From assembly GCF_000177235.2 (NCBI RefSeq), contig NC_014829.1, positions 4,154,001 through 4,218,000 on the forward strand: a stretch of 64,000 nt of DNA. The letters run 5' to 3'. Positions 1 through 64,000 of the stretch are shown here, in pieces. Within the stretch, counting starts at the first letter, position 1. Each line of letters opens with the position of its first letter. Position numbers and translations under genes: made by a program. The notes beneath the pieces were generated by a model, which was given only the letters and a program-made list of their open reading frames with translations, was not told the DNA's origin and ran no database searches. Origin of the DNA: Evansella cellulosilytica DSM 2522. Its GTDB lineage: Bacteria; Bacillota; Bacilli; Bacillales; Salisediminibacteriaceae.

Positions 1-1
1 T

Positions 2-550
2 TTCAGAGATATTACACACCAAAAGACATACGAAGAAAAACTGAGATTTTTAGCTTATCATGACTCATTAACACAACTCGGCAATCGGGTATTGTTTTAC
101 GAAAAGTTTAAAGAACTGGACAAAACGTTGAATTTTAATCAGCAACAATTAGCAGTAATTTTATTAGACTTAGATAGATTTAAGGAAATTAACGACTCAT
201 ATGGGCATTCCGCTGGTGATGCTGTCTTAAAAAATGTTAGTTCGCAAATTTTACAATTACTACCTGAAATTGCCTATGGCTTCCGAATGGGTGGAGATGA
301 ATTTGCCATCTTACTACCAACAACAACACAAAAAGAGCTGCTAGAAATTGTCGAGACCTTAATAGCCAATATACGAAAACCAATACAGATACAAGAAAAA
401 AAGGTAATCGTATCTACAAGTGTCGGAATAAGCCTAGCAAATGAAGATGGCCTTGACCCAGATACACTCTTAAATAACGCAGACAAAGCAATGTACGAAG
501 CAAAAAACAAAGACCGACAAACAGGGACGGTTCTTATTAACCAGGGCTAA
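2..550 (+). CDS. GGDEF diguanylate cyclase, C-terminal part (5' end outside window)
   Basis: The frame is open from base 2, so the gene starts upstream of the window; the visible part begins with a PAS-to-GGDEF linker (RDITHQKTYEEKL) followed by the typical HDSLTQLGNR entry into a GGDEF domain. The active-site motif MGGDEF is intact, so c-di-GMP synthesis from two GTP is likely. No RxxD inhibitory site is seen just upstream of it. The last residues (QTGTVLINQG) are encoded by a palindromic repeat unit that has replaced or extended the original C-terminus. The upstream sensor part cannot be seen. Confident on the domain; the signal is unknown. Confidence 0.9.
   Translation, partial: FRDITHQKTYEEKLRFLAYHDSLTQLGNRVLFYEKFKELDKTLNFNQQQLAVILLDLDRFKEINDSYGHSAGDAVLKNVSSQILQLLPEIAYGFRMGGDEFAILLPTTTQKELLEIVETLIANIRKPIQIQEKKVIVSTSVGISLANEDGLDPDTLLNNADKAMYEAKNKDRQTGTVLINQG
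515..545 (+). repeat. REP-like palindromic unit, GG form, coding for a protein tail
   Basis: First unit of the window-wide family (arms such as GGCTAACG/CGTTAGCC around the loop GGACGGTTC; about 27 bp). This copy has the core AGGGACGGTTCT and lies inside the last codons of the GGDEF gene. Confidence 0.75.
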
Positions 551-555
551 TAGGG

Positions 556-855
556 CTAATAGGGACGGTTCGAGACCGCTGAAAAAGTAGAAATCTTGAT
601 ATTTTATTGTATTAATATTCAATATATCTAATTATAGAAAAGGTTGATGAGACCGGAGCAAGCGAGACTCCTGCGGGAGAAAAGGCAGGGGTGAGACTAC
701 GTAGATGCAAAGCATCAAGGAGGCTCACCAGCCGCCCGCGGAAAGCGAGTTTGCACAGGTCTCATCAACTTCTATATTCAAATAACTTTATATTTATTAG
801 TCTATACTTAAAGTGTAAGTACTTTTTCACTGGTTCCGGACGGTTCTCGTTAGCC
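556..855 (+). repeat. REP-like unit, GG form, split by MITE 1
   Basis: The left part GGCTAATAGGGACGGTTC ends at 571. The right part resumes at 838 with a repeated GGACGGTTC and runs through CTCGTTAGCC to 855. The 9-bp GGACGGTTC is present on both sides of the insertion (563-571 and 838-846). Confidence 0.88.
572..837 (+). mobile_element. MITE-like non-coding element, copy 1 (266 bp)
   Basis: One end is GAGACCGCTGAAAAAGT and the other is ACTTTTTCACTGGTTCC, which form imperfect terminal inverted repeats (13 of 17 match). It is flanked by a 9-bp direct repeat GGACGGTTC. The centre has a GC-rich block (GACTCCTGCGGGAG ... CCGCCCGCGGAAAGCGAG) of a kind often seen between genes in Bacillaceae, inside AT-rich ends. 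No coding frame is evident. Four more copies are at 4195, 27841, 42364 and 60397. Confidence 0.85.
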
Positions 856-864
856 AAATATTGA

Positions 865-900
865 GGCAAATTAGGATAATAGGAACCGTCCCCATTTGCC
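865..900 (-). repeat. REP-like unit, CC form
   Basis: GGCAAAT (865-871) pairs with ATTTGCC (894-900) around AGGAACCGTCCCC; the left arm is lengthened by a few bases. Confidence 0.75.
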
Positions 901-1002
901 AAAGTAGTTCCATGATATAACTGTTGCGCGCCTTCTATGAAAATCCTTTCATAGAAGGCTTTTTAATTTACAACGGTTTTGTTCAGTTGTTTCTCAGGTC
1001 TT

Positions 1003-1050
1003 ACGGTTCTCATTTGCCTGCAGGATGGCAAATGAGAACCGTCCCTCTTC
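1003..1050. repeat. REP-like inverted pair (BIME-like) upstream of the surface protein
   Basis: ACGGTTCTCATTTGCC (1003-1018) and its exact reverse complement (1027-1042) are separated by 8 bases. The pair forms a 16-bp-stem hairpin between the GGDEF gene and the surface-protein gene. Confidence 0.8.
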
Positions 1051-1134
1051 ACTTTTGTTTTTTTAACTAGTTTTTAACCTTAAGTTGTTAAAATGTTTTG
1101 AATGTTAAAAACTAAATAAGATGAGGTGGTAAAA

Positions 1135-3384
1135 GTGTTTAAGCAGCTAGTGTGGGGGAAGAAGAAGCTACTTGTTACGTTAGTATTGTTGTTATTATTG
1201 GGTACGATTGCTCCTAGTATTATCGGAGCTGGTGGACAGGCTCAAAATAGTGGCCCTACTGTCATCATGAACGCAGGTGATTTGTATGATGTTCAATATA
1301 ACTTAGATGGCGACTACATACTTGGTGCAGATATTAATTTGTCTGTATACCCTAATTGGGTGCCGCTCGGAGGCGACTTTAATGGTAGTCCATTTACAGG
1401 TACCTTTGATGGTAATGGATACAAAATTACTGGTTTAACGATAAGTCGTTGGAATGAAAATAATTTAGGATTGTTTGGTGAGGTCGTTCACGGAGAAATT
1501 AAGAATGTTACAGTTGAAGCCGGCTTATTTAGAGGAAATGATAATATCGGCGGATTAGTTGGGAATATGGTAGGAGGAGTTATTGAAAATAGCCATGTAA
1601 CTAACGGTTATTTTGTAGCAGAGAATTATGTAGGTGGACTCGTTGGTAGGTACAACGGGACCACAATAGTTGATAGTAGCGCTAACGTAAGTATAGAAGG
1701 ATTTGGTAATTATGTAGGTGGGTTGATGGGAGGCGGTCAATTCGGTACGATTGACAATAGTTTTGCAACAGGAGATGTAGAGGGCGTTTCTTTCGTTGGT
1801 GGATTACTTGGTGGTAATGCAAATGGGGAGGTAACAAATTCTTATGCGACTGGCGATGTTTTAGGTGACTCTAGTGTAGGTGGACTCATCGGAATTTTCA
1901 TGGGTGGCGGCGGAAGTTTTTATTACGTAAAACAAAGCTATGCATCTGGAAATGTCGAAGGTGATCTAAATGTCGGTGGTTTAGTTGGTACAGTTGATGG
2001 TCCAACTCGACTAGAGAATACCTACGCTATCGGAGATGTTCATGGAAATGAAAGAGCTGGTGGACTTGTCGGATTAAATAGAGGGGGAATAACACATAGT
2101 TTTTCTGTTGGGCGTGTAAGTGGTGATCCAGGTGGGTTAGTCGGAACAAATACAGGGACGGTCACAGCTAGCTATTATGACACAGAAACGTCAGGTCAAT
2201 CTGATGATGATAAAGGCCAACCGAAAACTACTGCAGAGATGCACGATCAAAATACATTTACAGACTGGGATTTCACTACTATTTGGGATATAAATCCAGG
2301 GAATTACCCACATTTGCGCTTAAGTGGTGAGACAGAACCAGTTCCTCTTACTGTATCTGCTATACCATCGCTTAATAATATTAATGTTGCCCTTGGTACG
2401 GAGCTAGACACAATATTTTTCCCACAAGAAGTGGAAGTTTCTTTAAATGATGGCAGCAAAAAAACAATCCCTGTTCAATGGGACAAGGAAAACACATCTT
2501 TTGATAAAAATAGTCCTGGAGAATATGTATTTAATGGAGAACTTGATTTGCCAGAAAACATAAGTAACCCAAATAACTTGATGGCATCTATTACAATTGT
2601 TCTTGAAGATGAGGTGTCTCCATTAGAGGTTATTCAAGTATCCGACCTTAATGATATCGTTGTTGACCTCGGTACATCGGTAGGTGAACTGCCACTTCCG
2701 TCTACAGTAGAAGTCTTATTAAGTGATGAAAGTGTTAATACGGTTCCTGTTGAATGGGATAATGGAACACCAAGCTACGATGGGGAAAACGAAGGTGAGT
2801 ATATATTTACTGGTGAATTGCTAATATCTGATGTAGCTTTGAATCCACAAAATCTAGCTTCCCGCGTCAAAGTTACCGTAATGGAAACAGAACAAGATTT
2901 AATTGTAGAAAGTGTAGAGGAAATTGAAACTATCGTTTTAAAATACGGAACAGAGCTTGCGACTCATATTTTTCCTAGTGAAGTAGAGGTTGCATTAAAT
3001 AACGGAATGAGTAGGAAAGTTCATGTTACTTGGAATGAAGGTTCTCCTGTTTTTGATCCTTATTCGTCAACAGAGTATACTTTTTTAGGTGAGTTACACT
3101 TGACTGAAGGTATCACAAATCCAAATCAAATCATGGCAATGATAACAGTCGTCGTACTGCCTGAAGAACATACTGAAACAGAGAAGCCAAGTAAACCTGT
3201 TGATGAGGAACCAACAAATGAAAATACGGTAGATGTACCTCCAACCGAAACAAAGGAAGAAAGTACTGATGGAAAACTACCTAGTACAGCAACAACCACA
3301 TATAACATCCTATTAATAGGATTGATATTACTAATAATAGGCGGCGTTTTCTTAAAAAGAAGATTACTAAAAGTAGAAGACTAA
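1135..3384 (+). CDS. LPxTA-anchored surface protein with GLUG and Ig-like repeats
   Basis: A secreted wall protein of 749 aa. The GTG at 1135 is preferred because GAGGTGG lies 5 bases before it. The N-terminus is a signal peptide (KKKLLVTLVLLLLLGTIAP). Residues about 130-370 hold repeated G-L-V/L/M-G units (GGLVG, GGLMG, GGLLG) typical of GLUG repeats. Three Ig-like segments of Big_4 type follow (about 400-670; repeated VSLNDGS...VPVQWD pattern). The C-terminus is a sorting signal: LPSTA, hydrophobic helix, KRR tail. The LPxTA rather than LPxTG motif is known from class D sortase substrates; no sortase gene is in the window. Probably adhesion or wall-associated; the ligand is unknown. Confidence 0.85.
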   Translation: MFKQLVWGKKKLLVTLVLLLLLGTIAPSIIGAGGQAQNSGPTVIMNAGDLYDVQYNLDGDYILGADINLSVYPNWVPLGGDFNGSPFTGTFDGNGYKITGLTISRWNENNLGLFGEVVHGEIKNVTVEAGLFRGNDNIGGLVGNMVGGVIENSHVTNGYFVAENYVGGLVGRYNGTTIVDSSANVSIEGFGNYVGGLMGGGQFGTIDNSFATGDVEGVSFVGGLLGGNANGEVTNSYATGDVLGDSSVGGLIGIFMGGGGSFYYVKQSYASGNVEGDLNVGGLVGTVDGPTRLENTYAIGDVHGNERAGGLVGLNRGGITHSFSVGRVSGDPGGLVGTNTGTVTASYYDTETSGQSDDDKGQPKTTAEMHDQNTFTDWDFTTIWDINPGNYPHLRLSGETEPVPLTVSAIPSLNNINVALGTELDTIFFPQEVEVSLNDGSKKTIPVQWDKENTSFDKNSPGEYVFNGELDLPENISNPNNLMASITIVLEDEVSPLEVIQVSDLNDIVVDLGTSVGELPLPSTVEVLLSDESVNTVPVEWDNGTPSYDGENEGEYIFTGELLISDVALNPQNLASRVKVTVMETEQDLIVESVEEIETIVLKYGTELATHIFPSEVEVALNNGMSRKVHVTWNEGSPVFDPYSSTEYTFLGELHLTEGITNPNQIMAMITVVVLPEEHTETEKPSKPVDEEPTNENTVDVPPTETKEESTDGKLPSTATTTYNILLIGLILLIIGGVFLKRRLLKVED

Positions 3385-3402
3385 AAGGCAAGTGGGCAAA
3401 TG

Positions 3403-3429
3403 GGCAAATGGGGACGGTTCTCGTTTGCC
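3403..3429 (+). repeat. REP-like unit, GG form
   Basis: Complete unit with arms GGCAAATG and CGTTTGCC, 18 bases after the surface-protein stop codon; a GGCAAATG fragment just before it looks like a partial duplication. Confidence 0.85.
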
Positions 3430-3464
3430 AAGAGAGGCAAAACCTTATAACCAATTGATTGAAT

Positions 3465-3508
3465 AGGGACAGATCTCGTTTGCGTGGAAACGCAAGATGT
3501 CTGTCCCT
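3465..3508. repeat. Variant inverted pair (GGGACAGA...TCTGTCCC)
   Basis: AGGGACA (3465-3471) pairs with TGTCCCT (3502-3508), with inner arms GTTTGCG/CGCAA. It looks like a hybrid of the main unit (TCTCGTTTGC side) and family B (GGGACAG side), and sits between convergent genes where it could act as a terminator hairpin. Confidence 0.65.
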
Positions 3509-3584
3509 TGTCTTTGTATAGTAAACTTCACCCAATCATTCATGTTTTATGTACGTAACATTTCTTATCAAAAAGTCATTGCAT

Positions 3585-3800
3585 TTACCCAGATATCTTC
3601 TTTTGTTCTCGTAATTCACTTTCTAGACGCTCTACTTTTATCGTCAGTTCTTTCACTTTTTCTGATAGTTGCAAGACATCAATATCGGTATCATTGTTGA
3701 TTTCCATTACCCTTCTTTTATGCCATAATACAACTGTCACGATACTAATAGCTGTAATGAACGGTGCCAATACTATCATTAACTCAAAAAAAGAATTCAT
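3585..3800 (-). CDS. Small membrane protein with C-terminal coiled coil
   Basis: A 71-aa protein. One membrane segment (about residues 5-28, MIVLAPFITAISIVTVVLW) is followed by a basic turn (HKRR) and a heptad-like helix (LSEKVKELTIKVERLESEL). GGAGG sits 8 bases before the ATG, which supports it as a real gene despite its size. The layout recalls PspB-like or holin-accessory proteins, but no family is recognised. It would place a cytoplasmic coiled coil at the membrane. Confidence 0.7.
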   Translation of the reverse strand: MNSFFELMIVLAPFITAISIVTVVLWHKRRVMEINNDTDIDVLQLSEKVKELTIKVERLESELREQKKISG

Positions 3801-3874
3801 CAGTACATACCTCCATATTCATATAATGGTAGCTAATAACAATTTCTTCAAAATTTAATTTTTTCCTCTAATAT

Positions 3875-3922
3875 AAGAAAAGAGATACAACAAACTCTGA
3901 AATGCTGTTGTATCTCTTTCTT
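3875..3922. terminator. Strong hairpin, possible bidirectional terminator
   Basis: AAGAAAAGAGATACAACA (3875-3892) and TGTTGTATCTCTTTCTT (3905-3921) form a long stem with A/T-rich flanks. It lies between the start of the small membrane protein and the end of the RAYT gene, both on the minus strand, so it could end RAYT transcripts. Confidence 0.6.
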
Positions 3923-4123
3923 ATGCATCTTAATAATTTCGGTAATTCATTATAAATAACATTGAATACTCTAAGGGAGAACTCACATAAACTATAAAAG
4001 TTATGGTGAAAATCAACCTAATGAGCATCCTTTTTTAATATGTTCATCCTTACTAAAAAACGTAAGTGAGAACGTCTTTACCACTAGTGAGTTAGTTACA
4101 CCCGCATAGTCTATCCTTATTTT

Positions 4124-4170
4124 GGCAAAGAGCAACCGTCCCTATTAGCTTTAAGACGTCCCTATTAGGC
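4124..4170 (-). repeat. REP-like units, CC form, one whole and one fragment
   Basis: GGCAAAGAGCAACCGTCCC with TATTAGC (4124-4149), then a fragment GACGTCCCTATTAGGC to 4170. They lie downstream of the RAYT gene. Confidence 0.75.
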
Positions 4171-4176
4171 AATTAT

Positions 4177-4487
4177 GGCAAAGAAGATCCGTCCGGAACC
4201 AGTGAAAAAGTACTTACATTTAGAGAGTCCCCTAATAAATATTAGGTTATTAGAATATAGGAGTTGAAGAGACCTATGCAAACTCGCTTTCCGCGGGCGG
4301 CTGGTAAGCCTCCTCTATGCTGCGCATCTGCGGGGGCTTACCTCTGCCTTTATTCCCGCAGGAGTCTCGCTTGCTTCGGTCTCATCAACTCTTTCTATAA
4401 ATCTATAAATTAGGTACTCTGAATAAAAATGCAACAATATATTAATTCTTACACTTTTTCAGCGGTCTCGGTCCGTCCCCGTTAGCC
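4177..4487 (-). repeat. REP-like unit, CC form, split by MITE 2
   Basis: Left part GGCAAAGAAGATCCGTCC (4177-4194), right part GGTCCGTCCCCGTTAGCC (4470-4487). The two 9-mers flanking the MITE differ at one position (GATCCGTCC and GGTCCGTCC). The right part ends 8 bases from the RAYT stop codon. Confidence 0.82.
4195..4469 (-). mobile_element. MITE-like element, copy 2 (275 bp)
   Basis: Same element as copy 1 in the opposite direction: it begins GGAACCAGTGAAAAAGTACTTAC and ends CTTTTTCAGCGGTCTC. The central CTTTCCGCGGGCGGCTGG block and the CCCGCAGGAGTCTCGCTTGC block are present. Confidence 0.85.
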
Positions 4488-4495
4488 CTTTCAGT

Positions 4496-5272
4496 CTATG
4501 CTTTATAAACTAAGTTTGGAGAGATTCCTAGTATTCTGGATATTTGCTTCTGGGATATTCCATCTATTTTTTTTATATTTCTTAATAGGGTTGTTCTTTT
4601 TTTCTTTGATAGGCTTTTTACTTGTGTTATACCTACAGGACCAAGCACCTTTTCCATTTCTGTTCTTACTGCTGCTTCTGACAGCCTTTTGACATATACA
4701 CTTTCCTCGAGGCATTCGTCATCATTTTTCCGTTCGTTGTATTCTTTAAACAATGCCCGGCCTAGAACTACATCGTCTGAAAACAACCCTAAAATAAATG
4801 CCTCATCAAGTAGTTTTGCCGGATAAACTTTGCCTCCATAGTATTCATTACAGCTACTCCAGCGCCACCATTGGACCTCGTTCACTAACTTTGCCTTCAC
4901 AGGATTTTGATGAATATATCTCACTACTGTACGCATATATTTTTCCGTTTCGACATTCTCACTCCGGAACCTATCTTGAAATAAAGCACCACGCGTACTA
5001 TATTTCCAGTTATAATGAGAGACATAACTAACGCCAATCCGCTTCATCGTTGTTGAAATACTTTCGTTTCCTTCCTTTATAAGTAAGTGCACATGATTAC
5101 TCATTAAGCACCACGCATATACACTTAATCCCATCTCCTCTTTATATTTCAATAATATATCGAGAAATGTATACCTATCTTTATCGTCATGAAAAATCTC
5201 TTGTCCATTCACTCCTCTCCACATAATATGATAAATACCTGTTCTACTTTTTTTACGTGCCTGTCGAGCCAT
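4496..5272 (-). CDS. REP-associated tyrosine transposase (RAYT, Y1_Tnp/IS200-like)
   Basis: A 258-aa Y1 transposase-fold protein. It has the YHIMWRGVNG entry, the metal-binding HUH motif as NHVHLL (about residue 65), and the IHQNPVKAKLV segment with the conserved Tyr region just before it. The C-terminus (about 215-258, ISQKQISRILGISPNLVYKA) is a helix-turn-helix-like domain. The ATG at 5272 follows GTGGTG at a good distance; two GTG codons upstream are less likely. RAYTs in gammaproteobacteria mobilise REP palindromes flanking their gene, and this gene has a CC unit at its 3' side and a GG unit 5' of it, so it is the probable mobiliser of the unit family. It is a lone gene, not inside an insertion sequence. 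Confidence 0.88.
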   Translation of the reverse strand: MARQARKKSRTGIYHIMWRGVNGQEIFHDDKDRYTFLDILLKYKEEMGLSVYAWCLMSNHVHLLIKEGNESISTTMKRIGVSYVSHYNWKYSTRGALFQDRFRSENVETEKYMRTVVRYIHQNPVKAKLVNEVQWWRWSSCNEYYGGKVYPAKLLDEAFILGLFSDDVVLGRALFKEYNERKNDDECLEESVYVKRLSEAAVRTEMEKVLGPVGITQVKSLSKKKRTTLLRNIKKIDGISQKQISRILGISPNLVYKA

Positions 5273-5284
5273 AGCATTCACCAC

Positions 5285-5635
5285 TTTACTTTGAATTTAA
5301 AACCCCACTCACATAAAATGATAGTTTTTGAAACAAAGCCGAATAATAGATCAACGGGTGTCGTTTACCTCTTAGTACATATTGTTTTACCGCCTAAAAA
5401 GGTTGAGTATAAAAAATGATGAGGTTAGTTGAAGTAATTGCGGAAATAGTGTTTAAGAAAAATAAGCTGCTGTAATTTGATGTTGTCCATTGCTCTTCCT
5501 TTGAATGTAATGAAAAATATATGAGAAGTACTTAAGAGGATAATAACGAGAGGTGGTCAAAACTTCCATAACCCCATCATACAACAACTTGCTCAACATT
5601 TCACTCACTATTTTTTATAAATAGTTAATAGGACC
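5285..5635. other. Intergenic stretch upstream of RAYT, no gene seen
   Basis: AT-rich sequence with no frame supported by a ribosome binding site and no palindromic unit until 5636. It presumably carries the RAYT promoter on the minus strand. Confidence 0.5.
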
Positions 5636-5652
5636 GCTAATAGGGACGGTTC
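5636..5652 (+). repeat. REP-like unit, GG form, split by IS copy 1
   Basis: GCTAATAGGGACGGTTC is the left part; the right part TTCTCATTAGCG is at 7126-7137 after the insertion. TTC is duplicated (5650-5652 and 7126-7128). Confidence 0.85.
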
Positions 5653-5706
5653 TGTAGTGCACCCCAAAAGTTAGAGTGAAAAATCTAACTTTTGGGGTGT
5701 TTATTT

Positions 5707-6102
5707 ATGCCTAAATATAATGATGAATTAAAGATTAAAGTCGTTAAAGAATATCAAGAAGGAATTCTAGGCTTCAGGCGTCTAGCCAAAAAGCATCATA
5801 TTAAATCAAAATCATTGGTTGAAAGATGGGTGAAGATATATGAGAAGTTCGGAGAAGAAGGAATAAAAAGTAATGGGCATAAGGGAACTTATTCTGTTCA
5901 ATTTAAGCTAGATGTATTAAGCTTTATTAAAAGAACAGGAACTTCAGAAACCCAAACAGCCCTCCATTTTGGGTTAGATAGTCCCACTTTAATTGCTTCA
6001 TGGAAAAAATCTTTTCGTGAAGATAAGGCTGAAGCCCTGGATCGAACGAGAGGACGAGGTACCATGTCTGATAGACCTAAGAACAAAACAAGAAAAATAT
6101 AA
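5707..6102 (+). pseudogene. IS orfA (HTH), frameshifted copy
   Basis: Starts at the ATG at 5707 (MPKYNDELK), equivalent to the intact orfA of copy 2. A lost A in the AACAAAAACAAG run near 6085 shifts the frame and stops it at about 131 residues. Two further single-A losses follow, one in GAAAAAGAAC and one in the A6G slippery run (here A5G, 6175-6180). OrfA-OrfB fusion protein can therefore not be made from this copy. Because all three changes are homopolymer deletions, sequencing error must be excluded. Confidence 0.85.
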
Positions 6103-6284
6103 ATGAAAAGAACTTACAAACGAGCAACGGTTAGAGAGGGAAAATGAGCTTCTTCGTTTGGAGGTAGAGTATTTAAAAAGTTGCAAGCTTTTCGGGCAAA
6201 CCCGGAGGATTATCTCGAAAAGCACAAGCAGCGTTATCATTCGAACTCAAAGAAGAGTTCAAATTAAAAGATGTTTTACAAGTA

Positions 6285-7094
6285 GTGGGAATACCAGAAT
6301 CCTCTTACCATTATCATATAAAAGTGATGAAGAAAGACAACCCAGATCAGGCACTTGAAGAGTTAATCCAATCCATCTTCGATGAGCACAACGGGAATTA
6401 TGGTTATCGTCGCATTCATCTAGAATTGAGAAACCAAGGTTACCAAATTAATCACAAGAAGGTTCAACGCATCATGCAAAAATTAGGACTTAAAGTAACT
6501 AAGTTCTGTAGAAAATCACGCAAGTATAGTTCTTACAAAGGTCCTGTGGGCAAAGTAGCCCCAAACCGTATAAATCGCCGTTTTCATACGATTGTATCCC
6601 ATCAAAAACTAACTACAGATATCACAGAATTAAAATGTTTAGGTGGGGCGAAATTATATTTAAATCCAATTATGGACTTGTTTAATAGTGAAATACTTTC
6701 GTTTGGAATCAGCACGCGTCCAAATCTTCAACTTGTGTTAGAACCTTTAGTAGAAACCCTTGAAATCATAAAGGATGCAAAGTATAGAACAACCCTTCAC
6801 TCAGATCAAGGTTGGCATTCTCAACATAAAAATTGGGTGGGACTCCTTAAAGAAAATAACGTTTTTCAGAGTATGTCTAGAAAAGGTAATTGTTTGGATA
6901 ATTCGCCAATGGAGAACTTTTTTGGTCTACTAAAGCAAGAAATATATCACGGAGAGGCTTTGTGTACTTACGAAGAATTAAAAGGAAAAATCGAAGATTA
7001 TATAGATTACTATAATCACAAGCGCATTAAAAAGAAATTAGCTGGGAAGAGTCCGGTTCAATACCGCCTCCACACCAGCCAATTAGTAGCTTAA
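6285..7094 (+). CDS. IS orfB, DDE transposase of copy 1
   Basis: A 269-aa frame from the internal GTG; in the working element it would be entered by -1 frameshifting from orfA. HTH_21-like N-terminus (YGYRRIHLEL), then the rve integrase core with DDE residues in TTDITE, HSDQG and MENFFG. Compared with copy 2 it has Ser for Tyr in the HSDQGWHYQ motif, a position normally aromatic in the group, plus Ile for Thr and a different last residue. With orfA broken, this copy is probably inactive on its own. Confidence 0.88.
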   Translation: MGIPESSYHYHIKVMKKDNPDQALEELIQSIFDEHNGNYGYRRIHLELRNQGYQINHKKVQRIMQKLGLKVTKFCRKSRKYSSYKGPVGKVAPNRINRRFHTIVSHQKLTTDITELKCLGGAKLYLNPIMDLFNSEILSFGISTRPNLQLVLEPLVETLEIIKDAKYRTTLHSDQGWHSQHKNWVGLLKENNVFQSMSRKGNCLDNSPMENFFGLLKQEIYHGEALCTYEELKGKIEDYIDYYNHKRIKKKLAGKSPVQYRLHTSQLVA

Positions 7095-7176
7095 TATAAA
7101 ACTCTAACTTTAAGGGGTCACAACATTCTCATTAGCGAAATAATTTAAGGACATCAAGAAATTTATTTCAAAATTA

Positions 7177-7217
7177 AGCCAATCAAAAGTCTTTTGTAGA
7201 CCTTGACTGGCTTTTAA
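7177..7217. terminator. Hairpin with GTCTTTTGTAGAC core
   Basis: AAGCCAATCAA pairs with TTGACTGGCTT around an inner GTCT/AGAC stem, followed on the plus strand by TTTTAATTTTTT. The same core recurs at 13019-13060. Confidence 0.65.
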
Positions 7218-7291
7218 TTTTTTCACCTTGTCTCTATGCATATTACATAAAGTATACTTGTTAGATTAATTAATGAACATTAGGTCAATTC

Positions 7292-7316
7292 GGCAAACAA
7301 GAACCGTCCCTGTTAG
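7292..7316 (-). repeat. REP-like unit, CC form
   Basis: GGCAAACAAGAACCGTCCC then TGTTAGT. It overlaps the end of the zinc protein gene and supplies its stop codon. Confidence 0.82.
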
Positions 7317-7513
7317 TCAATGACCCTAACAACTGTGTCATGACATTTGTTGCACTGTCCTTTTAAAACAATGTCATAATCTGATGAATATACATCATAG
7401 TTAACAATCTTCGTCACACCACAGTTAGAACAATAAACATTCCCTTCTAAATTCTTTCTTATATCACTCGGAAACGCCTTCCACCTTCTCTCAGCTAATT
7501 CATCCTTTTGCAT
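7313..7513 (-). CDS. Small zinc-ribbon protein
   Basis: A 66-aa protein. Two CxxC pairs (CSNC at about 29-32 and CNKC at about 54-57) can bind one zinc. GAAGGTGAT precedes the ATG at 7513 at a normal distance. The TAA stop lies in the palindromic unit, so the last residue or two may be repeat-derived. It is monocistronic. Function is unknown; small zinc ribbons of this size often bind nucleic acid or protein. Confidence 0.72.
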   Translation of the reverse strand: MQKDELAERRWKAFPSDIRKNLEGNVYCSNCGVTKIVNYDVYSSDYDIVLKGQCNKCHDTVVRVID

Positions 7514-7709
7514 ATAATCACCTTCTTCTTTATAAGAATACCAATAGAGACGTTTTTACTTTACTCCGCTCTATAAAACTATTACTTCTAGTTTACCCAA
7601 TAATCAGTGTAAACTTACTTTATAATAAAAAGGAGTCAGATTTGATCATTATTAAAATATCAAATCTTAACTCTATTGTTATAGTAGTTACCAATCATAA
7701 ACACCCCTA

Positions 7710-9215
7710 TCAAACTGGCAAACGAGGTCCGTCCCCGTTAGCCTTTTTACTGTGTTCCTCCATGGTTGAGGCTAGTTGGAAGAGCAGTTTTTCTTGGCCT
7801 TTAGCTGCCATAAATTGTACACCGCACGGGAGTCCTTCCTTAGTGAAATGCATAGGAACAGTCATAGCCGGTTGGCCTGTTAAATTTGCTAATTGTGTAA
7901 AAGGTGTTCTTTCTAGGTTTTTCTCAGCAATATTTTGAACGACTCCTGTCTGCTTTAATAGTTTACCAGCATTTAAGCGTCCGACTAGTTTTACTAGGAA
8001 GTCCTCCGTACGACTTAACTTCATTTCCCCAATTCTTGCTGGTGGAAAGGCTGTTGTTGGTGTCACATATAGGTCATATTTTTCATGAAACTTCTCCATA
8101 GAAAATGCTGCTTTGTCCCATTCTCTTAAATGCAGTACAAACTCTTGGGCCGATATACTTTTCCCTATTAATCCGAGTAACCACGTTGTCGGCTCGACAT
8201 CACTCATTTTCACTTTCCTTCCGAGTGTGTTTTCTAATGAAGCTATTGTAGCTGCAACTTCACCGAAATACATTGTTAAGTAGCTTTTCGCAATCGTTTC
8301 TCCATTAACTGGGGCTGTGATTTCTTCTACATGATGCCCCATGTCCTCTAATAGTTGCATTGCCTTAATTACAGCTGTTTTACATTCATCGTCTACAGTT
8401 GTTCCTAATGGAGACTGTGTAGAAAAGGCGATGGTTAATGGTCTTTTGATAGGTTCATACATTGCCTGGAGATAACTTCCGGTGAATGGCGGAGCTAAAA
8501 ATGCTGCGCCTTTTTCGTGATAGGATAAAACGTCTAGCATTGCAGCACTATCGCGAACAGTTCTAGTGAGAACATGGTCTGCGGATGCGCCTTGCCAGTG
8601 ACGTCCAAAAGTAGGTCCGGTCGGCGTTCTTCCTCGAGTTGGTTTTAAACCGAATAAATTACAGTATGCACCTGGAATTCTAATAGACCCTCCCCCATCG
8701 TTTGCACCAGCAATTGGGACCATCCCAGAGGCGACCGCTGAAGCAGATCCACCGCTTGATCCACCAGGGGTGTGGTCTGTGTTCCAAGGGTTTCGTGTAG
8801 GTCCGTATTGAAGAGGTTCGGTGATTCCCATTAGCGCAAATTCTGGTACGTTCGTTTGTCCGATGAAGATCGCACCAGTCTGACGGAGGAGCTTCGTATA
8901 AGTTGCATCTTGCTTTGCTTTGTAGTTCTGGAATGCCTTTGAACCTGAAGTGATAGGTTCGCCAGCAATTTCTTGCGTAATGTCCTTTAATAACATTGGA
9001 ACACCAGCGAAAATTCCTTCAGCACTCGTATTTACTTGTGCTTCATTTTTCGCTTGATCATACATTTTGTGGATCACTGCATTTAGTTTAGGGTTTAACT
9101 GCTCGATTTTTTCAATTGCTGCTTCTAGCACCTCGAGTTTTGTTACTTCTTTACGTTTAATTAACTCCGCTAAACCAAGTCCGTCATACTTTTCATAAAC
9201 GAAATTTTTCATCAT
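7710..9215 (-). CDS. Amidase signature family hydrolase
   Basis: A 501-aa amidase. The Ser-cisSer-Lys site is complete: Lys about 77 in LLKDI, GGSSGG at 151-156 and GSIRIPG with the nucleophilic Ser about 177. Such enzymes hydrolyse carboxamides; the substrate cannot be told, and no gatB/gatC neighbour supports a GatA role. AGGTAGGTGAC precedes the ATG. The C-terminus (ANGDGPRLPV) is encoded by a palindromic unit: the reading frame runs straight through it. Confidence 0.88.
   Translation of the reverse strand: MMKNFVYEKYDGLGLAELIKRKEVTKLEVLEAAIEKIEQLNPKLNAVIHKMYDQAKNEAQVNTSAEGIFAGVPMLLKDITQEIAGEPITSGSKAFQNYKAKQDATYTKLLRQTGAIFIGQTNVPEFALMGITEPLQYGPTRNPWNTDHTPGGSSGGSASAVASGMVPIAGANDGGGSIRIPGAYCNLFGLKPTRGRTPTGPTFGRHWQGASADHVLTRTVRDSAAMLDVLSYHEKGAAFLAPPFTGSYLQAMYEPIKRPLTIAFSTQSPLGTTVDDECKTAVIKAMQLLEDMGHHVEEITAPVNGETIAKSYLTMYFGEVAATIASLENTLGRKVKMSDVEPTTWLLGLIGKSISAQEFVLHLREWDKAAFSMEKFHEKYDLYVTPTTAFPPARIGEMKLSRTEDFLVKLVGRLNAGKLLKQTGVVQNIAEKNLERTPFTQLANLTGQPAMTVPMHFTKEGLPCGVQFMAAKGQEKLLFQLASTMEEHSKKANGDGPRLPV
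7717..7743 (-). repeat. REP-like unit, CC form, coding for the amidase tail
   Basis: Complete unit GGCAAACG...CGTTAGCC read in frame by the amidase gene. Confidence 0.85.
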
Positions 9216-9278
9216 TCGTCACCTACCTCATTGTCATATACACTTATTCTCTAAGGGAATATGCATATCCTTTTTTGA

Positions 9279-9305
9279 GGTTAATGGGGACGGTTCTCAT
9301 TGGCC
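9279..9305 (+). repeat. REP-like unit, GG form
   Basis: GGTTAATGGGGACGGTTC then TCATTGGCC, upstream of the amidase start. Confidence 0.82.
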
Positions 9306-9360
9306 AAATGAACCAACAATTCTTTTTGTTGCTGATTTTCTGCTACTCAATGTAAGAAAA

Positions 9361-9400
9361 TCGCTCCTGTACTGATGAACAGGAGCCATATAATTTTTTT
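9361..9400 (-). terminator. Terminator-like hairpin downstream of yhgE
   Basis: GCTCCTGT (9363-9370) pairs with ACAGGAGC (9379-9386); T-rich sequence follows in both directions. Confidence 0.6.
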
Positions 9401-9454
9401 CAGTAACAAAAATATTAAGTTACAATCGCCCCTTTCCACTCGTATACCATTTTC

Positions 9455-9512
9455 CGCAAACAAGAACCGTCCCCGTTAGCCAAATGGCTAACGAGGTCCG
9501 TCCCTGTTTGCC
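9455..9512 (-). repeat. Two tandem REP-like units, CC form
   Basis: Units at 9455-9481 and 9486-9512 in the same direction, 4 bases apart, directly after the yhgE stop codon. Confidence 0.85.
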
Positions 9513-9519
9513 TGTTTGT

Positions 9520-12186
9520 TTATTCGATTAGTCTGCTGGATTTTGATTTTTTGTATGTTTCTTCTATTCTGGCTGCTAGGAGTGGCTTTAACATATGGCC
9601 GATGGCTAATGCGATTAACCAGAATACGAGGAGGTGCATGATATTTTTCCATACTAGAAAGGTAATGGCTCCTCCGACGGCTTCCCTTAGTAAGTCTATA
9701 GCATAGGAAAATGGCATGAACGGATGAATTGTTTGATAAAAATTTGGAGTCACCTCTATCGGGAACGTACCACCTCCACTTGATAATTGCAGAACGAGTA
9801 AAATGATGGCAAGCGCTTTTCCGATGTTTCCTAGAATGGAAGCACACGTATAAACAATTGTCATAAAAATGACTGCGATGATAACGGAAAAGAGAACGAG
9901 TAAAAACGGATGTGCTGCATACGTTCCTAATATAAAGAGATTCCCTACGCTCACGATTACTCCTTGGAGGATGCCAACAAGTATAAATAAGATCATTCTA
10001 CCAAAATAAATATCCCGTAATGTATACTCCTCTCGTCTGTCTGCAGCATGTACATTTGTACTAACGAGATTAGATAGTAGTAGTGCTCCTACCCATAGAC
10101 TTAACGTCGTATAAAACGGAACATTAGCTGATCCATAGTTTGGAATTGGGAATAACTCCTCCTCTGTTAGCTGAACTGGATTAGCAAAAAAGCTGCTTTC
10201 CTCATCTAAGTCATTACGAAGAAATGCGATAATTTCACTTAACCATTCCTCCTCTTCCACTTTTTGTAAACGCCCCGCCGTTTCACTTACCATCTCTTCT
10301 ACCTCTGGCAACGTATTGCGACTAAATTCAGAGAGGTCATTGATTGCTTGCTTAACAGCACCTCTATTTTCTTCAAGTATCTTTGATATGTCTCCATACC
10401 TTTCTTCAACATTCGGAAGATCATTTTCAGCCATCGTTGCTAATTGATGAACTTGGTTTTCAATAAGCGGCAAATCGTTTTTTATAAAACTACTTAATGC
10501 TTCTATTACATGAATCACTGTTGGTAAATCATCATGTAGTATGTCAACGAGTTCATTGATTCGTAATTCGATTTCAGGAAAACGTTCAATGATCAATTGA
10601 AGTTCATCCGAAACGTTTTTTGTTATTTCTTCCGCTTCGTAAAGTATTTGCTCCATACTTTCTATAAGCGCATTAGCATCCTCAATCTCGAAATTTTCTA
10701 CTAATCTCCATTCTATTTTTTCATACGTGCTTTCTATACTATTTTCATTGAAAACGAGATTTATCGTATTCGTTTTTTCTTCAACTAGCTTGGTTTTTTC
10801 TTGAATCGAAGTGAGAAACTCTTCTCCCGGTTGCTCTCCTTCTTCTAGCTGGTTTACTACATCCTCTAGTTTTTCTTGCAAGGAAGATAGTCCTTCTACT
10901 AGTTCTTCCAATCGTTCAACGATCACGAGAATGTCTTCTTCTCCAGTCAGATTGTAGAGGTGTGTGTACATACTAATAGCATTTTCTAACTGACGTATAT
11001 GGGAAGATACCTCTTCATTTAGATGCGTTAGAAGCTCAACTTGTTTTTCCAGTGATCCCTCTTCAATTCCGTTGTCCATAATTTGATTAATGTCGGAGGC
11101 TGTTTCATTAATGAAAAGGATTTGTTGTGTGAATGTGTTCGTCACAGGAATGATGACTTCCAACGTAGCTTTTAATGCATCATTTAATTCATTGATATAC
11201 AGCTCTGTAGATTCTGATATTGCTTGACTAGATGGAAGTTTATTTTTGGCAGTCTTGATGTTTTCTTCTGCAGTAGTTGTCAATTCATGTGCTTTTATAA
11301 AATGTTCGTGGAGCTCACTAAAATGCTGTTGATACGTTTCCACTTCTTCAAGCGCTTGCTCTATTTCTGGAATTGCCTGTTCAAGCTGGATTATTCCTGC
11401 AGCTAATTCATTGATTCTTGAAAAATTGTGATCTAGTCTAACAATTTCTTCTGCACCGCTTTGTATTTGAGGAATAAACTCCTCTATTGTTAAAAATTGA
11501 TCGAGTTGCTCTTCCACCTTGTGCCAATTTTCATCAGCCTCAATAATCCAATCGGCAAATTCGATGATGTCAGGGAAGGACTCGTCAATATTACTTAGAG
11601 TAGCATTCATTCTCCGAAAAGTAGGCAGTTCATCCTCTAGTCGCACACCAATTTTATCTAGCTCTTGAAAAATAGCCTTTGATGTTTCCTCCAATATTTG
11701 CTCATTTATTTGATTTACAATCGTTGACGCCCCTGCTGAAGTCATCTTCGGTGCAATCGCGTTTATTTTATCATTCACTTCGTAGTGGACATTCGCTTGT
11801 TTCGGATCTCCAGTGAGAATTTGTGCTAAATCATCGGAGAACTTTTCGTCAATATAAATGCTGGCATAGTAATCTCCGTATTCTACCCCCTTTTCCGCTT
11901 CTTCTCTCGAGACAAAATCCCAGCCTAAGTTTTCATTAGAAGAAAGATTATCAACAAGCTCGTCACCAATATTAATATACGCTCCCTCTATTTCTGCTCC
12001 TTTATCCTCATTAACAATAGCCACTTGTATTCCTTCAGTATTTGAATATGGATCCCATGCAGCACTAATGTTAAACCATGCATAAAAGGAAGGAAGCACC
12101 GCTAGTCCGATTAAAAGAATCCCCACTAAAGGAACTCGTTTAATATTACGAATGTCTTGCTTAAAAATCCCCCATATGTTTTTCAT
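9520..12186 (-). CDS. yhgE: YhgE/Pip-family membrane protein (ABC-2-like)
   Basis: An 888-aa protein. It has one N-terminal membrane helix (VGILLIGLAVLPSFYAWFNI), a YhgE-type extracytoplasmic start (WDPYSNTEGIQVAIVNEDKG), a long Glu-rich coiled-coil-forming region (about 180-690) and five or so membrane helices at the C-terminus (about 710-880). Homologues are membrane proteins of the ABC-2 permease superfamily; the phage-infection protein Pip belongs here. Its partner yhgD (TetR) lies just upstream with no palindromic unit between them, so they look co-transcribed. The order and pairing match yhgD-yhgE of Bacillus. Confidence 0.85.
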   Translation of the reverse strand: MKNIWGIFKQDIRNIKRVPLVGILLIGLAVLPSFYAWFNISAAWDPYSNTEGIQVAIVNEDKGAEIEGAYINIGDELVDNLSSNENLGWDFVSREEAEKGVEYGDYYASIYIDEKFSDDLAQILTGDPKQANVHYEVNDKINAIAPKMTSAGASTIVNQINEQILEETSKAIFQELDKIGVRLEDELPTFRRMNATLSNIDESFPDIIEFADWIIEADENWHKVEEQLDQFLTIEEFIPQIQSGAEEIVRLDHNFSRINELAAGIIQLEQAIPEIEQALEEVETYQQHFSELHEHFIKAHELTTTAEENIKTAKNKLPSSQAISESTELYINELNDALKATLEVIIPVTNTFTQQILFINETASDINQIMDNGIEEGSLEKQVELLTHLNEEVSSHIRQLENAISMYTHLYNLTGEEDILVIVERLEELVEGLSSLQEKLEDVVNQLEEGEQPGEEFLTSIQEKTKLVEEKTNTINLVFNENSIESTYEKIEWRLVENFEIEDANALIESMEQILYEAEEITKNVSDELQLIIERFPEIELRINELVDILHDDLPTVIHVIEALSSFIKNDLPLIENQVHQLATMAENDLPNVEERYGDISKILEENRGAVKQAINDLSEFSRNTLPEVEEMVSETAGRLQKVEEEEWLSEIIAFLRNDLDEESSFFANPVQLTEEELFPIPNYGSANVPFYTTLSLWVGALLLSNLVSTNVHAADRREEYTLRDIYFGRMILFILVGILQGVIVSVGNLFILGTYAAHPFLLVLFSVIIAVIFMTIVYTCASILGNIGKALAIILLVLQLSSGGGTFPIEVTPNFYQTIHPFMPFSYAIDLLREAVGGAITFLVWKNIMHLLVFWLIALAIGHMLKPLLAARIEETYKKSKSSRLIE

Positions 12187-12268
12187 TTCTTCACCCCTGA
12201 GGTAATCTAGTTAGTAGGTTGCATTTCGCGAATTTTGACCGATATCGTTTTTTGGTCAATACACTTCA

Positions 12269-12310
12269 GAAAAAAAAGCTAGTTTGTGAAATCAAATCTG
12301 ATTTCCTAGC
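12269..12310 (-). terminator. Hairpin overlapping the yhgD stop codon
   Basis: On the minus strand GCTAGGAAATCA...TGATTTC...CTAGC is followed by TTTTTTTT (complement of 12269-12277). It could attenuate transcription into yhgE. Confidence 0.55.
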
Positions 12311-12870
12311 CCATCAATAAAATAAAGCTTTATTAAGTTTGCTACTTCTTCCTTTGGTAATGGTTCATAACGATCCTTCCAGTCACTTACTAAATTTATA
12401 TACATTTTAAACATAAGAAATGCAGTAATTTTCGGATTGCAATTTCGTAATTCTCCTCTTTCTACCGCTTTGATAATGCGCGATTCAATAAACGCACATA
12501 TTTCGTTTTCGATAGATTGCAATGCTTCAGCAACTACTGGCGTTCCCATCTCTTTCACTTCTTGAGAAAGCTTAATCGTTAGCTCATGCTTCTCTCTGAA
12601 CTCAACTACACCATGTAACGCAGCTGTAAAATTCGATATAAAAGAATTGCCTGGTATGATTAATTCAGAAGCAACCACTCTCATCTGCCGAGCAAGATCA
12701 TCGATAATCTCTTTAAATAACTCTTCTTTGTTTGCAAAATAAGTATATATAGTACCCTTACCAACCTTTGCGATCTTTGCTACTTGGTCGACAGTAGTCG
12801 CCTTATAGCCAAAGTGGGCAAAGGATTTCGTAGCCGCCTCTAAAATACGTGCTTTTTTATTCGATTCCAC
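12292..12870 (-). CDS. yhgD: TetR-family transcriptional repressor
   Basis: A 192-aa regulator. The N-terminal TetR helix-turn-helix is clear (AATKSFAHFGYKATTVDQVA, then KGTIYTYFANKEELF); the rest is a helical ligand-binding and dimerisation domain. It probably represses its own operon with yhgE. A perfect inverted repeat lies just upstream of its start. The ligand is unknown. Confidence 0.85.
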   Translation of the reverse strand: MESNKKARILEAATKSFAHFGYKATTVDQVAKIAKVGKGTIYTYFANKEELFKEIIDDLARQMRVVASELIIPGNSFISNFTAALHGVVEFREKHELTIKLSQEVKEMGTPVVAEALQSIENEICAFIESRIIKAVERGELRNCNPKITAFLMFKMYINLVSDWKDRYEPLPKEEVANLIKLYFIDGLGNQI

Positions 12871-12890
12871 GTTCTACCTCCGAATTGACC

Positions 12891-12911
12891 AAATGACTTT
12901 CTCAGTCATTT
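12891..12911. promoter_or_regulatory. Candidate TetR (YhgD) operator
   Basis: AAATGACT and AGTCATTT are exact inverted repeats separated by TTCTC. It lies 20 bases upstream of the yhgD start, with TTGACC just beside it and TATATAAT-like sequence following on the plus strand. Confidence 0.55.
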
Positions 12912-12965
12912 TATATAATAAATAAAGTACCACTTTTCATTTCCTATTGCAAGGGGGGGCTAAGG

Positions 12966-12992
12966 GGCTAAGGGGGACGGTTCTCGTTAGCC
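12966..12992 (+). repeat. REP-like unit, GG form
   Basis: GGCTAAGGGGGACGGTTC then TCGTTAGCC; preceded by a partial copy of its left arm (GGGGCTAAG). Confidence 0.82.
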
Positions 12993-13018
12993 TAAAATTA
13001 ATTATGGGAATTAAACCA

Positions 13019-13060
13019 AATCCAGTCAGTAGTCTCTTGTAGACCATGACTGGATTTTTG
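13019..13060. terminator. Hairpin, second copy of the GTCTYTTGTAGAC type
   Basis: AATCCAGTCA and TGACTGGATT pair, with an inner GTCT/AGAC stem, followed by TTTTT. It sits between two divergent genes, where a terminator is not expected. Confidence 0.6.
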
Positions 13061-13142
13061 TAAAACATTATTAAACTTTAAATAGCTAATCGATCTATCT
13101 GAGGTACACTTGATAGATTTATTGTATGAACTTAGTCGATTT

Positions 13143-13168
13143 GGCAAATGAGGTCCGTCCCTCTTAGC
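13143..13168 (-). repeat. REP-like unit, CC form
   Basis: GGCAAATGAGGTCCGTCCC then TCTTAGC, upstream of the ParB-like gene. Confidence 0.82.
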
Positions 13169-13242
13169 ATATTTAACCTTCTCGAATAGGATAAGCTGTT
13201 TGTTTCATAAGTTCTTATGAGGGCAATCAATTAGGGGGAATT

Positions 13243-14067
13243 ATGAGTATATATAAAAAAAGTATTCATTTACCTTTAAAGAGTGTTTCACTTATGTACT
13301 ACCTCAATTTTTCGAGTGAGCAGGCAGATCAAAGAACGAAACGATATAAGGAAAATAAGTCAAAGCATGAGCTTATCGTTTACAAGACAGGTCAGAATAA
13401 TTATTTACTCATAGAAGGATACGAAAAATATTTTTCATTGTTAAAAAAAGACCCTAATGTAGTAGTAAAATTTGTTATTGGAGATTATGCTTCTTCACTG
13501 GAAGCGAGGTATGCAGCTGTTAGGGAGCTATTAACGTACGAGAGATCTGCTTGGATTACGAAAATGCAGCAGTTTAAAATTTTACACGTAAACTACAAGC
13601 AATCCAAAAATACACTTGCTTCAAAGTTAGGTATTCCTTTTAAAAAAGTGGAGCATTATTTGCTGGACGATGCCATTCCAATTAAAATTAGAGCAAAGGC
13701 TGCTGAATGTGAGTCAGGTCAACTTGCGAACGCCATTTGTCGTTCTACTCTTAACGAACGGATGAAAACTATTATGTATGAATTTATTACCTATCCACCG
13801 AAACATATGTACCGTTTAACTAACGATTCTTGGAAACTCGCAAGGACTATGATTCTAGCAAACATGTCTGAACTTATGAAGCTTTCAAATAACGATATTC
13901 GATTCTTAATTGTACGTCACGCTATTGAATTTAGAAAACGCTCAAAAGAAAACTTCTCTTATGATATGGAGAAATTACAAAGAAAAACTCCTATTCCACT
14001 TTTTAAAAGCACCTATATTATGAACGGAAAACAACATAAAAAGTCCTCAATGAAATTGAGAAAATAA
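13243..14067 (+). CDS. ParB-like (ParB/Srx fold) protein with HTH
   Basis: A 274-aa basic protein. Residues about 10-90 (ELIVYKTGQNNYLLIEGYEK, then VVVKFVIGDY) resemble the ParB/Srx N-domain in which a 'value ... IEGY ... V' pattern binds CTP or DNA. Residues about 118-150 (SKNTLASKLGIPFKKVEHYL) look like a helix-turn-helix. The rest is helical and basic. GGGGGAATT precedes the ATG. A DNA-binding regulator is likely; no parA partner or parS-like site is nearby, so a role in partition is not suggested. Family assignment is from motif appearance only. Confidence 0.6.
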   Translation: MSIYKKSIHLPLKSVSLMYYLNFSSEQADQRTKRYKENKSKHELIVYKTGQNNYLLIEGYEKYFSLLKKDPNVVVKFVIGDYASSLEARYAAVRELLTYERSAWITKMQQFKILHVNYKQSKNTLASKLGIPFKKVEHYLLDDAIPIKIRAKAAECESGQLANAICRSTLNERMKTIMYEFITYPPKHMYRLTNDSWKLARTMILANMSELMKLSNNDIRFLIVRHAIEFRKRSKENFSYDMEKLQRKTPIPLFKSTYIMNGKQHKKSSMKLRK

Positions 14068-14076
14068 GGCAAATGG

Positions 14077-14137
14077 GGCAAATGGGGACGGTTCTCGTTA
14101 GCCGAATTATTGGCAAACGAGAACCGTCCCTCTTAGT
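14077..14137. repeat. REP-like units: GG form then CC form
   Basis: GG unit 14077-14103 after the ParB-like gene; CC unit 14112-14137 before the nitroreductase gene. Partial arm copies (GGCAAATGG at 14069, CCTCTTAGTA after 14137) suggest slippage. Confidence 0.85.
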
Positions 14138-14200
14138 AGTCCTCTTAGTATGATTGTAGTGTACAATAAAACATATTAGATTTTGTAAGGGGGATGGAGA

Positions 14201-15534
14201 GTGAGTAATGGTGATGGTTTTATAGATTTAAATTTTAATAGAAAGCTGCCCCTTGATCAGGTGGCTCATGTAAGTGATTACGCTAATAAAATAATAAAAC
14301 GTAAGAAGGTACTAGCATTTTCAGATCGCGAGGTTGAACAAGAAGTAATCGAGACAGCCGTAAAAGCTGCAGGGACAAGCCCATCTGGTGCAAATCAGCA
14401 GCCATGGAAATTCATAACAGTAAAAGATCCCCTCGTGAAAAAGAAAGTGCGTGTAGCAGCCGAAGCTGATGCGAAGATGAACGGTGCAGCAAGTACTAAA
14501 GCGTACTTAGAAGAGGCGCCTTATTTAGTCGTGCTTTTTCGTGAAAATTACAGCGTTAAGGCTAAGCGGAATGGCGAGTGGAAAAAGGTACGTCATTATT
14601 ATCCTTTTGAATCTACTGCTATTTGTGCAGGTTTTTTTCTAGCTGCACTGGAGAACTCAGGGTTAGATAGTATTATACATTCCCCGTTTGATGAACTTTC
14701 TAGCATTTTAAACAGACCTAAAAATGAAACGCCCACCGCTGTTTTTGCGGTAGGTTTTGCAGAGAAAACGAATGGGACCTTCAATCACTCTAGTGGATCC
14801 GCAACAAAACTAGTGATTGGTGATATTGATATGGGAAAAAAGATTGCTGACGTGAGTACTAGTTTACCTGACATTGATCCATTAACACTAGCAAAAAACT
14901 ATTATGCAGAAATAAAACGACGAAGAAATATACGTGATTTTTCCACTGAGGATGTCGAAGAGGAATTGATTATTCGTTCGTTAAAGGCTGCTATATCGTC
15001 GCCTTCGGCTGGAAACACACAGCCTTATCGCTTTGCAGTAGTCAAAAATATTGAAGTTAAAAAGGTCATTCGTGAGCAGGCCGAAAATGAAGAGAAAAAG
15101 CTTTATGAAGAGCGAATATCTACTGAGTGGAAAGAAGCACTAGCTCCACTAGCCACGAATTGGATGAAGCCACACCTTACAGACGCACCATATTTAATCA
15201 TTGCTTTTAAAGTTATCGACAAGGAGCAAAGCGGACACTCCGATGTTGAAGTTTTGGGCAGCTACGACAAGCAACACGCTCTATTAGCAACAGGAATGTC
15301 AGTAGGAGTATTAATTGGCGCACTCCACTTCGCCGGACTTGCAACTCTGACATATACACCGAGTCCAATGGCATTTTTAAGAGATTTATTAAATAGACCT
15401 AAAAACGAAATGCCCGAGTCGTTTTACCAGTAGGCTACCCAAAAGCCGATTGCAAAGTACCCAACATTACAAAAAAACCACTAAAACAAATTTTGGTGAA
15501 TGGGGACGGTTCTCATCATCCCAATTCCGAATGA
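14201..15534 (+). pseudogene. Tandem double-domain nitroreductase (iodotyrosine deiodinase-like), frameshifted near its end
   Basis: Two flavin nitroreductase domains head to tail in one frame. Domain 1 (about 30-210) has KVLAFSDREV...GTSPSGANQQPW and a C-terminal NRPKNETP; domain 2 (about 230-410) has RRNIRDFSTEDV...SSPSAGNTQPY, the EERISTEWKEALAPL stretch typical of deiodinase-like members, and NRPKNEMP. The uninterrupted frame ends at 15433. One base is missing around 15417-15421; the shifted frame continues with the expected family ending (LPVGYPKADCKVP, KKPLKQILV) and then a repeat-derived tail NGDGSHHPNSE to a stop at 15532-15534. Each domain normally dimerises to bind FMN, so a fused pair could fold as one dimer. 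The loss of about 30 residues may leave some function. Confidence 0.8.
15494..15520 (+). repeat. REP-like unit, GG form, diverged right arm
   Basis: TGGTGAATGGGGACGGTTCT then CATCATCC. It was read in frame by the unbroken nitroreductase gene. Confidence 0.72.
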
Positions 15535-15591
15535 TGGATGCCAGTCTAGGAAGGTTCTTCACTATTTTATATATTTGTATTGCTATCAAAT

Positions 15592-15617
15592 GGCTATGAG
15601 GAACCGTCCCCATTAGT
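15592..15617 (-). repeat. REP-like unit, CC form
   Basis: GGCTATGAGGAACCGTCCCC then ATTAGT, on the sda side of the gap. Confidence 0.78.
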
Positions 15618-15840
15618 ATATTTCAGGCTAAAAGAACTTGTTCTTTGGAAGGGTACTGATTAAATGATGAGTTAACATTTATACATTAAGTGAGTAAAAA
15701 TGTGAATATGCTAGATTTGTGGCATTAAAGGGGGAGTTGGTAAAAGTTGTGTTTAGTATTGTACGAATGGTGTTAATAATAGATTAAGTTCTTAATAGAC
15801 AGCTAAAGCACAATAACCTACAACTTTAGTGACATGTTTA

Positions 15841-15872
15841 AAAACCTCAAGAAATATTTATGAGGGATGCGG
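15841..15872 (-). terminator. Terminator downstream of sda
   Basis: CCTCA (15845-15849) pairs with TGAGG (15861-15865); on the minus strand it is followed by TTTT. It lies 60 bases after the sda stop. Confidence 0.55.
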
Positions 15873-15896
15873 GGGTTTTTGGTAACATACTTAAAG

Positions 15897-15912
15897 TGAC
15901 GGTTCTCACTTG
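15897..15912 (+). repeat. Partial REP-like unit, GG form
   Basis: TGACGGTTCTCACTTG only; an exception to the usual order because it lies right beside a gene on its higher-coordinate side. Confidence 0.5.
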
Positions 15913-15923
15913 TCTCGCTTCCC

Positions 15924-16070
15924 TCAACCTCGTATTTTTGAAATCACCTTGTCAAAAAGCCCCCTCTCTTTTAACTCTTCTTCTAGTAAATCTATGAAAT
16001 GTTGGCTAACATTGATTTCCATCGACTTTATATATGCTTCAATTAGCGATTCATCATTTAATTTTTTCAT
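15924..16070 (-). CDS. sda: Sporulation histidine kinase inhibitor Sda
   Basis: A 48-aa protein. MKKLNDESLIEAYIKSMEIN then FIDLLEEELKERGL matches the two-helix hairpin of Sda, which blocks KinA/KinB autophosphorylation so that sporulation does not start during replication stress. GGAGG lies 7 bases before the ATG at 16070. In Bacillus subtilis sda is DnaA-controlled; I do not see a convincing DnaA box here. The identification rests on the N-terminal 35 residues. Confidence 0.85.
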   Translation of the reverse strand: MKKLNDESLIEAYIKSMEINVSQHFIDLLEEELKERGLFDKVISKIRG

Positions 16071-16158
16071 ATATAGGCCTCCATTTTATTTTTGTTTACC
16101 AGTAAGTAACACAAAAGTACCTTAACTGCTCCTTAGACTCTACAGGATCTCTATACTC

Positions 16159-16183
16159 GGCAAACGAGAACCGTCCCCGTTGG
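16159..16183 (-). repeat. REP-like unit, CC form
   Basis: GGCAAACGAGAACCGTCCCC then GTTGG, upstream of the XRE gene. Confidence 0.8.
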
Positions 16184-16676
16184 TATTTGGTGGTATTTTA
16201 ATTAGAGTACTAATCAAAAAAATAATGAAAAATGTATGTTACACAGTACATGATACCCAATATTTTCTAACTATCAAGGGATACAGCAAAATGTGTCGAA
16301 ATGACACATTGGTAAAATCAAAAAAATAGTAGATATAAATAAAATGTATTTTTATTAAAATTTTATGAATAAATTACCACATAGTATACGACATACTTTA
16401 TTTTTTATATTTGTTACAATTATATTTTGAATATATAAAAAATAGTTAATAAATTTACTATGTCAATATAAGAGATCTAGAGATTTTATGCTTTTTTTAC
16501 AGTTCAGCATAAACCTCGATTAAATATCTTTTTCAACAAAAATAAAGTCAAAGTATTCTCAATTTAGGACGATAACTTTAAGGTGGACTGTTAACTCCAC
16601 TCCACAATATTTATATTTTAATGTTGTTTATGCTGTCAATAATGGGTATTTTTTCTGGGAGGATGGGGGGAATATT
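16184..16676. other. Long AT-rich leader of the XRE gene
   Basis: About 490 bp, strikingly A/T-rich, with no gene. An AACTTTAAGGTGG stretch and TTAATGTTG sequence precede the XRE start, but no operator can be defined. Confidence 0.5.
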
Positions 16677-17471
16677 TTGAGAAGAGAATGGTTAATTAAG
16701 CTGAGAAAATCAAAAGGACTAACACAAGAGCAAGTTGCTTCAGCTGCATTTATAGATAGAGCATTTTTTTCTCAAGTAGAAACTGGAAAACGTAACCCTG
16801 GATTTGATGTTGCTGCCAACATTGCTAATGTTTTAGATTTTGATCCGATGATATTTTTTCAAGAACACCTCAAAGAGATTCCAAGTAGTTTAAGTCTTCC
16901 TAATGATAATATCCATCATAACTTGCAATCTATTAGTAATGGCGAAATATTATATCTTTACAAAGAAATTGGAAAGTACATTCAAAACTTACATACATTT
17001 GTCGAAACTGGAATTGATCAGGGAACTTACGTATTTATATTTGATACTAATAAAAATAATACGGAGGTTCTAAAAAGGATTAGTGCACAAAATCGTTTAA
17101 AATATATATACACCATCAATAAAGATGAAATTAATAACACTCCCCCTCATAAACTATACGATAATATAATAAATAAGCTTTACGATTTAAATACAGCTAA
17201 GACAATCCGTGTGTGGATTAACAAGGAAACTACTGGCCGTACCGATTGGTTTGATAAATTGGATAGCTTATATAAACTTATGCAAAAAAAAATTGACGGT
17301 AAAAATTTTTTGTTTTCCTGCTCATACGAGGCAAGTCATATATCTGCCGACCGTTATATTAACATGATGAGAGTTTACTCCCTTTTAATGACAGATAACG
17401 AAATTGTTGTCTCCCCACTATACAAACAAGGCAACCACAAATTCATACTCCCCTCCCTCTTCATCGAATAA
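16677..17471 (+). CDS. XRE-family regulator with C-terminal MEDS-like sensory domain
   Basis: A 264-aa protein. Residues about 5-62 form a Cro/C1 helix-turn-helix (LRKSKGLTQEQVASAAFIDR, SQVETGKRNP). From about 90 on, GEILYLYKEIGKYIQNL then GTYVFIFDT, recalls the MEDS domain (DcmR-type sensory domain). Starts at TTG after GGGGGGAAT. It stands alone between palindromic units, so it probably acts on distant or its own promoter. The MEDS assignment is tentative. Confidence 0.72.
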   Translation: MRREWLIKLRKSKGLTQEQVASAAFIDRAFFSQVETGKRNPGFDVAANIANVLDFDPMIFFQEHLKEIPSSLSLPNDNIHHNLQSISNGEILYLYKEIGKYIQNLHTFVETGIDQGTYVFIFDTNKNNTEVLKRISAQNRLKYIYTINKDEINNTPPHKLYDNIINKLYDLNTAKTIRVWINKETTGRTDWFDKLDSLYKLMQKKIDGKNFLFSCSYEASHISADRYINMMRVYSLLMTDNEIVVSPLYKQGNHKFILPSLFIE

Positions 17472-17473
17472 AA

Positions 17474-17578
17474 GGCTAATGGGGACGGTTCTTGTTAGCC
17501 ATTTTTCCGGAGAAAGGCGAACAGGAACGGTTCTCATTCGCTTACGTTATCGGCGAATGAGGTCCGTCCCTGTTTGCC
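17474..17578. repeat. Three REP-like units: GG, GG, CC
   Basis: GG units at 17474-17500 and 17516-17541; CC unit at 17552-17578. The last is translated as the tail of the GNAT gene. The second and third form a close inverted pair. Confidence 0.85.
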
Positions 17579-18116
17579 AATATAGGATGCTTTCGTAGTT
17601 TTTGAAGTGAAGAAAGGTGTCAGCGGTGTAGGTTCCGATACGTTTAAAGCCTAGTTTTTCATGAAAGTGTATCGATGCTTCGTTTTTGATTGGTTTTGTA
17701 GCTACAAAAGCAGCTGTTGGTTTAGTAGCTGAGCTTAGTAATGAACGATATAGAAAAGTACCTACTCCTGAGCCAAGATAATCACGATGAGTGGCTACTT
17801 GCTCAATATATTGATAACGTTTTGTTTTTAGAGGATTCACTTGCACATCCTTTTTCCAAGAAACTTCATCTAATATATTCCTTTCTATTTGAGGCGCAAT
17901 TTCTATATAACCTACTACCGTACCCTTGTCTTCAAACTCCACTACATAATACTCGTTAACTCCATTTTTCATTGTTGCTAGAACTTGCTCTTTCGTTAAC
18001 TTTTTAAGCAAAAAACTATTAGAAGAATAGTCTAAGTACATATGATTGATTTCAACTATGGAAGCAATGTCCTTTTTCTGCATTGGACGATAATGGTAGG
18101 AATGTTGATCAATCAT
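17547..18116 (-). CDS. GNAT N-acetyltransferase
   Basis: 189 aa from the ATG at 18116 (MIDQHSYHYRP), chosen because AGGGGTGAG lies just before it. A GNAT fold is shown by VVGYIEIAPQ (beta4), QVATHRDYLGSGVGTFLYR (acetyl-CoA loop, Q-x-x-x-G-x-G) and HEKLGFKRIGTY. The substrate is unknown. The start overlaps the stop of the upstream membrane-GNAT gene as ATGA, so the two are translationally coupled. The last residues (QTGTDLIRR) come from a palindromic unit. Confidence 0.8.
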   Translation of the reverse strand: MIDQHSYHYRPMQKKDIASIVEINHMYLDYSSNSFLLKKLTKEQVLATMKNGVNEYYVVEFEDKGTVVGYIEIAPQIERNILDEVSWKKDVQVNPLKTKRYQYIEQVATHRDYLGSGVGTFLYRSLLSSATKPTAAFVATKPIKNEASIHFHEKLGFKRIGTYTADTFLHFKNYESILYWQTGTDLIRR

Positions 18117-19264
18117 GACGTGCTCACCCCTTTCATCGGTACTTCTTCCGCATTCGTCATATGTTCTAGCTCGTCTCGATTCTCCGTTAGGATAAATATA
18201 GAGCACACTTTCCATTTGCCGTTTTCTGTTGTATTTATTAACCCTACTTCTTTAAAACCAATATTCTCGTGCGCAACAATCGCATTTGTATTTCTATTTG
18301 GTGCTGTTGGAATTGGCGTGATAATAGTTGCATCTCTGTAGCGTTCCAATATATTAGTATACATATATTTTGCCACGCCTTTATTATGATAATTTTCTCT
18401 AACAGCAATTTGATCAACATACAGAAAACAACTATTTTTCATTAAAGCATCGGAAATATTGTCAGAGTGCCAGCTCACAGAAGGCAACTGCTCAAGAGAT
18501 GTATATTTTGTTAACTCGATAAAGCCGATCGTAAGTCCCCCAACCGTTTTTGCAACATAAAACCGCTCCTTTTTAGACTCAATGATGTTGCTTATTTCAT
18601 AAACATCTAGTTGTTTCGATAAGGAGCCTTCTTTCCTTTCTCTTCGATGATAGGTTTGGTGTATTTCTATCATTTGAGAGACGTCGGCATCAGTTGCTTT
18701 CTCAAACATAAACTTCATTTTTCTCCGAACTTGCACGAATCCTAAATTCCTTACAATGACAAAGCTAGCGATGATAATCGCAATATTTATGTAAGTTGAA
18801 AAACTATACGTGTTCAGTATCATCCATGCGAGTAAATAAACGCCGATACAGAACACTTTTTCTAATATCCAAGGCTTCGCTTTCATGTTCGATTGCAACG
18901 ATTCATGCTTCATAAAATATATATAATTTAACACCCACAACAGATCTAAGCACCCTAAAACTACAAAGTACATCGCTAAATCTTGTGGTTGATTGAAGTT
19001 AGCGAATAGCATTTGTAAACAGATTAATATCATAAAATCGATAATAAATTCGGCTTTTGTGCTTTTCACTTCTTCTTCGATATATTCGCTCCAATCCCAC
19101 CAATAAAGCAAAACAACCGAAGTGACGAAAAGCGCCATTATTGATTCATGTAGATTCATAATGTTTAAGGATTGCACAAAAATAATATTACTAATTCCAA
19201 TCCCCAATAAAATGGCATACATGTTATTAACAAAAGTTCCTATAAACTTGTTAGAATTATTCAA
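18113..19264 (-). CDS. Membrane protein fused to a GNAT acetyltransferase domain
   Basis: 383 aa from the TTG at 19264, which follows GGAGGTGC; an in-frame extension upstream runs into a palindromic unit and is unlikely. Residues about 10-190 contain about six hydrophobic segments with a WWDWSEY motif. Residues about 205-365 form a GNAT domain (DQIAVRENYHNKGVAKYMYT, HENIGFKEVGL). The arrangement puts the acetyltransferase at the cytoplasmic membrane face. It is coupled to a second GNAT gene. The fusion is unusual; no named family is recognised. Confidence 0.75.
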   Translation of the reverse strand: MNNSNKFIGTFVNNMYAILLGIGISNIIFVQSLNIMNLHESIMALFVTSVVLLYWWDWSEYIEEEVKSTKAEFIIDFMILICLQMLFANFNQPQDLAMYFVVLGCLDLLWVLNYIYFMKHESLQSNMKAKPWILEKVFCIGVYLLAWMILNTYSFSTYINIAIIIASFVIVRNLGFVQVRRKMKFMFEKATDADVSQMIEIHQTYHRRERKEGSLSKQLDVYEISNIIESKKERFYVAKTVGGLTIGFIELTKYTSLEQLPSVSWHSDNISDALMKNSCFLYVDQIAVRENYHNKGVAKYMYTNILERYRDATIITPIPTAPNRNTNAIVAHENIGFKEVGLINTTENGKWKVCSIFILTENRDELEHMTNAEEVPMKGVSTS

Positions 19265-19299
19265 CCAAGCACCTCCAAAAAAGCGAATACGAGCAATGC

Positions 19300-19360
19300 G
19301 GCTAATGGGGACGGTTCTCATTTGCCAAACTTCGGCGAATAGGGACCTTTCTCATTGGCC
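19300..19360 (+). repeat. Two REP-like units, GG form
   Basis: Complete unit 19300-19326 and a diverged one 19334-19360 with the loop changed to GGGACCTTTC. Confidence 0.8.
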
Positions 19361-19447
19361 GCCCTATAGTACGGACCTATTTAAAGCCTTACATATATTA
19401 ATTGTTACATAATTTTAGATAAACCTAAAGGGGCATAAGGTAAATGC

Positions 19448-19527
19448 GGCAAATTGCTAGTAGGGACGGCTAATAGGGACGGTTCTCACTTGCCAAAACC
19501 GGCAAACAAGGTCCGTCCCTGTTAGTC
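19448..19527. repeat. REP-like units: partial GG, GG, then CC
   Basis: Fragment 19448-19469, whole GG unit 19468-19494, CC unit 19501-19527, then a duplicated fragment TGTCCCTGTTAGTC. Confidence 0.82.
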
Positions 19528-19618
19528 TGTCCCTGTTAGTCTTACAACGAACTTCCAAACATGTTCGTTGTGTGTTTATCAGTCTAGCATAAATAAATCT
19601 AAATTATGATTATTTATC

Positions 19619-19645
19619 GGCTAATGAGAACCGTCCCTTCTTGCC
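19619..19645 (-). repeat. REP-like unit, CC form
   Basis: GGCTAATGAGAACCGTCCC then TTCTTGCC, followed by a second TTCTTGCC. Confidence 0.8.
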
Positions 19646-19670
19646 TTCTTGCCTACTAGGCACGAAAATC

Positions 19671-19696
19671 AGACAGAGGAACCTGTCCCTCTGTCT
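19671..19696 (-). repeat. Family B palindrome, CC-type
   Basis: AGACAGAGG and CCTCTGTCT flank AACCTGTC. Same layout as the main family but different arms; further copies at 21987, 22019 and 62734. Confidence 0.75.
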
Positions 19697-19705
19697 GAAA
19701 AAAGG

Positions 19706-19762
19706 TTGCACAATGTTTTCCGGTGTGTATATAATGTATCTATAGTATATATACAATATACG
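19706..19762 (+). promoter_or_regulatory. Promoter and candidate GntR (YtrA-type) operator
   Basis: TTGCAC (19706-19711), an 18-bp spacer and TATAAT (19730-19735) form a good sigma-A promoter. GTGTATATA (19725-19733) and TATATACA downstream make an inverted repeat over the -10, fitting autorepression by the GntR protein of the operon. Confidence 0.55.
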
Positions 19763-19818
19763 AACAACGGTATTTACAGAAGTTTTCTATAGCAGAACAA
19801 GTGAGGGGATTTGTTCAA

Positions 19819-20121
19819 ATGGTAACGATAGAAAGGAAACCAAAAATGAATGTTACAAAACGCTGGATGCTCATCCTTGGTATATTCGTCATTGTGCAAG
19901 TGATTTTTTTCGCGGTCGATGGTACTTCCCTGGAGCCCAACATAAACGATAGTGGTAACCTGTTTGCTAGAACTGGCAGGTGGATTTTGGACTTGAAGCT
20001 CTTTACTGAATGGATTACCCCTTATTCCTATCCATTTTTTAATATGTTCATGAGTCTCCACGTGATCACAATACTGATTCAAGCTGTACATGATGCTAGT
20101 TCGTTTTTCACAAAAAAATAA
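19819..20121 (+). CDS. YfzA-like small membrane protein
   Basis: 100 aa from the ATG at 19819, preceded by GAGGGGAT. Two membrane segments (about 9-30 and 70-95) flank an extracytoplasmic loop; KRWMLILGIFVIVQ and PNINDSGNLFARTGRW resemble the YfzA family, though I cannot confirm the match. It is the first gene after the promoter at 19706 and probably belongs to the GntR/ABC operon that starts 15 bases later. Confidence 0.55.
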   Translation: MVTIERKPKMNVTKRWMLILGIFVIVQVIFFAVDGTSLEPNINDSGNLFARTGRWILDLKLFTEWITPYSYPFFNMFMSLHVITILIQAVHDASSFFTKK

Positions 20122-20136
20122 AGATGAGGGATTAGG

Positions 20137-20508
20137 ATGCAGATCATTATTTCGAACAGTTCAAAAGAGCCGATTTATGAGCAAATTATGAATCAAGTCA
20201 AGTCGGCTATTTTGTCAGGTGAACTACAAGAAGGAACGGCGATACCTTCCATGCGTAAACTCGCAAAGGATTTACAAATTAGTGTGATAACGACAAAGCG
20301 AGCCTACGAGGAATTGGAAAAGGCGGGCTTTATTTACTCCATTGTCGGGAAAGGCTCTTTTGTTGCAGAGCAAAATTTAGAGGTCATCAAAGAAAAGAAG
20401 CTAAAAGTCATTGAGGAGCAACTAACTGATGTCATTACGAATAGTAAAGAAATTGGGTTAACCCTTGATGAGTTGCAGCAAATAGTGAAGTTTTTATATG
20501 AGGAGTGA
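20137..20508 (+). CDS. GntR-family repressor, YtrA subgroup
   Basis: A 123-aa protein. It has a winged helix N-terminus (EPIYEQIMNQVKSAILSGEL, GTAIPSMRKLAKDL, TTKRAYEELEKAGF, VGKGSFV) and a short C-terminal dimerisation tail with no ligand domain, which is the YtrA type. Its stop is close to the start of the ABC ATPase. Such repressors control their own ABC operon and often respond to cell-envelope antibiotics. Confidence 0.85.
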   Translation: MQIIISNSSKEPIYEQIMNQVKSAILSGELQEGTAIPSMRKLAKDLQISVITTKRAYEELEKAGFIYSIVGKGSFVAEQNLEVIKEKKLKVIEEQLTDVITNSKEIGLTLDELQQIVKFLYEE

Positions 20509-20513
20509 AACGA

Positions 20514-21380
20514 ATGGAAAATATAGTTGAGCTAAAAAATGTTAGCAAAAAATTCAAAGGTTTTGCCATAGAAAACATGAATTTACAACTAAAGCAAGGG
20601 TTTGTAACAGGTTTCATTGGTGCAAATGGTGCCGGGAAGTCGACTACGATAAAAATGATGATGAATTTGTTAAAACCAGATGCCGGTGACGTTAAGCTTT
20701 TCGGGTTGGACTACAAGACACACGAGAAGGAAATCAAGGAGCGCATTGGCTTTGTGTACGATGGCAATGTTTTTTTTGAAGGCTTGAACTTAAAAGATAT
20801 TAAACGCATTGTGGGACCGGCATACAAGCAATGGGATGATACTTTATTTAAACATTATGTTGAAAAATTCGAATTACCGCTTAATAAACCGATGAAAACT
20901 TTTTCCAAGGGGATGCAAATGAAGGCTTCTTTGGCCATTGCTTTATCACACCATGCAGAATTAATTATTATGGATGAACCAACGGCAGGATTAGACCCTA
21001 TTTTCAGACGTGAGTTACTCGACCTTTTACAGGAATTAATGATGGATAGTAATCGCACCATCTTTTTCTCGACGCATATCACTTCTGATTTAGACCGGAT
21101 CGCTGACTATATCGCTTTTATACAGCGGGGAGATTTAGTCTTTCATAAATCCATTCACGATGTTGCTGAAGACTATGCCATTGTTAAAGGTAGTATCGAT
21201 CTGCTGGATAGCGATACGGAAAAGGCATTTATTCGCGTTCGTCGGACACCAACAGGTTTTCAAGCATTGACAGATAATACGAAAGCAGTGAAAAACACGT
21301 TTGGAGATACCGTTGTCATGGATCGTGCCTCCCTGGAGGACATCATGTATTATATGAAAGGAGACTATCAGCATGTTTAA
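20514..21380 (+). CDS. ABC transporter ATPase (BcrA/YtrB-like)
   Basis: 288 aa from the ATG at 20514, 8 bases after GGAG. Walker A GANGAGKST, a FSKGMQMK signature in place of canonical LSGGQ, Walker B LIIMDEPTAGLDP, and the H-loop STH. The C-terminal extension (about 215-288) is typical of exporters with an ABC-2 permease. The gene overlaps the permease start by 8 bases. Likely an exporter or resistance module. Confidence 0.88.
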   Translation: MENIVELKNVSKKFKGFAIENMNLQLKQGFVTGFIGANGAGKSTTIKMMMNLLKPDAGDVKLFGLDYKTHEKEIKERIGFVYDGNVFFEGLNLKDIKRIVGPAYKQWDDTLFKHYVEKFELPLNKPMKTFSKGMQMKASLAIALSHHAELIIMDEPTAGLDPIFRRELLDLLQELMMDSNRTIFFSTHITSDLDRIADYIAFIQRGDLVFHKSIHDVAEDYAIVKGSIDLLDSDTEKAFIRVRRTPTGFQALTDNTKAVKNTFGDTVVMDRASLEDIMYYMKGDYQHV

Positions 21381-21981
21381 TTTAATTCGGCGCGATGCCA
21401 TCCTACAAAAAAAGATGCTACTCACTTTTATTCCGTTTATTTTATTCTTTATTATTATGGACATCCATCATCCCGCATTCATTTTTCTCGTTGCGAGTTT
21501 GTTTATTCCCTTTAATGCTTATAGTTACGATGAAAAGGCGGAGACGAATATATTGCTAAATTCATTACCTTATACACGCAAGGAGATCATCGCAGCACGC
21601 TATCTTGGTTCTATCTTTTATACGTTGTTAGCTTTTGCAGTGACAGGGGTAACATTATTTCTATTCAATAAACCTTTCACACTAACGGATATTGCCATTG
21701 GTGGTGGCCTGTTTCTAATATTTGCTGCGTTTACGTTTCCTTTATTTTATATTCTTAAACCTGGCCATATAGCAACGGTCGTTATTATTATTTTTCTCGC
21801 TCTAGCAGCTGTAGGACCGCATGTTTTCAGATTTTTAGCAGAACATTTTACAACCATCACAGCATTTCTAAACAATTTAACGACCGAAGTTTTATATGTA
21901 GGTGCCGCTGCTATTATCTTGACACTCTATGCAATCTCTTGGGTGTTTACGACGATCATATACCAGAGAAAGGCGTTTTAA
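21373..21981 (+). CDS. ABC-2 type permease subunit
   Basis: 202 aa with about six membrane helices. The ATG lies within the last codons of the ATPase gene, so translation is coupled. The sequence NLIRRDAILQKK and NILLNSLPYTRKEIIAARY is typical of the small ABC-2 permeases that pair with YtrA-regulated ATPases. It ends the operon, directly before a perfect palindrome. Confidence 0.82.
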   Translation: MFNLIRRDAILQKKMLLTFIPFILFFIIMDIHHPAFIFLVASLFIPFNAYSYDEKAETNILLNSLPYTRKEIIAARYLGSIFYTLLAFAVTGVTLFLFNKPFTLTDIAIGGGLFLIFAAFTFPLFYILKPGHIATVVIIIFLALAAVGPHVFRFLAEHFTTITAFLNNLTTEVLYVGAAAIILTLYAISWVFTTIIYQRKAF

Positions 21982-21986
21982 GAGGG

Positions 21987-22047
21987 TAAGACGGAGGGAC
22001 AGGTCCCTCCGTCTTATTAAGACAAGGTACCTGTCCCTACTGTCTTA
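21987..22047. repeat. Two family B palindromes: GG-type (also terminator) then CC-type
   Basis: TAAGACGGAGGGAC and its exact complement (21987-22016) form a 14-bp stem with a 2-base loop, right after the ABC operon. The second copy (22019-22047) is CC-type and supplies the TAA stop of the DUF4179 gene. Confidence 0.8.
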
Positions 22048-23361
22048 TTGCCCGATAGATATGGTTATTTCTAAATCTTCTAGATAATTTAGCGGCTTCA
22101 TTTCTAATGTTGTTATATATAGATCGTCTAATGCAGGTGCCGAGGAGAACGACACTTCAAATTTATTTTTCGTACCTTCTATTTTTTTAGGAAGCTGGCG
22201 ATCAAAGTAATATTCATTGTCAGCCGAATCCTCTAACCAGATTGCCATTGATTGATCGTAGAATTCATCTCCATCCACCTCATAGAAAACCGTAACCAGC
22301 CCATCCTCTTCTCTCACGTCAGTGACTATTAAATTACCTATTTCTCCTTGAGAAAGGACTAGCTCTTCTCCTTCCCATTTCCCACGCACAAAGGAGAGAG
22401 AATCGTCTCCTATATTAATCAAATATGGCCTCACAGTAATCGTTTCAGGAAAAGTATCTAGTGGCTCAAAGTTATACTGTAGCGTTTGTACCAGCTTCCC
22501 ACCTTTTGTAGTACCTTCCCCGCCACCACTTAACGGCTGGAGAACGTGACCTTGATCATCCACTAATTTAAAATCTATAAACATATATTTATCGTCCTCA
22601 GGATTTTTCACCTCATCCGTCACTTGCCGCATAGCAATTTCAGTTGCTGTAGGATAAAAAGTAATGGAATCATAATGAATAGTGATGTCTTCCATTCCCC
22701 TTGTCTCATTTACTAGGAACGTCTCATGACTTCCTTGCAGTTCGATTGGAAGCTCCACTTTCCATGCTCTTCCCGTTCGAGGCTTTATTCCAAGTAAAAA
22801 CGAGTCTGGGACTTCATCATTAAATTTGATACTAATCGTCCCAGCATACGTACCATTATCTAATATTTGACCTGAACTGCCCCAGCCATAACTTCCCATT
22901 GAACGATTATTCACCGTAAATTCTATATCTGAAAGAAAACCTTTATTTAAATCCAGGATATCTCGAGTCGGTGATTCAATAATATAACCTAAATGAATTT
23001 CCGAGCCGTCATAAAGACTTTCAGTGAATGTTACTGTTTGTTCATTGATAATCACTTGCTCTCCTAAAAGAATCGATAACCCTTCTTCACTTCCTTTTTT
23101 CACCCCGATGTTACCAATCGTATCGAACACAGAGCCAATGACAGGAATAGACTTTACCGTATCGGCAAAAGTCGGCGAGAAAAAAGAGGCTCCTAGTGTT
23201 AAACCAAAAGCTAACACTGCTGCCGCAGCAGAAAAATATAGTTTTTTATAATTTCTCCTCTTAGTCGGAAGCTTCTGAAGTGTCGCGTTGATTCGCTCCG
23301 TAACGATACTCGGTGGCTGCTCATTCACCTCTTGCTTTATTTTGTCTTCCCATTTTTCCAT
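22045..23361 (-). CDS. DUF4179 membrane protein, probable anti-sigma partner
   Basis: A 438-aa protein. It has a short cytoplasmic N-terminus (about 1-37), one membrane helix (LYFSAAAAVLAFGLTLGASF) and a large extracytoplasmic part that begins with FADTVKSIPVIGSVFD, typical of DUF4179. The gene overlaps the 3' end of the ECF sigma gene by 25 bases and has AGGAG before its ATG. In such pairs the membrane protein restrains the sigma factor. The stop codon is inside a family B palindrome. Confidence 0.82.
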   Translation of the reverse strand: MEKWEDKIKQEVNEQPPSIVTERINATLQKLPTKRRNYKKLYFSAAAAVLAFGLTLGASFFSPTFADTVKSIPVIGSVFDTIGNIGVKKGSEEGLSILLGEQVIINEQTVTFTESLYDGSEIHLGYIIESPTRDILDLNKGFLSDIEFTVNNRSMGSYGWGSSGQILDNGTYAGTISIKFNDEVPDSFLLGIKPRTGRAWKVELPIELQGSHETFLVNETRGMEDITIHYDSITFYPTATEIAMRQVTDEVKNPEDDKYMFIDFKLVDDQGHVLQPLSGGGEGTTKGGKLVQTLQYNFEPLDTFPETITVRPYLINIGDDSLSFVRGKWEGEELVLSQGEIGNLIVTDVREEDGLVTVFYEVDGDEFYDQSMAIWLEDSADNEYYFDRQLPKKIEGTKNKFEVSFSSAPALDDLYITTLEMKPLNYLEDLEITISIGQ

Positions 23362-23885
23362 GTCGTTTTCTCCTCCTTCTCTTTGGTCATGATAGTTCTC
23401 ATTTTTTCCCGTGCTCTTCGCAATCTCGTTTTAATGGTATTTTCTGGCACCTTGTATATCGACGCTAAATCCTCGATTGAGAAGCCTTCGATATAAAATA
23501 ACTTCAACAACTGGCATTGTTCTTCTGGCAGTGTTTCTAGCAGTTCCATTATCTCTATTTTTTCATAGCCAACGTCATCAGAAGACTGCTCTCCCCATTC
23601 TTCTAAAACAACAATTTTTTTCCGTTGCCTTAATATTTGGTACGATTCGTTCATAAGAATACGCATCAACCAAGTTTTAAAATAAGCAGGCTCCCGCAAT
23701 GTTGGGAGTTTTTCATATGCCTTCAAAATCGTCTCTTGTATGGCATCCGCACAATCCTCGTCCTTAGGAAGAATTGTTTTCGCAACCCGATACATCATAA
23801 CTTGATGCTCAATAATAAGCCTCTCAAAAGCTGCTGCATTCCCCTTTCGCGCCTTCTTCACCTCTTTTATACTGTCCACAATCAT
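23337..23885 (-). CDS. ECF RNA polymerase sigma factor
   Basis: About 182 aa. Sigma region 2 (FERLIIEHQVMMYRVAKTIL, DAIQETILKAYEKL, FKTWLMRILMNES) and region 4 (LPEEQCQLLKLFYIEGFSIE, PENTIKTRLRRAREKM). Start choice is uncertain: ATG at 23885 is only 2 bases after AAAGGAG, whereas GTG at 23879 has an 8-base spacing and may be the real start. Co-transcribed with the DUF4179 gene. The target regulon and signal are unknown. Confidence 0.88.
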   Translation of the reverse strand: MIVDSIKEVKKARKGNAAAFERLIIEHQVMMYRVAKTILPKDEDCADAIQETILKAYEKLPTLREPAYFKTWLMRILMNESYQILRQRKKIVVLEEWGEQSSDDVGYEKIEIMELLETLPEEQCQLLKLFYIEGFSIEDLASIYKVPENTIKTRLRRAREKMRTIMTKEKEEKTTWKNGKTK

Positions 23886-23953
23886 GGCTCCTTTCACTCA
23901 ACCTACTCGTTAGATACAAAACTCCCCCAAAAGGTTTCAAAAAGTTAACGGAT

Positions 23954-24042
23954 GGCTAATGGGGACGGTTCTCCTTCGCCAAAATTCCTCTAACCGCGGC
24001 AAACATCCGGCTAAAGGCTAATAGGGACGGTTCTTACTTGCC
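23954..24042 (+). repeat. Two REP-like units, GG form
   Basis: Units 23954-23980 and 24016-24042, upstream of the sigma gene; GCGGCAAACATCCGGCTAAA between them looks like degraded arm sequence. Confidence 0.82.
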
Positions 24043-24080
24043 GAATCGACTCCTCAAATAATCCCCCACCAACAAAAGAA

Positions 24081-24121
24081 GGGACAACGAAACAGGTAAA
24101 ACCTGCTCGTTGTCCCTTTTT
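24081..24121 (-). terminator. Terminator hairpin downstream of the YozG-like gene
   Basis: GGGACAACGA (24081-24090) pairs with TCGTTGTCCC (24107-24116), with inner ACAGGT/ACCTG pairing and a T-run on the plus strand. Confidence 0.7.
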
Positions 24122-24140
24122 CAGCCGAAATCTAGAATTT

Positions 24141-24166
24141 GGCTAACGAGAACCGTCCCTGTTGGT
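24141..24166 (-). repeat. REP-like unit, CC form, coding for the regulator tail
   Basis: GGCTAACGAGAACCGTCCC then TGTTGG. It encodes the last residues and stop of the YozG-like protein. Confidence 0.8.
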
Positions 24167-24412
24167 ACTGTTGATGGTGTAGGTTTCGGACGTAGGTTTA
24201 TCATTATTGTCAATATGATATTCTAGTATATCTCCTGGCTGACACTGCAATGTTTTGCAAATAGCCTCTAGTGTCGAAAATCTGATTGCTTTTACTTTTC
24301 CTGTTTTTAAGTTCGATAGATTTACGTGAGATATCCCTACTTTTTCTGCTAATTCATTTAATCTCATTTTTCTATCTGCTAAAACGCGGTCTAAACGAAT
24401 GATAATTGCCAT
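24143..24412 (-). CDS. YozG-like Cro/C1 HTH regulator
   Basis: An 89-aa protein, nearly all helix-turn-helix: RLDRVLADRKMRLNELAEKV, then ISHVNLSNLKTGKVKAIRFS and TLQCQPGDILEY. This is the short regulator usually paired with a DUF2975 membrane protein, as here (14 bases apart). The final TNRDGSR comes from a palindromic unit. It probably regulates its own operon. Confidence 0.82.
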   Translation of the reverse strand: MAIIIRLDRVLADRKMRLNELAEKVGISHVNLSNLKTGKVKAIRFSTLEAICKTLQCQPGDILEYHIDNNDKPTSETYTINSTNRDGSR

Positions 24413-24426
24413 GCAACTTCACATCC

Positions 24427-25047
24427 TTACAATGTTGTATCAAATTCATCCTGTAAATAAGATCCATAACGAAAAATGTGCGAGATGATTAGCACAAGTA
24501 CACCAACAGTAAGCCCAGATATACTAACATTTAGTAAGTCAATGTACAAAATGTTCGTTACAAAAGTGGTGATTGCTATATTAATGAAGAGATCCGCAAT
24601 TAATGCGTACAAGATTATGACATACGAAATATTTCTAAGTCTACTAGCAATTTCTGCTGAAAAAGGTGTGTTCGTTTCTCTAATAGAATAAAAGATTTTC
24701 TGTAATTGTACTACACCGTACAGGAATAGTGGGAAAAATGTAAGGGTACGAAAAAGAAAGAAGGTGATAAATGCTGCTTTTACTTGAAACATATCAATAG
24801 TCAGTGGTTGAAGAATAGAAAATGGAATAATTGCCCGGAACATGCCCTGACCAAATATTGAGGCACTTACAGACCAATGAGCAACACCTTTTTCTGCTAC
24901 AAATGCTTCCGCTGGTGAAAAACTAGCCCAAATAAGTAGTCCCATTGCCGCAATAAATAAAACAACGCCCCCCCATTTTATAACATTGATAACCAATAAC
25001 ATTTTTCTTGATTTACCTCTAATTTGCTTTAGCAAGTCAGTACTCAT
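24427..25047 (-). CDS. DUF2975 membrane protein (YoaS-like)
   Basis: 206 aa from the ATG at 25047, with GGGAG 9 bases before. Four membrane segments (about 15-40, 85-115, 130-155, 165-195) with the conserved cytoplasmic stretch LQKIFYSIRETNTPFSAE after the second. The pair with a YozG-type regulator is conserved in Bacillus. Function is unknown. Confidence 0.78.
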   Translation of the reverse strand: MSTDLLKQIRGKSRKMLLVINVIKWGGVVLFIAAMGLLIWASFSPAEAFVAEKGVAHWSVSASIFGQGMFRAIIPFSILQPLTIDMFQVKAAFITFFLFRTLTFFPLFLYGVVQLQKIFYSIRETNTPFSAEIASRLRNISYVIILYALIADLFINIAITTFVTNILYIDLLNVSISGLTVGVLVLIISHIFRYGSYLQDEFDTTL

Positions 25048-25151
25048 CACCCACAACTCCCAACCAAATCATTTTCCTTCATCTTACATTCAACACTAAC
25101 CAAAATCAATAAAAAATTAATGATAAACATTAAATTACTTAGAAGGTTAAT

Positions 25152-25179
25152 GGGATAATGGGGACGGTTCTCACTTGCC
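25152..25179 (+). repeat. REP-like unit, GG form
   Basis: GGGATAATGGGGACGGTTC then TCACTTGCC, upstream of the DUF2975 gene. Confidence 0.8.
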
Positions 25180-25251
25180 AAAGTTCGGTTAGAGGAAAAT
25201 CTCACTTACCTATTACCTATTAACCCATACCTTTATTATGAACTCATTTTT

Positions 25252-25324
25252 GGCTAAGAAGATCCGTCCCTGTTAGCCCGCCCTGTTAACTTCGTTTGGC
25301 TAACGAGATCCGTCCCCATTAGCC
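25252..25324 (-). repeat. Two REP-like units, CC form
   Basis: Units 25252-25278 and 25298-25324, separated by a fragment CGCCCTGTTAAC. Confidence 0.85.
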
Positions 25325-25405
25325 GAAAAGGATATTGGGTTTTTTGTGGCGAATATTTATAGGGTGTGAGGAATGATTAATTATTTGGTTGGAGGGGTCT
25401 TGTAA

Positions 25406-26122
25406 ATGAAAAGGACGATATATATTACTGGCGCGGATCGTGGTCTTGGACTCGCGCTGACAAAAGTATTTCTTGGTCATGGATTTAAAGTGTTTGCCGG
25501 GCGCTATATGACGGATTGGCCTGAGCTCGATGACCTCAAAAAGGAGCATGGAGATCATCTCGATCTTGTTTCTTTAGATGTAACAGATCAAAGTTCCGTA
25601 GATGCTGCCGCGACACACATTAAAACAGAAACTAACGGCAAACTTGATATTGTACTGAACAACGCTGGTTTTTTCAAAGATCGCTCTACAGATATTTTCG
25701 GAGAGCTTCACTATGATGATATGATGAGGCTTGTTGACGTAAACGCATTTGGCCCGCTTCGAGTGGCCAAGTCAGTTTTACCCCTCATGATGAACGGGGA
25801 TACGAAGATGATTGCCAATATTTCATCAGAGGCCGGAAGCTTAGAGGATTCATGGCGTGTAAAGGAGTACGGATACTCCATGTCAAAATCGGCCTTGAAT
25901 ATGGGACTCACGATTCTACAAAACCAATTGAAGGAGCATGGAATCAAGGTTATGGCTATCCATCCTGGTTTTGTTAAAACATATATTGAAGGCGAATTTA
26001 TGGATTTCGCCGAGATCGATGCGATAACGTCTGCAACTGGTATTGCCGAGCAGATTTTGAAATCGCCTACAATCGAAGATCACATGTACATCGACTATGA
26101 AGGAAACAAAATGAACTGGTAA
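25406..26122 (+). CDS. Short-chain dehydrogenase/reductase
   Basis: A 238-aa classical SDR. It has the Rossmann motif TGADRGLGLA (about 7-16), NNAG (about 87-90), a catalytic Ser in ISSEAG, and the YGYSMSKSA Tyr-x-x-x-Lys motif. It is an NAD(P)(H)-dependent oxidoreductase; the substrate is unknown. GGAGGGG precedes the ATG. The ThuA gene starts 12 bases after its stop, so the two form an operon. Confidence 0.87.
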   Translation: MKRTIYITGADRGLGLALTKVFLGHGFKVFAGRYMTDWPELDDLKKEHGDHLDLVSLDVTDQSSVDAAATHIKTETNGKLDIVLNNAGFFKDRSTDIFGELHYDDMMRLVDVNAFGPLRVAKSVLPLMMNGDTKMIANISSEAGSLEDSWRVKEYGYSMSKSALNMGLTILQNQLKEHGIKVMAIHPGFVKTYIEGEFMDFAEIDAITSATGIAEQILKSPTIEDHMYIDYEGNKMNW

Positions 26123-26134
26123 AAAGGAGCTGTT

Positions 26135-26785
26135 ATGATGGTGAAAATAGTAGCATTGTTAGGAGATTTCTGGCACAGTGAGTCCGCTTATAAAGCTGGC
26201 TTAGAGGCAGCGATTAACAGGTTACCGAACAAGGATAACGTCGCGCTTCGCTACATCACAATCGATGAAGTGAGTACCGCTCTCGATGAAAATCCTGATA
26301 TATTTGTGAATGGAAAGATGGATCCACAGACGCCACAGGAAGAAGATGTTCAAGCATGGCTAACTGATGCTGTCGATAAAAAAATAATATCGTACGTAGA
26401 GGATGGTGGAAGTGTGTTGGCCTGGCATTCAGGAATGGCTGGTTATGACCCAGAAAGCCGATATATTCACATGTGCCGTGGGTATTTCGACTATCACCCA
26501 CCAGGTTTGCAGGATGTGATATACATGTTGAAGGAAGGTGAAAAAACTGGTCCGAATACATTTCCATTAAAGGACGAGCAATACTTCGTTCATTGCGATG
26601 TAAATGCAACCGAAGTCGACCTCTGGAGTACAGGAGTAGATGGAGATTCATTAGCGGGCTGGAAGCATCAGTACGGGCACGGAAAAGTATGCTGCTTTTC
26701 ACCAGCCCACACTAAAGAAGCAATGCTTGATAACAACGTTTCCTCATTGTTAGCTGAAAAAATAACATGGCTACTCAAAAAATAG
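26135..26785 (+). CDS. ThuA-like domain protein
   Basis: A 216-aa protein with a class I glutamine amidotransferase-like fold of the ThuA family: KIVALLGDFWHS at the start, GGSVLAWHSGMAGY in the middle and YGHGKVCCFSPAHT near the end. ThuA members are linked to sugar metabolism, often beside dehydrogenases. AAAGGAG precedes the ATG. Substrate unknown. Confidence 0.78.
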   Translation: MMVKIVALLGDFWHSESAYKAGLEAAINRLPNKDNVALRYITIDEVSTALDENPDIFVNGKMDPQTPQEEDVQAWLTDAVDKKIISYVEDGGSVLAWHSGMAGYDPESRYIHMCRGYFDYHPPGLQDVIYMLKEGEKTGPNTFPLKDEQYFVHCDVNATEVDLWSTGVDGDSLAGWKHQYGHGKVCCFSPAHTKEAMLDNNVSSLLAEKITWLLKK

Positions 26786-26811
26786 GTTAAAGGGGACGGT
26801 TCTCATTTGCC
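26785..26811 (+). repeat. REP-like unit, GG form
   Basis: GGTTAAAGGGGACGGTTC then TCATTTGCC, beginning at the ThuA gene stop codon. Confidence 0.82.
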
Positions 26812-26856
26812 AATTCACCTTAAGTTTTCGTCTAAACACGCACATTTTATGTGCTT

Positions 26857-26881
26857 CGCAAATGAGGTCCGTCCCTGTTAG
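26857..26881 (-). repeat. REP-like unit, CC form
   Basis: CGCAAATGAGGTCCGTCCC then TGTTAG, upstream of the next gene. Confidence 0.8.
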
Positions 26882-26921
26882 TATTTTTTTACAGTCTTTT
26901 AATCTGATCGGAGGAAACTAA

Positions 26922-27821
26922 ATGAGTCGTAATTGGCGCATTTTTATTGCAGCTGCACTTGCAGCTAGTTTATTTATGAATATACTTTTATTTTCAAAGC
27001 TAGAGAGAATGGAACAAGAAATTAGCCATGTTGTAAGTTATCAACACAGTATAAGGAGCAGTGTTGACGATCAGGCAGACCATATTTATAGTGTCATGAA
27101 TCAAATGCAAGAGGATCAAAGTTGGCTGACTCCTGTTTCGATGGATATCGATACTACGCATATGCAATCGGGGCAAGCCGCGGTTAAATTTGAATGGCAA
27201 ATTAAAGAGCTTCCAACAGACGCACACGTTGTTTTTAACTATGCACTTGGAAGCAGTGAGACATTTACAGAAGTTGCTGTAGAGGAAATCAAAAACGGGC
27301 TTTTCCAAGTATCCATTCCGTTTGAAGCAAATCTCAAACCAGATTGGTATGTGACGACTCACTTTTCTGATGGAAACAGCTCTGCAAGTTATGATGAAGT
27401 AGTAGACGAGCATATAGACGCTAAAGAAAACGAGATATCTTATTTTGTGTCTATGATTGACAATGGGATTGTAAAAAGTGGGACAATGGATGTTACTAAC
27501 ATTGGCTATCTTGGGTCTAGCTATTATGGTTTTCTATATACTGACATCAATAGGAACAACGATGACTTATATGTAAATATCCAAAACGATGATTACGGTG
27601 CAGTACATTCATTAGAGCGAGTATATGTATTAAAGTACAAAGACGGGGAACTCATCGAAGAAGAAGCTTTACAAACAGATGTCCATCAAGAGGGCTATGA
27701 GCACTCCCCAACCTATTTGTACACTGAAGAACCTTTGATAGTCGGCTCGAATTCCCGATTCGTATTAAAAGCCGTATATAGTAACGGAGAAACATTCGAA
27801 AAAGAAATCCACCCTAATTAA
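26922..27821 (+). CDS. Membrane-anchored extracytoplasmic protein, unknown
   Basis: 299 aa. An N-terminal signal anchor (IFIAAALAASLFMNILLF, about 6-23) is followed by a short helix and a beta-rich exported part with many acidic residues. GGAGG lies 7 bases before the ATG. No family recognised. It is monocistronic and bracketed by a CC unit before and a GG unit after. Confidence 0.72.
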   Translation: MSRNWRIFIAAALAASLFMNILLFSKLERMEQEISHVVSYQHSIRSSVDDQADHIYSVMNQMQEDQSWLTPVSMDIDTTHMQSGQAAVKFEWQIKELPTDAHVVFNYALGSSETFTEVAVEEIKNGLFQVSIPFEANLKPDWYVTTHFSDGNSSASYDEVVDEHIDAKENEISYFVSMIDNGIVKSGTMDVTNIGYLGSSYYGFLYTDINRNNDDLYVNIQNDDYGAVHSLERVYVLKYKDGELIEEEALQTDVHQEGYEHSPTYLYTEEPLIVGSNSRFVLKAVYSNGETFEKEIHPN

Positions 27822-27822
27822 T

Positions 27823-28207
27823 GGCGAATGGGGACGGTTCGGAACCAGTAAAAAAGTACTTACCCTTTAAGTATAGACTAATAAATATAAGGTTGTTTGA
27901 ATATAGAAGTTGATGAGACCTGTGCAAACTCGCTTTCCGCGGGCGGCTGGTGAGCCTCCTTGATGCTTTGCCTCTACGTAGTCTCTCCCCTGCCTTTTTT
28001 CCCGCAGGAACGAGCGTTGCTTCGTCGCTAATGCTTCGAGTTGTCTCGACGGATACGCTTCAAAGCATATGCTCGTAGAGGAAGAGACAGTTACCTCGCT
28101 TGCTCCGGTTTCATCAACCTATTCTATAATTAGATATTTCGAATAATAATACAATAAAATATTAAGATTTCTACTTTTTCAGCAGTCTCGGACGGTTCTC
28201 ATTCGCC
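27823..28207 (+). repeat. REP-like unit, GG form, split by MITE 3
   Basis: Left GGCGAATGGGGACGGTTC (27823-27840); right GGACGGTTCTCATTCGCC (28190-28207). Exact 9-bp duplication GGACGGTTC. Confidence 0.88.
27841..28189 (-). mobile_element. MITE-like element, copy 3, long form (349 bp)
   Basis: Ends GGAACCAGTAAAAAAGT and CTTTTTCAGCAGTCTC. Same backbone as the short copies but with about 80 extra bases (about 28010-28093) inside the CCCGCAGGA/CTCGCTTGCT junction; copy 4 shares them. Confidence 0.85.
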
Positions 28208-28373
28208 GTCCCCATTTTCGCATGTCTTTCCTCGCAACAATATTTTAGTCACCATCCCTCGTACTAAACTTTCCAGTAAATAGTAAGTTCCCTTAAATAT
28301 GCTGTAGAAACTCAGCGATGCCACTTTAAAATATTCGCTAGTAAGTAACCGGCGGCGCTCCATATATCTCTTA

Positions 28374-28420
28374 AAGGGGGACTCCAAAAAGTTAATCAAC
28401 CTTTTGAGAATCCCCCTCAT
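28374..28420. terminator. Large hairpin downstream of MITE 3
   Basis: GGGGGACTC and GAGAATCCCCC flank AAAAAGTT...AACCTTTT pairing. A 73-codon frame overlaps it but has no ribosome binding site. Confidence 0.5.
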
Positions 28421-28446
28421 TTTGATTATTCACATAAAAAAATGAT

Positions 28447-28516
28447 GGCTAGTGAGATCCGTCCCCATTAGCCAATCTCTATTTCCCGTGGCAAACTAGG
28501 TCCGTCCCCATTAGCC
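28447..28516 (-). repeat. Two REP-like units, CC form
   Basis: Units 28447-28473 and 28490-28516, directly after the YiaA-like stop codon. Confidence 0.85.
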
Positions 28517-28520
28517 ATTT

Positions 28521-28985
28521 TTAATTCATTTCTCTGGCTCGTTGTGTATCTCTAATATTCTTTTGAACGGTGATTGCTGCGAACAAACTTAGTACAAAAG
28601 CCATGCCATAAAAACCTTTTTCACTTAAGATGATGCTTCCTGCGTTATATAAACCTATCGCCATAAGTGCAATTGCCACTATTAGTGCGAACCAACTTAG
28701 ACCATAATAAATTCCCGTAACAGGAATCCCTTCATCTCTGTCCCTTACCGCTTTTTGCAGAGATACGGCTGAATATAAACCGAAGACGAGAACCGCAAAG
28801 TAATACCCTTTCTCATTCAGCTCCATCGATGCATTAAACAGACCAATTAAATACGCGGAAACGCCTATTATTAGTGCAGCCCAGGTCGCCCCCTTGAAAG
28901 CACCAGTCGGCTCTCCCAATTTCCTTTCTTCCTTTTGTCTCATTTTATTCACTTCTTCCTGTACAACTTCATACTCTTCAGACAT
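28521..28985 (-). CDS. YiaA/YiaB-like inner membrane protein
   Basis: 154 aa. Two copies of the YiaAB two-helix domain: residues about 27-80 (WAALIIGVSAYLIGLFNA, EKGYYFAVLVFGLY) and about 88-145 (WFALIVAIALMAIGLYNA, EKGFYGMAFVLSLF), each ending in a cytoplasmic QK-x-x-RD motif. GGGGTGG before the ATG. Function unknown in the family. Confidence 0.85.
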   Translation of the reverse strand: MSEEYEVVQEEVNKMRQKEERKLGEPTGAFKGATWAALIIGVSAYLIGLFNASMELNEKGYYFAVLVFGLYSAVSLQKAVRDRDEGIPVTGIYYGLSWFALIVAIALMAIGLYNAGSIILSEKGFYGMAFVLSLFAAITVQKNIRDTQRAREMN

Positions 28986-29225
28986 TCAACCACCCCTTTT
29001 ATTTTTTCAACCTTTCCTTGAAAACTCGGTTTGAATAACTTTCAGATTATTCTCACATTAACAATCATTTACAATTATAATTTGAAAGCTTCAAACAATA
29101 AAGCAAAATTTTTTTAGGTCATTATTAAGGGGCTCTCTGACCGCTACTAAAGTCCCGAAGATGGCGTTCACCTTAGTTTTCACTCTTTCTAATGCTTAAT
29201 AACAAACAACATTTACGAAAAAGAA

Positions 29226-29270
29226 AAAGCAGAGGGATCGATCTTCAGATAGACTGCCCCTCTGCTTCAT
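29226..29270 (-). terminator. Terminator downstream of the 29346-29933 gene
   Basis: GCAGAGGG (29229-29236) pairs with CCCTCTGC (29258-29265); on the minus strand TTTTTCTTTTT follows. Confidence 0.75.
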
Positions 29271-29345
29271 CATTAAATTAATTCTCAAAAAAGCTATGTA
29301 AAATCTATAATATACTATCAAAATCGGACCATCAATCTACCATCA

Positions 29346-29933
29346 TTATTTCATATCTGGCAAACTAGATCCGTCCCCATTAGCCTTATTATTTCTTCTT
29401 TTCACAAGTGCCAATATTATGAGGATCAGTGATAGTAAAGTACTCATAACGAATGTCCCGACTGCGAATAAAATCTCACCCAGAAATGTCTGCTTAATTA
29501 AGAAAATCGCTTCTTTTTCATCAAACCCTTCCTCGTAGCTGCCTTCTAGAATATATGTACCTTCTTCTTCAATGGTAAAAGAAAGAAGCCCTTCTCCCTC
29601 TCGGCCGTTTAACGAATAATTCGTATTGAATCTCACCGGGGACATCTCTATATGAGAGCCATTTGATTTTTCTAGCAAACGAACATATAAACCCGTTAAG
29701 GCCGTTTCAGTCGAGTAAACCTTCCCATCAATAACACTACGATACTCGTGAAAAACGGTATAATCTCCTTCCTCCAAATGAATTTCAGTTGCCCCAGGGA
29801 CAATCACTCTCTCCCCTGTTTGGAAAACACTTGAAGTAATAACGAAAAAAATCGAACACGCAATACCAACAACGAAAATAACTGCTGCTAATAAATACAT
29901 TTTTTTCCCTGATCCATTCTCCTTCATGCCCAT
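29346..29933 (-). CDS. Two-helix membrane protein, unknown
   Basis: 195 aa from the ATG at 29933, 6 bases after GGTGG. A membrane helix near the N-terminus (about 13-36), an extracytoplasmic beta-rich domain (about 37-145) and a second membrane helix (about 150-180). The KANGDGSSLPDMK tail is encoded by a palindromic unit. No family recognised. Confidence 0.72.
   Translation of the reverse strand: MGMKENGSGKKMYLLAAVIFVVGIACSIFFVITSSVFQTGERVIVPGATEIHLEEGDYTVFHEYRSVIDGKVYSTETALTGLYVRLLEKSNGSHIEMSPVRFNTNYSLNGREGEGLLSFTIEEEGTYILEGSYEEGFDEKEAIFLIKQTFLGEILFAVGTFVMSTLLSLILIILALVKRRNNKANGDGSSLPDMK
29359..29385 (-). repeat. REP-like unit, CC form, inside a coding tail
   Basis: Complete unit GGCAAACTAGATCCGTCCCC with ATTAGCC, translated by the 29346-29933 gene. 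Confidence 0.83.
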
Positions 29934-29939
29934 AAACAT

Positions 29940-30633
29940 CCACCTACTTCTTAGTCTATTAGAAAAACTACGTGCTTTTTTGTTAAAGCAATGAAACTCC
30001 TATTTTAAATCCACAGTCGTTCCAACGAATATTTTATCACCCTTCCCAAAATATGTAACAAATTCTTTACTAATCAAACGTTTTTGTTACTTTCTAACTA
30101 TAATTTTTAGCTTCTACAATCTATCACTTCAACCGAATCATCGCAGGCTGCTAAACGAACTTGCTGTTTGGTTGGCGAAGTAGGTCCGTCCCTGTTAGCC
30201 ACTGTTAGCCATGGTTGGCGAACTAGATCCGTCCCTGTTAGCCTATTATCCTATCAGGGACAAGTGGTCTATCTCGATATACCTAATTCCACATTTTACC
30301 ATAGTAGTTACTCCCCATTTTCACGGAAACCCACTAGTATACATTTGCGACTTTTATATGAAATTTGATAAAAGGTAATTTCCATAATGACATCCATAGA
30401 TTTCCATATATAATATCTATTTAGTACCATATTCTGTATTTTTCCCTAGGCACTGTTAAAGGAGAATTATGATATATAAGAATGAATGGATGTAGGTCAT
30501 GTACATAGCGCAATAACAGGCACCTCCACAAATTTCAAATATTCAACTTCAAATTTTACAGAACCGTTAGTAATACGTATTGGTACTAATCTAGGCAAGA
30601 AATATTATCGTTTTAGGAAAGGGAGTATGGTTT
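29940..30633. other. Intergenic region with two CC units and the LPxTA gene leader
   Basis: Apart from the palindromic units at 30174-30243 no gene is supported. The stretch 30244-30633 is AT-rich and must hold the promoter of the second surface protein. Confidence 0.5.
30174..30243 (-). repeat. Two REP-like units, CC form
   Basis: Units 30174-30200 and 30217-30243 with a CTGTTAGCC fragment between them. Confidence 0.84.
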
Positions 30634-32112
30634 GTGAAAGTGGTCAGAACAAAGACAGTATCACTCATGATGGCAGGTGCTCTTGTTATTTCTCCACTAT
30701 TAAGCACTCTACTCATTCCAACCAAGATTAGCGCAGAGGACATTATTGTCAACAATGAAGAGGTTATTAGTGAGGAATATCTTGAATCAGACATCGAAGA
30801 ATCAGAGTCTCTAGAAGAAGAACACCAAACTTCAGAGGCAAATGATGAAGAAGTTGCAGAGGAAGAACCAATTGAAGAGGAACCCCAAGAAAATGAGTAT
30901 CAAGCCGGGGACTCTACTGATGGCGAAAATGATAGTTCAACAGATTCTGAGAATGGCGAAGACGGAGACGGGGAAAACTATGAAGATGCTCCTCCTTCAA
31001 CAGAGGAAGATGATTTAATCGAGGAAGAAGATAGTGACATCGAGGAAAACGGTAATGATGAAGAAACAATTGAGGAAGAGGAAGAAGCGTCTGATGAGGA
31101 AGAATTTGAATATTTTTCACCTAGTAAAATTGAATTAAACGAATCTACTATTTCCTTTGCCCACCCATTATCGCTCGATAAAAGGACAATGGTGGCAGTA
31201 TACTTGGATAATCATCTTATGAATGATGAGGATTTTAAGGTGTATGAATCTCTTTTCATCAGTGCAGATGATATGTCCAACATGATAGAAACAGGTTCTT
31301 ATTTAGTTTTAATGTTAGAAGAGGAACTCGATTCATGGTTTCACAATTCCTTAGTTATTCCTAGCTCTATTTTTAGTGGGAACGAGGATGTACTTATTAC
31401 TAAAAAAATCCTTAACTCAGGTGTTTCCGAGATAGAGAAGACAGAAGGTGCTTTCCAATTGACGATTACAGAAGGCAATGAAACTATTGATACATTCGAA
31501 GAACCTATCTTGATCGAGACGGTAGTTATATCTGAAGAAGAAATACCAACTTTACAACACCATTATTATCAAGATGGATATTGGTTTAATCAGGATCAAA
31601 ACGGCATGAGTTATAATGGAGTTTATTGGCAAGGTGATTATTACGATCTTCAATACGAATATGAGTATGATAACGATGGTCAAGTAATAGTTTATGGTTT
31701 ATTGGTCTATGGGAGCATTTATCATACAGGTATATTCGGTCTTGCTGAGGAAGGGGCATTAACGCTTGGCAGTTGGACAGAGCCAGAAGATCCTGAAGAA
31801 AATGATCCTACTGAGGAAGACCCGTCTAATAATCAGCCAGATGAAGATCCAATCGTAGATGAAGAGGAAGGTTCAGAGACAGGTGAAACGGAAACTAATG
31901 AGGAAAGCGGCTCAACGGATGAAGATAAAGTAGCCACTCCTGTTTCCTCAAGCTCTGATAATAATGACAATGGGAATACAACACTACCAAATACAGCAAC
32001 AAATGTATATAATCAATTACTTTTAGGAGCCATTCTTATCCTTGGTGGCGGCGTAGTATTATTTGGTTCTAGGAAGATCAAACGACGTCAGCGCCCGTAT
32101 GTAATTTCGTAA
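30634..32112 (+). CDS. Acidic LPxTA-anchored surface protein
   Basis: 492 aa from GTG after GGGAG. Signal peptide (about 1-34), then a very acidic Glu/Asp/Ser-rich stretch (about 40-165), a folded middle part (about 165-385) with YYQDGYWFNQDQNGMSY-type aromatic sequence, a second acidic linker, and a sorting signal starting at about residue 451: LPNTA, membrane helix, KIKRRQR. LPNTA is the motif of class D sortase substrates. The acidic composition fits a surface protein of a salt- or alkali-adapted cell. The middle part is not recognised. Confidence 0.82.
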   Translation: MKVVRTKTVSLMMAGALVISPLLSTLLIPTKISAEDIIVNNEEVISEEYLESDIEESESLEEEHQTSEANDEEVAEEEPIEEEPQENEYQAGDSTDGENDSSTDSENGEDGDGENYEDAPPSTEEDDLIEEEDSDIEENGNDEETIEEEEEASDEEEFEYFSPSKIELNESTISFAHPLSLDKRTMVAVYLDNHLMNDEDFKVYESLFISADDMSNMIETGSYLVLMLEEELDSWFHNSLVIPSSIFSGNEDVLITKKILNSGVSEIEKTEGAFQLTITEGNETIDTFEEPILIETVVISEEEIPTLQHHYYQDGYWFNQDQNGMSYNGVYWQGDYYDLQYEYEYDNDGQVIVYGLLVYGSIYHTGIFGLAEEGALTLGSWTEPEDPEENDPTEEDPSNNQPDEDPIVDEEEGSETGETETNEESGSTDEDKVATPVSSSSDNNDNGNTTLPNTATNVYNQLLLGAILILGGGVVLFGSRKIKRRQRPYVIS

Positions 32113-32133
32113 ACGCAAGGACGGTTTTGCGTT
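32112..32133 (+). repeat. Variant REP-like unit, GG form
   Basis: AACGCAAGGACGGTTTTGCGTT: arms AACGCAA/TTGCGTT around GGACGGT; it starts at the surface-protein stop codon. Confidence 0.6.
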
Positions 32134-32181
32134 CATACAAACTAAAATTAATTAAGCATGACGGAACAATTTAAAAGAAAA

Positions 32182-32217
32182 AGGCCCAGCTAGTCAGATG
32201 ACTACTGGGCTTTTTTG
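32182..32217 (+). terminator. Rho-independent terminator of the surface-protein gene
   Basis: GCCCAG...TAGTCA/TGACTA...CTGGGC followed by TTTTTT. Confidence 0.85.
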
Positions 32218-32388
32218 TATGCCTATTACACAAATTCTACAATTATATTTCGTACAAACATAGCATCCACACGTTACTCGTGAACGCCGAGACCAACCCT
32301 CCCTTAACTTCGTAGTCGCAACTCGAGTAGGAGTCAACCATTTTACTTAAGTGGCATCATTTCCACCGCGATTTCTTTCTTTTCTTCC

Positions 32389-32433
32389 AAAAAAAAATGA
32401 CAAGCGATTATTTTTAAAATCACTCGTCATTTT
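32389..32433 (-). terminator. Terminator of the small gene at 32440
   Basis: On the minus strand ATGACGAGTGATTTT pairs with AATCGCTTGTCAT and is followed by a T-run. Confidence 0.75.
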
Positions 32434-32439
32434 ATGTAG

Positions 32440-32595
32440 TTATTCTTCTTCTTTTTCTTCCTCAACATAGGTCACTTTAGCAGCAAACTCAGAAAATTGT
32501 ATATGAATAGAGGTTAAATTATCTAGCCCTTCTAACCATTCGCTAATTTGTTCCGTAATCGGCGCCGATTTACTGTATATTTCATAAGTTTTCAT
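32440..32595 (-). CDS. Small acidic protein, unknown
   Basis: 51 aa from the ATG at 32595 (MKTYEIYSKS); a longer frame to 32679 exists. GGAGGG lies 13 bases upstream, which is long, so the start is uncertain. The sequence ends in VTYVEEEKEEE. The good terminator directly after it supports a real transcript. No family recognised. Confidence 0.5.
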   Translation of the reverse strand: MKTYEIYSKSAPITEQISEWLEGLDNLTSIHIQFSEFAAKVTYVEEEKEEE

Positions 32596-32707
32596 TTCTA
32601 TTTTGTAGCCCTCCATTTTTTTCGATAAAAATCTAATGCCATTATTATTATAATGAAAGGATCTCAAAAGATATGTCACTTAATGTCTGTAAAAATAAAA
32701 TTTTTTT

Positions 32708-32730
32708 GGCGAATGGGGACGGTTCACCTT
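32708..32730 (+). repeat. REP-like unit, GG form, incomplete right arm
   Basis: GGCGAATGGGGACGGTTC then ACCTTC. Confidence 0.7.
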
Positions 32731-32923
32731 CACTTTCACAAGTTAAAACGGTGACGCGTAAATCAGGTGCTAATTGGTTAAATTGTTTACTCTATTTATA
32801 TAAGCGATCCATATTTCATCGTCCAGCAGTCAATTGTATAAGCGCCCAAAATATATTAGAGAAAAATAAAGTCTTTTTGTGAATAACAATTTAAAGAAGA
32901 AACATTTCAATATCACACGATAA

Positions 32924-32965
32924 AAACACCAGGCATTCAGGGTATTCCCCGACTACCTGGTGTTT
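32924..32965 (-). terminator. Terminator of the oxidase-like gene
   Basis: AAACACCAGG and CCTGGTGTTT pair; on the minus strand TTTTTAT follows. Confidence 0.75.
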
Positions 32966-32980
32966 ACTTAAAATATTTTT

Positions 32981-33019
32981 GGCTAATAAGATCCGTCCCT
33001 ATTCACCAGTCCCTATTCA
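32981..33019 (-). repeat. REP-like unit, CC form, with partial duplication
   Basis: GGCTAATAAGATCCGTCCC then TATTCACC (32981-33007), followed by a second TCCCTATTCACCAG that carries the stop of the neighbouring gene. Confidence 0.78.
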
Positions 33020-33390
33020 CCAGCTTTGACGTTTTTGAATACATTAAAGGCAAAAACAAGAACAGCAAGCACTACGAGGGTAGAACCTATGATAAGCATG
33101 AGTGGCACTACTGCACTGTCAATTCCAAGAATGGTAAAATATAAACCTAGCATCATCAGTGGTAACCCAATATTATGAGTCCAAAAGTGAATCTTTCCGA
33201 GCATACTTTGTTCTGCTTTTGGAAACATCACATACAAGATCCCCGCTAACGTCATCGAAGTCCATCCTAACAAATTAATATGAACGTGGATTGGTGTTAA
33301 ACTGTAGTCCGTTGCGACGGACATGTGGTACCCAAGAAGTACCCCAATCACAAAATAAATAACAGATATTTTAATTAACTTTATTCCCAA
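33013..33390 (-). CDS. Heme-copper oxidase subunit I-like membrane protein (short)
   Basis: 125 aa from TTG after GGGGGAAGG. Four membrane helices with histidines at helix ends (GYHMS, HVHINLLGW, HFWTHNIG). This resembles the first part of cbb3/NorB-type subunit I, and small Bacillus proteins of this kind are usually annotated as cytochrome c oxidase-like. It is far too short to be a full oxidase. It might bind heme. Stop codon TAG is supplied by a palindromic unit. Confidence 0.65.
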   Translation of the reverse strand: MGIKLIKISVIYFVIGVLLGYHMSVATDYSLTPIHVHINLLGWTSMTLAGILYVMFPKAEQSMLGKIHFWTHNIGLPLMMLGLYFTILGIDSAVVPLMLIIGSTLVVLAVLVFAFNVFKNVKAGE

Positions 33391-33458
33391 AATTCCCTTC
33401 CCCCTTCATATAGTTATCATTCTATGACTTTATTCATCCCCCACCATCGCATTAATCT

Positions 33459-33557
33459 GGCTAATAAGGTCCGTCCCCATTAGCATTTTTTGACACTAAG
33501 ATTACTTAATGTTTTAAAAATTACAAAAATGGATGATGAGAACCGTCCCTATTAGCC
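33459..33557 (-). repeat. Two REP-like units, CC form
   Basis: Units 33459-33485 and 33531-33557. The second gives the TAA stop of the NmrA-type gene. No GG unit is present in this gap. Confidence 0.82.
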
Positions 33558-34404
33558 GAGGTGTTGTTTGTTTTCTTCCAGCCATGTGCGGAAGGTTTTG
33601 AGCTTTGGATGTTTTTGTCTTACTTGTTCTTGGTTTACAGACCAGCCTATTTCGTCATTCCATTTAAATTGGCGTGCCATTTCTGCATTCATCAATTTAA
33701 AAACCCAATAGGGCATTTTGAAGGAAGGTGGCTTTGTACCGACAACCTCAACAATTTGTTCGTATACTTCTTCATAAGTCAATGCGTCACCAGCAATATC
33801 CACAATTTGATCAAGGTATTGCTCAGGATGATCAAAAATTTCAGCAGCAAAATAACCTATATCATCGACTGCTATCATATGTAATTTTGTACTTTTACTT
33901 AAAGCCCCTTTCATCACAGGTATGGTCAATTTCCCTGTTTTCGGAATTGCAAAGTTATCCATAAAGAACACCGTACGCAAAAAAGTACGAGGAATTCCAA
34001 GCGAATCTATATATTTTTCAACCTCCCATTTCGATGTCCAATGCTCTAGCTCCGATGCATTGTCACAATCTACGACGGAGGAAAACAACAAATGCTCTAC
34101 TCCCACTTTGTGAGCTACATCGGCTACGTTTTTCCCTTGGCGAACTTCGCCTTCATAACCAATACCTTTTTCCCAGAAATTCTGCACAGAAAAAACACCA
34201 TACGTGCCTTCCATCGCTTTTTCTAATTGCCCTTTCTCTTCCATATCACAGGATACGACTTCTACTCCTTGCCGCTGTAGCTCCTGCGCTGCATTTCCAT
34301 CCGGATTACGCGTAATAGCCCGTACGTTCCAGCCTCTCTTCAATAGGTGCCTTGTAACTGCACCGCCCTGTTGACCTGTTGCCAATAACTAAAATGGTCT
34401 TCAT
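33552..34404 (-). pseudogene. NmrA-family NAD(P)-binding protein, frameshifted at the N-terminus
   Basis: The long frame (277 codons from 34385) lacks a proper start. A good ATG at 34404 after GGGAGAGG gives MKTILVIG, which would continue into ATGQQGGAV of the long frame if two bases had not been lost (or one gained) near 34382-34386. The break is in the dinucleotide-binding GxxGxxG loop. The rest is a normal NmrA/HSCARG-like atypical SDR (RAITRNPDG, VEHLLFSSVVDCDNASELEHW, FLRTVFFMDNF). The stop comes from a palindromic unit. Check for sequencing error. Confidence 0.78.
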
Positions 34405-34794
34405 GATATACAACCTCTCCCTTCTGTTTTCCATTTCTGTTGTCCGAGTCATTTTCTGAAGACCCACGAGTTACGAAACTATGAATCACTCAATAGTGCT
34501 TGTTATCAATGGAAAATGGAACCATCCACCTTTATAACTTTATACCTATGTTTATATTGTATATTCGTAGTTTATGTCTTGAAAAGGTCACATTAGTCAC
34601 AAATACACGGGTAATAGTCATAATCTAAAAGTCACATTTATGAAACGAAAAGTCACTCAATTGGCGCATTTTAAGTGTCTACAAATGACATTTATGCGGA
34701 TTTCTATTATGAAGATAGTCACTCGCCGGCGGAATGTAATGACTTTTGCCCACCGTTTTAGTGGAAAAATAGAGTGTGATTGGGAGACAAATCA

Positions 34795-35512
34795 AGTTCT
34801 CTTTCCTTTCTACTAGAAAAATTGATGAGGAAAGGAATACTAATCGTGTTTGTATTCCTTTCGCACATGTAAATCAATCTCGAACGGCATGCTAAACGCC
34901 TTCACTTTCCTTTCTACTAGTAAAATCAGCCATGAAAGGAACACTAAACGCTTTCCTTTCTACTAGTAAAATCAATCGTGAAAGGAATGCCAAACGCTTT
35001 CACTTTCCTTTCTACTAGTAAAATCAGCCATGAAAGGAATACTATACGCCTTCACTTTCCTTTCTACTAGTAAAATCAATCGTGAAAGGAATACTATACG
35101 CTTTCACTTTCCTTTCTACTAGTAAGATCAGCCATGAAAGGAACACTAAACGCCTTCACTTTCCTTTCTACTAGTAAAATCAGCCATGAAAGGAATACTA
35201 AACGTCTTCACTTTCCTTTCTACTAGTAAAATCAGCCATGAAAGGAATACTAAACACCTTTGCATTCCTTTCTACTAGTAAAATCAGCCATGAAAGGAAC
35301 ACTAAACGCTTTCGCTTTCCTTTCTACTAGTAAAATCAGCCAAGAAAGGAACACTAAACGCTTTCGCTTTCCTTTCTACTAGTAAAATCAGCCAAGAAAG
35401 GAATACTAAACACCTTTGCATTCCTTTCTACTAGTAAAATCAGCCATGAAAGGAATACTAAACGTCTTCACTTTCCTTTGTACTAGTAAAATCATCCGAG
35501 AAAGGAATGCCA
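34795..35512. repeat. 52-bp tandem repeat array, 14 units
   Basis: Unit anchor TACTAG at 34811, (diverged) 34863, 34915, 34961, then every 52 bases from 35013 to 35481; one spacing is 46 because six bases are missing. Each unit reads about CTTTCCTTTCTACTAGTAAA, ATCAGCCATGAAAGGAATAC, TAAACGCCTTCA. TTCCTTTC and GAAAGGAA can pair within a unit, and TACTAGTA is itself a palindrome. Outer units are the most diverged. It lies in the 1.3 kb gap before the three-gene helicase operon. Confidence 0.9.
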
Positions 35513-35517
35513 TAAAT

Positions 35518-35544
35518 GGCAAACAAGATCCGTCCCCACTTGCC
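35518..35544 (-). repeat. REP-like unit, CC form
   Basis: GGCAAACAAGATCCGTCCCC then ACTTGCC, directly at the end of the 52-bp array. Confidence 0.83.
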
Positions 35545-35681
35545 GAATTGTTCTAGAAAAGTACTATTTCTTTCACGCATACAATGGATATAATAGATTT
35601 AATATCGTTAGAACAAAGAAAATATTAAATTATTTACTTCAACCCGCTAATTGAGGGGGCAAATGCTAATAGGGCTAGTCT

Positions 35682-35708
35682 GGCAAATGAGGTCCGTCCC
35701 CATTAGCC
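35682..35708 (-). repeat. REP-like unit, CC form
   Basis: GGCAAATGAGGTCCGTCCCC then ATTAGCC; it ends a few bases before the ribosome binding site of the operon, so it is in the 5' untranslated region. Confidence 0.83.
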
Positions 35709-35729
35709 AAGAGAGAGGGGATTTTTGGT

Positions 35730-37457
35730 ATGGCAGGTAGGCGTCAACCTTGTCCTTGTGGATCAGGAAAGCAATATAGAAAATGTTGTGAGCGGAATGA
35801 AGGAAGGCTCGGACAACAGTATAAGCATACGAATGAGCATGGGGCTAACCCTAATGGTAGGCAGGAGGTTACTACTTCCGATGAGCTTTTTAGCCTTTTT
35901 AATCAAGGCCTTTTAGGTGAAAACAAATTCGCTAGGAGCACTCAAAAGAATAAATCTACTAATCATAAACCGATTGACTTTGACACCGTTTCTGTAAAGG
36001 AAAAAAACTTCAAAGTTATTAACGGTAAATTATATTATGTCGGAAAAGATAAAATTGTAAAAATTCCTTCCACTATTAACGGTGAGGAAGTAAAAATCAT
36101 TGGTGAAGAGGCTTTTGCTGGGAGTAAAGTAGAAGCTGTTTTTTTACCTGAAGGAATTGAAATCATAGAAAATAAGGCTTTTGATCAATGTACGAAGCTG
36201 AGGCAAATTCATTTTCCTGAGGGGGTAAAGCAGATTGGCAGGTGGGCCTTTCAAGGGTGTCAATCCTTACAATCTGTTGTTTTCCCCGAATCGCTAGCGG
36301 TGATAGAAGGGTATGCATTTGATGAATGCTATAGTCTGGAGGACGTGCAGCTACCGAGCGAAATGGAAAAACTCGGGGCATATGCCTTCTCAGAGACTAG
36401 TATACAGCACATAAAAATTCCAGATGGCATCACGTTTCTTGGTAACTCTCTGTTTTATCGTTGTACGTCGCTCGAGTATGTTGAAATTCCAGAGAGTGTA
36501 AACAGCATACTGAATATGACATTTGCAGAATGTCATTCATTAGATCATGTTTTTTTACCTCGTGCACTTAAAAAAATCGGCCAACAAGCATTTCAGAATT
36601 GTATCGGATTAACAACATTGACAGTGAAAGACAACGTTGAAGTGATTGCGGAGCACGCTTTTGTTGGATGTGACAATCTCACCGACATTGTTTCTACTAT
36701 TAAGTCGAATGTGAAAGTGGAACTGATGGACACTTCTTATGAAATGTTTGCCGGCAACATGACGAAGGCGGAGTATGAAAAAGAATTTAAGGTGAAAGTT
36801 AAAAAGGCGCCCATCCGTAAACTGATCGGGAATCGCAATACAAAGTGGTCACATGCTTCAAACGAGGAAGTGATTGAATTTGAAGAGCAACAAAAACGAG
36901 AGATTTACGCTTCTCTCAATATAGTATTCCCTTCGAACAACCCCGAATACGAACTTGAAGAAACGTTCCATATCGAGGGGCTTTCGGAATATACGGAGGA
37001 ATCGATTACAGAAAAGGACTTGTATGTTGAGACTTTAGTAGAAGGTTATACGTTAAAGCAGCAAGGTGACATCGACGGAGCGATCGCAAAATACAAGGAA
37101 GCGATTGATTTTAAGCCACTTATTAGCACGGCATATTATAACTTAGGTAAAGTGCTATATATAAAAGGGGATTATGATGCAAGTGCGCGTTCCTATAAAA
37201 CAGCGATTCATTTAGGTCAAGATAAATATGAAGTGCTTAGACATTTAGGGCACTCCCTTCTGGACGAAATCATGCGACAAACGGCATATGAACAAGTCAT
37301 CGCCCAATACGAAGAGGGAATAAACCCACATTTAAAAGTACTGCGTGGCTATCAAACACCGCTCAATGTCAGTGAAGAAAAAATGGCTGAATACGATCAG
37401 ATTTGTATTAGTGTCGCCGAAAAGTTTCTTCAGCATGACGTGGAGGAAAGCGCATGA
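35730..37457 (+). CDS. SEC-C / BspA-type LRR / TPR protein (operon gene 1)
   Basis: 575 aa. Residues 6-22 are a zinc-binding SEC-C motif (CPCGSGKQYRKCC). Residues about 95-345 carry about nine BspA-type leucine-rich repeats (patterns such as IGEEAFAG, IENKAFDQC, IGRWAFQGC, LPEGIEII). Residues about 425-520 are TPR-like (VEGYTLKQQGDIDGAIAKY, YYNLGKVLYIKGDYDASA). AGAGAGGGG precedes the ATG. All parts are protein- or nucleic-acid-interaction modules; no enzyme is visible. It overlaps the helicase gene (ATGA) and so probably works with it. Confidence 0.85.
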   Translation: MAGRRQPCPCGSGKQYRKCCERNEGRLGQQYKHTNEHGANPNGRQEVTTSDELFSLFNQGLLGENKFARSTQKNKSTNHKPIDFDTVSVKEKNFKVINGKLYYVGKDKIVKIPSTINGEEVKIIGEEAFAGSKVEAVFLPEGIEIIENKAFDQCTKLRQIHFPEGVKQIGRWAFQGCQSLQSVVFPESLAVIEGYAFDECYSLEDVQLPSEMEKLGAYAFSETSIQHIKIPDGITFLGNSLFYRCTSLEYVEIPESVNSILNMTFAECHSLDHVFLPRALKKIGQQAFQNCIGLTTLTVKDNVEVIAEHAFVGCDNLTDIVSTIKSNVKVELMDTSYEMFAGNMTKAEYEKEFKVKVKKAPIRKLIGNRNTKWSHASNEEVIEFEEQQKREIYASLNIVFPSNNPEYELEETFHIEGLSEYTEESITEKDLYVETLVEGYTLKQQGDIDGAIAKYKEAIDFKPLISTAYYNLGKVLYIKGDYDASARSYKTAIHLGQDKYEVLRHLGHSLLDEIMRQTAYEQVIAQYEEGINPHLKVLRGYQTPLNVSEEKMAEYDQICISVAEKFLQHDVEESA

Positions 37458-39916
37458 AGATTGCTGCAAACTTTATGAAAGAGGTTCCTATAGAAAAAAG
37501 AGAAATTGTTACGAGAAAGCTACATGAATTTATAAACATACTTCCACAGAAAAAAACGTTGTCAGATATACCTAAAGGATATTGGGTGAGGCAAATCGCG
37601 GGCACTGATATTTATAAATTCCGGATCAATAGCGGGGATCGGATTTTATTCCGCTACGAAAAGGGGACCATTGTTTTCTTAAGCTTTCAAACACATGACA
37701 ATCAAATTCGTGCAGCAAAAAATATGTCCAAACATATAAAACTAGAAGACTTGAATATCGTGCAAGAAGCGTATTTCGAAGAAGCAGTTGATACGGAAAT
37801 TGATACGTATGCGCAAAATGAATTGCAGCATCACTTAAATCAAATCTTGCATGCTGAAGTTTTTGATGATGAATATATCGAGCTTGCCATTGAAAGCAAC
37901 AGTAACGAGCTACTATTAAGTATGGAGCAGTACAATTGTTTGACAGAGATCGTCAATCCAACGATTATTTTTGGTTGTGCAGGCAGTGGAAAAACGAGTA
38001 TTGCAATAAGAAAACTATTATTAGATGCTGACTTATCAAAGGAAACGATTTATGCAACTAAATCGGCGTTCATGGTAGAAAAAGCAACATCTTTCCTTCC
38101 CGAACATCGAAAAAGTGAACTTCCTGTTATGACATTAGAAGAAATGCTATGTAAAGAGCTAGAATTGGAAAACCCGACTATCATTGAATACGATGCATTT
38201 ATTCAATGGGCACTGAGAGACGACATTTCCGATATCGCGAACGGCTTTCCTTTAAGAGAGATTTGGGTGGAAATCAACACAGTGATAAAAGGGGCTTCAA
38301 AGGAACGAATACAATCAAGAGATGCATACTTGGGATCCGCGGCATCAGCCTATCCAGAAAAAACAAAGAAGATGATTTACGCTGTTGCAAGTAAATATGA
38401 TATGTGGTTAAAGGTGAATCATTACTATGATTACAACGATTTAGCGTATGAAGCGTTATCACGTCCACTTGCTAGACAGTATGACCACCTTATTTTTGAC
38501 GAGGTGCAAGAGTTGACGAATAAGCAGCTGACATATATTTTAGCTTCAACGAAAAATAAGCAAACTGTCCTGTTACTTGGTGATGTTCATCAGTCGACGC
38601 AAAATTATCAGTTTGACCTCTCCTTTATAAAAAATGACATTTACGAGGCGGGATACACTTTAAAAGAAGTTTTTATTAACAAAAACTATCGTTCCACTAG
38701 TGAGATTGTCCAGGCCATTAACAAGGTGAAGGAAGTAAAGCAGTCAAAGTTCAAAAGTGCAGGTATCTCTTTTCAGCAGCTTGAGATTCCCGTTCGCACA
38801 GGAGTGAAACCTTATTTTTCCAGAGGCAGTGAAGGCACTATGTCTTTCTTTCGTCAGTTGCAGCAAGATGTCAATGCCATGATTATTGTAAGCGACCGTA
38901 GAGAGAAAGAGCACTTTGAGAAAAATGGTGTGAAGCGTGTCTTTACGATTGAGGAAACGAGAGGATTAGAATACGAGAAAGTATACACGTACAATATATT
39001 TACGACCTTTAAAAATGTATGGCGCACATTATTTGCTGAAACCGATAAGCTCAATGATTTATATCAGACGTATGTTAACCTCGTGTATGTAGCCATGACG
39101 AGAAGTAAGCGGCACTTTTATATGATTGAAGATGAGACGACTGCGATAGAAAAAATGCTAGAGGCTTACTTTCAGCCAGCTTCATTAACGGCCGCTCCTA
39201 TTGACGTGAGTGTCGATGCCGATTGGCTGAAGGAAGCCGATCATTTGTTTAAGCTTAAAAAATATTCGCAAGCAGCCGACGCGTATGAGAAAGCAGGTCA
39301 AAATAATAGGCGTGATCTTTGCTTACGACTGTATCATCACGATCAGCTTTTTGAGTTGAAAAATCGTTACGAGTGCTATATGAATCTGGAATTAGACCAG
39401 TGCACTCCCCAGCATTTAGAGGCTGCTTTCAACGCGTTAGAGAAGAAATTCGGTGTGACCTTCAAGGGGTATTTTGAAATGAACGTGCGCTATGAGCGTC
39501 TCTTAGGTGGACGGCACATTTCTGTTTTTATTCAGCCGTATATGTCACATGCCGAGGCGGCGCGTTTATTGTATGAGGAGCTCCAGGAGAAGGTATTGAA
39601 TAAAAGGCTTTTGACGTGTAAGGGGACGCTATTTTCAAATGGAATTCCTGTGCAGTTAAGTGAGATAACTGGCGGTGATTTTAATGATATTTCACTTGTT
39701 ATAAAGGGAAATAAACTGAGCATTGCTACGAAGCATTTGTCTGAAGAACGGAAAATGGATTCGTTCCAAAAGCAGCTTAGTGAAGTAAATGAAGCCTCTC
39801 GCTTACGTGTGTTTGGCAACTATGGCTATCACTTTGTTGAAGAGTCTAAAGAAAAGTACCGTGATAAAACAGGGAAAGATATACTAAACTACATTTTTAA
39901 TGGGGAAAAATCATGA
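37454..39916 (+). CDS. UvrD/Rep-like SF1 helicase with RelE-like N-terminus (operon gene 2)
   Basis: 820 aa. Residues about 1-95 resemble a RelE/ParE toxin fold (YKFRINSGDRILFRYEKG, IVFLSFQTHDNQI). The SF1 core follows: Walker A GCAGSGKTS (174-182), motif II FDEVQE (348-353), motif III LLLGDVHQS (373-381), motif IV NYRST (411-415), motif VI VYVAMTRSKRH (544-554). Residues about 590-640 look TPR-like (ADHLFKLKKYSQAADAYEKA), then an unrecognised C-terminus. It likely unwinds or translocates on nucleic acid. The gene starts in the stop of gene 1 and its end overlaps gene 3. A repair, defence or RNA role cannot be decided from sequence. Confidence 0.82.
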   Translation: MKIAANFMKEVPIEKREIVTRKLHEFINILPQKKTLSDIPKGYWVRQIAGTDIYKFRINSGDRILFRYEKGTIVFLSFQTHDNQIRAAKNMSKHIKLEDLNIVQEAYFEEAVDTEIDTYAQNELQHHLNQILHAEVFDDEYIELAIESNSNELLLSMEQYNCLTEIVNPTIIFGCAGSGKTSIAIRKLLLDADLSKETIYATKSAFMVEKATSFLPEHRKSELPVMTLEEMLCKELELENPTIIEYDAFIQWALRDDISDIANGFPLREIWVEINTVIKGASKERIQSRDAYLGSAASAYPEKTKKMIYAVASKYDMWLKVNHYYDYNDLAYEALSRPLARQYDHLIFDEVQELTNKQLTYILASTKNKQTVLLLGDVHQSTQNYQFDLSFIKNDIYEAGYTLKEVFINKNYRSTSEIVQAINKVKEVKQSKFKSAGISFQQLEIPVRTGVKPYFSRGSEGTMSFFRQLQQDVNAMIIVSDRREKEHFEKNGVKRVFTIEETRGLEYEKVYTYNIFTTFKNVWRTLFAETDKLNDLYQTYVNLVYVAMTRSKRHFYMIEDETTAIEKMLEAYFQPASLTAAPIDVSVDADWLKEADHLFKLKKYSQAADAYEKAGQNNRRDLCLRLYHHDQLFELKNRYECYMNLELDQCTPQHLEAAFNALEKKFGVTFKGYFEMNVRYERLLGGRHISVFIQPYMSHAEAARLLYEELQEKVLNKRLLTCKGTLFSNGIPVQLSEITGGDFNDISLVIKGNKLSIATKHLSEERKMDSFQKQLSEVNEASRLRVFGNYGYHFVEESKEKYRDKTGKDILNYIFNGEKS

Positions 39917-40721
39917 TCAACTGATTTTGAAGGAAAGCTGCTATGTTGGCAAGGAGGACGAGTCGTTGTATTTTTACTGCATAAAAGATCACCTAAAAGA
40001 TAGTGACGATATCTTTATTTCAACTACGAAAAACGTAGACGAAGTGAAAAATATCATTCTGTTCATGCAAGCAAAGGTGAATGTCGATATTAGTGAAGAG
40101 ATTTATTTAAATAGTGAGGATATTGTTCAGCTTTTAATCGATCATTACGATTGCGCGAGAAAAACGGTGATAGATTCAAGCAAGCCTATTGAAATGATAG
40201 AATTAGTTCAGCTCTGGAACGATAATATTGAAAACATTGAACGCATTGTTCTTCATCCTGATAATCAACAGGCGCAAGTTGAGGATGCAATATTAAAAAG
40301 GCTAGAAAAGCATGCAAAGTTTCTTTTTATTAATGCTGCAGTGAAGCTGCCGAAGTGGGCTGAGAATACGTCTATAGAACCATTAACGCTACAGGTTACA
40401 CATAACGGTGTGCTAATCCAAGGCTTGAGTGTGCTAACCGAAGAAGAGCGGGGTAAAATGCTGCAGTTTTATCCAGCAAGTAAGTTTTACGGTAATCATA
40501 GTCTGTTTTTTAGCTTTAAAGATTTCCCACCTTATGAATACTCATTTTCCTGGAACGGCAAACACGTCACCGTTATGCACGTCCACGAATCAGACCATGC
40601 AGCTACCGAAATAAAAAAACAAATGAACATCGGTTACTATTTAACAGAATCAGACCTAAACTTACCAATTAACTCACTCACCGACCTACAAAAATTAAAA
40701 ACCAAAATGCGCCTTGGCTAA
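39900..40721 (+). CDS. Unknown protein (operon gene 3)
   Basis: 273 aa with no signal peptide or membrane helix and no recognised motif. The start overlaps the end of the helicase gene by 17 bases and has no good ribosome binding site of its own, so it is translated by coupling. Residues about 165-235 look beta-rich (LQVTHNGVLIQGLSVLTEEE, SFSWNGKHVTVMHVHESDH). The stop codon TAA is the GGCTAA arm of a palindromic unit. It is probably an accessory subunit of the helicase system. Confidence 0.7.
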   Translation: MGKNHDQLILKESCYVGKEDESLYFYCIKDHLKDSDDIFISTTKNVDEVKNIILFMQAKVNVDISEEIYLNSEDIVQLLIDHYDCARKTVIDSSKPIEMIELVQLWNDNIENIERIVLHPDNQQAQVEDAILKRLEKHAKFLFINAAVKLPKWAENTSIEPLTLQVTHNGVLIQGLSVLTEEERGKMLQFYPASKFYGNHSLFFSFKDFPPYEYSFSWNGKHVTVMHVHESDHAATEIKKQMNIGYYLTESDLNLPINSLTDLQKLKTKMRLG

Positions 40722-40742
40722 TGGGGACGGTTCTTCTTTGCC
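40716..40742 (+). repeat. REP-like unit, GG form, giving the operon stop codon
   Basis: GGCTAATGGGGACGGTTC then TTCTTTGCC. Confidence 0.82.
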
Positions 40743-40769
40743 ATTATAATCATTTACAAATTAAAATAA

Positions 40770-40803
40770 AACCTTGAGAGGCTTTAGCCAATCAAGGTTT
40801 TTT
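40770..40803 (+). terminator. Rho-independent terminator of the three-gene operon
   Basis: AACCTTGA pairs with TCAAGGTT, followed by TTTT. Confidence 0.8.
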
Positions 40804-40952
40804 GTCATATTCTATCCTCTACGATTCGAATAAGAAGTATGACTAAATCAAGGGTTATTCTGTTGATTATAACGTATACTCCAGCAATCCTATTTAGTCT
40901 CCACAATAGTTTATCAGGTAAGCAAGAGTCATCCTACTAGTAGTTGTATATT

Positions 40953-41029
40953 GGCTAATAAGGTCCGTCCCCATTAGCCGTAATTCATGATCATAGTTTT
41001 TTGGCTAACGAGATCCGTCCCTGTTAGCC
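40953..41029 (-). repeat. Two REP-like units, CC form
   Basis: Units 40953-40979 and 41003-41029, directly after the desaturase stop. Confidence 0.85.
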
Positions 41030-41031
41030 GT

Positions 41032-42144
41032 TTAGGCTTGGAGGTCGTTTTCTTCTTTAATTTTGTTTTCTTTTTTTATTTCCTCTAGGTTGTTTAAGTC
41101 GAGGGGTTTACTTGTAATTTTTTCAGGGTTTAGTCCGTTACCTAATGATCCGTAAATTTTGCCTCCGTTTGGGTCTACGAGATCATTATGTTCAAAGTAT
41201 ACCCTTGGAGTTTTTATTAAAGCGAGTAGTGCTTTTGTCATTGGCATTTCATGGTATCGTTCTGGCCACATTTCCTTTAACAACCTTTTCACTTCTGGGT
41301 AATATTTTGAACTCATCGCCGGAAAAATATGGTGTTCCGTATGATAGCTGAAATTAAAATGTATCCAATCAAGCCATTTCGGTACGGTAACGGTAAGACT
41401 ATTCGCTAATGGGTCGTTAACTGGGACCAATGGATTTAATCGGTGATTTGTTGATATATAAGCCATAACCACAAAATTAGCGATCAGTAGTGGGAGTAGA
41501 AACGCAAAGAACCAATCATGGAAACCGAGAACAAATAGTAACCCTATCCACGTTGCCCAAGGTAAAATAGCTTGAATGATGACAACCGGTCTTTTTTTCG
41601 GTTGAAAATCCTTTATATAAATCATCAAGCATTTTAATGAATGAGCTGTAAACTGTACTGATAAAGACGCGAAGGCTATCAACGATCTTATGATAAATGG
41701 TATTCGGTATATCCAGCTGACAAACTTCGTCTTTGATATTCTCTCAAGTGTTGGCCATGAATCTGGATCATTTTCATCATGCTGCGTGTGGACATGATGA
41801 TTCATATTGTGCCATTTCCTCCATAATTGTGGGCCTGTACTTAATGGCCAAAAGGCAACTGCCCCCAGAAAGTTTCTTAACCACGGTTTTCTTACTACAT
41901 TTCCGTGCAATATTTCATGCCCTAAAAAACCCATTCCAGCAAAACTCATCCCTAGAATTACTGCTATTCCAATGTTTAAAATGAGAGGTAGTTCAAATAA
42001 TGCAATAGATAAGAAGCCTCCTACTACTATCATTACATAGGCTAATCCGCCCAACAACCGCTGCGGTGTTGGCTTGTGATATTCTTTAGGTAAATGCTTT
42101 GCTAATCTGGCAGCATACCATCCAAAAGTATGTAATTCCTTCAT
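41032..42144 (-). CDS. Membrane fatty acid desaturase
   Basis: 370 aa with four or so membrane helices. The three histidine boxes that hold the di-iron centre are present: GHEILHG (about 82-88), WHNMNHHVH (about 110-118) and YHTEHHIFP (about 268-276). It introduces a double bond in membrane acyl chains, useful in cold adaptation. The C-terminal 50 residues are polar and charged. Monocistronic, with CC units after and a GG unit before. Confidence 0.87.
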   Translation of the reverse strand: MKELHTFGWYAARLAKHLPKEYHKPTPQRLLGGLAYVMIVVGGFLSIALFELPLILNIGIAVILGMSFAGMGFLGHEILHGNVVRKPWLRNFLGAVAFWPLSTGPQLWRKWHNMNHHVHTQHDENDPDSWPTLERISKTKFVSWIYRIPFIIRSLIAFASLSVQFTAHSLKCLMIYIKDFQPKKRPVVIIQAILPWATWIGLLFVLGFHDWFFAFLLPLLIANFVVMAYISTNHRLNPLVPVNDPLANSLTVTVPKWLDWIHFNFSYHTEHHIFPAMSSKYYPEVKRLLKEMWPERYHEMPMTKALLALIKTPRVYFEHNDLVDPNGGKIYGSLGNGLNPEKITSKPLDLNNLEEIKKENKIKEENDLQA

Positions 42145-42242
42145 GTTCCATTCCTTTCCTTATTGTGTGCATAATTTATTAGTACCATGAATTACCACCT
42201 TTATTATTTGAACGTTCTTAAAAATTTATTCACGGTGAATGC

Positions 42243-42269
42243 GGCTAATGGGGACGGTTCATATTTGCC
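42243..42269 (+). repeat. REP-like unit, GG form
   Basis: GGCTAATGGGGACGGTTC then ATATTTGCC, upstream of the desaturase gene. Confidence 0.82.
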
Positions 42270-42337
42270 ATCTAGTACTTAGCTTGCTGTCCTCCTCGAC
42301 AACAAAGAAAAGTTTAATTAAAGAGTTGTAAAAATAA

Positions 42338-42731
42338 ACGGTTCTGGCAAGCCAGAACCGTCCGGAACCAGTGAAAAAAGTACTTACACATTAAGTATAG
42401 ACTAATAAATATAAAGTTATTTGAATATAGAAGTTGATGAGACCTGTGCAAACTCGCTTTTCGCGGGCGTCTGGTGAGCCTCCTTGATGCTTTGCATCTA
42501 CGTAGTCTCTCCCCTGCCTTTTCTCCCGCAGGAACGAGCGTTGCTTCGACGCTAATGCTTCGAGTTATCTCGACGGATACGCTACAAAGCATATGCTCGT
42601 AGAGGAAGAGACAGTTACCTCGCTTGCTCCGGTTTCATCAACCTATTCTATAATTAGATATATTGAATAATAATACAATAAAATATCAAGATTTTTACTT
42701 TTTCAGCAGTTTCGAACCGTCCTCATTAGCC
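42338..42731 (-). repeat. REP-like inverted pair, split by MITE 4
   Basis: ACGGTTCTGGC and GCCAGAACCGT (42339-42361) form a compact palindrome whose right half is cut by the MITE; the CC unit resumes at 42714 and ends at 42731. Exact 9-bp duplication GAACCGTCC at 42355-42363 and 42714-42722. Confidence 0.85.
42364..42713 (-). mobile_element. MITE-like element, copy 4, long form (350 bp)
   Basis: Nearly the same as copy 3, including the extra block of about 80 bases (from about 42533). Ends GGAACCAGTGAAAAAAGT and CTTTTTCAGCAGTTTC. Its right end provides the stop codon of the adjacent gene. Confidence 0.85.
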
Positions 42732-43555
42732 GCTATTTCATGGATCCATTTTTTATATGTTGGTCCTATAGTTAGTAGAAAGAGATCGATCATTGTGATT
42801 ACTAATGTAGACTTGATTTTTATAATTCCTTTTCTTTTTAATGTTATGTCTAGCATGATTTTAATTAGTAAAAACATCACCTTTAAACTTAAATTCCCCT
42901 TCCATGCTGCCACTGTTTTTATTAATGACATGAGGGTTGAATACGAAGTTTCCACTTTGTGCTGTTCCTTCGTGGAATGGTACCTCCCAACTCCGAAACT
43001 AAGTATTCGTGGCATTTCTAAGCTAACTAAACTGTTGATCCCTGTAAATTGCATCATATTAAACAACGTTAGCCTTTGGATTATGGCATTTCCCTTTTTC
43101 AGTAGCTTTAGCCACCAATCACTCAAATAAAAATACATCACGATTAACACTAACGTGTATCTTATTTTCCACCCTTGTAGCTTATAAATACGCATTTTAA
43201 TGAAAACTTTCTCGACTACTGAAAAATAAATTGCAAATGCCACTTTAACAATCCAATTTAATTGAAAGGCAGTGATAAAAAGCGCTGTGAATGGCACGTA
43301 TACCGCTTGCGATAAGATAGCTCCAGATATATCATCTAAGAAGTTCTTCTTAAAAAATTTCGGCTTGTATTTATATAGATGAAGGAACGATAAAACCAAA
43401 TATTCAAACAGATAGGCAATTCCCATGTTAGAGAATAACAGCACGACTAGAGCCTTTCGATCCTTCTTTCGCGCAAAAGTATATAAGAGCAAGCCCGAAT
43501 GAATCACCAATAATATGATATAGGGATAGCGTTTGTTATTTTTCCCACTAAACAT
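42695..43555 (-). CDS. Multi-helix membrane protein, unknown
   Basis: About 286 aa from the ATG at 43555, which follows GAGGTGGAG. About five hydrophobic segments in the first 150 residues (YIILLVIHSGLLLYTF, ALVVLLFSNMGIAYLFEYLV and others), then a more polar C-terminal part. It recalls the CBO0543-type membrane proteins, but I am not sure. The C-terminus AANEDGSKLLKK is encoded first by a palindromic unit and then by the end of MITE 4. Confidence 0.65.
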   Translation of the reverse strand: MFSGKNNKRYPYIILLVIHSGLLLYTFARKKDRKALVVLLFSNMGIAYLFEYLVLSFLHLYKYKPKFFKKNFLDDISGAILSQAVYVPFTALFITAFQLNWIVKVAFAIYFSVVEKVFIKMRIYKLQGWKIRYTLVLIVMYFYLSDWWLKLLKKGNAIIQRLTLFNMMQFTGINSLVSLEMPRILSFGVGRYHSTKEQHKVETSYSTLMSLIKTVAAWKGNLSLKVMFLLIKIMLDITLKRKGIIKIKSTLVITMIDLFLLTIGPTYKKWIHEIAANEDGSKLLKK

Positions 43556-43726
43556 AGATAACTCCACCTCATACTAGGAATAGAGTTATTATGTCCAAGT
43601 CACTTCAAATTACAAGAGGCCACTGAAAAAATACAGTGCCAACAAATTGAACGGCAATGACTCCGTTCATGCTGCAACTAGGTTTCATTGCTTTGAGTTT
43701 TTTTCTTTCGTCAAAGTGCATAAAAA

Positions 43727-43753
43727 GGCTAATGAGATCCGTCCCCATTAGCC
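43727..43753 (-). repeat. REP-like unit, CC form
   Basis: GGCTAATGAGATCCGTCCCC then ATTAGCC, after the LysM gene stop. Confidence 0.83.
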
Positions 43754-43763
43754 TTATTAATTG

Positions 43764-44330
43764 TTATTCAAGTGGTATTACTAGCTGTGATCCAATAGTT
43801 AAATCATACGGATCAACATCTGGGTTTGCATCGCGTAGCATGTCCACTGTTACACCGTCATAAACACCTGCAATTATATTGAATGTGTTACCTGGCTGTA
43901 CGGTGTGATAGAGATAGTCCTCTACTTCATCACGTTCATGATTAGTGACCTGAATTTCTGAACCGATTTGCAGAGCATATGGGTCAATATCTGAATTTAA
44001 TTCTAATAAATCATCACTTGATATACCGTCATATACAGAAGCGATTTCAGATAGTGTGTTTCCCGGCTGGATAACGTGTGTTACAGTTTCTGAGCTTTCT
44101 TCGTCCCCATCAACTGGTATAACAATTTCCGATCCAACCGTTAGTGCTTCCGGATCATAATCATTCGCCTCCACAATATCATCTACCGACACATTGTCAT
44201 AATCCTGCGCGATCCCCCAATACGTATCACCAGGCTCTACTGTTACTGAGGAATTAGCTGATACACTCACTGTCCCGAAAACTAAACCAATCCCTGCAAT
44301 AGGTGCAATGATTTTACTCGTTTTCTTCAC
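43764..44330 (-). CDS. Secreted LysM-repeat protein
   Basis: 188 aa from the GTG at 44330 (KKTSKIIAPIAG), preceded by GGAGGAG; an upstream extension is unlikely. A signal peptide (about 1-28) is followed by three LysM domains of about 48 residues (VEPGDTYWGIAQDYD, VIQPGNTLSEIASVYD, TVQPGNTFNIIAGVYD) and nothing else. LysM binds peptidoglycan, so it is probably a wall-bound protein or hydrolase accessory. No catalytic domain. Confidence 0.87.
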   Translation of the reverse strand: MKKTSKIIAPIAGIGLVFGTVSVSANSSVTVEPGDTYWGIAQDYDNVSVDDIVEANDYDPEALTVGSEIVIPVDGDEESSETVTHVIQPGNTLSEIASVYDGISSDDLLELNSDIDPYALQIGSEIQVTNHERDEVEDYLYHTVQPGNTFNIIAGVYDGVTVDMLRDANPDVDPYDLTIGSQLVIPLE

Positions 44331-44683
44331 TTTTAACTCCTCCTTCAATAGTAGTATATTAATGCCATTCCTTTTTGCGAGATTTTTAAACATTTTTCTA
44401 CAGAAAAATATTATGATTGTCGAAAAAGAAGGGGAATAATTTACTAGGATACTGTTGGAATAGTTGTGGATGTCGGTTTTATCATGCATTTACTATATGG
44501 ATAACATCTGGGGAATTGAGAAATAAAAAAGATAGGATATTTGTTCAGAAAGAAAGTACGTGGTAAAAAAACTGGAGATTTAGTATACAAAATTACTGGA
44601 TTAAGCTTGATAAAATTGAAATGTTCATGATGCATCGCAAATTTTATTAAAAAATAAAATGCTCTATGATTTCATCAGGTACA

Positions 44684-44744
44684 GAGACGGTTCTAACCGT
44701 AATTGTAGCATCATTTTGGCTAAGAAGAACCGTCCCCGTTAGCC
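44684..44744. repeat. REP-like units: partial GG form, then CC form
   Basis: AGACGGTTCTAACCG fragment (44684-44699), then a whole CC unit GGCTAAGAAGAACCGTCCCC, GTTAGCC (44718-44744). Confidence 0.78.
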
Positions 44745-44750
44745 TCTTAC

Positions 44751-44867
44751 TTATCTAGTCTTGCCACGAGCGTTCGATTTTGCTTTACCTCTTTGTTGTT
44801 CATTTGGTAACTTACGATCTGGATTTGTAGGTTCAAAATTCGGTTTTCTACCTTGATGTTCGGACAT
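44751..44867 (-). CDS. Very small basic protein, unknown
   Basis: 38 aa, MSEHQGRKPNFEPTNPDRKL then PNEQQRGKAKSNARGKTR. GGAGGAG lies 6 bases before the ATG at 44867, an excellent signal. The hydrophilic Lys/Arg/Asn/Gln-rich sequence resembles the minor small spore proteins of Bacillus in style, but I do not recognise a specific one. It is bracketed by a CC unit after and a GG half-unit before. Confidence 0.65.
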   Translation of the reverse strand: MSEHQGRKPNFEPTNPDRKLPNEQQRGKAKSNARGKTR

Positions 44868-44941
44868 GTTAACTCCTCCAATTTCCGGATTAATCTTCTA
44901 CAATTAATCGAATTAAACAGTTAGTACTATGAATTTTTTAC

Positions 44942-45243
44942 TTGTGGTACACATTCATTATTAAAATAACCTCAGAAATGCAAAAATATGCACTTAGACC
45001 ATATGCGGAGAAAGATTCTTTAAACCAAGAGGAAGTAAGAAAAATGGCTAAATATTTACGAACAAAATATCTTTCTGCCCCCAGCAAAATATCGACCACT
45101 AAGCAGTTCCCTGTAAGGAAACGGAAAATTTCTTCGTTACTTTGATGAACAACGTCGTTAACGGGCAGGAATTTAATCCAATGCGGGACATGTATCGTGA
45201 AAAAATGTTAAAAAAGATTGATTACATCAATTTATTTTACTTA
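44942..45243 (+). pseudogene. Possible remnant of a disrupted gene
   Basis: Short frames in different phases (LRPYAEKDSLNQEEVRKMAK, then GNGKFLRYFDEQRR, then MRDMYREKMLKKIDYINL) follow one another with protein-like composition but without a ribosome binding site. They could be pieces of one decayed gene. No family recognised. Confidence 0.3.
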
Positions 45244-45300
45244 TGACTGAAGTTAACTCTCATACCATATGCAAATATATGTGATTATCGAACAGGCTCC

Positions 45301-45347
45301 TCGTTCTCGTTTGCCTGATAAGGCGAACGAGAACCGTCCCTCTTAGC
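45301..45347. repeat. REP-like tight inverted pair (GG half, CC whole)
   Basis: TTCTCGTTTGCC, linker TGATAA, then GGCGAACGAGAACCGTCCC with TCTTAGCC. The unit supplies the TAA stop of the sterol desaturase-like gene. Confidence 0.83.
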
Positions 45348-46092
45348 CGTTTTTGGTATTGCCAAAGTCGGATGGGTATTTTGGGGATAGGGTGCCGAAT
45401 AGGCGATCCCAGATGATGGTGTAGAAGCCGTAGTTGTAGTGTTCTTGTTGATGGTGCTGCGCATGATACGTACTTGTTGAAATCCATTTTAATATGGGAT
45501 GTTTGACCCATGAATTCGGGAAGGGCTCCACCCCAAGGTGGCCAATGAGACCGAAGACAACATTGAGAAAAAGATAGCCAGATATCCCAATCCAAGAAGC
45601 TGGATAAATGGTCAATACAATAATCCATAGCAAACCAAAACCTAAGTTTTCAAGAGGATTTAGTGCAAATAAAGTAATCGGTCTTGGATCTTCATATCGA
45701 TGATGCGTACGATGAATAAGAGGATAAATGAAACGAAGGTGTGCAAATCTGTGGAATACATACATGGCGAAATCCATGATTAAAAGTAAAATGAGAATAT
45801 CGATCCAATCAAAGAAGCCAAAGCTTGTGCTTAAGACAATGACACCATTTTTCCATAAATAATAACCAAGTACAGTCACGGCTGTATTCAGTATCACGGA
45901 CAGCAATGCTAAAAACACTTCCGATGGACGGGTAGTGATGAGTGCGGCAATTCTTCTCTTGTAAAACCATTGAACGATTTTATTTCCAACAACAATACAG
46001 CTCAATAAAATCACGACATTTAATAGCAGCAATAAAGGTATGACGATTTTCCAAGAAGCTTGCATTAACCAGTTTAAAACGGATTCGAACAT
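45343..46092 (-). CDS. Sterol desaturase/fatty acid hydroxylase family membrane protein
   Basis: 249 aa with four or so membrane helices and the family histidine motifs: HRFAH (about 123-127), HRTHH (about 136-140) and YHAQHH near 210-215. These bind a di-iron centre that hydroxylates or desaturates lipids. GAGG precedes the ATG. The ending TKNG and its stop come from the palindromic unit. Substrate unknown. Confidence 0.83.
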   Translation of the reverse strand: MFESVLNWLMQASWKIVIPLLLLLNVVILLSCIVVGNKIVQWFYKRRIAALITTRPSEVFLALLSVILNTAVTVLGYYLWKNGVIVLSTSFGFFDWIDILILLLIMDFAMYVFHRFAHLRFIYPLIHRTHHRYEDPRPITLFALNPLENLGFGLLWIIVLTIYPASWIGISGYLFLNVVFGLIGHLGVEPFPNSWVKHPILKWISTSTYHAQHHQQEHYNYGFYTIIWDRLFGTLSPKYPSDFGNTKNG

Positions 46093-46323
46093 GAGAAAAC
46101 CTCCTTTTGTCCGCCTAATAATGTTTGAATATTCTTAATTTTATTCAACCATGGCAATTGTGTCAAACTAATCAGTTTTTTTCCAAGGAGATAATTCTCA
46201 TTAACTTTTTCGTGAAATTCCGTTAGTGATGCTTGTTTGAGGTAGTAATAGCGCAGACTTGGTGAAAAAATGATCCATTCTTAGAGTCGAATTAGCAGCT
46301 ACCATAGCAGAGCGTTTTCTTTA
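46093..46323. other. Intergenic stretch, nothing recognised
   Basis: No frame with a ribosome binding site and no palindromic unit before 46324. Confidence 0.5.
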
Positions 46324-46368
46324 TTCTCGTTTGCCGGATAAGGCGAACGAGATCCGTCCCTGTTAGCC
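46324..46368. repeat. REP-like tight inverted pair
   Basis: TTCTCGTTTGCC, linker GGATAA, GGCGAACGAGATCCGTCCC with TGTTAGCC; nearly the same pair as at 45301. Confidence 0.84.
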
Positions 46369-46369
46369 T

Positions 46370-47494
46370 TTATAATATAAAGAGTGTGATGGTGGTTAGT
46401 GTGATGAGGAAGCTGAAATTAATGATCGAAAATAGTTTAATAAAGTGCCAGTTTTTTTCTGGGTAATGTTTAATATACTCTCGGTAGGTGATTAAACTAG
46501 CTAAAGAAGCAATTAATGTCCCTGTTCCTCCGATGTTTACCGCTACTAATAAATCACTATAATTGTCAGTGAATTGTGATAGGAGAATGGCACTTGGAAC
46601 ATTACTAATAATCTGACTAGATATGACTTCTGTAACCAATGTGTTTTGCAGAAGCATATCACTTAATATATCTCGAACTAGATCGATTCTCGACATGTTT
46701 CCGGCAAAAATAAAGAAGAAAAAAAAGGTCAACAGTAGTGGATAATCTAACTTTATCAGTACCTTTCTATCAGAGAACAAAATTACTCCTGTTATTATTA
46801 TGGCACCATAAATATATGGAATTAATTTAAATATAATGGCTATAAAGCACCCAAATAAAACAAAATATAAAATTGTTTTCCCCATATTCACTGATTGATT
46901 AGGACTGTCGATTAAAACTAATGGCTCGTTTTTCACAAATAAACAACAGACAGTAATAAGGACAATAGAAATGATAAAAGGGAAGAACATGATACTCATA
47001 AACTCATAAGGATTAATATTAAAGAAAGAATACATAAATAAGTTTTGCGGATTACCAAATGGAGTGAGCATCCCACCTAAATTAGCAGCAATATTTTGCA
47101 TAATAAAAGTAAAAGCTACATACTTATGCGAATTTGTACTGCTCAAAACATAATAACCAAGTGGTAGAAAAGTAATCAGGGCCATGTCATTTGCAATAAT
47201 CATCGATCCAATAAATGTAATATAAACAAGCGCTAAAATTACCGTTCTCATCGTTCCAAAAAAACTGATGATCCGTCTAGATAAGATTCGAAAAAAATGA
47301 ATCTCTTCAAACCCACGAACAATCGCTAACATACAAAATAACGTGACCAATGTCTGATAATCAATATAATCAATGTACTGCCCGTCTGGTTTAACTATCA
47401 AACTACTAATAATAGCAGCACATGCAGCAGTTAATACCACATAGTTTTCTTTAAAAAATCCTCTCAAAAACAATGTAACCTTCATCTTTATCAT
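46370..47494 (-). CDS. SLC13/CitM-type anion transporter
   Basis: 374 aa, about ten membrane helices. MIIANDMALITFLPLGYYVL and LGGMLTPFGNPQNLFMYSFF carry the N-D-x-A and PxGNPQN signatures of the ion transporter superfamily (ArsB/NhaD/SLC13). The transported anion is not evident. GGAG before the ATG. Monocistronic and bracketed by units. Confidence 0.8.
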   Translation of the reverse strand: MIKMKVTLFLRGFFKENYVVLTAACAAIISSLIVKPDGQYIDYIDYQTLVTLFCMLAIVRGFEEIHFFRILSRRIISFFGTMRTVILALVYITFIGSMIIANDMALITFLPLGYYVLSSTNSHKYVAFTFIMQNIAANLGGMLTPFGNPQNLFMYSFFNINPYEFMSIMFFPFIISIVLITVCCLFVKNEPLVLIDSPNQSVNMGKTILYFVLFGCFIAIIFKLIPYIYGAIIITGVILFSDRKVLIKLDYPLLLTFFFFFIFAGNMSRIDLVRDILSDMLLQNTLVTEVISSQIISNVPSAILLSQFTDNYSDLLVAVNIGGTGTLIASLASLITYREYIKHYPEKNWHFIKLFSIINFSFLITLTTITLFIL

Positions 47495-47512
47495 AATCTA
47501 TCTCCACATAAT

Positions 47513-47588
47513 GGCTAAGAGGGACGGTTCTCATTTGCCGTTTTTCTTTTATTATCGCATATCCAGCTAATGTGGTCCGCCCGTTAGC
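47513..47588. repeat. REP-like units: GG form, then degenerate CC form
   Basis: GG unit 47513-47539; a decayed CC unit at about 47562-47588 (AGCTAATGTGGTCCGCCC then GTTAGCGC). Confidence 0.78.
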
Positions 47589-47653
47589 GCGATTTCAATT
47601 AAAGTACCCCTTCAAAATATAAGCACTTTTACAACCATGCCTACCCCTATCCG

Positions 47654-48238
47654 CTATTCCACTTCATCAATTTGAGATATAAAATCTTCTATATGCTCTT
47701 CCGTTTCTTCAAATGTGAAAAATTCCATATCATAACCCAGTGTATAACTCCCGTGGTCTGTGTCAAAAGAATATATATAAAACCCTACTGCCTCATTAAT
47801 AACATATGTCACATGATGAGAGTCGACTATCATCTCACCAGTATTTTGATCACTGTTGTTTAGTGCAACTTCATCATTAATCTCATTTGTAAACTGTAAA
47901 AATACTATTGGCTCGCCTTCATATGGTCCATAAATATTATTTGTTTCCACTATCAAATTTTCTTCCCATTCCGCTATTACATCATCACTAAATGCTTCCC
48001 CTACAACGTCACTATACTGAACATACGCATGGGTAGAATCTTCGTCGCCATTAAAATCTGAATAAGTATATGCGTAAGATATTCCTAAATCTGAGTATTT
48101 TGGTATGATGACCGCTCCGAGTTCTTCTTGTAACTTTTCTTCCACTTCAATAATACTATTATCTACTTCTGTTTCTGAGGCATTATTACACCCTATTAAT
48201 ATAAAAAAAGCAGCAAAAATTAGTCCCATTCTAATCAT
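47654..48238 (-). CDS. Lipoprotein, unknown
   Basis: 194 aa. Signal peptide with lipobox FILIGC, so the mature N-terminus is a lipid-modified Cys at about 17 on the outer face of the membrane. The mature part is acidic and beta-rich. GGAGGG before the ATG. Family not recognised. Confidence 0.75.
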   Translation of the reverse strand: MIRMGLIFAAFFILIGCNNASETEVDNSIIEVEEKLQEELGAVIIPKYSDLGISYAYTYSDFNGDEDSTHAYVQYSDVVGEAFSDDVIAEWEENLIVETNNIYGPYEGEPIVFLQFTNEINDEVALNNSDQNTGEMIVDSHHVTYVINEAVGFYIYSFDTDHGSYTLGYDMEFFTFEETEEHIEDFISQIDEVE

Positions 48239-48398
48239 GAATAGTTCCCTCCAAGTATTTTATGAATATCTTTACATGGTTGATTGTCTTGGGTGAGTTT
48301 CCTTTATGTGCCCTCTATGTCACTGCAATTATTGTAGATTTTCTTGAACAAAAACGTACCAGTTGTCTTTGGGAAATGAAGTCCTTGCTAGTCTCTTT

Positions 48399-48459
48399 GG
48401 CAAATGAGGTCCGTCCCTGTTAGTCTGGATAAGGCAAACGAGAACCGTCCCTGTTAGCC
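48399..48459 (-). repeat. Two REP-like units, CC form
   Basis: Units 48399-48424 and 48433-48459 joined by CTGGATAA. The second gives the TAA stop of the zinc-ribbon gene. No GG unit in this gap. Confidence 0.84.
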
Positions 48460-49269
48460 GTTTGGCATGGCGTTGTGCATTGGGATGATACTGAGTGAGG
48501 ATTGATGGAATATGATTAATTCTGTATCTGTTTGCCAAATATGCCTTGCTCCTGGGCCTTCACCGTAACTGTCGGGAGTACCAAACTCACGTACGAGCAT
48601 ATCTAATTTTTCATCATAATCATCAAATATCGTATATAAATTATCAATCGTGAAAAAAACGTCAATTCTCATTAACTGTGGTTGAATTAAAACAACATTA
48701 TTGTCAACAATATACTCAATTGCGCTTAATTGAAAAACAGTATTATTGTATAATGACGCATATTGTGCACTTGTTTGATAAGTCCATAGACCATCCCAAT
48801 TTCCTGTACTATTTTGATAGAAGCCATATGTAATCATCACGTCATAACCACCAAATTTTTGGCCAGTATATTGTAAAGAAGTTAAAGAAAAGTCATGAAA
48901 CTCACTTGGACTTATACTATGTAGTTCATAGTCGTTACCTTTTTGTTCGACAACAGATTCGATAGAATCTCCCCAATGAGTGTTATACATTCCAGCTTTA
49001 TTATCACTAAAAATGAAGGCCGTAGCTATAACAACTAAAGAAATGAGAACAAAACTACTGATGATTCTTTTTTTATTGAACTTCCCTATTTTTTTCGTAT
49101 CTTTTGCAAGACTTTCTTGCGATAAAATTTCTTCACTATGTTTACGATGTACGTGAGGCTTTTGCAAACCCTGCTCTGAATTTTGGATTGTAGCAGCTCC
49201 ACACTCACTACAAAACTTAAAGCCTTCCAACACGCCCTGGCCGCAATTACTACAATATTTTTGTCCCAT
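48454..49269 (-). CDS. Zinc-ribbon membrane-anchored protein
   Basis: 271 aa from the ATG at 49269 (MGQKYCSNCGQG), after GGGAGAGG. A double zinc ribbon (CSNC, CSEC) at the N-terminus, a charged linker, a membrane helix (about 67-87, SSFVLISLVVIATAFIF) and an extracytoplasmic domain of about 180 residues beginning MYNTHWGDSIESVVEQKGND. The layout is common in Bacillus stress or envelope proteins of unknown role. The final Gly and stop are from the palindromic unit. Confidence 0.73.
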   Translation of the reverse strand: MGQKYCSNCGQGVLEGFKFCSECGAATIQNSEQGLQKPHVHRKHSEEILSQESLAKDTKKIGKFNKKRIISSFVLISLVVIATAFIFSDNKAGMYNTHWGDSIESVVEQKGNDYELHSISPSEFHDFSLTSLQYTGQKFGGYDVMITYGFYQNSTGNWDGLWTYQTSAQYASLYNNTVFQLSAIEYIVDNNVVLIQPQLMRIDVFFTIDNLYTIFDDYDEKLDMLVREFGTPDSYGEGPGARHIWQTDTELIIFHQSSLSIIPMHNAMPNG

Positions 49270-49428
49270 AAATCCTCTCCCGATAGTTGTCTGACTTCCA
49301 CGTATCGTATACGGATAGGGGGAGAAAATAACATACATTCCCTTTCCTACTTAATTAATTCTACTATAGAAAAGAGAACGATGACACACCTCCCTTTCTT
49401 TGCATCACGGAAGTAAGTTAACAAAAAC

Positions 49429-49446
49429 GGCAAATGGGGACGGTTC
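49429..49446 (+). repeat. REP-like unit, GG form, split by IS copy 2
   Basis: GGCAAATGGGGACGGTTC; the rest TTCTCATTTGCC is at 50923-50934. TTC duplicated at 49444-49446 and 50923-50925. Confidence 0.87.
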
Positions 49447-49500
49447 TGTAGTGCACCCCAAAAGTTAGAGTGAAAAATCTAACTTTTGGGGTGTTTATTT

Positions 49501-50064
49501 ATGCCTAAATATAATGATGAATTAAAGATTAAAGTCGTTAAAGAATATCAAGAAGGAATTCTAGGCTTCAGGCGTCTAGCCAAAAAGCATCATATTAAAT
49601 CAAAATCATTGGTTGAAAGATGGGTGAAGATATATGAGAAGTTCGGAGAAGAAGGAATAAAAAGTAATGGGCATAAGGGAACTTATTCTGTTCAATTTAA
49701 GCTAGATGTATTAAGCTTTATTAAAAGAACAGGAACTTCAGAAACCCAAACAGCCCTCCATTTTGGGTTAGATAGTCCCACTTTAATTGCTTCATGGAAA
49801 AAATCTTTTCGTGAAGATAAGGCTGAAGCCCTGGATCGAACGAGAGGACGAGGTACCATGTCTGATAGACCTAAGAACAAAAACAAGAAAAATATAAATG
49901 AAAAAGAACTTACAAACGAGCAACGGTTAGAGAGGGAAAATGAGCTTCTTCGTTTGGAGGTAGAGTATTTAAAAAAGTTGCAAGCTTTTCGGGCAAACCC
50001 GGAGGATTATCTCGAAAAGCACAAGCAGCGTTATCATTCGAACTCAAAGAAGAGTTCAAATTAA
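49501..50064 (+). CDS. IS orfA, HTH transposase subunit
   Basis: 187 aa from the ATG at 49501. Two helix-turn-helix segments (ELKIKVVKEYQEGILGFRRL and SVQFKLDVLSFIKRTG) bind the element ends; a C-terminal leucine-zipper-like helix (LTNEQRLERENELLRLEVEY) allows dimerisation. A AAA AAG at 49971-49977 is in the phase expected for a -1 slip into orfB, giving the OrfAB transposase. Confidence 0.9.
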   Translation: MPKYNDELKIKVVKEYQEGILGFRRLAKKHHIKSKSLVERWVKIYEKFGEEGIKSNGHKGTYSVQFKLDVLSFIKRTGTSETQTALHFGLDSPTLIASWKKSFREDKAEALDRTRGRGTMSDRPKNKNKKNINEKELTNEQRLERENELLRLEVEYLKKLQAFRANPEDYLEKHKQRYHSNSKKSSN

Positions 50065-50081
50065 AAGATGTTTTACAAGTA

Positions 50082-50891
50082 GTGGGAATACCAGAATCCT
50101 CTTACCATTATCATATAAAAGTGATGAAGAAAGACAACCCAGATCAGGCACTTGAAGAGTTAATCCAATCCATCTTCGATGAGCACAACGGGAATTATGG
50201 TTATCGTCGCATTCATCTAGAATTGAGAAACCAAGGTTACCAAATTAATCACAAGAAGGTTCAACGCATCATGCAAAAATTAGGACTTAAAGTAACTAAG
50301 TTCTGTAGAAAATCACGCAAGTATAGTTCTTATAAAGGTCCTGTGGGCAAAGTAGCCCCAAACCGTATAAATCGCCGTTTTCATACGACTGTATCCCATC
50401 AGAAACTAACTACAGATATCACAGAATTAAAATGTTTAGGTGGGGCGAAATTATATTTAAATCCAATTATGGACTTGTTTAATAGTGAAATACTTTCGTT
50501 TGGAATCAGCACGCGTCCAAATCTTCAACTTGTGTTAGAACCTTTAGTAGAAACCCTTGAAATCATAAAGGATGCAAAGTATAGAACAACCCTTCACTCA
50601 GATCAAGGTTGGCATTATCAACATAAAAATTGGGTGGGACTCCTTAAAGAAAATAACGTTTTTCAGAGTATGTCTAGAAAAGGTAATTGTTTGGATAATT
50701 CGCCAATGGAGAACTTTTTTGGTCTACTAAAGCAAGAAATATATCACGGAGAGGCTTTGTGTACTTACGAAGAATTAAAAGGAAAAATCGAAGATTATAT
50801 AGATTACTATAATCACAAGCGCATTAAAAAGAAATTAGCTGGGAAGAGTCCGGTTCAATACCGCCTCCACACCAGCCAATTAGTAGATTAA
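50082..50891 (+). CDS. IS orfB, DDE transposase catalytic subunit
   Basis: 269 aa from the internal GTG; the -1 frame is open back to the slippery site, adding KVASFSGKPGGLSRKAQAAL and further residues to the fusion. HTH_21 segment and rve core with TTDITE, HSDQGWHYQ and MENFFG supplying D, D, E. It integrates the element with a 3-bp duplication. Confidence 0.93.
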   Translation: MGIPESSYHYHIKVMKKDNPDQALEELIQSIFDEHNGNYGYRRIHLELRNQGYQINHKKVQRIMQKLGLKVTKFCRKSRKYSSYKGPVGKVAPNRINRRFHTTVSHQKLTTDITELKCLGGAKLYLNPIMDLFNSEILSFGISTRPNLQLVLEPLVETLEIIKDAKYRTTLHSDQGWHYQHKNWVGLLKENNVFQSMSRKGNCLDNSPMENFFGLLKQEIYHGEALCTYEELKGKIEDYIDYYNHKRIKKKLAGKSPVQYRLHTSQLVD

Positions 50892-50922
50892 TATAAAACT
50901 CTAACTTTAAGGGGTCACAACA

Positions 50923-51012
50923 TTCTCATTTGCCTGATATGGCAAACGAGATCCGTCCCTATTAGCGTGAAAGTTTTGTAAATTTGGCAAAAGAGGTCCG
51001 TCCCCGTTAGCC
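50923..51012 (-). repeat. REP-like units: end of the split GG unit, then two CC units
   Basis: TTCTCATTTGCC, linker TGATAT, CC unit 50941-50966, CC unit 50986-51012. Without the IS, the first two would form a tight inverted pair as at 54465. Confidence 0.85.
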
Positions 51013-51013
51013 T

Positions 51014-54000
51014 TTATTTGATTTCTGGGTTGAATTGTTTTAGGTTATGCCAGATGCCTCGTGGGAGGTGTAAGAGATTGGCACTAGGGATATTTGTATC
51101 TATCATTCTTTCTTCTAGTAATATATCGTTTTTGAATGTCTTTAGTTCAAGGTGTATGTCTAGATCACGGGCTGGTGTTTTCAAGTCAATGCCGTCCAAT
51201 GTGTCTTGGAATTCAAGTGTGGTGCCTTCGTCTTGATTCAATGCACAGGATAGATTCACATAACGGATAGTTCCATCTGGAAGTTCCTCACCGACATGGA
51301 GATTCAATGATTTGCTTTCTTTCACAATCACCTCCATTTTCTGGAACGCATCGTCAATCAACACTTTGTCACGTGTCGTACTTGTGCAATCTGCGTCTTT
51401 AATTGTAAAAGATCGACCGTTAGGATGGATACTCATATATGTGTAAGTACCTGTATCATTTCCCACGATGGCGCGTTCCTTTACTTTTGCATCGTTACGC
51501 AGCAAAATATAGTTTTCTAACCAAGGACAAACGTAACCAAGATCAGGATCAGAATGCATTTTGCCGTCTTTATATCCAAGAACTTTACCGTCATCTGTTT
51601 CAATAGAGATGCGTGCTGGACTTAATATCAACTCCATGACAAAGGAGCCAAGACCTACCTGCGCATTCACACCGGAAAACGGAAGGCTTACGTCATCAAA
51701 TAGCTGTTTTTTCAAAGTGGCTGTACCGAGAGTAAATCCATTTGCAGATGTATAGTGCAGGTTTGTTGATGAATAGGAATTAGCAAAATGTAGTTTACCA
51801 TTCACCTCCATGAGATCAATCCATAGATCCTCTCTTTCGGGACGATTGTTTTCATAAACGTAAAGTCGAGCGCCGTCCAAACTCTGTTCCGCATCTGGGT
51901 ACACAATACGAGTCGGGACTACGCAATGGCTTTTCATAAATGCTCTACGTATTTCCGGGTCGGAGATAATATCCCACGTCGTACCGGACGGAATGAAGCA
52001 GAGTACACGGGCTCCGCGTTCACCAAGCCCATTTCGAAAGTCCGTTTCGATTTCTCGAATTGTTTGTTCAACTCGATCTACACCAGCACGCCCTTGATTG
52101 GAATAGTGAATAATTAATTCACGGCTTAATACTCGTCCTTGCGTCACATCCAATTCATGCATTAATTCATCGGAAATGTTCGGTGGCTGAGGTGATGGAT
52201 TTGCGCCAACTGTATTAGGCCCTTCACTAAACAAATTCGGAACACCGTTATGAAATCGTTGTAGTGACGTGGCGGACATTCCCGTACAATGCCCGTTATT
52301 TCTTAAAAACCAGCGATAAAAAGCATAGAAAGCTCCTGTTAACACTGGATAACGAACAAATGAAGTAATGATCTCTCTTGATCCGAAAGTTTCCCTGAAC
52401 GTACTTAGGTTTGGATTACCTGCACTGAAGTTATGAAAGGCATATCCGTTTATTGATGGTCTAAAACCACTATCTAACGTAGGTAGTCGTTTCGCTGTAA
52501 ATGAATTACTTTTAAGGCCGTCGGAGTTCTGCACGACAAACGTGACCGTTCCACCGGCATCCTCTCCCATTACTTCTGGCATGTCTATTTCAATTTGGTT
52601 ATTCGATACCCAATTTGCTTCTGCCGGTTCCCCGTTCATCAAAACAGAACTATCTGGATCGAACGACCGGCCCATCAGCGATACTTTGTCACCGGATGCA
52701 AAGCTTTCTACCATTTGACCGTCTCTTTGTAACTCAGTGATGTACGGACGAACGGCAATTTCCATCGTATTCGATTGTTCTCCAAAAGGGTTTTCTACAT
52801 GGAACTGATGTTTTCCATACATCTGGTTAGGTAAAACAAAAGTAAACTGCTTATCATAGTTATAGTCAATATTTATCTGTTGTCCCATCAGTACTACTTC
52901 CATATCAGGAACAAAATGGTGTCCATTGACCGTTATACGCTCTCCTGCAAATGTTTCTGTCGGATTGATCGAAAGAATCCAAGGTTGCTGAAGCTTTCGG
53001 TTCCATTCTTCTTCCGTAATGATAGCAGTGTTGATTTTTCCAGGAGAACCAGGTTGTCCCATTCCTAGATCGCCAGTTCTAATGCCATTCTTCCCAGTAT
53101 TCCCCACACGTTCAGGGCGTGCGGTACAGCCCGTTACAAGGTGACCGGGTTGTCCACCCTTACCACCTTTTCCTGGTATGCCTTGTTCTCCGCCTTGACC
53201 ACCATTTCCAGGTCCATTGCTCAATATATAGGATGATCCTATTAAATTTTGATGCGTATTCATTTGCGTCGCAATAGTAACATCACTACCATTACCGCCT
53301 TTCCCTCCTGGTCCACCTTGTCCACCATTACCTCCATCTCCACCGTGGCCACCGTGACCAACACCACCATTTCTAGCACAAACATATTTACCTACACCAA
53401 AAGCGCCAATCAAGACATTTCTTGAGTCCTGTCCTCGCTGACCATTGCCACCATCGGCCCCTCTACCACCTTGTCCACCCCGGCCACCTTGTTGACCAGG
53501 AAGAATGATATCAGGCATGGCATCAATTTCAAGAGCTAAGATCGTTAATTTCGGTGCATCTTCACCGCGAAAACCTTCTCTACCAGGTCCGCCAGCATTT
53601 CCGTTACCTCCACGTTGTCCACGCGGCCCATGAGTCCTTTGCCGTTCATTTGGGTTAAACGTAGGATCTGCAGGATTTGGAGTTCCATCGCGACCTTTCA
53701 CTCCAGCTTCTCGGTTTTCCAGTGGTGAATAGGTTATAACTGCTCCTTGCCGCGCTTTAATTTTGCGCGCAATAATCCACAAGTGGGATACACTTTCACG
53801 CATAATTGTTATCGTTTTATTATTTAAATCAAGTTCATCCGCAATGAGTACAGATTCCCTCTGTGGCCAAGTAGCAACACTCGCCATCATAAGAAAACTT
53901 GGAACAGCTCCAGAATGTATTTGAATATCCCTACTACTCTTTACGCGCTGTTGAAATTTTGGTGCTGCCATTAAGCCCCCTCTATTAATGGTTAGGTTCT

Positions 54001-54256
54001 GAAAAAGCGATAAATTTTCGGCTTGATTGAGATTATCTACACCGAGGGACTCTAGCTTTGCTTTCGCTTCATCAAGAATTCCTTTAGACGGGACCTCAAA
54101 AATTACTTCATCTAAAAGATCTAAATCTAAATTAATACGTTTCAAAAAACCTTCCGCAATTTCTGGATTCTGCACTCGATTTTTTATGATAGGACTAATA
54201 GGTCTAATCTCTTTGTCACGTATACGTGGATTATTCAAGATTCTACTAGTTGGCAT
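51014..54256 (-). CDS. Large glycine-rich (collagen-like) and IPT/TIG protein, unknown
   Basis: 1080 aa. Residues about 1-190 have no known fold (ASVATWPQRESVLIADELDL region). Residues about 195-400 are a Gly-rich collagen-like block (GPRGQRGGNGNAGGPG, GGRGGQGGRGADGGNG, GGEQGIPGKGGKGGQPG). Two IPT/TIG Ig-like domains follow (about 428-590; NPTETFAGERITVNG, VSLMGRSFDPDS). The last half has NNGHCTGMSATSLQRF, recalling Cys-protease-like GHCxGM motifs, and IDLMEVNGKLHFANSYSS. No signal peptide or membrane helix. AAAGGAG before the ATG. It stands alone between units. A cysteine-peptidase-like effector or large structural protein is possible; neither is proven. Confidence 0.72.
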   Translation of the reverse strand: MPTSRILNNPRIRDKEIRPISPIIKNRVQNPEIAEGFLKRINLDLDLLDEVIFEVPSKGILDEAKAKLESLGVDNLNQAENLSLFQNLTINRGGLMAAPKFQQRVKSSRDIQIHSGAVPSFLMMASVATWPQRESVLIADELDLNNKTITIMRESVSHLWIIARKIKARQGAVITYSPLENREAGVKGRDGTPNPADPTFNPNERQRTHGPRGQRGGNGNAGGPGREGFRGEDAPKLTILALEIDAMPDIILPGQQGGRGGQGGRGADGGNGQRGQDSRNVLIGAFGVGKYVCARNGGVGHGGHGGDGGNGGQGGPGGKGGNGSDVTIATQMNTHQNLIGSSYILSNGPGNGGQGGEQGIPGKGGKGGQPGHLVTGCTARPERVGNTGKNGIRTGDLGMGQPGSPGKINTAIITEEEWNRKLQQPWILSINPTETFAGERITVNGHHFVPDMEVVLMGQQINIDYNYDKQFTFVLPNQMYGKHQFHVENPFGEQSNTMEIAVRPYITELQRDGQMVESFASGDKVSLMGRSFDPDSSVLMNGEPAEANWVSNNQIEIDMPEVMGEDAGGTVTFVVQNSDGLKSNSFTAKRLPTLDSGFRPSINGYAFHNFSAGNPNLSTFRETFGSREIITSFVRYPVLTGAFYAFYRWFLRNNGHCTGMSATSLQRFHNGVPNLFSEGPNTVGANPSPQPPNISDELMHELDVTQGRVLSRELIIHYSNQGRAGVDRVEQTIREIETDFRNGLGERGARVLCFIPSGTTWDIISDPEIRRAFMKSHCVVPTRIVYPDAEQSLDGARLYVYENNRPEREDLWIDLMEVNGKLHFANSYSSTNLHYTSANGFTLGTATLKKQLFDDVSLPFSGVNAQVGLGSFVMELILSPARISIETDDGKVLGYKDGKMHSDPDLGYVCPWLENYILLRNDAKVKERAIVGNDTGTYTYMSIHPNGRSFTIKDADCTSTTRDKVLIDDAFQKMEVIVKESKSLNLHVGEELPDGTIRYVNLSCALNQDEGTTLEFQDTLDGIDLKTPARDLDIHLELKTFKNDILLEERMIDTNIPSANLLHLPRGIWHNLKQFNPEIK

Positions 54257-54464
54257 ATCATAGCTCCTTTCAACGCTATATTTTTTACAATCTTCATCGA
54301 CAAGCTTGTCTACAATACCTCCCTTACTTTTTTACGGGTTTAATAAACTGAATATTCGTAGTATTCAATTTATTTTAGTATCTGTATCGTACCAAACGAT
54401 GAAATCGTTCACAATGAACCAAAAGGTACAACTTTTTTTACAGGAAATGTCGTTACTTGTCGGG

Positions 54465-54546
54465 GGCGAATGGGGACGGTTCTCATTTGCCTGATAAGGC
54501 AAACGAGAACCGTCCCCGTTAGCTTCTGTTAGCTGTCCCTGTTAGC
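54465..54546. repeat. REP-like tight inverted pair plus fragment
   Basis: GG unit 54465-54491, linker TGATAA, CC unit 54498-54523, then fragments TCTGTTAGC and TGTCCCTGTTAGCC. Confidence 0.85.
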
Positions 54547-54624
54547 CTATTTTCATCACTGTAATTTGTACAATGTATATACTATAGCGAGACAACCTTC
54601 ACAATGAATGAAAGGGTGACAGTG

Positions 54625-55170
54625 ATGCCTGCAAAAAAAACAGTTAATTTAGAGGACTTTATTAAACTTCCAAAAATTGAAGTAGATATTGATTTGAAAG
54701 AAAAACTTCACTCCATTTTAGATGACAAAAAAAAGATCAAGCACCTTAAGAGAGTGATGTCAAAACAAAAAGATGGAATCCGTTTACTAAAAGAGTTGAG
54801 TGAAATTATTGCACTCCGCCTGAATCTTCCTACTAAGGATGACGTTGCTAATATAGCGAAAATAAGTATTCAGATAGAGGAAAAAATAGATTCACTGGAA
54901 GAAAAGTTCGCCATACTTGCTGATAGACTTCAAGATACTCCTGAACTTCAAAACCTCACTCAAGAAATCGATGAAATAACTGAAGACGCAAAACAAACTA
55001 GCAACACTAGAAAAAACGAGTCAGATGAGCGCAAACAAAGCTTACTTATTGACCCACTAAAGCAGCTGCAAAGGGATTTCATTTTTAAAACAATTAATCA
55101 TCAGGATAAGGATCAAGAGCTTTCAGACCTTACTACATTACTCATCAGAAAGTTGAATAAAATTGAGTGA
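54625..55170 (+). CDS. phaR: PhaR-like subunit of class IV PHA synthase
   Basis: 181 aa from the ATG at 54625 after AAAGGGTGA. Mostly helical and charged; LNLPTKDDVANIAKISIQIE then EKIDSLEEKF is the helical signature of PhaR/phasin-like proteins. It overlaps phaC by 8 bases, the standard partner. PhaR and PhaC together polymerise hydroxyacyl-CoA at the granule surface. Confidence 0.78.
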   Translation: MPAKKTVNLEDFIKLPKIEVDIDLKEKLHSILDDKKKIKHLKRVMSKQKDGIRLLKELSEIIALRLNLPTKDDVANIAKISIQIEEKIDSLEEKFAILADRLQDTPELQNLTQEIDEITEDAKQTSNTRKNESDERKQSLLIDPLKQLQRDFIFKTINHQDKDQELSDLTTLLIRKLNKIE

Positions 55171-56200
55171 CAACATAAACAGAAACAACTTAAAAAGCAT
55201 GCATTCGTCCTCCCTGACAGGTGATCAATCAGCCACCATACAAAGACAAGTTGTTTGGAAAAAAAATAAATCGACACTCTGGCATTACCGACCAAAGCAG
55301 AAGAAATATCACACACCTTTGTTTTTAATCTACTCACTACTAAATAAACCTTATATACTCGACCTTTCTCAAGAAATGAGTATGATAAATGCCTTTACAA
55401 GAGAAGGCTATGATGTTTATTTACTAGATTTTGGCGCACTAGGATATGAAGATAAAGAGCTAACGCTTGATGACTACATTAAGAAGCATATTCAAAAAGG
55501 TGTTCGGAGAGCTTTACTTCATTCGAAAGCAAGCGAAATCACCATTCTCGGTTATTGTTTAGGTGGAACATTAGCTGCAATTTATGCTGCTATTGCTGAA
55601 GAACCAGTAAAAAATGTCGTCCTGTTTGCTCCACCATTAGATTTTAAGGATAGTATCGTCATGAAGGAATGGAAGCGTGCATTAAAAAATAAATCACTGC
55701 CTGTTGATGCACTGATTGATGCCAATGAATTTATCCCTGTAGGTGCTGTAAAGGCGTGGATGAAATTATTTACTGCGCCAATAACGGTTTCTTCCTACTT
55801 ATCACTTCTAAAACGTGCCGACGAAGAAACTTACGTAAAAAAATGGTCTAGTATAAACAACTGGGCAAACGATCATGTCCCCTTCTCTGGAGCAGTATTG
55901 AAAAAGATCATGTATGACCTTTATATTAATAACAAATTAATTAACGACCAGCTATATATTGAAAAAGAAAGGGTACAACTTTCAAATATTCAATCAAGTC
56001 TCCTCGTTGTTTCAGCTTTAGATGATGAATTAGTTCCTCCCAAAATGAGTAAACCTCTCATGGATAAGTCAAACAGTAAGGATAAACTTTTCAAAACTGT
56101 CCGAGGTGGGCACGTTACTATAGCTGTAAAAGGCAGTCTACCAACTTTTTTAATTAACTGGCTTCATGAAAGATCTTCTCCAATTAGCCAGATTTCTTAA
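55163..56200 (+). CDS. phaC: Class IV polyhydroxyalkanoate synthase catalytic subunit
   Basis: 345 aa from TTG overlapping the phaR stop. Alpha/beta-hydrolase fold with the lipase-like box GYCLGG (catalytic Cys about 132), Asp about 287-288 in ALDDELVPP, and His about 317 in RGGHVTI. VVWKKNKSTLWHYRP and LIYSLLNKPYILDLS are the typical start of the class III/IV enzyme. The fourth pair phaB/phaP is not in the window. The ribosome binding site is weak, in line with coupling to phaR. Confidence 0.88.
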   Translation: MSDNINRNNLKSMHSSSLTGDQSATIQRQVVWKKNKSTLWHYRPKQKKYHTPLFLIYSLLNKPYILDLSQEMSMINAFTREGYDVYLLDFGALGYEDKELTLDDYIKKHIQKGVRRALLHSKASEITILGYCLGGTLAAIYAAIAEEPVKNVVLFAPPLDFKDSIVMKEWKRALKNKSLPVDALIDANEFIPVGAVKAWMKLFTAPITVSSYLSLLKRADEETYVKKWSSINNWANDHVPFSGAVLKKIMYDLYINNKLINDQLYIEKERVQLSNIQSSLLVVSALDDELVPPKMSKPLMDKSNSKDKLFKTVRGGHVTIAVKGSLPTFLINWLHERSSPISQIS

Positions 56201-56412
56201 CAAACCACTGAAGCAGCAGTACGGGCACGTGATTTTTCCCATTCATAACGTATCTGCTGCCGCCCCTTTTCTCTGCTCCTCCGCAAAAGTACAAGCTTAT
56301 TGACAAAAACACCATAAGTTATCAATAAGTACACCGAAAAAGATGATCACTACCTTTTTCTAGCGCCATCATTTCAATAGCTCTGCAGCAGTAAAAAAGG
56401 AGGTAAAATATC
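56201..56412. other. phaC-P450 gap, no unit and no gene
   Basis: About 210 bp with no palindromic unit; by the bracket pattern phaR-phaC and the P450 would form one unit. No convincing terminator seen; AAAAAGGAGG at its end is the P450 ribosome binding site. Confidence 0.45.
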
Positions 56413-57768
56413 TTGAATAATAGAAGAAATAGTAACTACCCTCCCGGTCCTAAAGAGAAATGGCTTACCGGAAGCCTTCGCGCATTTCAATCTAGCCCTC
56501 TTAAATTTCTTACATCACTCTCAGAAAAATACGGCACTGTTTCGAAATTCCGTTTAGGGCCATTTCAAGACGTTTATCTCGTAAATGACCCAGACTTAAT
56601 AAAAGAAATACTAGTAAGTAAACAACAATCTTTTATAAAATCGAGAGATATACAATCGTTAAAATCAATTGTTGGAAACGGACTTTTAACGAGTGAAAAA
56701 GGTTTTCATCTCAAACAAAGAAGAATGATACAGCCAGCATTTAAGAAAACACACATTACAACGTATGCTCAGGATATGATAGACACGACTAACAAGTATA
56801 TTTCTAGATGGAGCAGTAGGGCAGAACGCCTTGTTTCAGACGACATGATGGATATCGCTCTCGGCATTATTAGCAAAACGATGTTTAGTATGGAGTTTGA
56901 AGAAGGTGCTTCAGTAATCGGCGAGCCTATGGAGGAAACAATGAGAACTGCGGTCAGGAGAATGCGTTCGATTCTTCCGCTTCCGCTTTGGATTCCAGTG
57001 AAACAGAATCGGAAATATAAGCAGGCAATTAAGGAGCTAGATAATGTCCTTTTCCGTCTGATCAAGGAAAGAAAGGAAACTGAGGTAGAGCATGAAGACT
57101 TACTCGGCGTTTTAATGAGAGCAAAGGATGAAACTGACGGATTAAGTATGGAGGATAACCAGCTTAGGGATGAATTGATGACAATTTTTCTAGCAGGCCA
57201 TGAAACGACAGCAAATGCTTTAACATGGACGTTGTATTTATTGTCTCAACACCGAAAAATCCAAGATAAACTCTTCAAAGAAATTGCTAGCATTACTAGA
57301 GATGGACCAGTGAAACCTGAACATTTCGGCAGGCTGACTTACGCACAACATGTCATATCAGAATCTTTGCGCCTATATCCTCCTGCATACGTTATAGGCA
57401 GACAAGCTGCCGAGGATACAGAAATAAACGGTTATCGCATAAAAAAGGGCGACATGATTTTAATGAGTCAGTATGTGATGCAAAGAAACCGAAAATATTA
57501 TGAAGATCCCCATACGTTTATTCCAGAGCGATTTGAAAATGACTTTATTAAAACGATACCTGAATATGCTTATTTCCCATTTGGTGGTGGACCAAGAGTA
57601 TGTATCGGAAACCACTTTGCTTTTATGGAAGCAGTCCTTGTCCTTGCCTGTTTATCGAAGCAGTTTAAGTTCACATCCCCACACGAACCACAAAAAATCA
57701 AGCCACAACCGCTAATCACACTCCGTCCAAAATACGGCCTAACATTACTAACCACCAAAAGACGCTAA
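56413..57768 (+). CDS. Cytochrome P450
   Basis: 451 aa from TTG after AAAGGAGG. I-helix AGHETTAN (about 256-263), K-helix ESLR (ExxR), and the heme loop FPFGGGPRVCIG with Cys about 397. Single-domain with no fused reductase; it needs an external electron donor not found here. The substrate is unknown. Polyhydroxyalkanoate genes directly upstream may point to fatty acid metabolism, but this is only position. Confidence 0.9.
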   Translation: MNNRRNSNYPPGPKEKWLTGSLRAFQSSPLKFLTSLSEKYGTVSKFRLGPFQDVYLVNDPDLIKEILVSKQQSFIKSRDIQSLKSIVGNGLLTSEKGFHLKQRRMIQPAFKKTHITTYAQDMIDTTNKYISRWSSRAERLVSDDMMDIALGIISKTMFSMEFEEGASVIGEPMEETMRTAVRRMRSILPLPLWIPVKQNRKYKQAIKELDNVLFRLIKERKETEVEHEDLLGVLMRAKDETDGLSMEDNQLRDELMTIFLAGHETTANALTWTLYLLSQHRKIQDKLFKEIASITRDGPVKPEHFGRLTYAQHVISESLRLYPPAYVIGRQAAEDTEINGYRIKKGDMILMSQYVMQRNRKYYEDPHTFIPERFENDFIKTIPEYAYFPFGGGPRVCIGNHFAFMEAVLVLACLSKQFKFTSPHEPQKIKPQPLITLRPKYGLTLLTTKRR

Positions 57769-57770
57769 AC

Positions 57771-57863
57771 GGCGAATGGGGACGGTTCTCGTTGGGCGAA
57801 TGGGGACGGTTCTGTTTGCCAAAAAAGGATAGCTGCGGTTAACAGGGACGGTTCTCTGTTGCC
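57771..57863 (+). repeat. Three REP-like units, GG form
   Basis: Units 57771-57794 (truncated), 57795-57820 and 57837-57863 in the same direction after the P450 gene. The last two are part of the 165-bp segment repeated at 60671. Confidence 0.84.
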
Positions 57864-57966
57864 ATCTAGTAGTAGATTCCCATTCTAGGAAATCTCGATT
57901 TTTACGTTGAATGAAAGAGAACGAAAAGAACGGTTCCGACTTTTAGGAACCGTTCTCTTCATTTAG
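57801..57966 (+). repeat. 165-bp direct repeat, left copy
   Basis: From the second palindromic unit through AGATTCCCATTCTAGGAAAT and the terminator hairpin to ATTTAG. The matching copy lies at 60671-60836, after the chemotaxis gene. Confidence 0.8.
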
Positions 57967-57975
57967 TTTTTTTAT
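57928..57975 (+). terminator. Rho-independent terminator downstream of P450
   Basis: GAACGGTTCC (57928-57937) and GGAACCGTTC (57946-57955) pair; TTTTTTT follows at about 57967. Confidence 0.8.
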
Positions 57976-58159
57976 AATTTTGCACCGTGGCACCAGAACT
58001 TAAGCATATATAATTGCATCAATAGAGTTATAACCTACTACACTAAAATCATATTGAACGCATCTTGAATAAACAAGTATGAAGACTCCTCTACTAACCA
58101 CCCACCGGGGTCCGATAGAATAACTCAAGTCAGAGTCTATACTAATATATTACAGATCC

Positions 58160-58186
58160 GGCTAACTAGATCCGTCCCCATTAGCC
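58160..58186 (-). repeat. REP-like unit, CC form
   Basis: GGCTAACTAGATCCGTCCCC then ATTAGCC, upstream of the chemotaxis gene. Confidence 0.84.
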
Positions 58187-58293
58187 TCTTGGAATTCTAC
58201 ATATTTCGACACATTTCGATATATTACCTATTTCTATTAGTCTTCTATTCATGTATGATTTATTAGTATATTAAAATAGGGAAGGTGCAAACT

Positions 58294-60372
58294 ATGACTT
58301 TACGAACAAGAATGCTTATCTCCATTTTAGGTACCGTTTTACTTTTATTTGGAACGGTATCAACCTATACCATTTTTAACTTTTGGCAAATGACGAAAGC
58401 TACTTCAATGGATTTAATGGAAATAGAGACGGAAAAACTGTCACTAGAAGTACAAAATGAAGTTGAGGCGGCACTAGATAGTGCGAGGGCGCTTGCCAAT
58501 GCTCTTGAAGGTATGAAAAATCATGATGATATGAACCGTGAGCAAGTGAATACAATGTTGCAAACGGTATTAGAACACAACGCGAATTTTTCTGGTATTT
58601 GGACGATTTGGGAACCAAACTCCTTTGACGGAAAAGATAGTGAGTATGCAGGTGCGGAATACCATGACCATACAGGTAGATATACTCCTTATTTTTATTG
58701 GGATGAACAAAATCGAATTATTGGTGAACCAACGAGTGACCCTGACAGTCATGATTTTTATAGTATTCCAAAACAAAAAGAGACAGAGGTTGTATTAGAG
58801 CCCTACTTGTATGAAGTGCAGGGGGAACAAGTTATGTTCCTTTCCGTTGTTGTGCCTGTAAAACAAAATGATACCTTTCTTGGCGTAGTAGGGATCGATC
58901 TTTCATTGGATTATATCCAAGAGCGTGTCAGTTCTTTCACATTTTATGATACTGGTTTTGCCATACTTATTTCTAATGAAGGACAAATCGTCTCTCATCC
59001 GAACACTGAGTATATGGGTACGGAACTTAGTGAAATTATACCCAACGCGATTTTAGATGAGGTTCAAACTAGTGTTCAATCAGGGCAAGATTTAGAATTA
59101 GTAATGAACGGGATTATATACGATGCTGAGCCTGTTACTCTAGGCTATACGGACGAGCGGTGGTCAGCTATGATTATAGTTCCTGAATCAGAAGTGGTAA
59201 AAGAAGCAAGGGATATATTGATAACAGTGATCGCTGCAACGGTTATTGGTCTATTTATTATTGCAGGTGTGATTCTATGGATTGCTGTATCTATTACAAA
59301 GCCAATAAAAGCAACTGTTTATACAGGGAATAAGATTGCCGATGGAGACTTTACAGAGGACATTGATGGGCGTTATTTAAAAAGAAAAGATGAAATTGGA
59401 GAAATTACGAGAAGCTTTGATATAATGAAACGCAATCTTTCAGGCATGATACGTAACGTCACATCAAGTGCAGAGCAGGCTTCTGCAGCATCAGAGGAAC
59501 TAGCTACAAGTGCTACAGAAACGAGTGAATCCTCTAATCAAATAAGTGTTACGATCAACGAGATTGCTGATGGTGCATCAAAGCAATCCGAGTATACGAA
59601 AACGATACTAGAGATGATGCAAAATACGGTAGAAGATGTAAACAAAGGGGAAGAAGCCTCCTTAAAGGTGTTAGATATAGCGAAGAAGTCAAGTGAATCA
59701 GCACATCAAGGAGATATAATAGCTCAGGAATCAGTAAAACAGCTTGAGGAAGTAAATGATCAAGTGCAAGAAACCGCAAATGCTGTAAAGTCATTGGGGC
59801 ATCGGTCGGAAGAGATTGGCGACATTATTACTGTCATTTCTGAACTGGCTGAACAAACAAACCTCCTTGCACTTAACGCAGCGATAGAAGCAGCCCGAGC
59901 AGGTGAGCATGGGAAAGGGTTTGCCGTCGTAGCCGATGAAGTTCGTAAACTGGCTGAGCAATCAGCTCACTCAGCTACTCAAATTCGTACATTAATTGAA
60001 GGAATCCAGTCAGAAACAAATCAGATTGTATTAAAAATGGAAGAAAATCTATCTTCGGTACAATCACAAATGAATGTTATCTCAAAGGTAGGCACTTCAC
60101 TAAAGGATATTGTTTCTTATACGAAAGGCACAGAAGATATGAGTAATGACACAAAAGAAGTTTTGGCAAATGTGTTGTATAACTCCCAAAAAGTTTTGGC
60201 TTCTATAGAAGAAATATCAGCTATCATAGAGCAGTCTGCTGCGTCATCAGAAGAGGTTGCCGCTTCTTCTGAACAGCAATCAGCAACCGTAGAGGAAATA
60301 ACAGCAAGTGCTGCCACACTAGCAAAAATGGCCGAAGAGTTAACAGAGGAAGTATCTAAATTTAAACTATAA
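58294..60372 (+). CDS. Methyl-accepting chemotaxis protein with dCache domain
   Basis: 692 aa from the ATG at 58294, with AGGGAAGGTG before it. TM1 (about 5-28), an extracellular dCache_1 sensor (about 35-300; [30 protein letters not shown]), TM2 (about 305-330), HAMP (about 332-390) and the cytoplasmic signalling domain with the invariant hairpin tip ([35 protein letters not shown]). It clusters at the pole and controls CheA. The dCache ligand is probably a small amino or organic acid. Direct 165-bp repeats flank the gene. Confidence 0.92.
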
Positions 60373-60378
60373 GACTAT

Positions 60379-60688
60379 GGCGAATGGGGACGGTTCGAGA
60401 CCGCTGAAAAAGTGTAAAAATTAATATATTGTTGCATTATTATTCAAAGTACCTAATTTATAAATTTATAGAAAGAGTTGAAGAGACCGGAGCAAACGAG
60501 ACTCCTGCGGGAGTAAAGGCAGAGGTAAGACCCCGCAGATGCGCAGCATTGAGGAGGCTTACCAGCCGCCCGCGGAAAGCGAGTTTGCATAGGTCTCTTT
60601 AACTCCTATATACTAATAACCTTATATTTATTAGGGGCTCACTAAAAGCAAGTTCTTTTTCACTGGTTACGGACGGTTCTCGTTTGCC
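60379..60688 (+). repeat. REP-like unit, GG form, split by MITE 5
   Basis: Left GGCGAATGGGGACGGTTC (60379-60396); right GGACGGTTCTCGTTTGCC (60671-60688). Exact 9-bp duplication. Confidence 0.88.
60397..60670 (+). mobile_element. MITE-like element, copy 5 (274 bp)
   Basis: GAGACCGCTGAAAAAGT at the left, CTTTTTCACTGGTTAC at the right. Short form, same direction as copy 1. Confidence 0.85.
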
Positions 60689-60836
60689 AAAAAAAGATAG
60701 CTGCGGTTAACAAGGACGGATCTCTGTTGCCAGCTAGTAGTAGATTCCCATTCTAGGAAATCTCGATTTTTACGTTAATTAAAGAGAGTGAAAAGAAGAA
60801 CGGTTCCGACAAGTCGGAACCGTTCTCTTCATTTAG
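60671..60836 (+). repeat. 165-bp direct repeat, right copy
   Basis: Shares AGATAGCTGCGGTTAACA, AGTAGATTCCCATTCTAGGA and the GGTTCCGAC hairpin (60798-60825) with 57801-57966, with scattered changes; the T-run of the left copy is missing here. Confidence 0.8.
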
Positions 60837-61057
60837 AATGTTACATTTTAACACATTGGGTAAGACACCCAAACGATACAGATATGTGGTGGGTGGTGTT
60901 ATCAGAAAAAGAAATTGTAGGTAATACCGATATGACTTAATCAGAATGATGTCCGAATTACCAAGAAGCATGTGGGACGGATCTTAAGCTGGCCTATGGG
61001 AGCCGAAGACGTGTCCTCCACATTGCTTTCACACTCTGTTTACATGTGGTGGCTCTA

Positions 61058-61084
61058 GGCTAACGAGGTCCGTCCCTGTTAGCC
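61058..61084 (-). repeat. REP-like unit, CC form
   Basis: GGCTAACGAGGTCCGTCCC then TGTTAGCC, after the gene at 61089. Confidence 0.84.
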
Positions 61085-61088
61085 TTCT

Positions 61089-61772
61089 TTAGTTTATTTT
61101 CTTTCTCTGTATTAAAATGCCGTCTTTCCTTCTTTCAAGGAACCATGAATTCCCATACTGGACGCGTTCTTCTGTTATGTTGTTTTTCTTACGCTTATAA
61201 GAGTTGTAAATGATAGCACTAAATCCCGTTTTTCTTCCCATCTTTTTTTGAAATTTTCTTTTTCTTTTCTTTTCATTTTTTTCATAATCCCTATCTTCTG
61301 CAACATCCTCCATCCAATCCTTACCAATAAAAATCCAAATGAGTGCTAACACGACATGGACAACAATGAGGTAAATTGCGAAGAAAATGGCATAAAAAAT
61401 AGGGTAATCCATAGTTGCTGGCAATTCGTATGTATTCATATTTACTAGTCCCCAAGAGAAAACATACGAGCAAAGAATGAAAAAACTAAAATAAGTAACG
61501 AGATTCATAGGGATCCTTATAAAATTATTACTAACTTTCTTCCAAACAATTAAACCGACGATAAACAATAAAATAAATAAGATAAAGTAGCCCCGCACAA
61601 ATGAAAAATACATCACGAGAACTTGGTCTGTTGCTTCCCTTAACGGAGCATCAATATAGTTTGCGTAAAAATAAATAATTATTGCAAATACAACTAAAGG
61701 CGTCATAGAAATTGGAGCATAGGCGTAATAACCCCCACTTCCATCTGGTCTAATATCCCACCAATCACTCAT
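61089..61772 (-). CDS. Multi-helix membrane protein, unknown
   Basis: 227 aa with four membrane helices in the first 150 residues (FAIIIYFYANYID, FILLFIVGLIVW, FFILCSYVFSWGLV, IFFAIYLIVVHVVLALIWIF) and a very basic cytoplasmic tail (KKRKRKFQKKMGRKTG). GGAGG before the ATG. No family recognised. Confidence 0.7.
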   Translation of the reverse strand: MSDWWDIRPDGSGGYYAYAPISMTPLVVFAIIIYFYANYIDAPLREATDQVLVMYFSFVRGYFILFILLFIVGLIVWKKVSNNFIRIPMNLVTYFSFFILCSYVFSWGLVNMNTYELPATMDYPIFYAIFFAIYLIVVHVVLALIWIFIGKDWMEDVAEDRDYEKNEKKRKRKFQKKMGRKTGFSAIIYNSYKRKKNNITEERVQYGNSWFLERRKDGILIQRKKIN

Positions 61773-61949
61773 AGAAAACCTCCTTCATATTAATAAACAT
61801 ATTATTCTGAATTGTTTTATTATACTTCTTTATCTAAAATATTTGAAATTAAATATACTACAGATATATTTTCATATACACCTTTTACGGCTATTTCATT
61901 ACTGTTAATAAACACTCTTTCGTAAAAAATCCTTTGATAATTGGCAAAA

Positions 61950-61976
61950 GGCTAACGAGGTCCGTCCCTGTTAGCC
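61950..61976 (-). repeat. REP-like unit, CC form, giving a stop codon
   Basis: GGCTAACGAGGTCCGTCCC then TGTTAGCC; its GGCTAA encodes the last Gly and stop of the next gene. Confidence 0.84.
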
Positions 61977-62453
61977 AATCTTTTTCAAGCCATGGTTCAC
62001 TACCTTACTGATCAAACCCGGAATCACTAATAAAACGATCGATATGATAGAAAGAAAGAATCCAATTTTCAAGTTAGTTGCGTACAAATGGGTAATAAAA
62101 TACATATTGCCTAACATCAAAATTAGTATGATGATTATACTTGCCTTATGTGTTTTTCCTTTCTTCATCTGATAAAAAACAGTTACTGCTAAAATTGGAA
62201 TAAGTATTGCTGCTGCGCCGAAGACAACAGATAAAATGATATTAGTATTAATCCAAAACCCATAAAGAGAATAGTAATTTACTAATGAAGCCAATTCGCC
62301 AGTAAATAGCAAATTGATGCAATTTCGCACATCGTCAAATAGAGAATGTCTCTGACCACTATATTCCTCAGCATACCAAGGTAAAAAAAATGTAATGATG
62401 ACTAAAAATAATGAAAATGTTTTAATAGACGAATCCTTCACCTGTAATTCCAT
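61971..62453 (-). CDS. Four-helix membrane protein, unknown
   Basis: 160 aa with four membrane helices (about 12-28, 55-85, 98-120, 125-148). AGGAGAGG before the ATG. No motif recognised. Co-directional with the previous membrane protein but a CC unit separates them. Confidence 0.65.
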   Translation of the reverse strand: MELQVKDSSIKTFSLFLVIITFFLPWYAEEYSGQRHSLFDDVRNCINLLFTGELASLVNYYSLYGFWINTNIILSVVFGAAAILIPILAVTVFYQMKKGKTHKASIIIILILMLGNMYFITHLYATNLKIGFFLSIISIVLLVIPGLISKVVNHGLKKIG

Positions 62454-62700
62454 AGTAATTTCCTCTCCTAATATTCTGATTAAAATCGTTTTGAAAAAGG
62501 TTATTGGCTAAGTAGTCATGGAGATAGACATTTACCATCGAAATTAGCCTAACTAATCATATCATAATAGTTAAGAAGATCCTTTCACTTTTTTTGTGTT
62601 TTATCTTAGTAACGGCCGAACAAGCACAACTCTATATAGCCCGGAAAACACCTCAAAATCGATTCTTAGCACCGACTAATATAATATTCAGAGACAATCC

Positions 62701-62727
62701 GGCTAACGAGGTCCGTCCCTATTAGCC
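62701..62727 (-). repeat. REP-like unit, CC form
   Basis: GGCTAACGAGGTCCGTCCC then TATTAGCC, upstream of the DUF3231 gene. Confidence 0.84.
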
Positions 62728-62733
62728 AAAAAT

Positions 62734-62760
62734 AAGACAGTGTACCTGTCCCTGTGTCTT
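62734..62760 (-). repeat. Family B palindrome, CC-type
   Basis: AAGACAGTG and TGTGTCTT around TACCTGTCCC; side by side with a main-family unit. Confidence 0.75.
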
Positions 62761-62769
62761 ACGCGTATT

Positions 62770-62898
62770 ATGTATGAATGGATGAAATTTGAAGAAAATA
62801 TATTATTAGAACTTTTATTTGCCTCTATTAATGGATTGCAGCATTGTTTCGATATTGAGGGTGAATATGACTTGACTGAGGTGATGGTAGATGAATGA
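62770..62898 (+). CDS. Short frame overlapping the DUF3231 start, possibly a gene remnant
   Basis: 42 codons, MYEWMKFEENILLELLFASI then acidic sequence to EVMVDE, whose stop overlaps the next start. No ribosome binding site; a family B palindrome precedes it directly. It could be the surviving 3' end of an upstream gene. Confidence 0.3.
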   Translation: MYEWMKFEENILLELLFASINGLQHCFDIEGEYDLTEVMVDE

Positions 62899-63898
62899 AA
62901 AGAATATACGACTATCAAGTACTGAAATAGCAGGGTTATGGACAACTTATATGCAAGAGACAATGGCTGTTTGTTTTATGAAACATTTAAAACAGCATCT
63001 TAAAGATGAGGAAATAAAGCCATTATTACAAAAAGCTCTACATATATCTCAATACCATATTCAAGAGATAAATCAGATTTTTCACAAGGAAGGTATTCCC
63101 ATTCCACATGCTTTTTCTGATGATGATGTTGATTTATCAGCACCTGCGCTTTTTCATGATTTATTTTCATTGAGCTTTGTCTATTCGATGAGTAGATTGT
63201 CCATGGTAAATTACTCATTTATAACCGCTGGTGTTGCAAGGACCGATGTACGCGAGTTTTTTACGGAGTGCTTAAGTGGGTCAACGAACTTATTCAATGC
63301 GTCGGCTACATTAATGTTGGAAAAAGGGGTCTATGATCGCCCCCCTATGATCAACTACCCTAAAAAGGTGGAGTATATCACCAATGCCTCCATTATATCT
63401 GGGTATATTAATAAAAAGAGACCCATCAATGCGATTGAACTGAATGAAATTTTTTATAACACGGTAAGAAACTATTTTGGATCGATCCTTTGTTTAGGGT
63501 TACTCCAAATTGTAAAAGATGATGAAATAAAAAAATATATAAAAAAAGGAAAAGAAATTTGTGACAAGCAAAATAAATTGTTTAACGACATTTTGTTACA
63601 AGAGGATATGCTTGGGTCTAGTCCAGTTACTATGGAAGTGACAGATTCGACCACCTCCCCTTTTTCCGATCGACTAATCATCATGTTATTTCATTCACTA
63701 AATCAAATGGACATCACTCTCCTCGGACACTCATTATCCCTATCCATGAGGGCCGACCTTACTGCACATTTCAGTAAACTCATACTCGAGGTATTAAAAT
63801 ACGGTCAGGAAGGGTTTAAAATCATCGTCAGCAAAGGATGGATGGAGCAACCCCCTCATGCTACAGATAGAAAACAATTAATTGATAAGAATAGCTAG
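62891..63898 (+). CDS. DUF3231 family protein
   Basis: 335 aa made of two related helical halves (about 1-165 and 170-330), each with a ferritin-like four-helix pattern: SSTEIAGLWTTYMQETMAVC, LFHDLFSLSFVYSMSRL, and the second half NAIELNEIFYNTVRNYFGSI, FSDRLIIMLFHSLNQMDITL. DUF3231 proteins are common in Bacillus spore-formers; function unknown. GAGGTGAT lies just before the ATG. Confidence 0.8.
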   Translation: MNEKNIRLSSTEIAGLWTTYMQETMAVCFMKHLKQHLKDEEIKPLLQKALHISQYHIQEINQIFHKEGIPIPHAFSDDDVDLSAPALFHDLFSLSFVYSMSRLSMVNYSFITAGVARTDVREFFTECLSGSTNLFNASATLMLEKGVYDRPPMINYPKKVEYITNASIISGYINKKRPINAIELNEIFYNTVRNYFGSILCLGLLQIVKDDEIKKYIKKGKEICDKQNKLFNDILLQEDMLGSSPVTMEVTDSTTSPFSDRLIIMLFHSLNQMDITLLGHSLSLSMRADLTAHFSKLILEVLKYGQEGFKIIVSKGWMEQPPHATDRKQLIDKNS

Positions 63899-64000
63899 GA
63901 TTTTGCGACGGAGGTTGCAGGCGTTCCTATGTAGCTACTAAAAATCTGTACTGTTTTATTTTAACGTTTATAGGTAAGAACAGCATCACTAGAGACCGAA

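What the first reader, a model, noticed from the sequence alone, without database searches (positions are those of the whole stretch)
515..62760. Strict GG-to-CC order of palindromic units in every intergenic gap
Seen: reading the + strand, gaps that contain both forms show all GG-form units first and then all CC-form units, in tandem, convergent and divergent gaps alike (for example 19300 GG, 19334 GG, 19468 GG, 19501 CC, 19619 CC; also 12966/13143, 14077/14112, 25152/25252, 40716/40953, 57771/58160). Each gene or operon is thus bracketed CC-gene-GG, and no unit lies inside likely operons (yhgD-yhgE, SDR-ThuA, the helicase operon, ytr-like operon). Only fragments at 1003 and 15897 break the order; a few gaps (33459, 48399) have CC units only. 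Family B follows the same rule. Inference: the units were placed or kept as inverted pairs around transcription units, so polarity is selected or built in by the mobiliser.
Basis: partly seen in the sequence, partly recalled or inferred. Interest (0 to 1): 0.9.

Follow-up and report, generated by a model that had tools for sequence, protein, structure and literature searches.

The report
Two-armed hairpin repeats between bacterial genes
Hundreds of short hairpin-forming DNA repeats sit between genes in this Bacillus-like bacterium in a fixed left-right order, most simply because they are the two arms of a miniature element linked to a companion transposase gene, whose arms multiply in place without swapping sides.

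Summary
The order is real. In the window, 15 of 16 gaps holding both forms run GG then CC (17 GC junctions, 1 CG). Over 684 kb of the same genome it is 62:3; in unit-rich stretches of three relatives it is 30:1, 30:2 and 36:0. Best explanation: a REPIN-like element, two inverted palindromic arms, GG-spacer-CC, so the order belongs to the element, not the gap. Arms multiply by tandem duplication in place (GGGC/GGGGC, GGCC/GCCC between two close species), and some 'single' units keep a decayed partner on the predicted side. The core GGGACGGTTCTC stays while arms differ between genomes. It tracks one subfamily of REP-associated tyrosine transposase: 19 of 28 core-rich genomes carry it, against 11 of 221 others; one lies in the window (4496-5284). 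Unexplained: isolated units in tandem gaps of this genome are CC in gene sense 60:7 (10:6 in two relatives), and some far pairs enclose terminator-like hairpins. New variant of a known kind.

The parts
4496..5284 (-). RAYT-like Y1 transposase, 262 aa, weak C-terminal HTH match; member of the subfamily that tracks the units
   Evidence: PF01797 E 2.5e-14, HTH_23 below its cut-off; NCBIfam REP_Tyr_transpos E 3.7e-21 but 75.5 bits, below the cut-off of 80; PDB 4er8 TnpArep E 2e-5; 53% and 62% identical to the G015 and G027 proteins
4461..4487 (-). unit about 8 nt past the transposase stop (GG in its mRNA sense), split by the MITE
12966..12992 (+). GG unit, left member of a far pair
13143..13169 (-). 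CC unit, right member of the far pair
14077..14138 (.). close head-to-head doublet: GG 14077-14103, CC 14112-14138, about 8 nt after a stop codon
17474..17578 (.). GG 17474, GG 17516, CC 17552 (doublet plus an extra GG arm)
19300..19645 (.). GG 19300, GG 19334 (degenerate), GG 19468, CC 19501, CC 19619; 19468-19527 is a close doublet
23954..24167 (.). GG 23954, GG 24016, CC 24141
25153..25324 (.). GG 25153, CC 25252, CC 25298
26785..26883 (.). GG 26785, CC 26857
40716..41029 (.). GG 40716 at a stop codon, CC 40953, CC 41003 at the facing stop codon; terminator-like hairpin between (by eye)
54465..54524 (.). close doublet GG 54465, CC 54498
57771..58186 (.). GG 57771, 57795, 57837 and CC 58160

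Best explanation
The units are the two arms of a REPIN-like miniature element: GG arm, short spacer, CC arm, head to head, so that the pair can fold into one long hairpin. A gap that received one such element reads GG then CC on either strand whatever the genes do. Afterwards an arm can multiply by tandem duplication in place (GG to GGGG, CC to CCC), decay, or be split by an IS3 element or a MITE that uses the core as target. None of these steps puts CC before GG, so G...GC...C arises without selection on order. Elements are found mainly right after stop codons and almost never inside operons. Shown: doublet anatomy and order in four genomes, partner remnants beside part of the isolated units, tandem gain or loss of arms between two species, association with a RAYT subfamily. 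Inferred: that this RAYT spreads (or once spread) the element, and that placement at stops reflects tolerated or preferred insertion.
For: Close pairs are GC 33, CG 0 in own (50 nt or less), GC 19 and 22 with CG 0 in G015 and G027, GC 16 with CG 0 in G042 (60 nt or less). In many close doublets the inner arms are complementary over about 19-20 nt. In G042 some spacers are shared: spacer pairs at 70% identity or more are 19 of 78 (49-53 nt class; shuffled 3, left flank 3) and 8 of 78 (85-94 nt class; shuffled 0, flanks 1 and 1). Isolated units show an inverted partner at score 11 or more on the predicted side in 17 of 136, 15 of 31 and 6 of 22, against 1, 1 and 0 on the opposite side; direct copies on the predicted side are 7, 6 and 3. 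Between two species 80-90% identical over the aligned segments, gaps differ by single arms: GGC/GC, GGC/GGGC, GGGC/GGGGC, GGCC/GCCC, with near-identical 40-42 nt tandem copies in one species. Arms differ between genomes while the core stays. RAYT subfamily: 19 of 28 genomes with 10 or more cores against 11 of 221 others, Fisher p 1.8e-14; a core (up to 2 mismatches) lies within 150 nt 3' of the gene in 23 of 30 loci. A named Clostridiaceae genome (LADT01000086) has a 56% identical RAYT with a GG core just upstream and a CC core just downstream, the layout of a parent element.
Against: (1) In own genome only 17 of 136 isolated units show a partner at score 11 or more, so decay is not shown for most. 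(2) Isolated units away from stops in tandem gaps still have polarity, CC in sense 60:7 in own, 7:4 in G015, 3:2 in G027, and in own single-unit gaps their distance from the stop does not cluster where a second arm would lie (2 of 38 between 25 and 60 nt). (3) Far pairs keep the order (29 GC, 3 CG in own), and several enclose what look like native terminators (by eye), which one insertion of a doublet does not explain. (4) Nine of the 28 core-rich genomes lack the RAYT subfamily at the 340-bit level. (5) Around 30 RAYT loci CG junctions are not absent: 2 against 25 GC within 60 nt, 5 against 10 at 61-300 nt (genes between not excluded). (6) In G042 the right flank of the shorter doublet class is also raised (14 of 78). 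(7) No whole-doublet gain or loss was seen in about 37 kb aligned between G031 and G076, so recent movement is not shown.
Confidence: 0.8

Rival explanations
1. Directional RNA punctuation. Selection sets the polarity of each unit: the GG strand makes a strong RNA hairpin (G.U pairs) and is kept where transcripts leave a gene, at the stop codon; the CC strand (A.C mismatches, weak) is the form tolerated upstream of starts.
For: RNA folding of typed consensuses: GG form -10.1, CC form -5.1 kcal/mol (own); -11.6/-6.6 and -17.9/-12.9 for G015- and G027-type arms. Within 20 nt of stops the unit is GG in sense 84:7, 34:1, 29:0, 29:0; with no close neighbour 43:4, 19:0, 9:0. Within 40 nt upstream of starts it is CC in sense 24:1 in own. 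Isolated units follow gene direction, not replication strand (co-oriented tandem gaps 62:11, counter-oriented 2:8).
Against: A doublet set at a stop gives the at-stop result by geometry. Past the stop of the RAYT gene itself the first unit is GG 13, CC 10. AY variants fold well on both strands (-14.0 and -12.6 for the AC variant). Away from stops the polarity is clear only in own genome (60:7; G015 and G027 10:6). Divergent gaps keep the order although no stop codon faces them.
Confidence: 0.3
2. Cassettes. Each transcription unit is a mobile segment bracketed CC-gene-GG, exchanged through the inverted units.
For: The clusters lie in gene content not shared in order with 400 kb of G004. Tandem duplications of 3.5 kb (84%) and 0.5 kb (97%) have a unit at the left boundary of each copy.
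Against: No excess of CC-gene-GG over independence. Terminator-like hairpins lie between the brackets rather than inside the proposed cassette (by eye). The dispersed self-matches of 400 nt or more that I listed are 164-bp-array and 52-bp-repeat copies, MITE-containing gaps, two gene-length pairs of 69-70% identity without units at their ends, and one 99% pair with a transposase-like ORF (my reading); of 38 dispersed matches with units at all four ends only part were listed and read.
Confidence: 0.08
3. Strand-biased insertion: isolated units enter the lagging-strand template, as IS200/IS605 elements do, and co-orientation of genes gives the apparent rule.
For: Free single units are CC 30, GG 5 in the + leading region and GG 16, CC 4 in the - leading region. 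The lagging-strand habit of IS200/IS605 is stated in the listed abstract of PMC6006769.
Against: In counter-oriented tandem gaps polarity follows the genes (8 of 10), and convergent plus divergent gaps show no clear bias (29:19, p = 0.19). It cannot produce order within a gap.
Confidence: 0.05
4. Hairpin-directed insertion: each unit goes in on a fixed side of an existing DNA hairpin (terminator or older unit), which is symmetric between strands and so gives GG left and CC right.
For: Hairpins within 200 nt lie on the predicted side 61:24, 38:13, 10:6. Extra arms beside a close doublet mostly lie outside it with the right polarity: tokens DC 8, GD 4, against CD 1 and one DCG, with a few longer strings.
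Against: The bias is weak, absent for terminator-like hairpins in divergent gaps (6:7 and 3:3), and the distance to the hairpin is not fixed.
Confidence: 0.12

Closest known systems
REPINs (REP doublets forming hairpins), Bertels and Rainey 2011, PMC3116915 (passages read)
   Same: Two inverted palindromic arms with a spacer, extragenic, high copy, linked RAYT gene; singlets seen there as remnants of doublets
   Different: Other hosts, constant central core GGGACGGTTCTC, frequent tandem arms of the same polarity, RAYT of about 260 aa
GTAG and CGTC tagged REPs, Di Nocera 2013, PMC3733652 (abstract, passages, section 15 and part 1 of section 17 read)
   Same: Head-to-head dimers predominate, units lie close to 3' ends of ORFs (under 20 bp), termini often supply stop codons, G-T pairs in stems
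   Different: No terminal GTAG or CGTC tag here; the conserved motif is central; same-polarity close pairs are common (19 CC and 8 GG against 33 GC) where the paper calls such dimers absent, under-represented or negligible
E. coli TnpA-REP (PDB 4er8)
   Same: Only solved relative of the window RAYT found by sequence, E 2e-5 over residues 43-156
   Different: 165-residue chain without the C-terminal part; recognises GTAG REPs (passages of PMC6006769)
IS elements that target REPs (ISPpu9, abstract start in a search listing, PMC8450116; IS1397, recalled)
   Same: All 6 IS3-family copies found in the 684 kb lie in unit cores
   Different: Here a 266-357 nt MITE-like element also uses one fixed 9-bp site of the core

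Membership tests
REPIN | inverted doublets of palindromic units far above chance | tested here: met
   close GC 33, CG 0 in own; repeated in three further genomes
REPIN | doublet, with spacer, is the propagating unit | tested here: inconclusive
   shared spacers in G042 above shuffled control, but the right flank of the 49-53 nt class is also raised; partner remnants beside part of the isolated units; between close species single arms differ, no doublet gain seen
REPIN | RAYT in the same genome, flanked by the repeats | tested here: met
   19 of 28 core-rich genomes; core within 150 nt 3' in 23 of 30 loci
REPIN | doublets more conserved than singlets | not tested
   conservation of doublets and singlets not compared
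REPIN | excision intermediates | not testable with these tools
   no read data held
GTAG/CGTC REP superfamilies | unpaired terminal GTAG or CGTC tag at one end | tested here: not met
   near the 5' end GTAG in 9, GTGG in 9, CGTC in 1 of 299 units; 3' side, either strand, 9, 10 and 23
RAYT (TnpA-REP) proteins | match to the Y1 transposase family | tested here: met
   PF01797 over cut-off
RAYT (TnpA-REP) proteins | match to the curated REP-transposase model over its cut-off | tested here: inconclusive
   NF047646: window 75.5 and G015 72.5 bits, below 80; G027 85.9, above
RAYT (TnpA-REP) proteins | cuts and joins single-stranded REP DNA | not testable with these tools
   needs purified protein
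Gene cassettes bracketed by repeats | bracket tied to the gene | tested here: not met
   no CC-gene-GG association
Described RNA family (Rfam 15) | match at gathering score in the window | tested here: not met
   0 matches in 64 kb

The most novel reading that the evidence does not exclude
In these bacteria a transposon-derived palindrome has become directional punctuation for transcription units: strand asymmetry from G.U pairing makes a strong RNA hairpin only when transcription leaves a gene and a weak one when it enters, so the host keeps GG at stops and CC in leaders, independently of the doublet anatomy.
Probability: 0.2. Interest if true: 0.75.

Novelty: new variant of a known kind. Interest (0 to 1): 0.5.

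Why it matters
It adds to the REPIN-RAYT theme a repeat with a constant 12-nt core and arms that differ between genomes yet stay palindromic, present at 10 or more core copies in 28 of 249 sampled genomes of the window's order. My five paper searches brought up no account of it. It gives a simple rule for why palindromic repeats keep order in a gap (inverted doublet plus tandem duplication of arms), testable in any REP-bearing genome, and isolates a residue, the gene-linked polarity of isolated units, that may show host selection on RNA structure. The same core is the landing site of an IS3 element and a MITE-like element.

Tried and rejected
Replication-strand bias as the cause of polarity: weakened by counter-oriented gaps. 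Cassettes bracketed CC-gene-GG: no association across genes; the comparison with G004 showed that gene order is not shared and gave no empty sites. Two core variants (GGGACGGTT and GGGACGGAY) as separate 3' and 5' types: not cleanly separated; at-stop sense units are 60 TT and 24 AY, free CC-sense units 92 TT and 7 AY. Intrinsic-terminator role of single units: the ten bases after at-stop units in own genome are 29% T, not T-rich (output partly cut); in G015 they are 40% T. First partner test with the strict profile gave a weak contrast (32 against 13, 18 and 24 of 140 at 12 bits) and was replaced by softer scoring. Plasmid search with the RAYT protein: 26 records, all below 60% identity. The genus search around G027 returned one genome with no match to an own-type pattern. 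Whole-doublet differences between G031 and G076: none found. In that call a few smaller differences were not followed up: single units with 2 mismatches present in one species only, and two CC units at the end of an aligned segment.
Full report
WHAT WAS CHECKED. The window is 4,154,001-4,218,000 of a 4.68-Mb single-contig genome. The 27-nt unit (GG form GGCTAATGGGGACGGTTCTCATTTGCC; the CC form is its reverse complement) is concentrated in two clusters, about 1.12-1.49 Mb and 4.13-4.35 Mb, with a few cores elsewhere. I took 400 kb and 284 kb around them. The profile finds 299 units at 10 bits or more and none in the reversed sequence. Genes were called with my own hexamer model.

ORDER. In the window 16 gaps hold both forms; 17 junctions run GG to CC and 1 runs CC to GG; 0 of 20,000 shuffles match. 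In both clusters together: 164 gaps, 60 mixed, 62 GC and 3 CG. In unit-rich stretches the same holds in G015 (another genus of the family, 30:1), G027 (another family, 30:2) and G042 (another family, 36:0). Where several doublets lie in one gap the sequence can read GCGC, so the rule is per element rather than per gap: searches list such gaps, and around 30 RAYT loci 7 CG junctions occur against 35 GC within 300 nt, 2 of the 7 within 60 nt (genes between not excluded).

THE ELEMENT. Close pairs are GG-spacer-CC; in many the inner arms are complementary. The arms differ between genomes (own GGCTAATA..CGTTTGCC, G015 TGTAAAGTG..CACGTTGCA, G027 GGCAGAATG..CATGCTTCC by commonest base), while the core GGGACGGTTCTC stays (more examples). 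In G042 some spacers are shared among copies, although in the shorter class the right flank is also raised. Isolated units keep an inverted partner on the predicted side in 17 of 136, 15 of 31 and 6 of 22, against 1, 1 and 0 on the other side; for most isolated units in own genome no partner is detectable.

TANDEM GROWTH OF ARMS. G031 and G076 are 80-90% identical over the aligned segments (90% in the segment) and share most units there. Four clear differences are single arms: GGC against GC, GGC against GGGC, GGGC against GGGGC, and GGCC against GCCC, with near-identical 40-42 nt tandem copies in G076. A few weaker differences were not followed. Duplicating an arm in place keeps G...GC...C. 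This accounts for gaps such as GCC, GGC and GGGC and for same-polarity close pairs in own genome (19 CC, 8 GG).

POSITION. Units sit at stop codons in GG sense: 84:7 in own within 20 nt, 34:1 and 29:0, 29:0. They avoid tandem gaps under 30 nt (2 of 159 in three genomes) and occupy 8 of 11 convergent gaps of that size. Closeness to 3' ends and supply of stop codons are known for REPs (PMC3733652, section 15). A doublet placed at a stop always shows its GG arm first, so at-stop polarity needs no selection. Isolated units away from stops in tandem gaps, however, are CC in sense 60:7 in own (50 and 7 gaps), 7:4 in G015 and 3:2 in G027, following gene direction rather than replication. In own single-unit gaps these are not spaced like second arms. 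I leave this open; selection against the stronger RNA hairpin of the GG strand (-10.1 against -5.1 kcal/mol) is the obvious candidate.

THE TRANSPOSASE. The window carries a Y1 transposase gene at 4496-5284, closest solved relative TnpA-REP, with a MITE-split unit about 8 nt past its stop. A three-sequence model splits hits in 249 genomes of the order into 30 genomes at 348 bits or more and the rest at 297 or less. Core counts of 10 or more occur in 28 genomes, 19 of them with this subfamily, against 11 of the other 221 (p 1.8e-14); without the three model genomes it is 16 of 25. A core with up to 2 mismatches lies within 150 nt 3' of the gene in 23 of 30 loci, first unit GG 13 and CC 10. In several loci GG lies upstream and CC right after the stop (for example G146, G198, G247), and a named Clostridiaceae record with a 56% identical protein shows the same. 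This suggests a GG-RAYT-CC parent; that is inference.

TERMINATORS AND FAR PAIRS. Own genome has 29 far GC pairs; 9 have repetitive interiors, some from the MITE. Others, and most of the 11 in G015, enclose hairpins that look like terminators by eye. Hairpins lie more often on the spacer side of a unit (61:24, 38:13, 10:6). One insertion of a compact doublet does not explain these pairs.

KNOWN OR NEW. The architecture is that of REPINs (PMC3116915, passages) and head-to-head REP dimers (PMC3733652). A terminal GTAG or CGTC tag is missing, so I do not file the units in those superfamilies. Searches of the held papers brought up no description of this repeat; most subscription journals are not held.

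SCORES. Best explanation 0.8; interest 0.5; new variant of a known kind.

Noticed in passing
window 5653-7125 and about 49447-50922: Two nearly identical IS3-family elements inserted in unit cores; a 3-bp TTC duplication was read for the first copy. All 6 copies found in the 684 kb lie in unit cores.
   Followed up: partly
window 572-837, 4195-4469, 27841-28189, 42364-42713, 60397-60670: A 266-357 nt MITE-like element; 30 full copies in 684 kb, 28 with unit-like sequence on both flanks, 20 with a perfect 9-bp duplication in the same nine bases of the core. Highly site-specific.
   Followed up: partly
L030 6394-7250 (genome about 4304394-4305250): Tandem array of about 164 bp, each copy holding one GG unit and a stretch rich in GCGATTT; related arrays near 4312177 and 4322278.
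   Followed up: no
window 34697-35626: 52-bp tandem repeat array; similar stretches (66-70%) near 4117192 and 4365800 of the genome.
   Followed up: no
window 53156-53497: 9-nt periodic repeat inside the 1080-aa ORF 51014-54256 (-), suggesting a collagen-like triplet region.
   Followed up: no
genome 1171074-1178117 (L007): 3.5-kb tandem duplication, 84% identical, with a CC unit at the left boundary of each copy.
   Followed up: no
genome 1458907-1460688 and 1473394-1475177 (L021, L022): 1.78-kb pair, 99% identical, with a 490-aa ORF that looks like a transposase (my reading, no family search).
   Followed up: partly
genome clusters 1.12-1.49 Mb and 4.13-4.35 Mb: Units are concentrated in two regions of opposite GC skew and gene orientation; cause unknown.
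   Followed up: no
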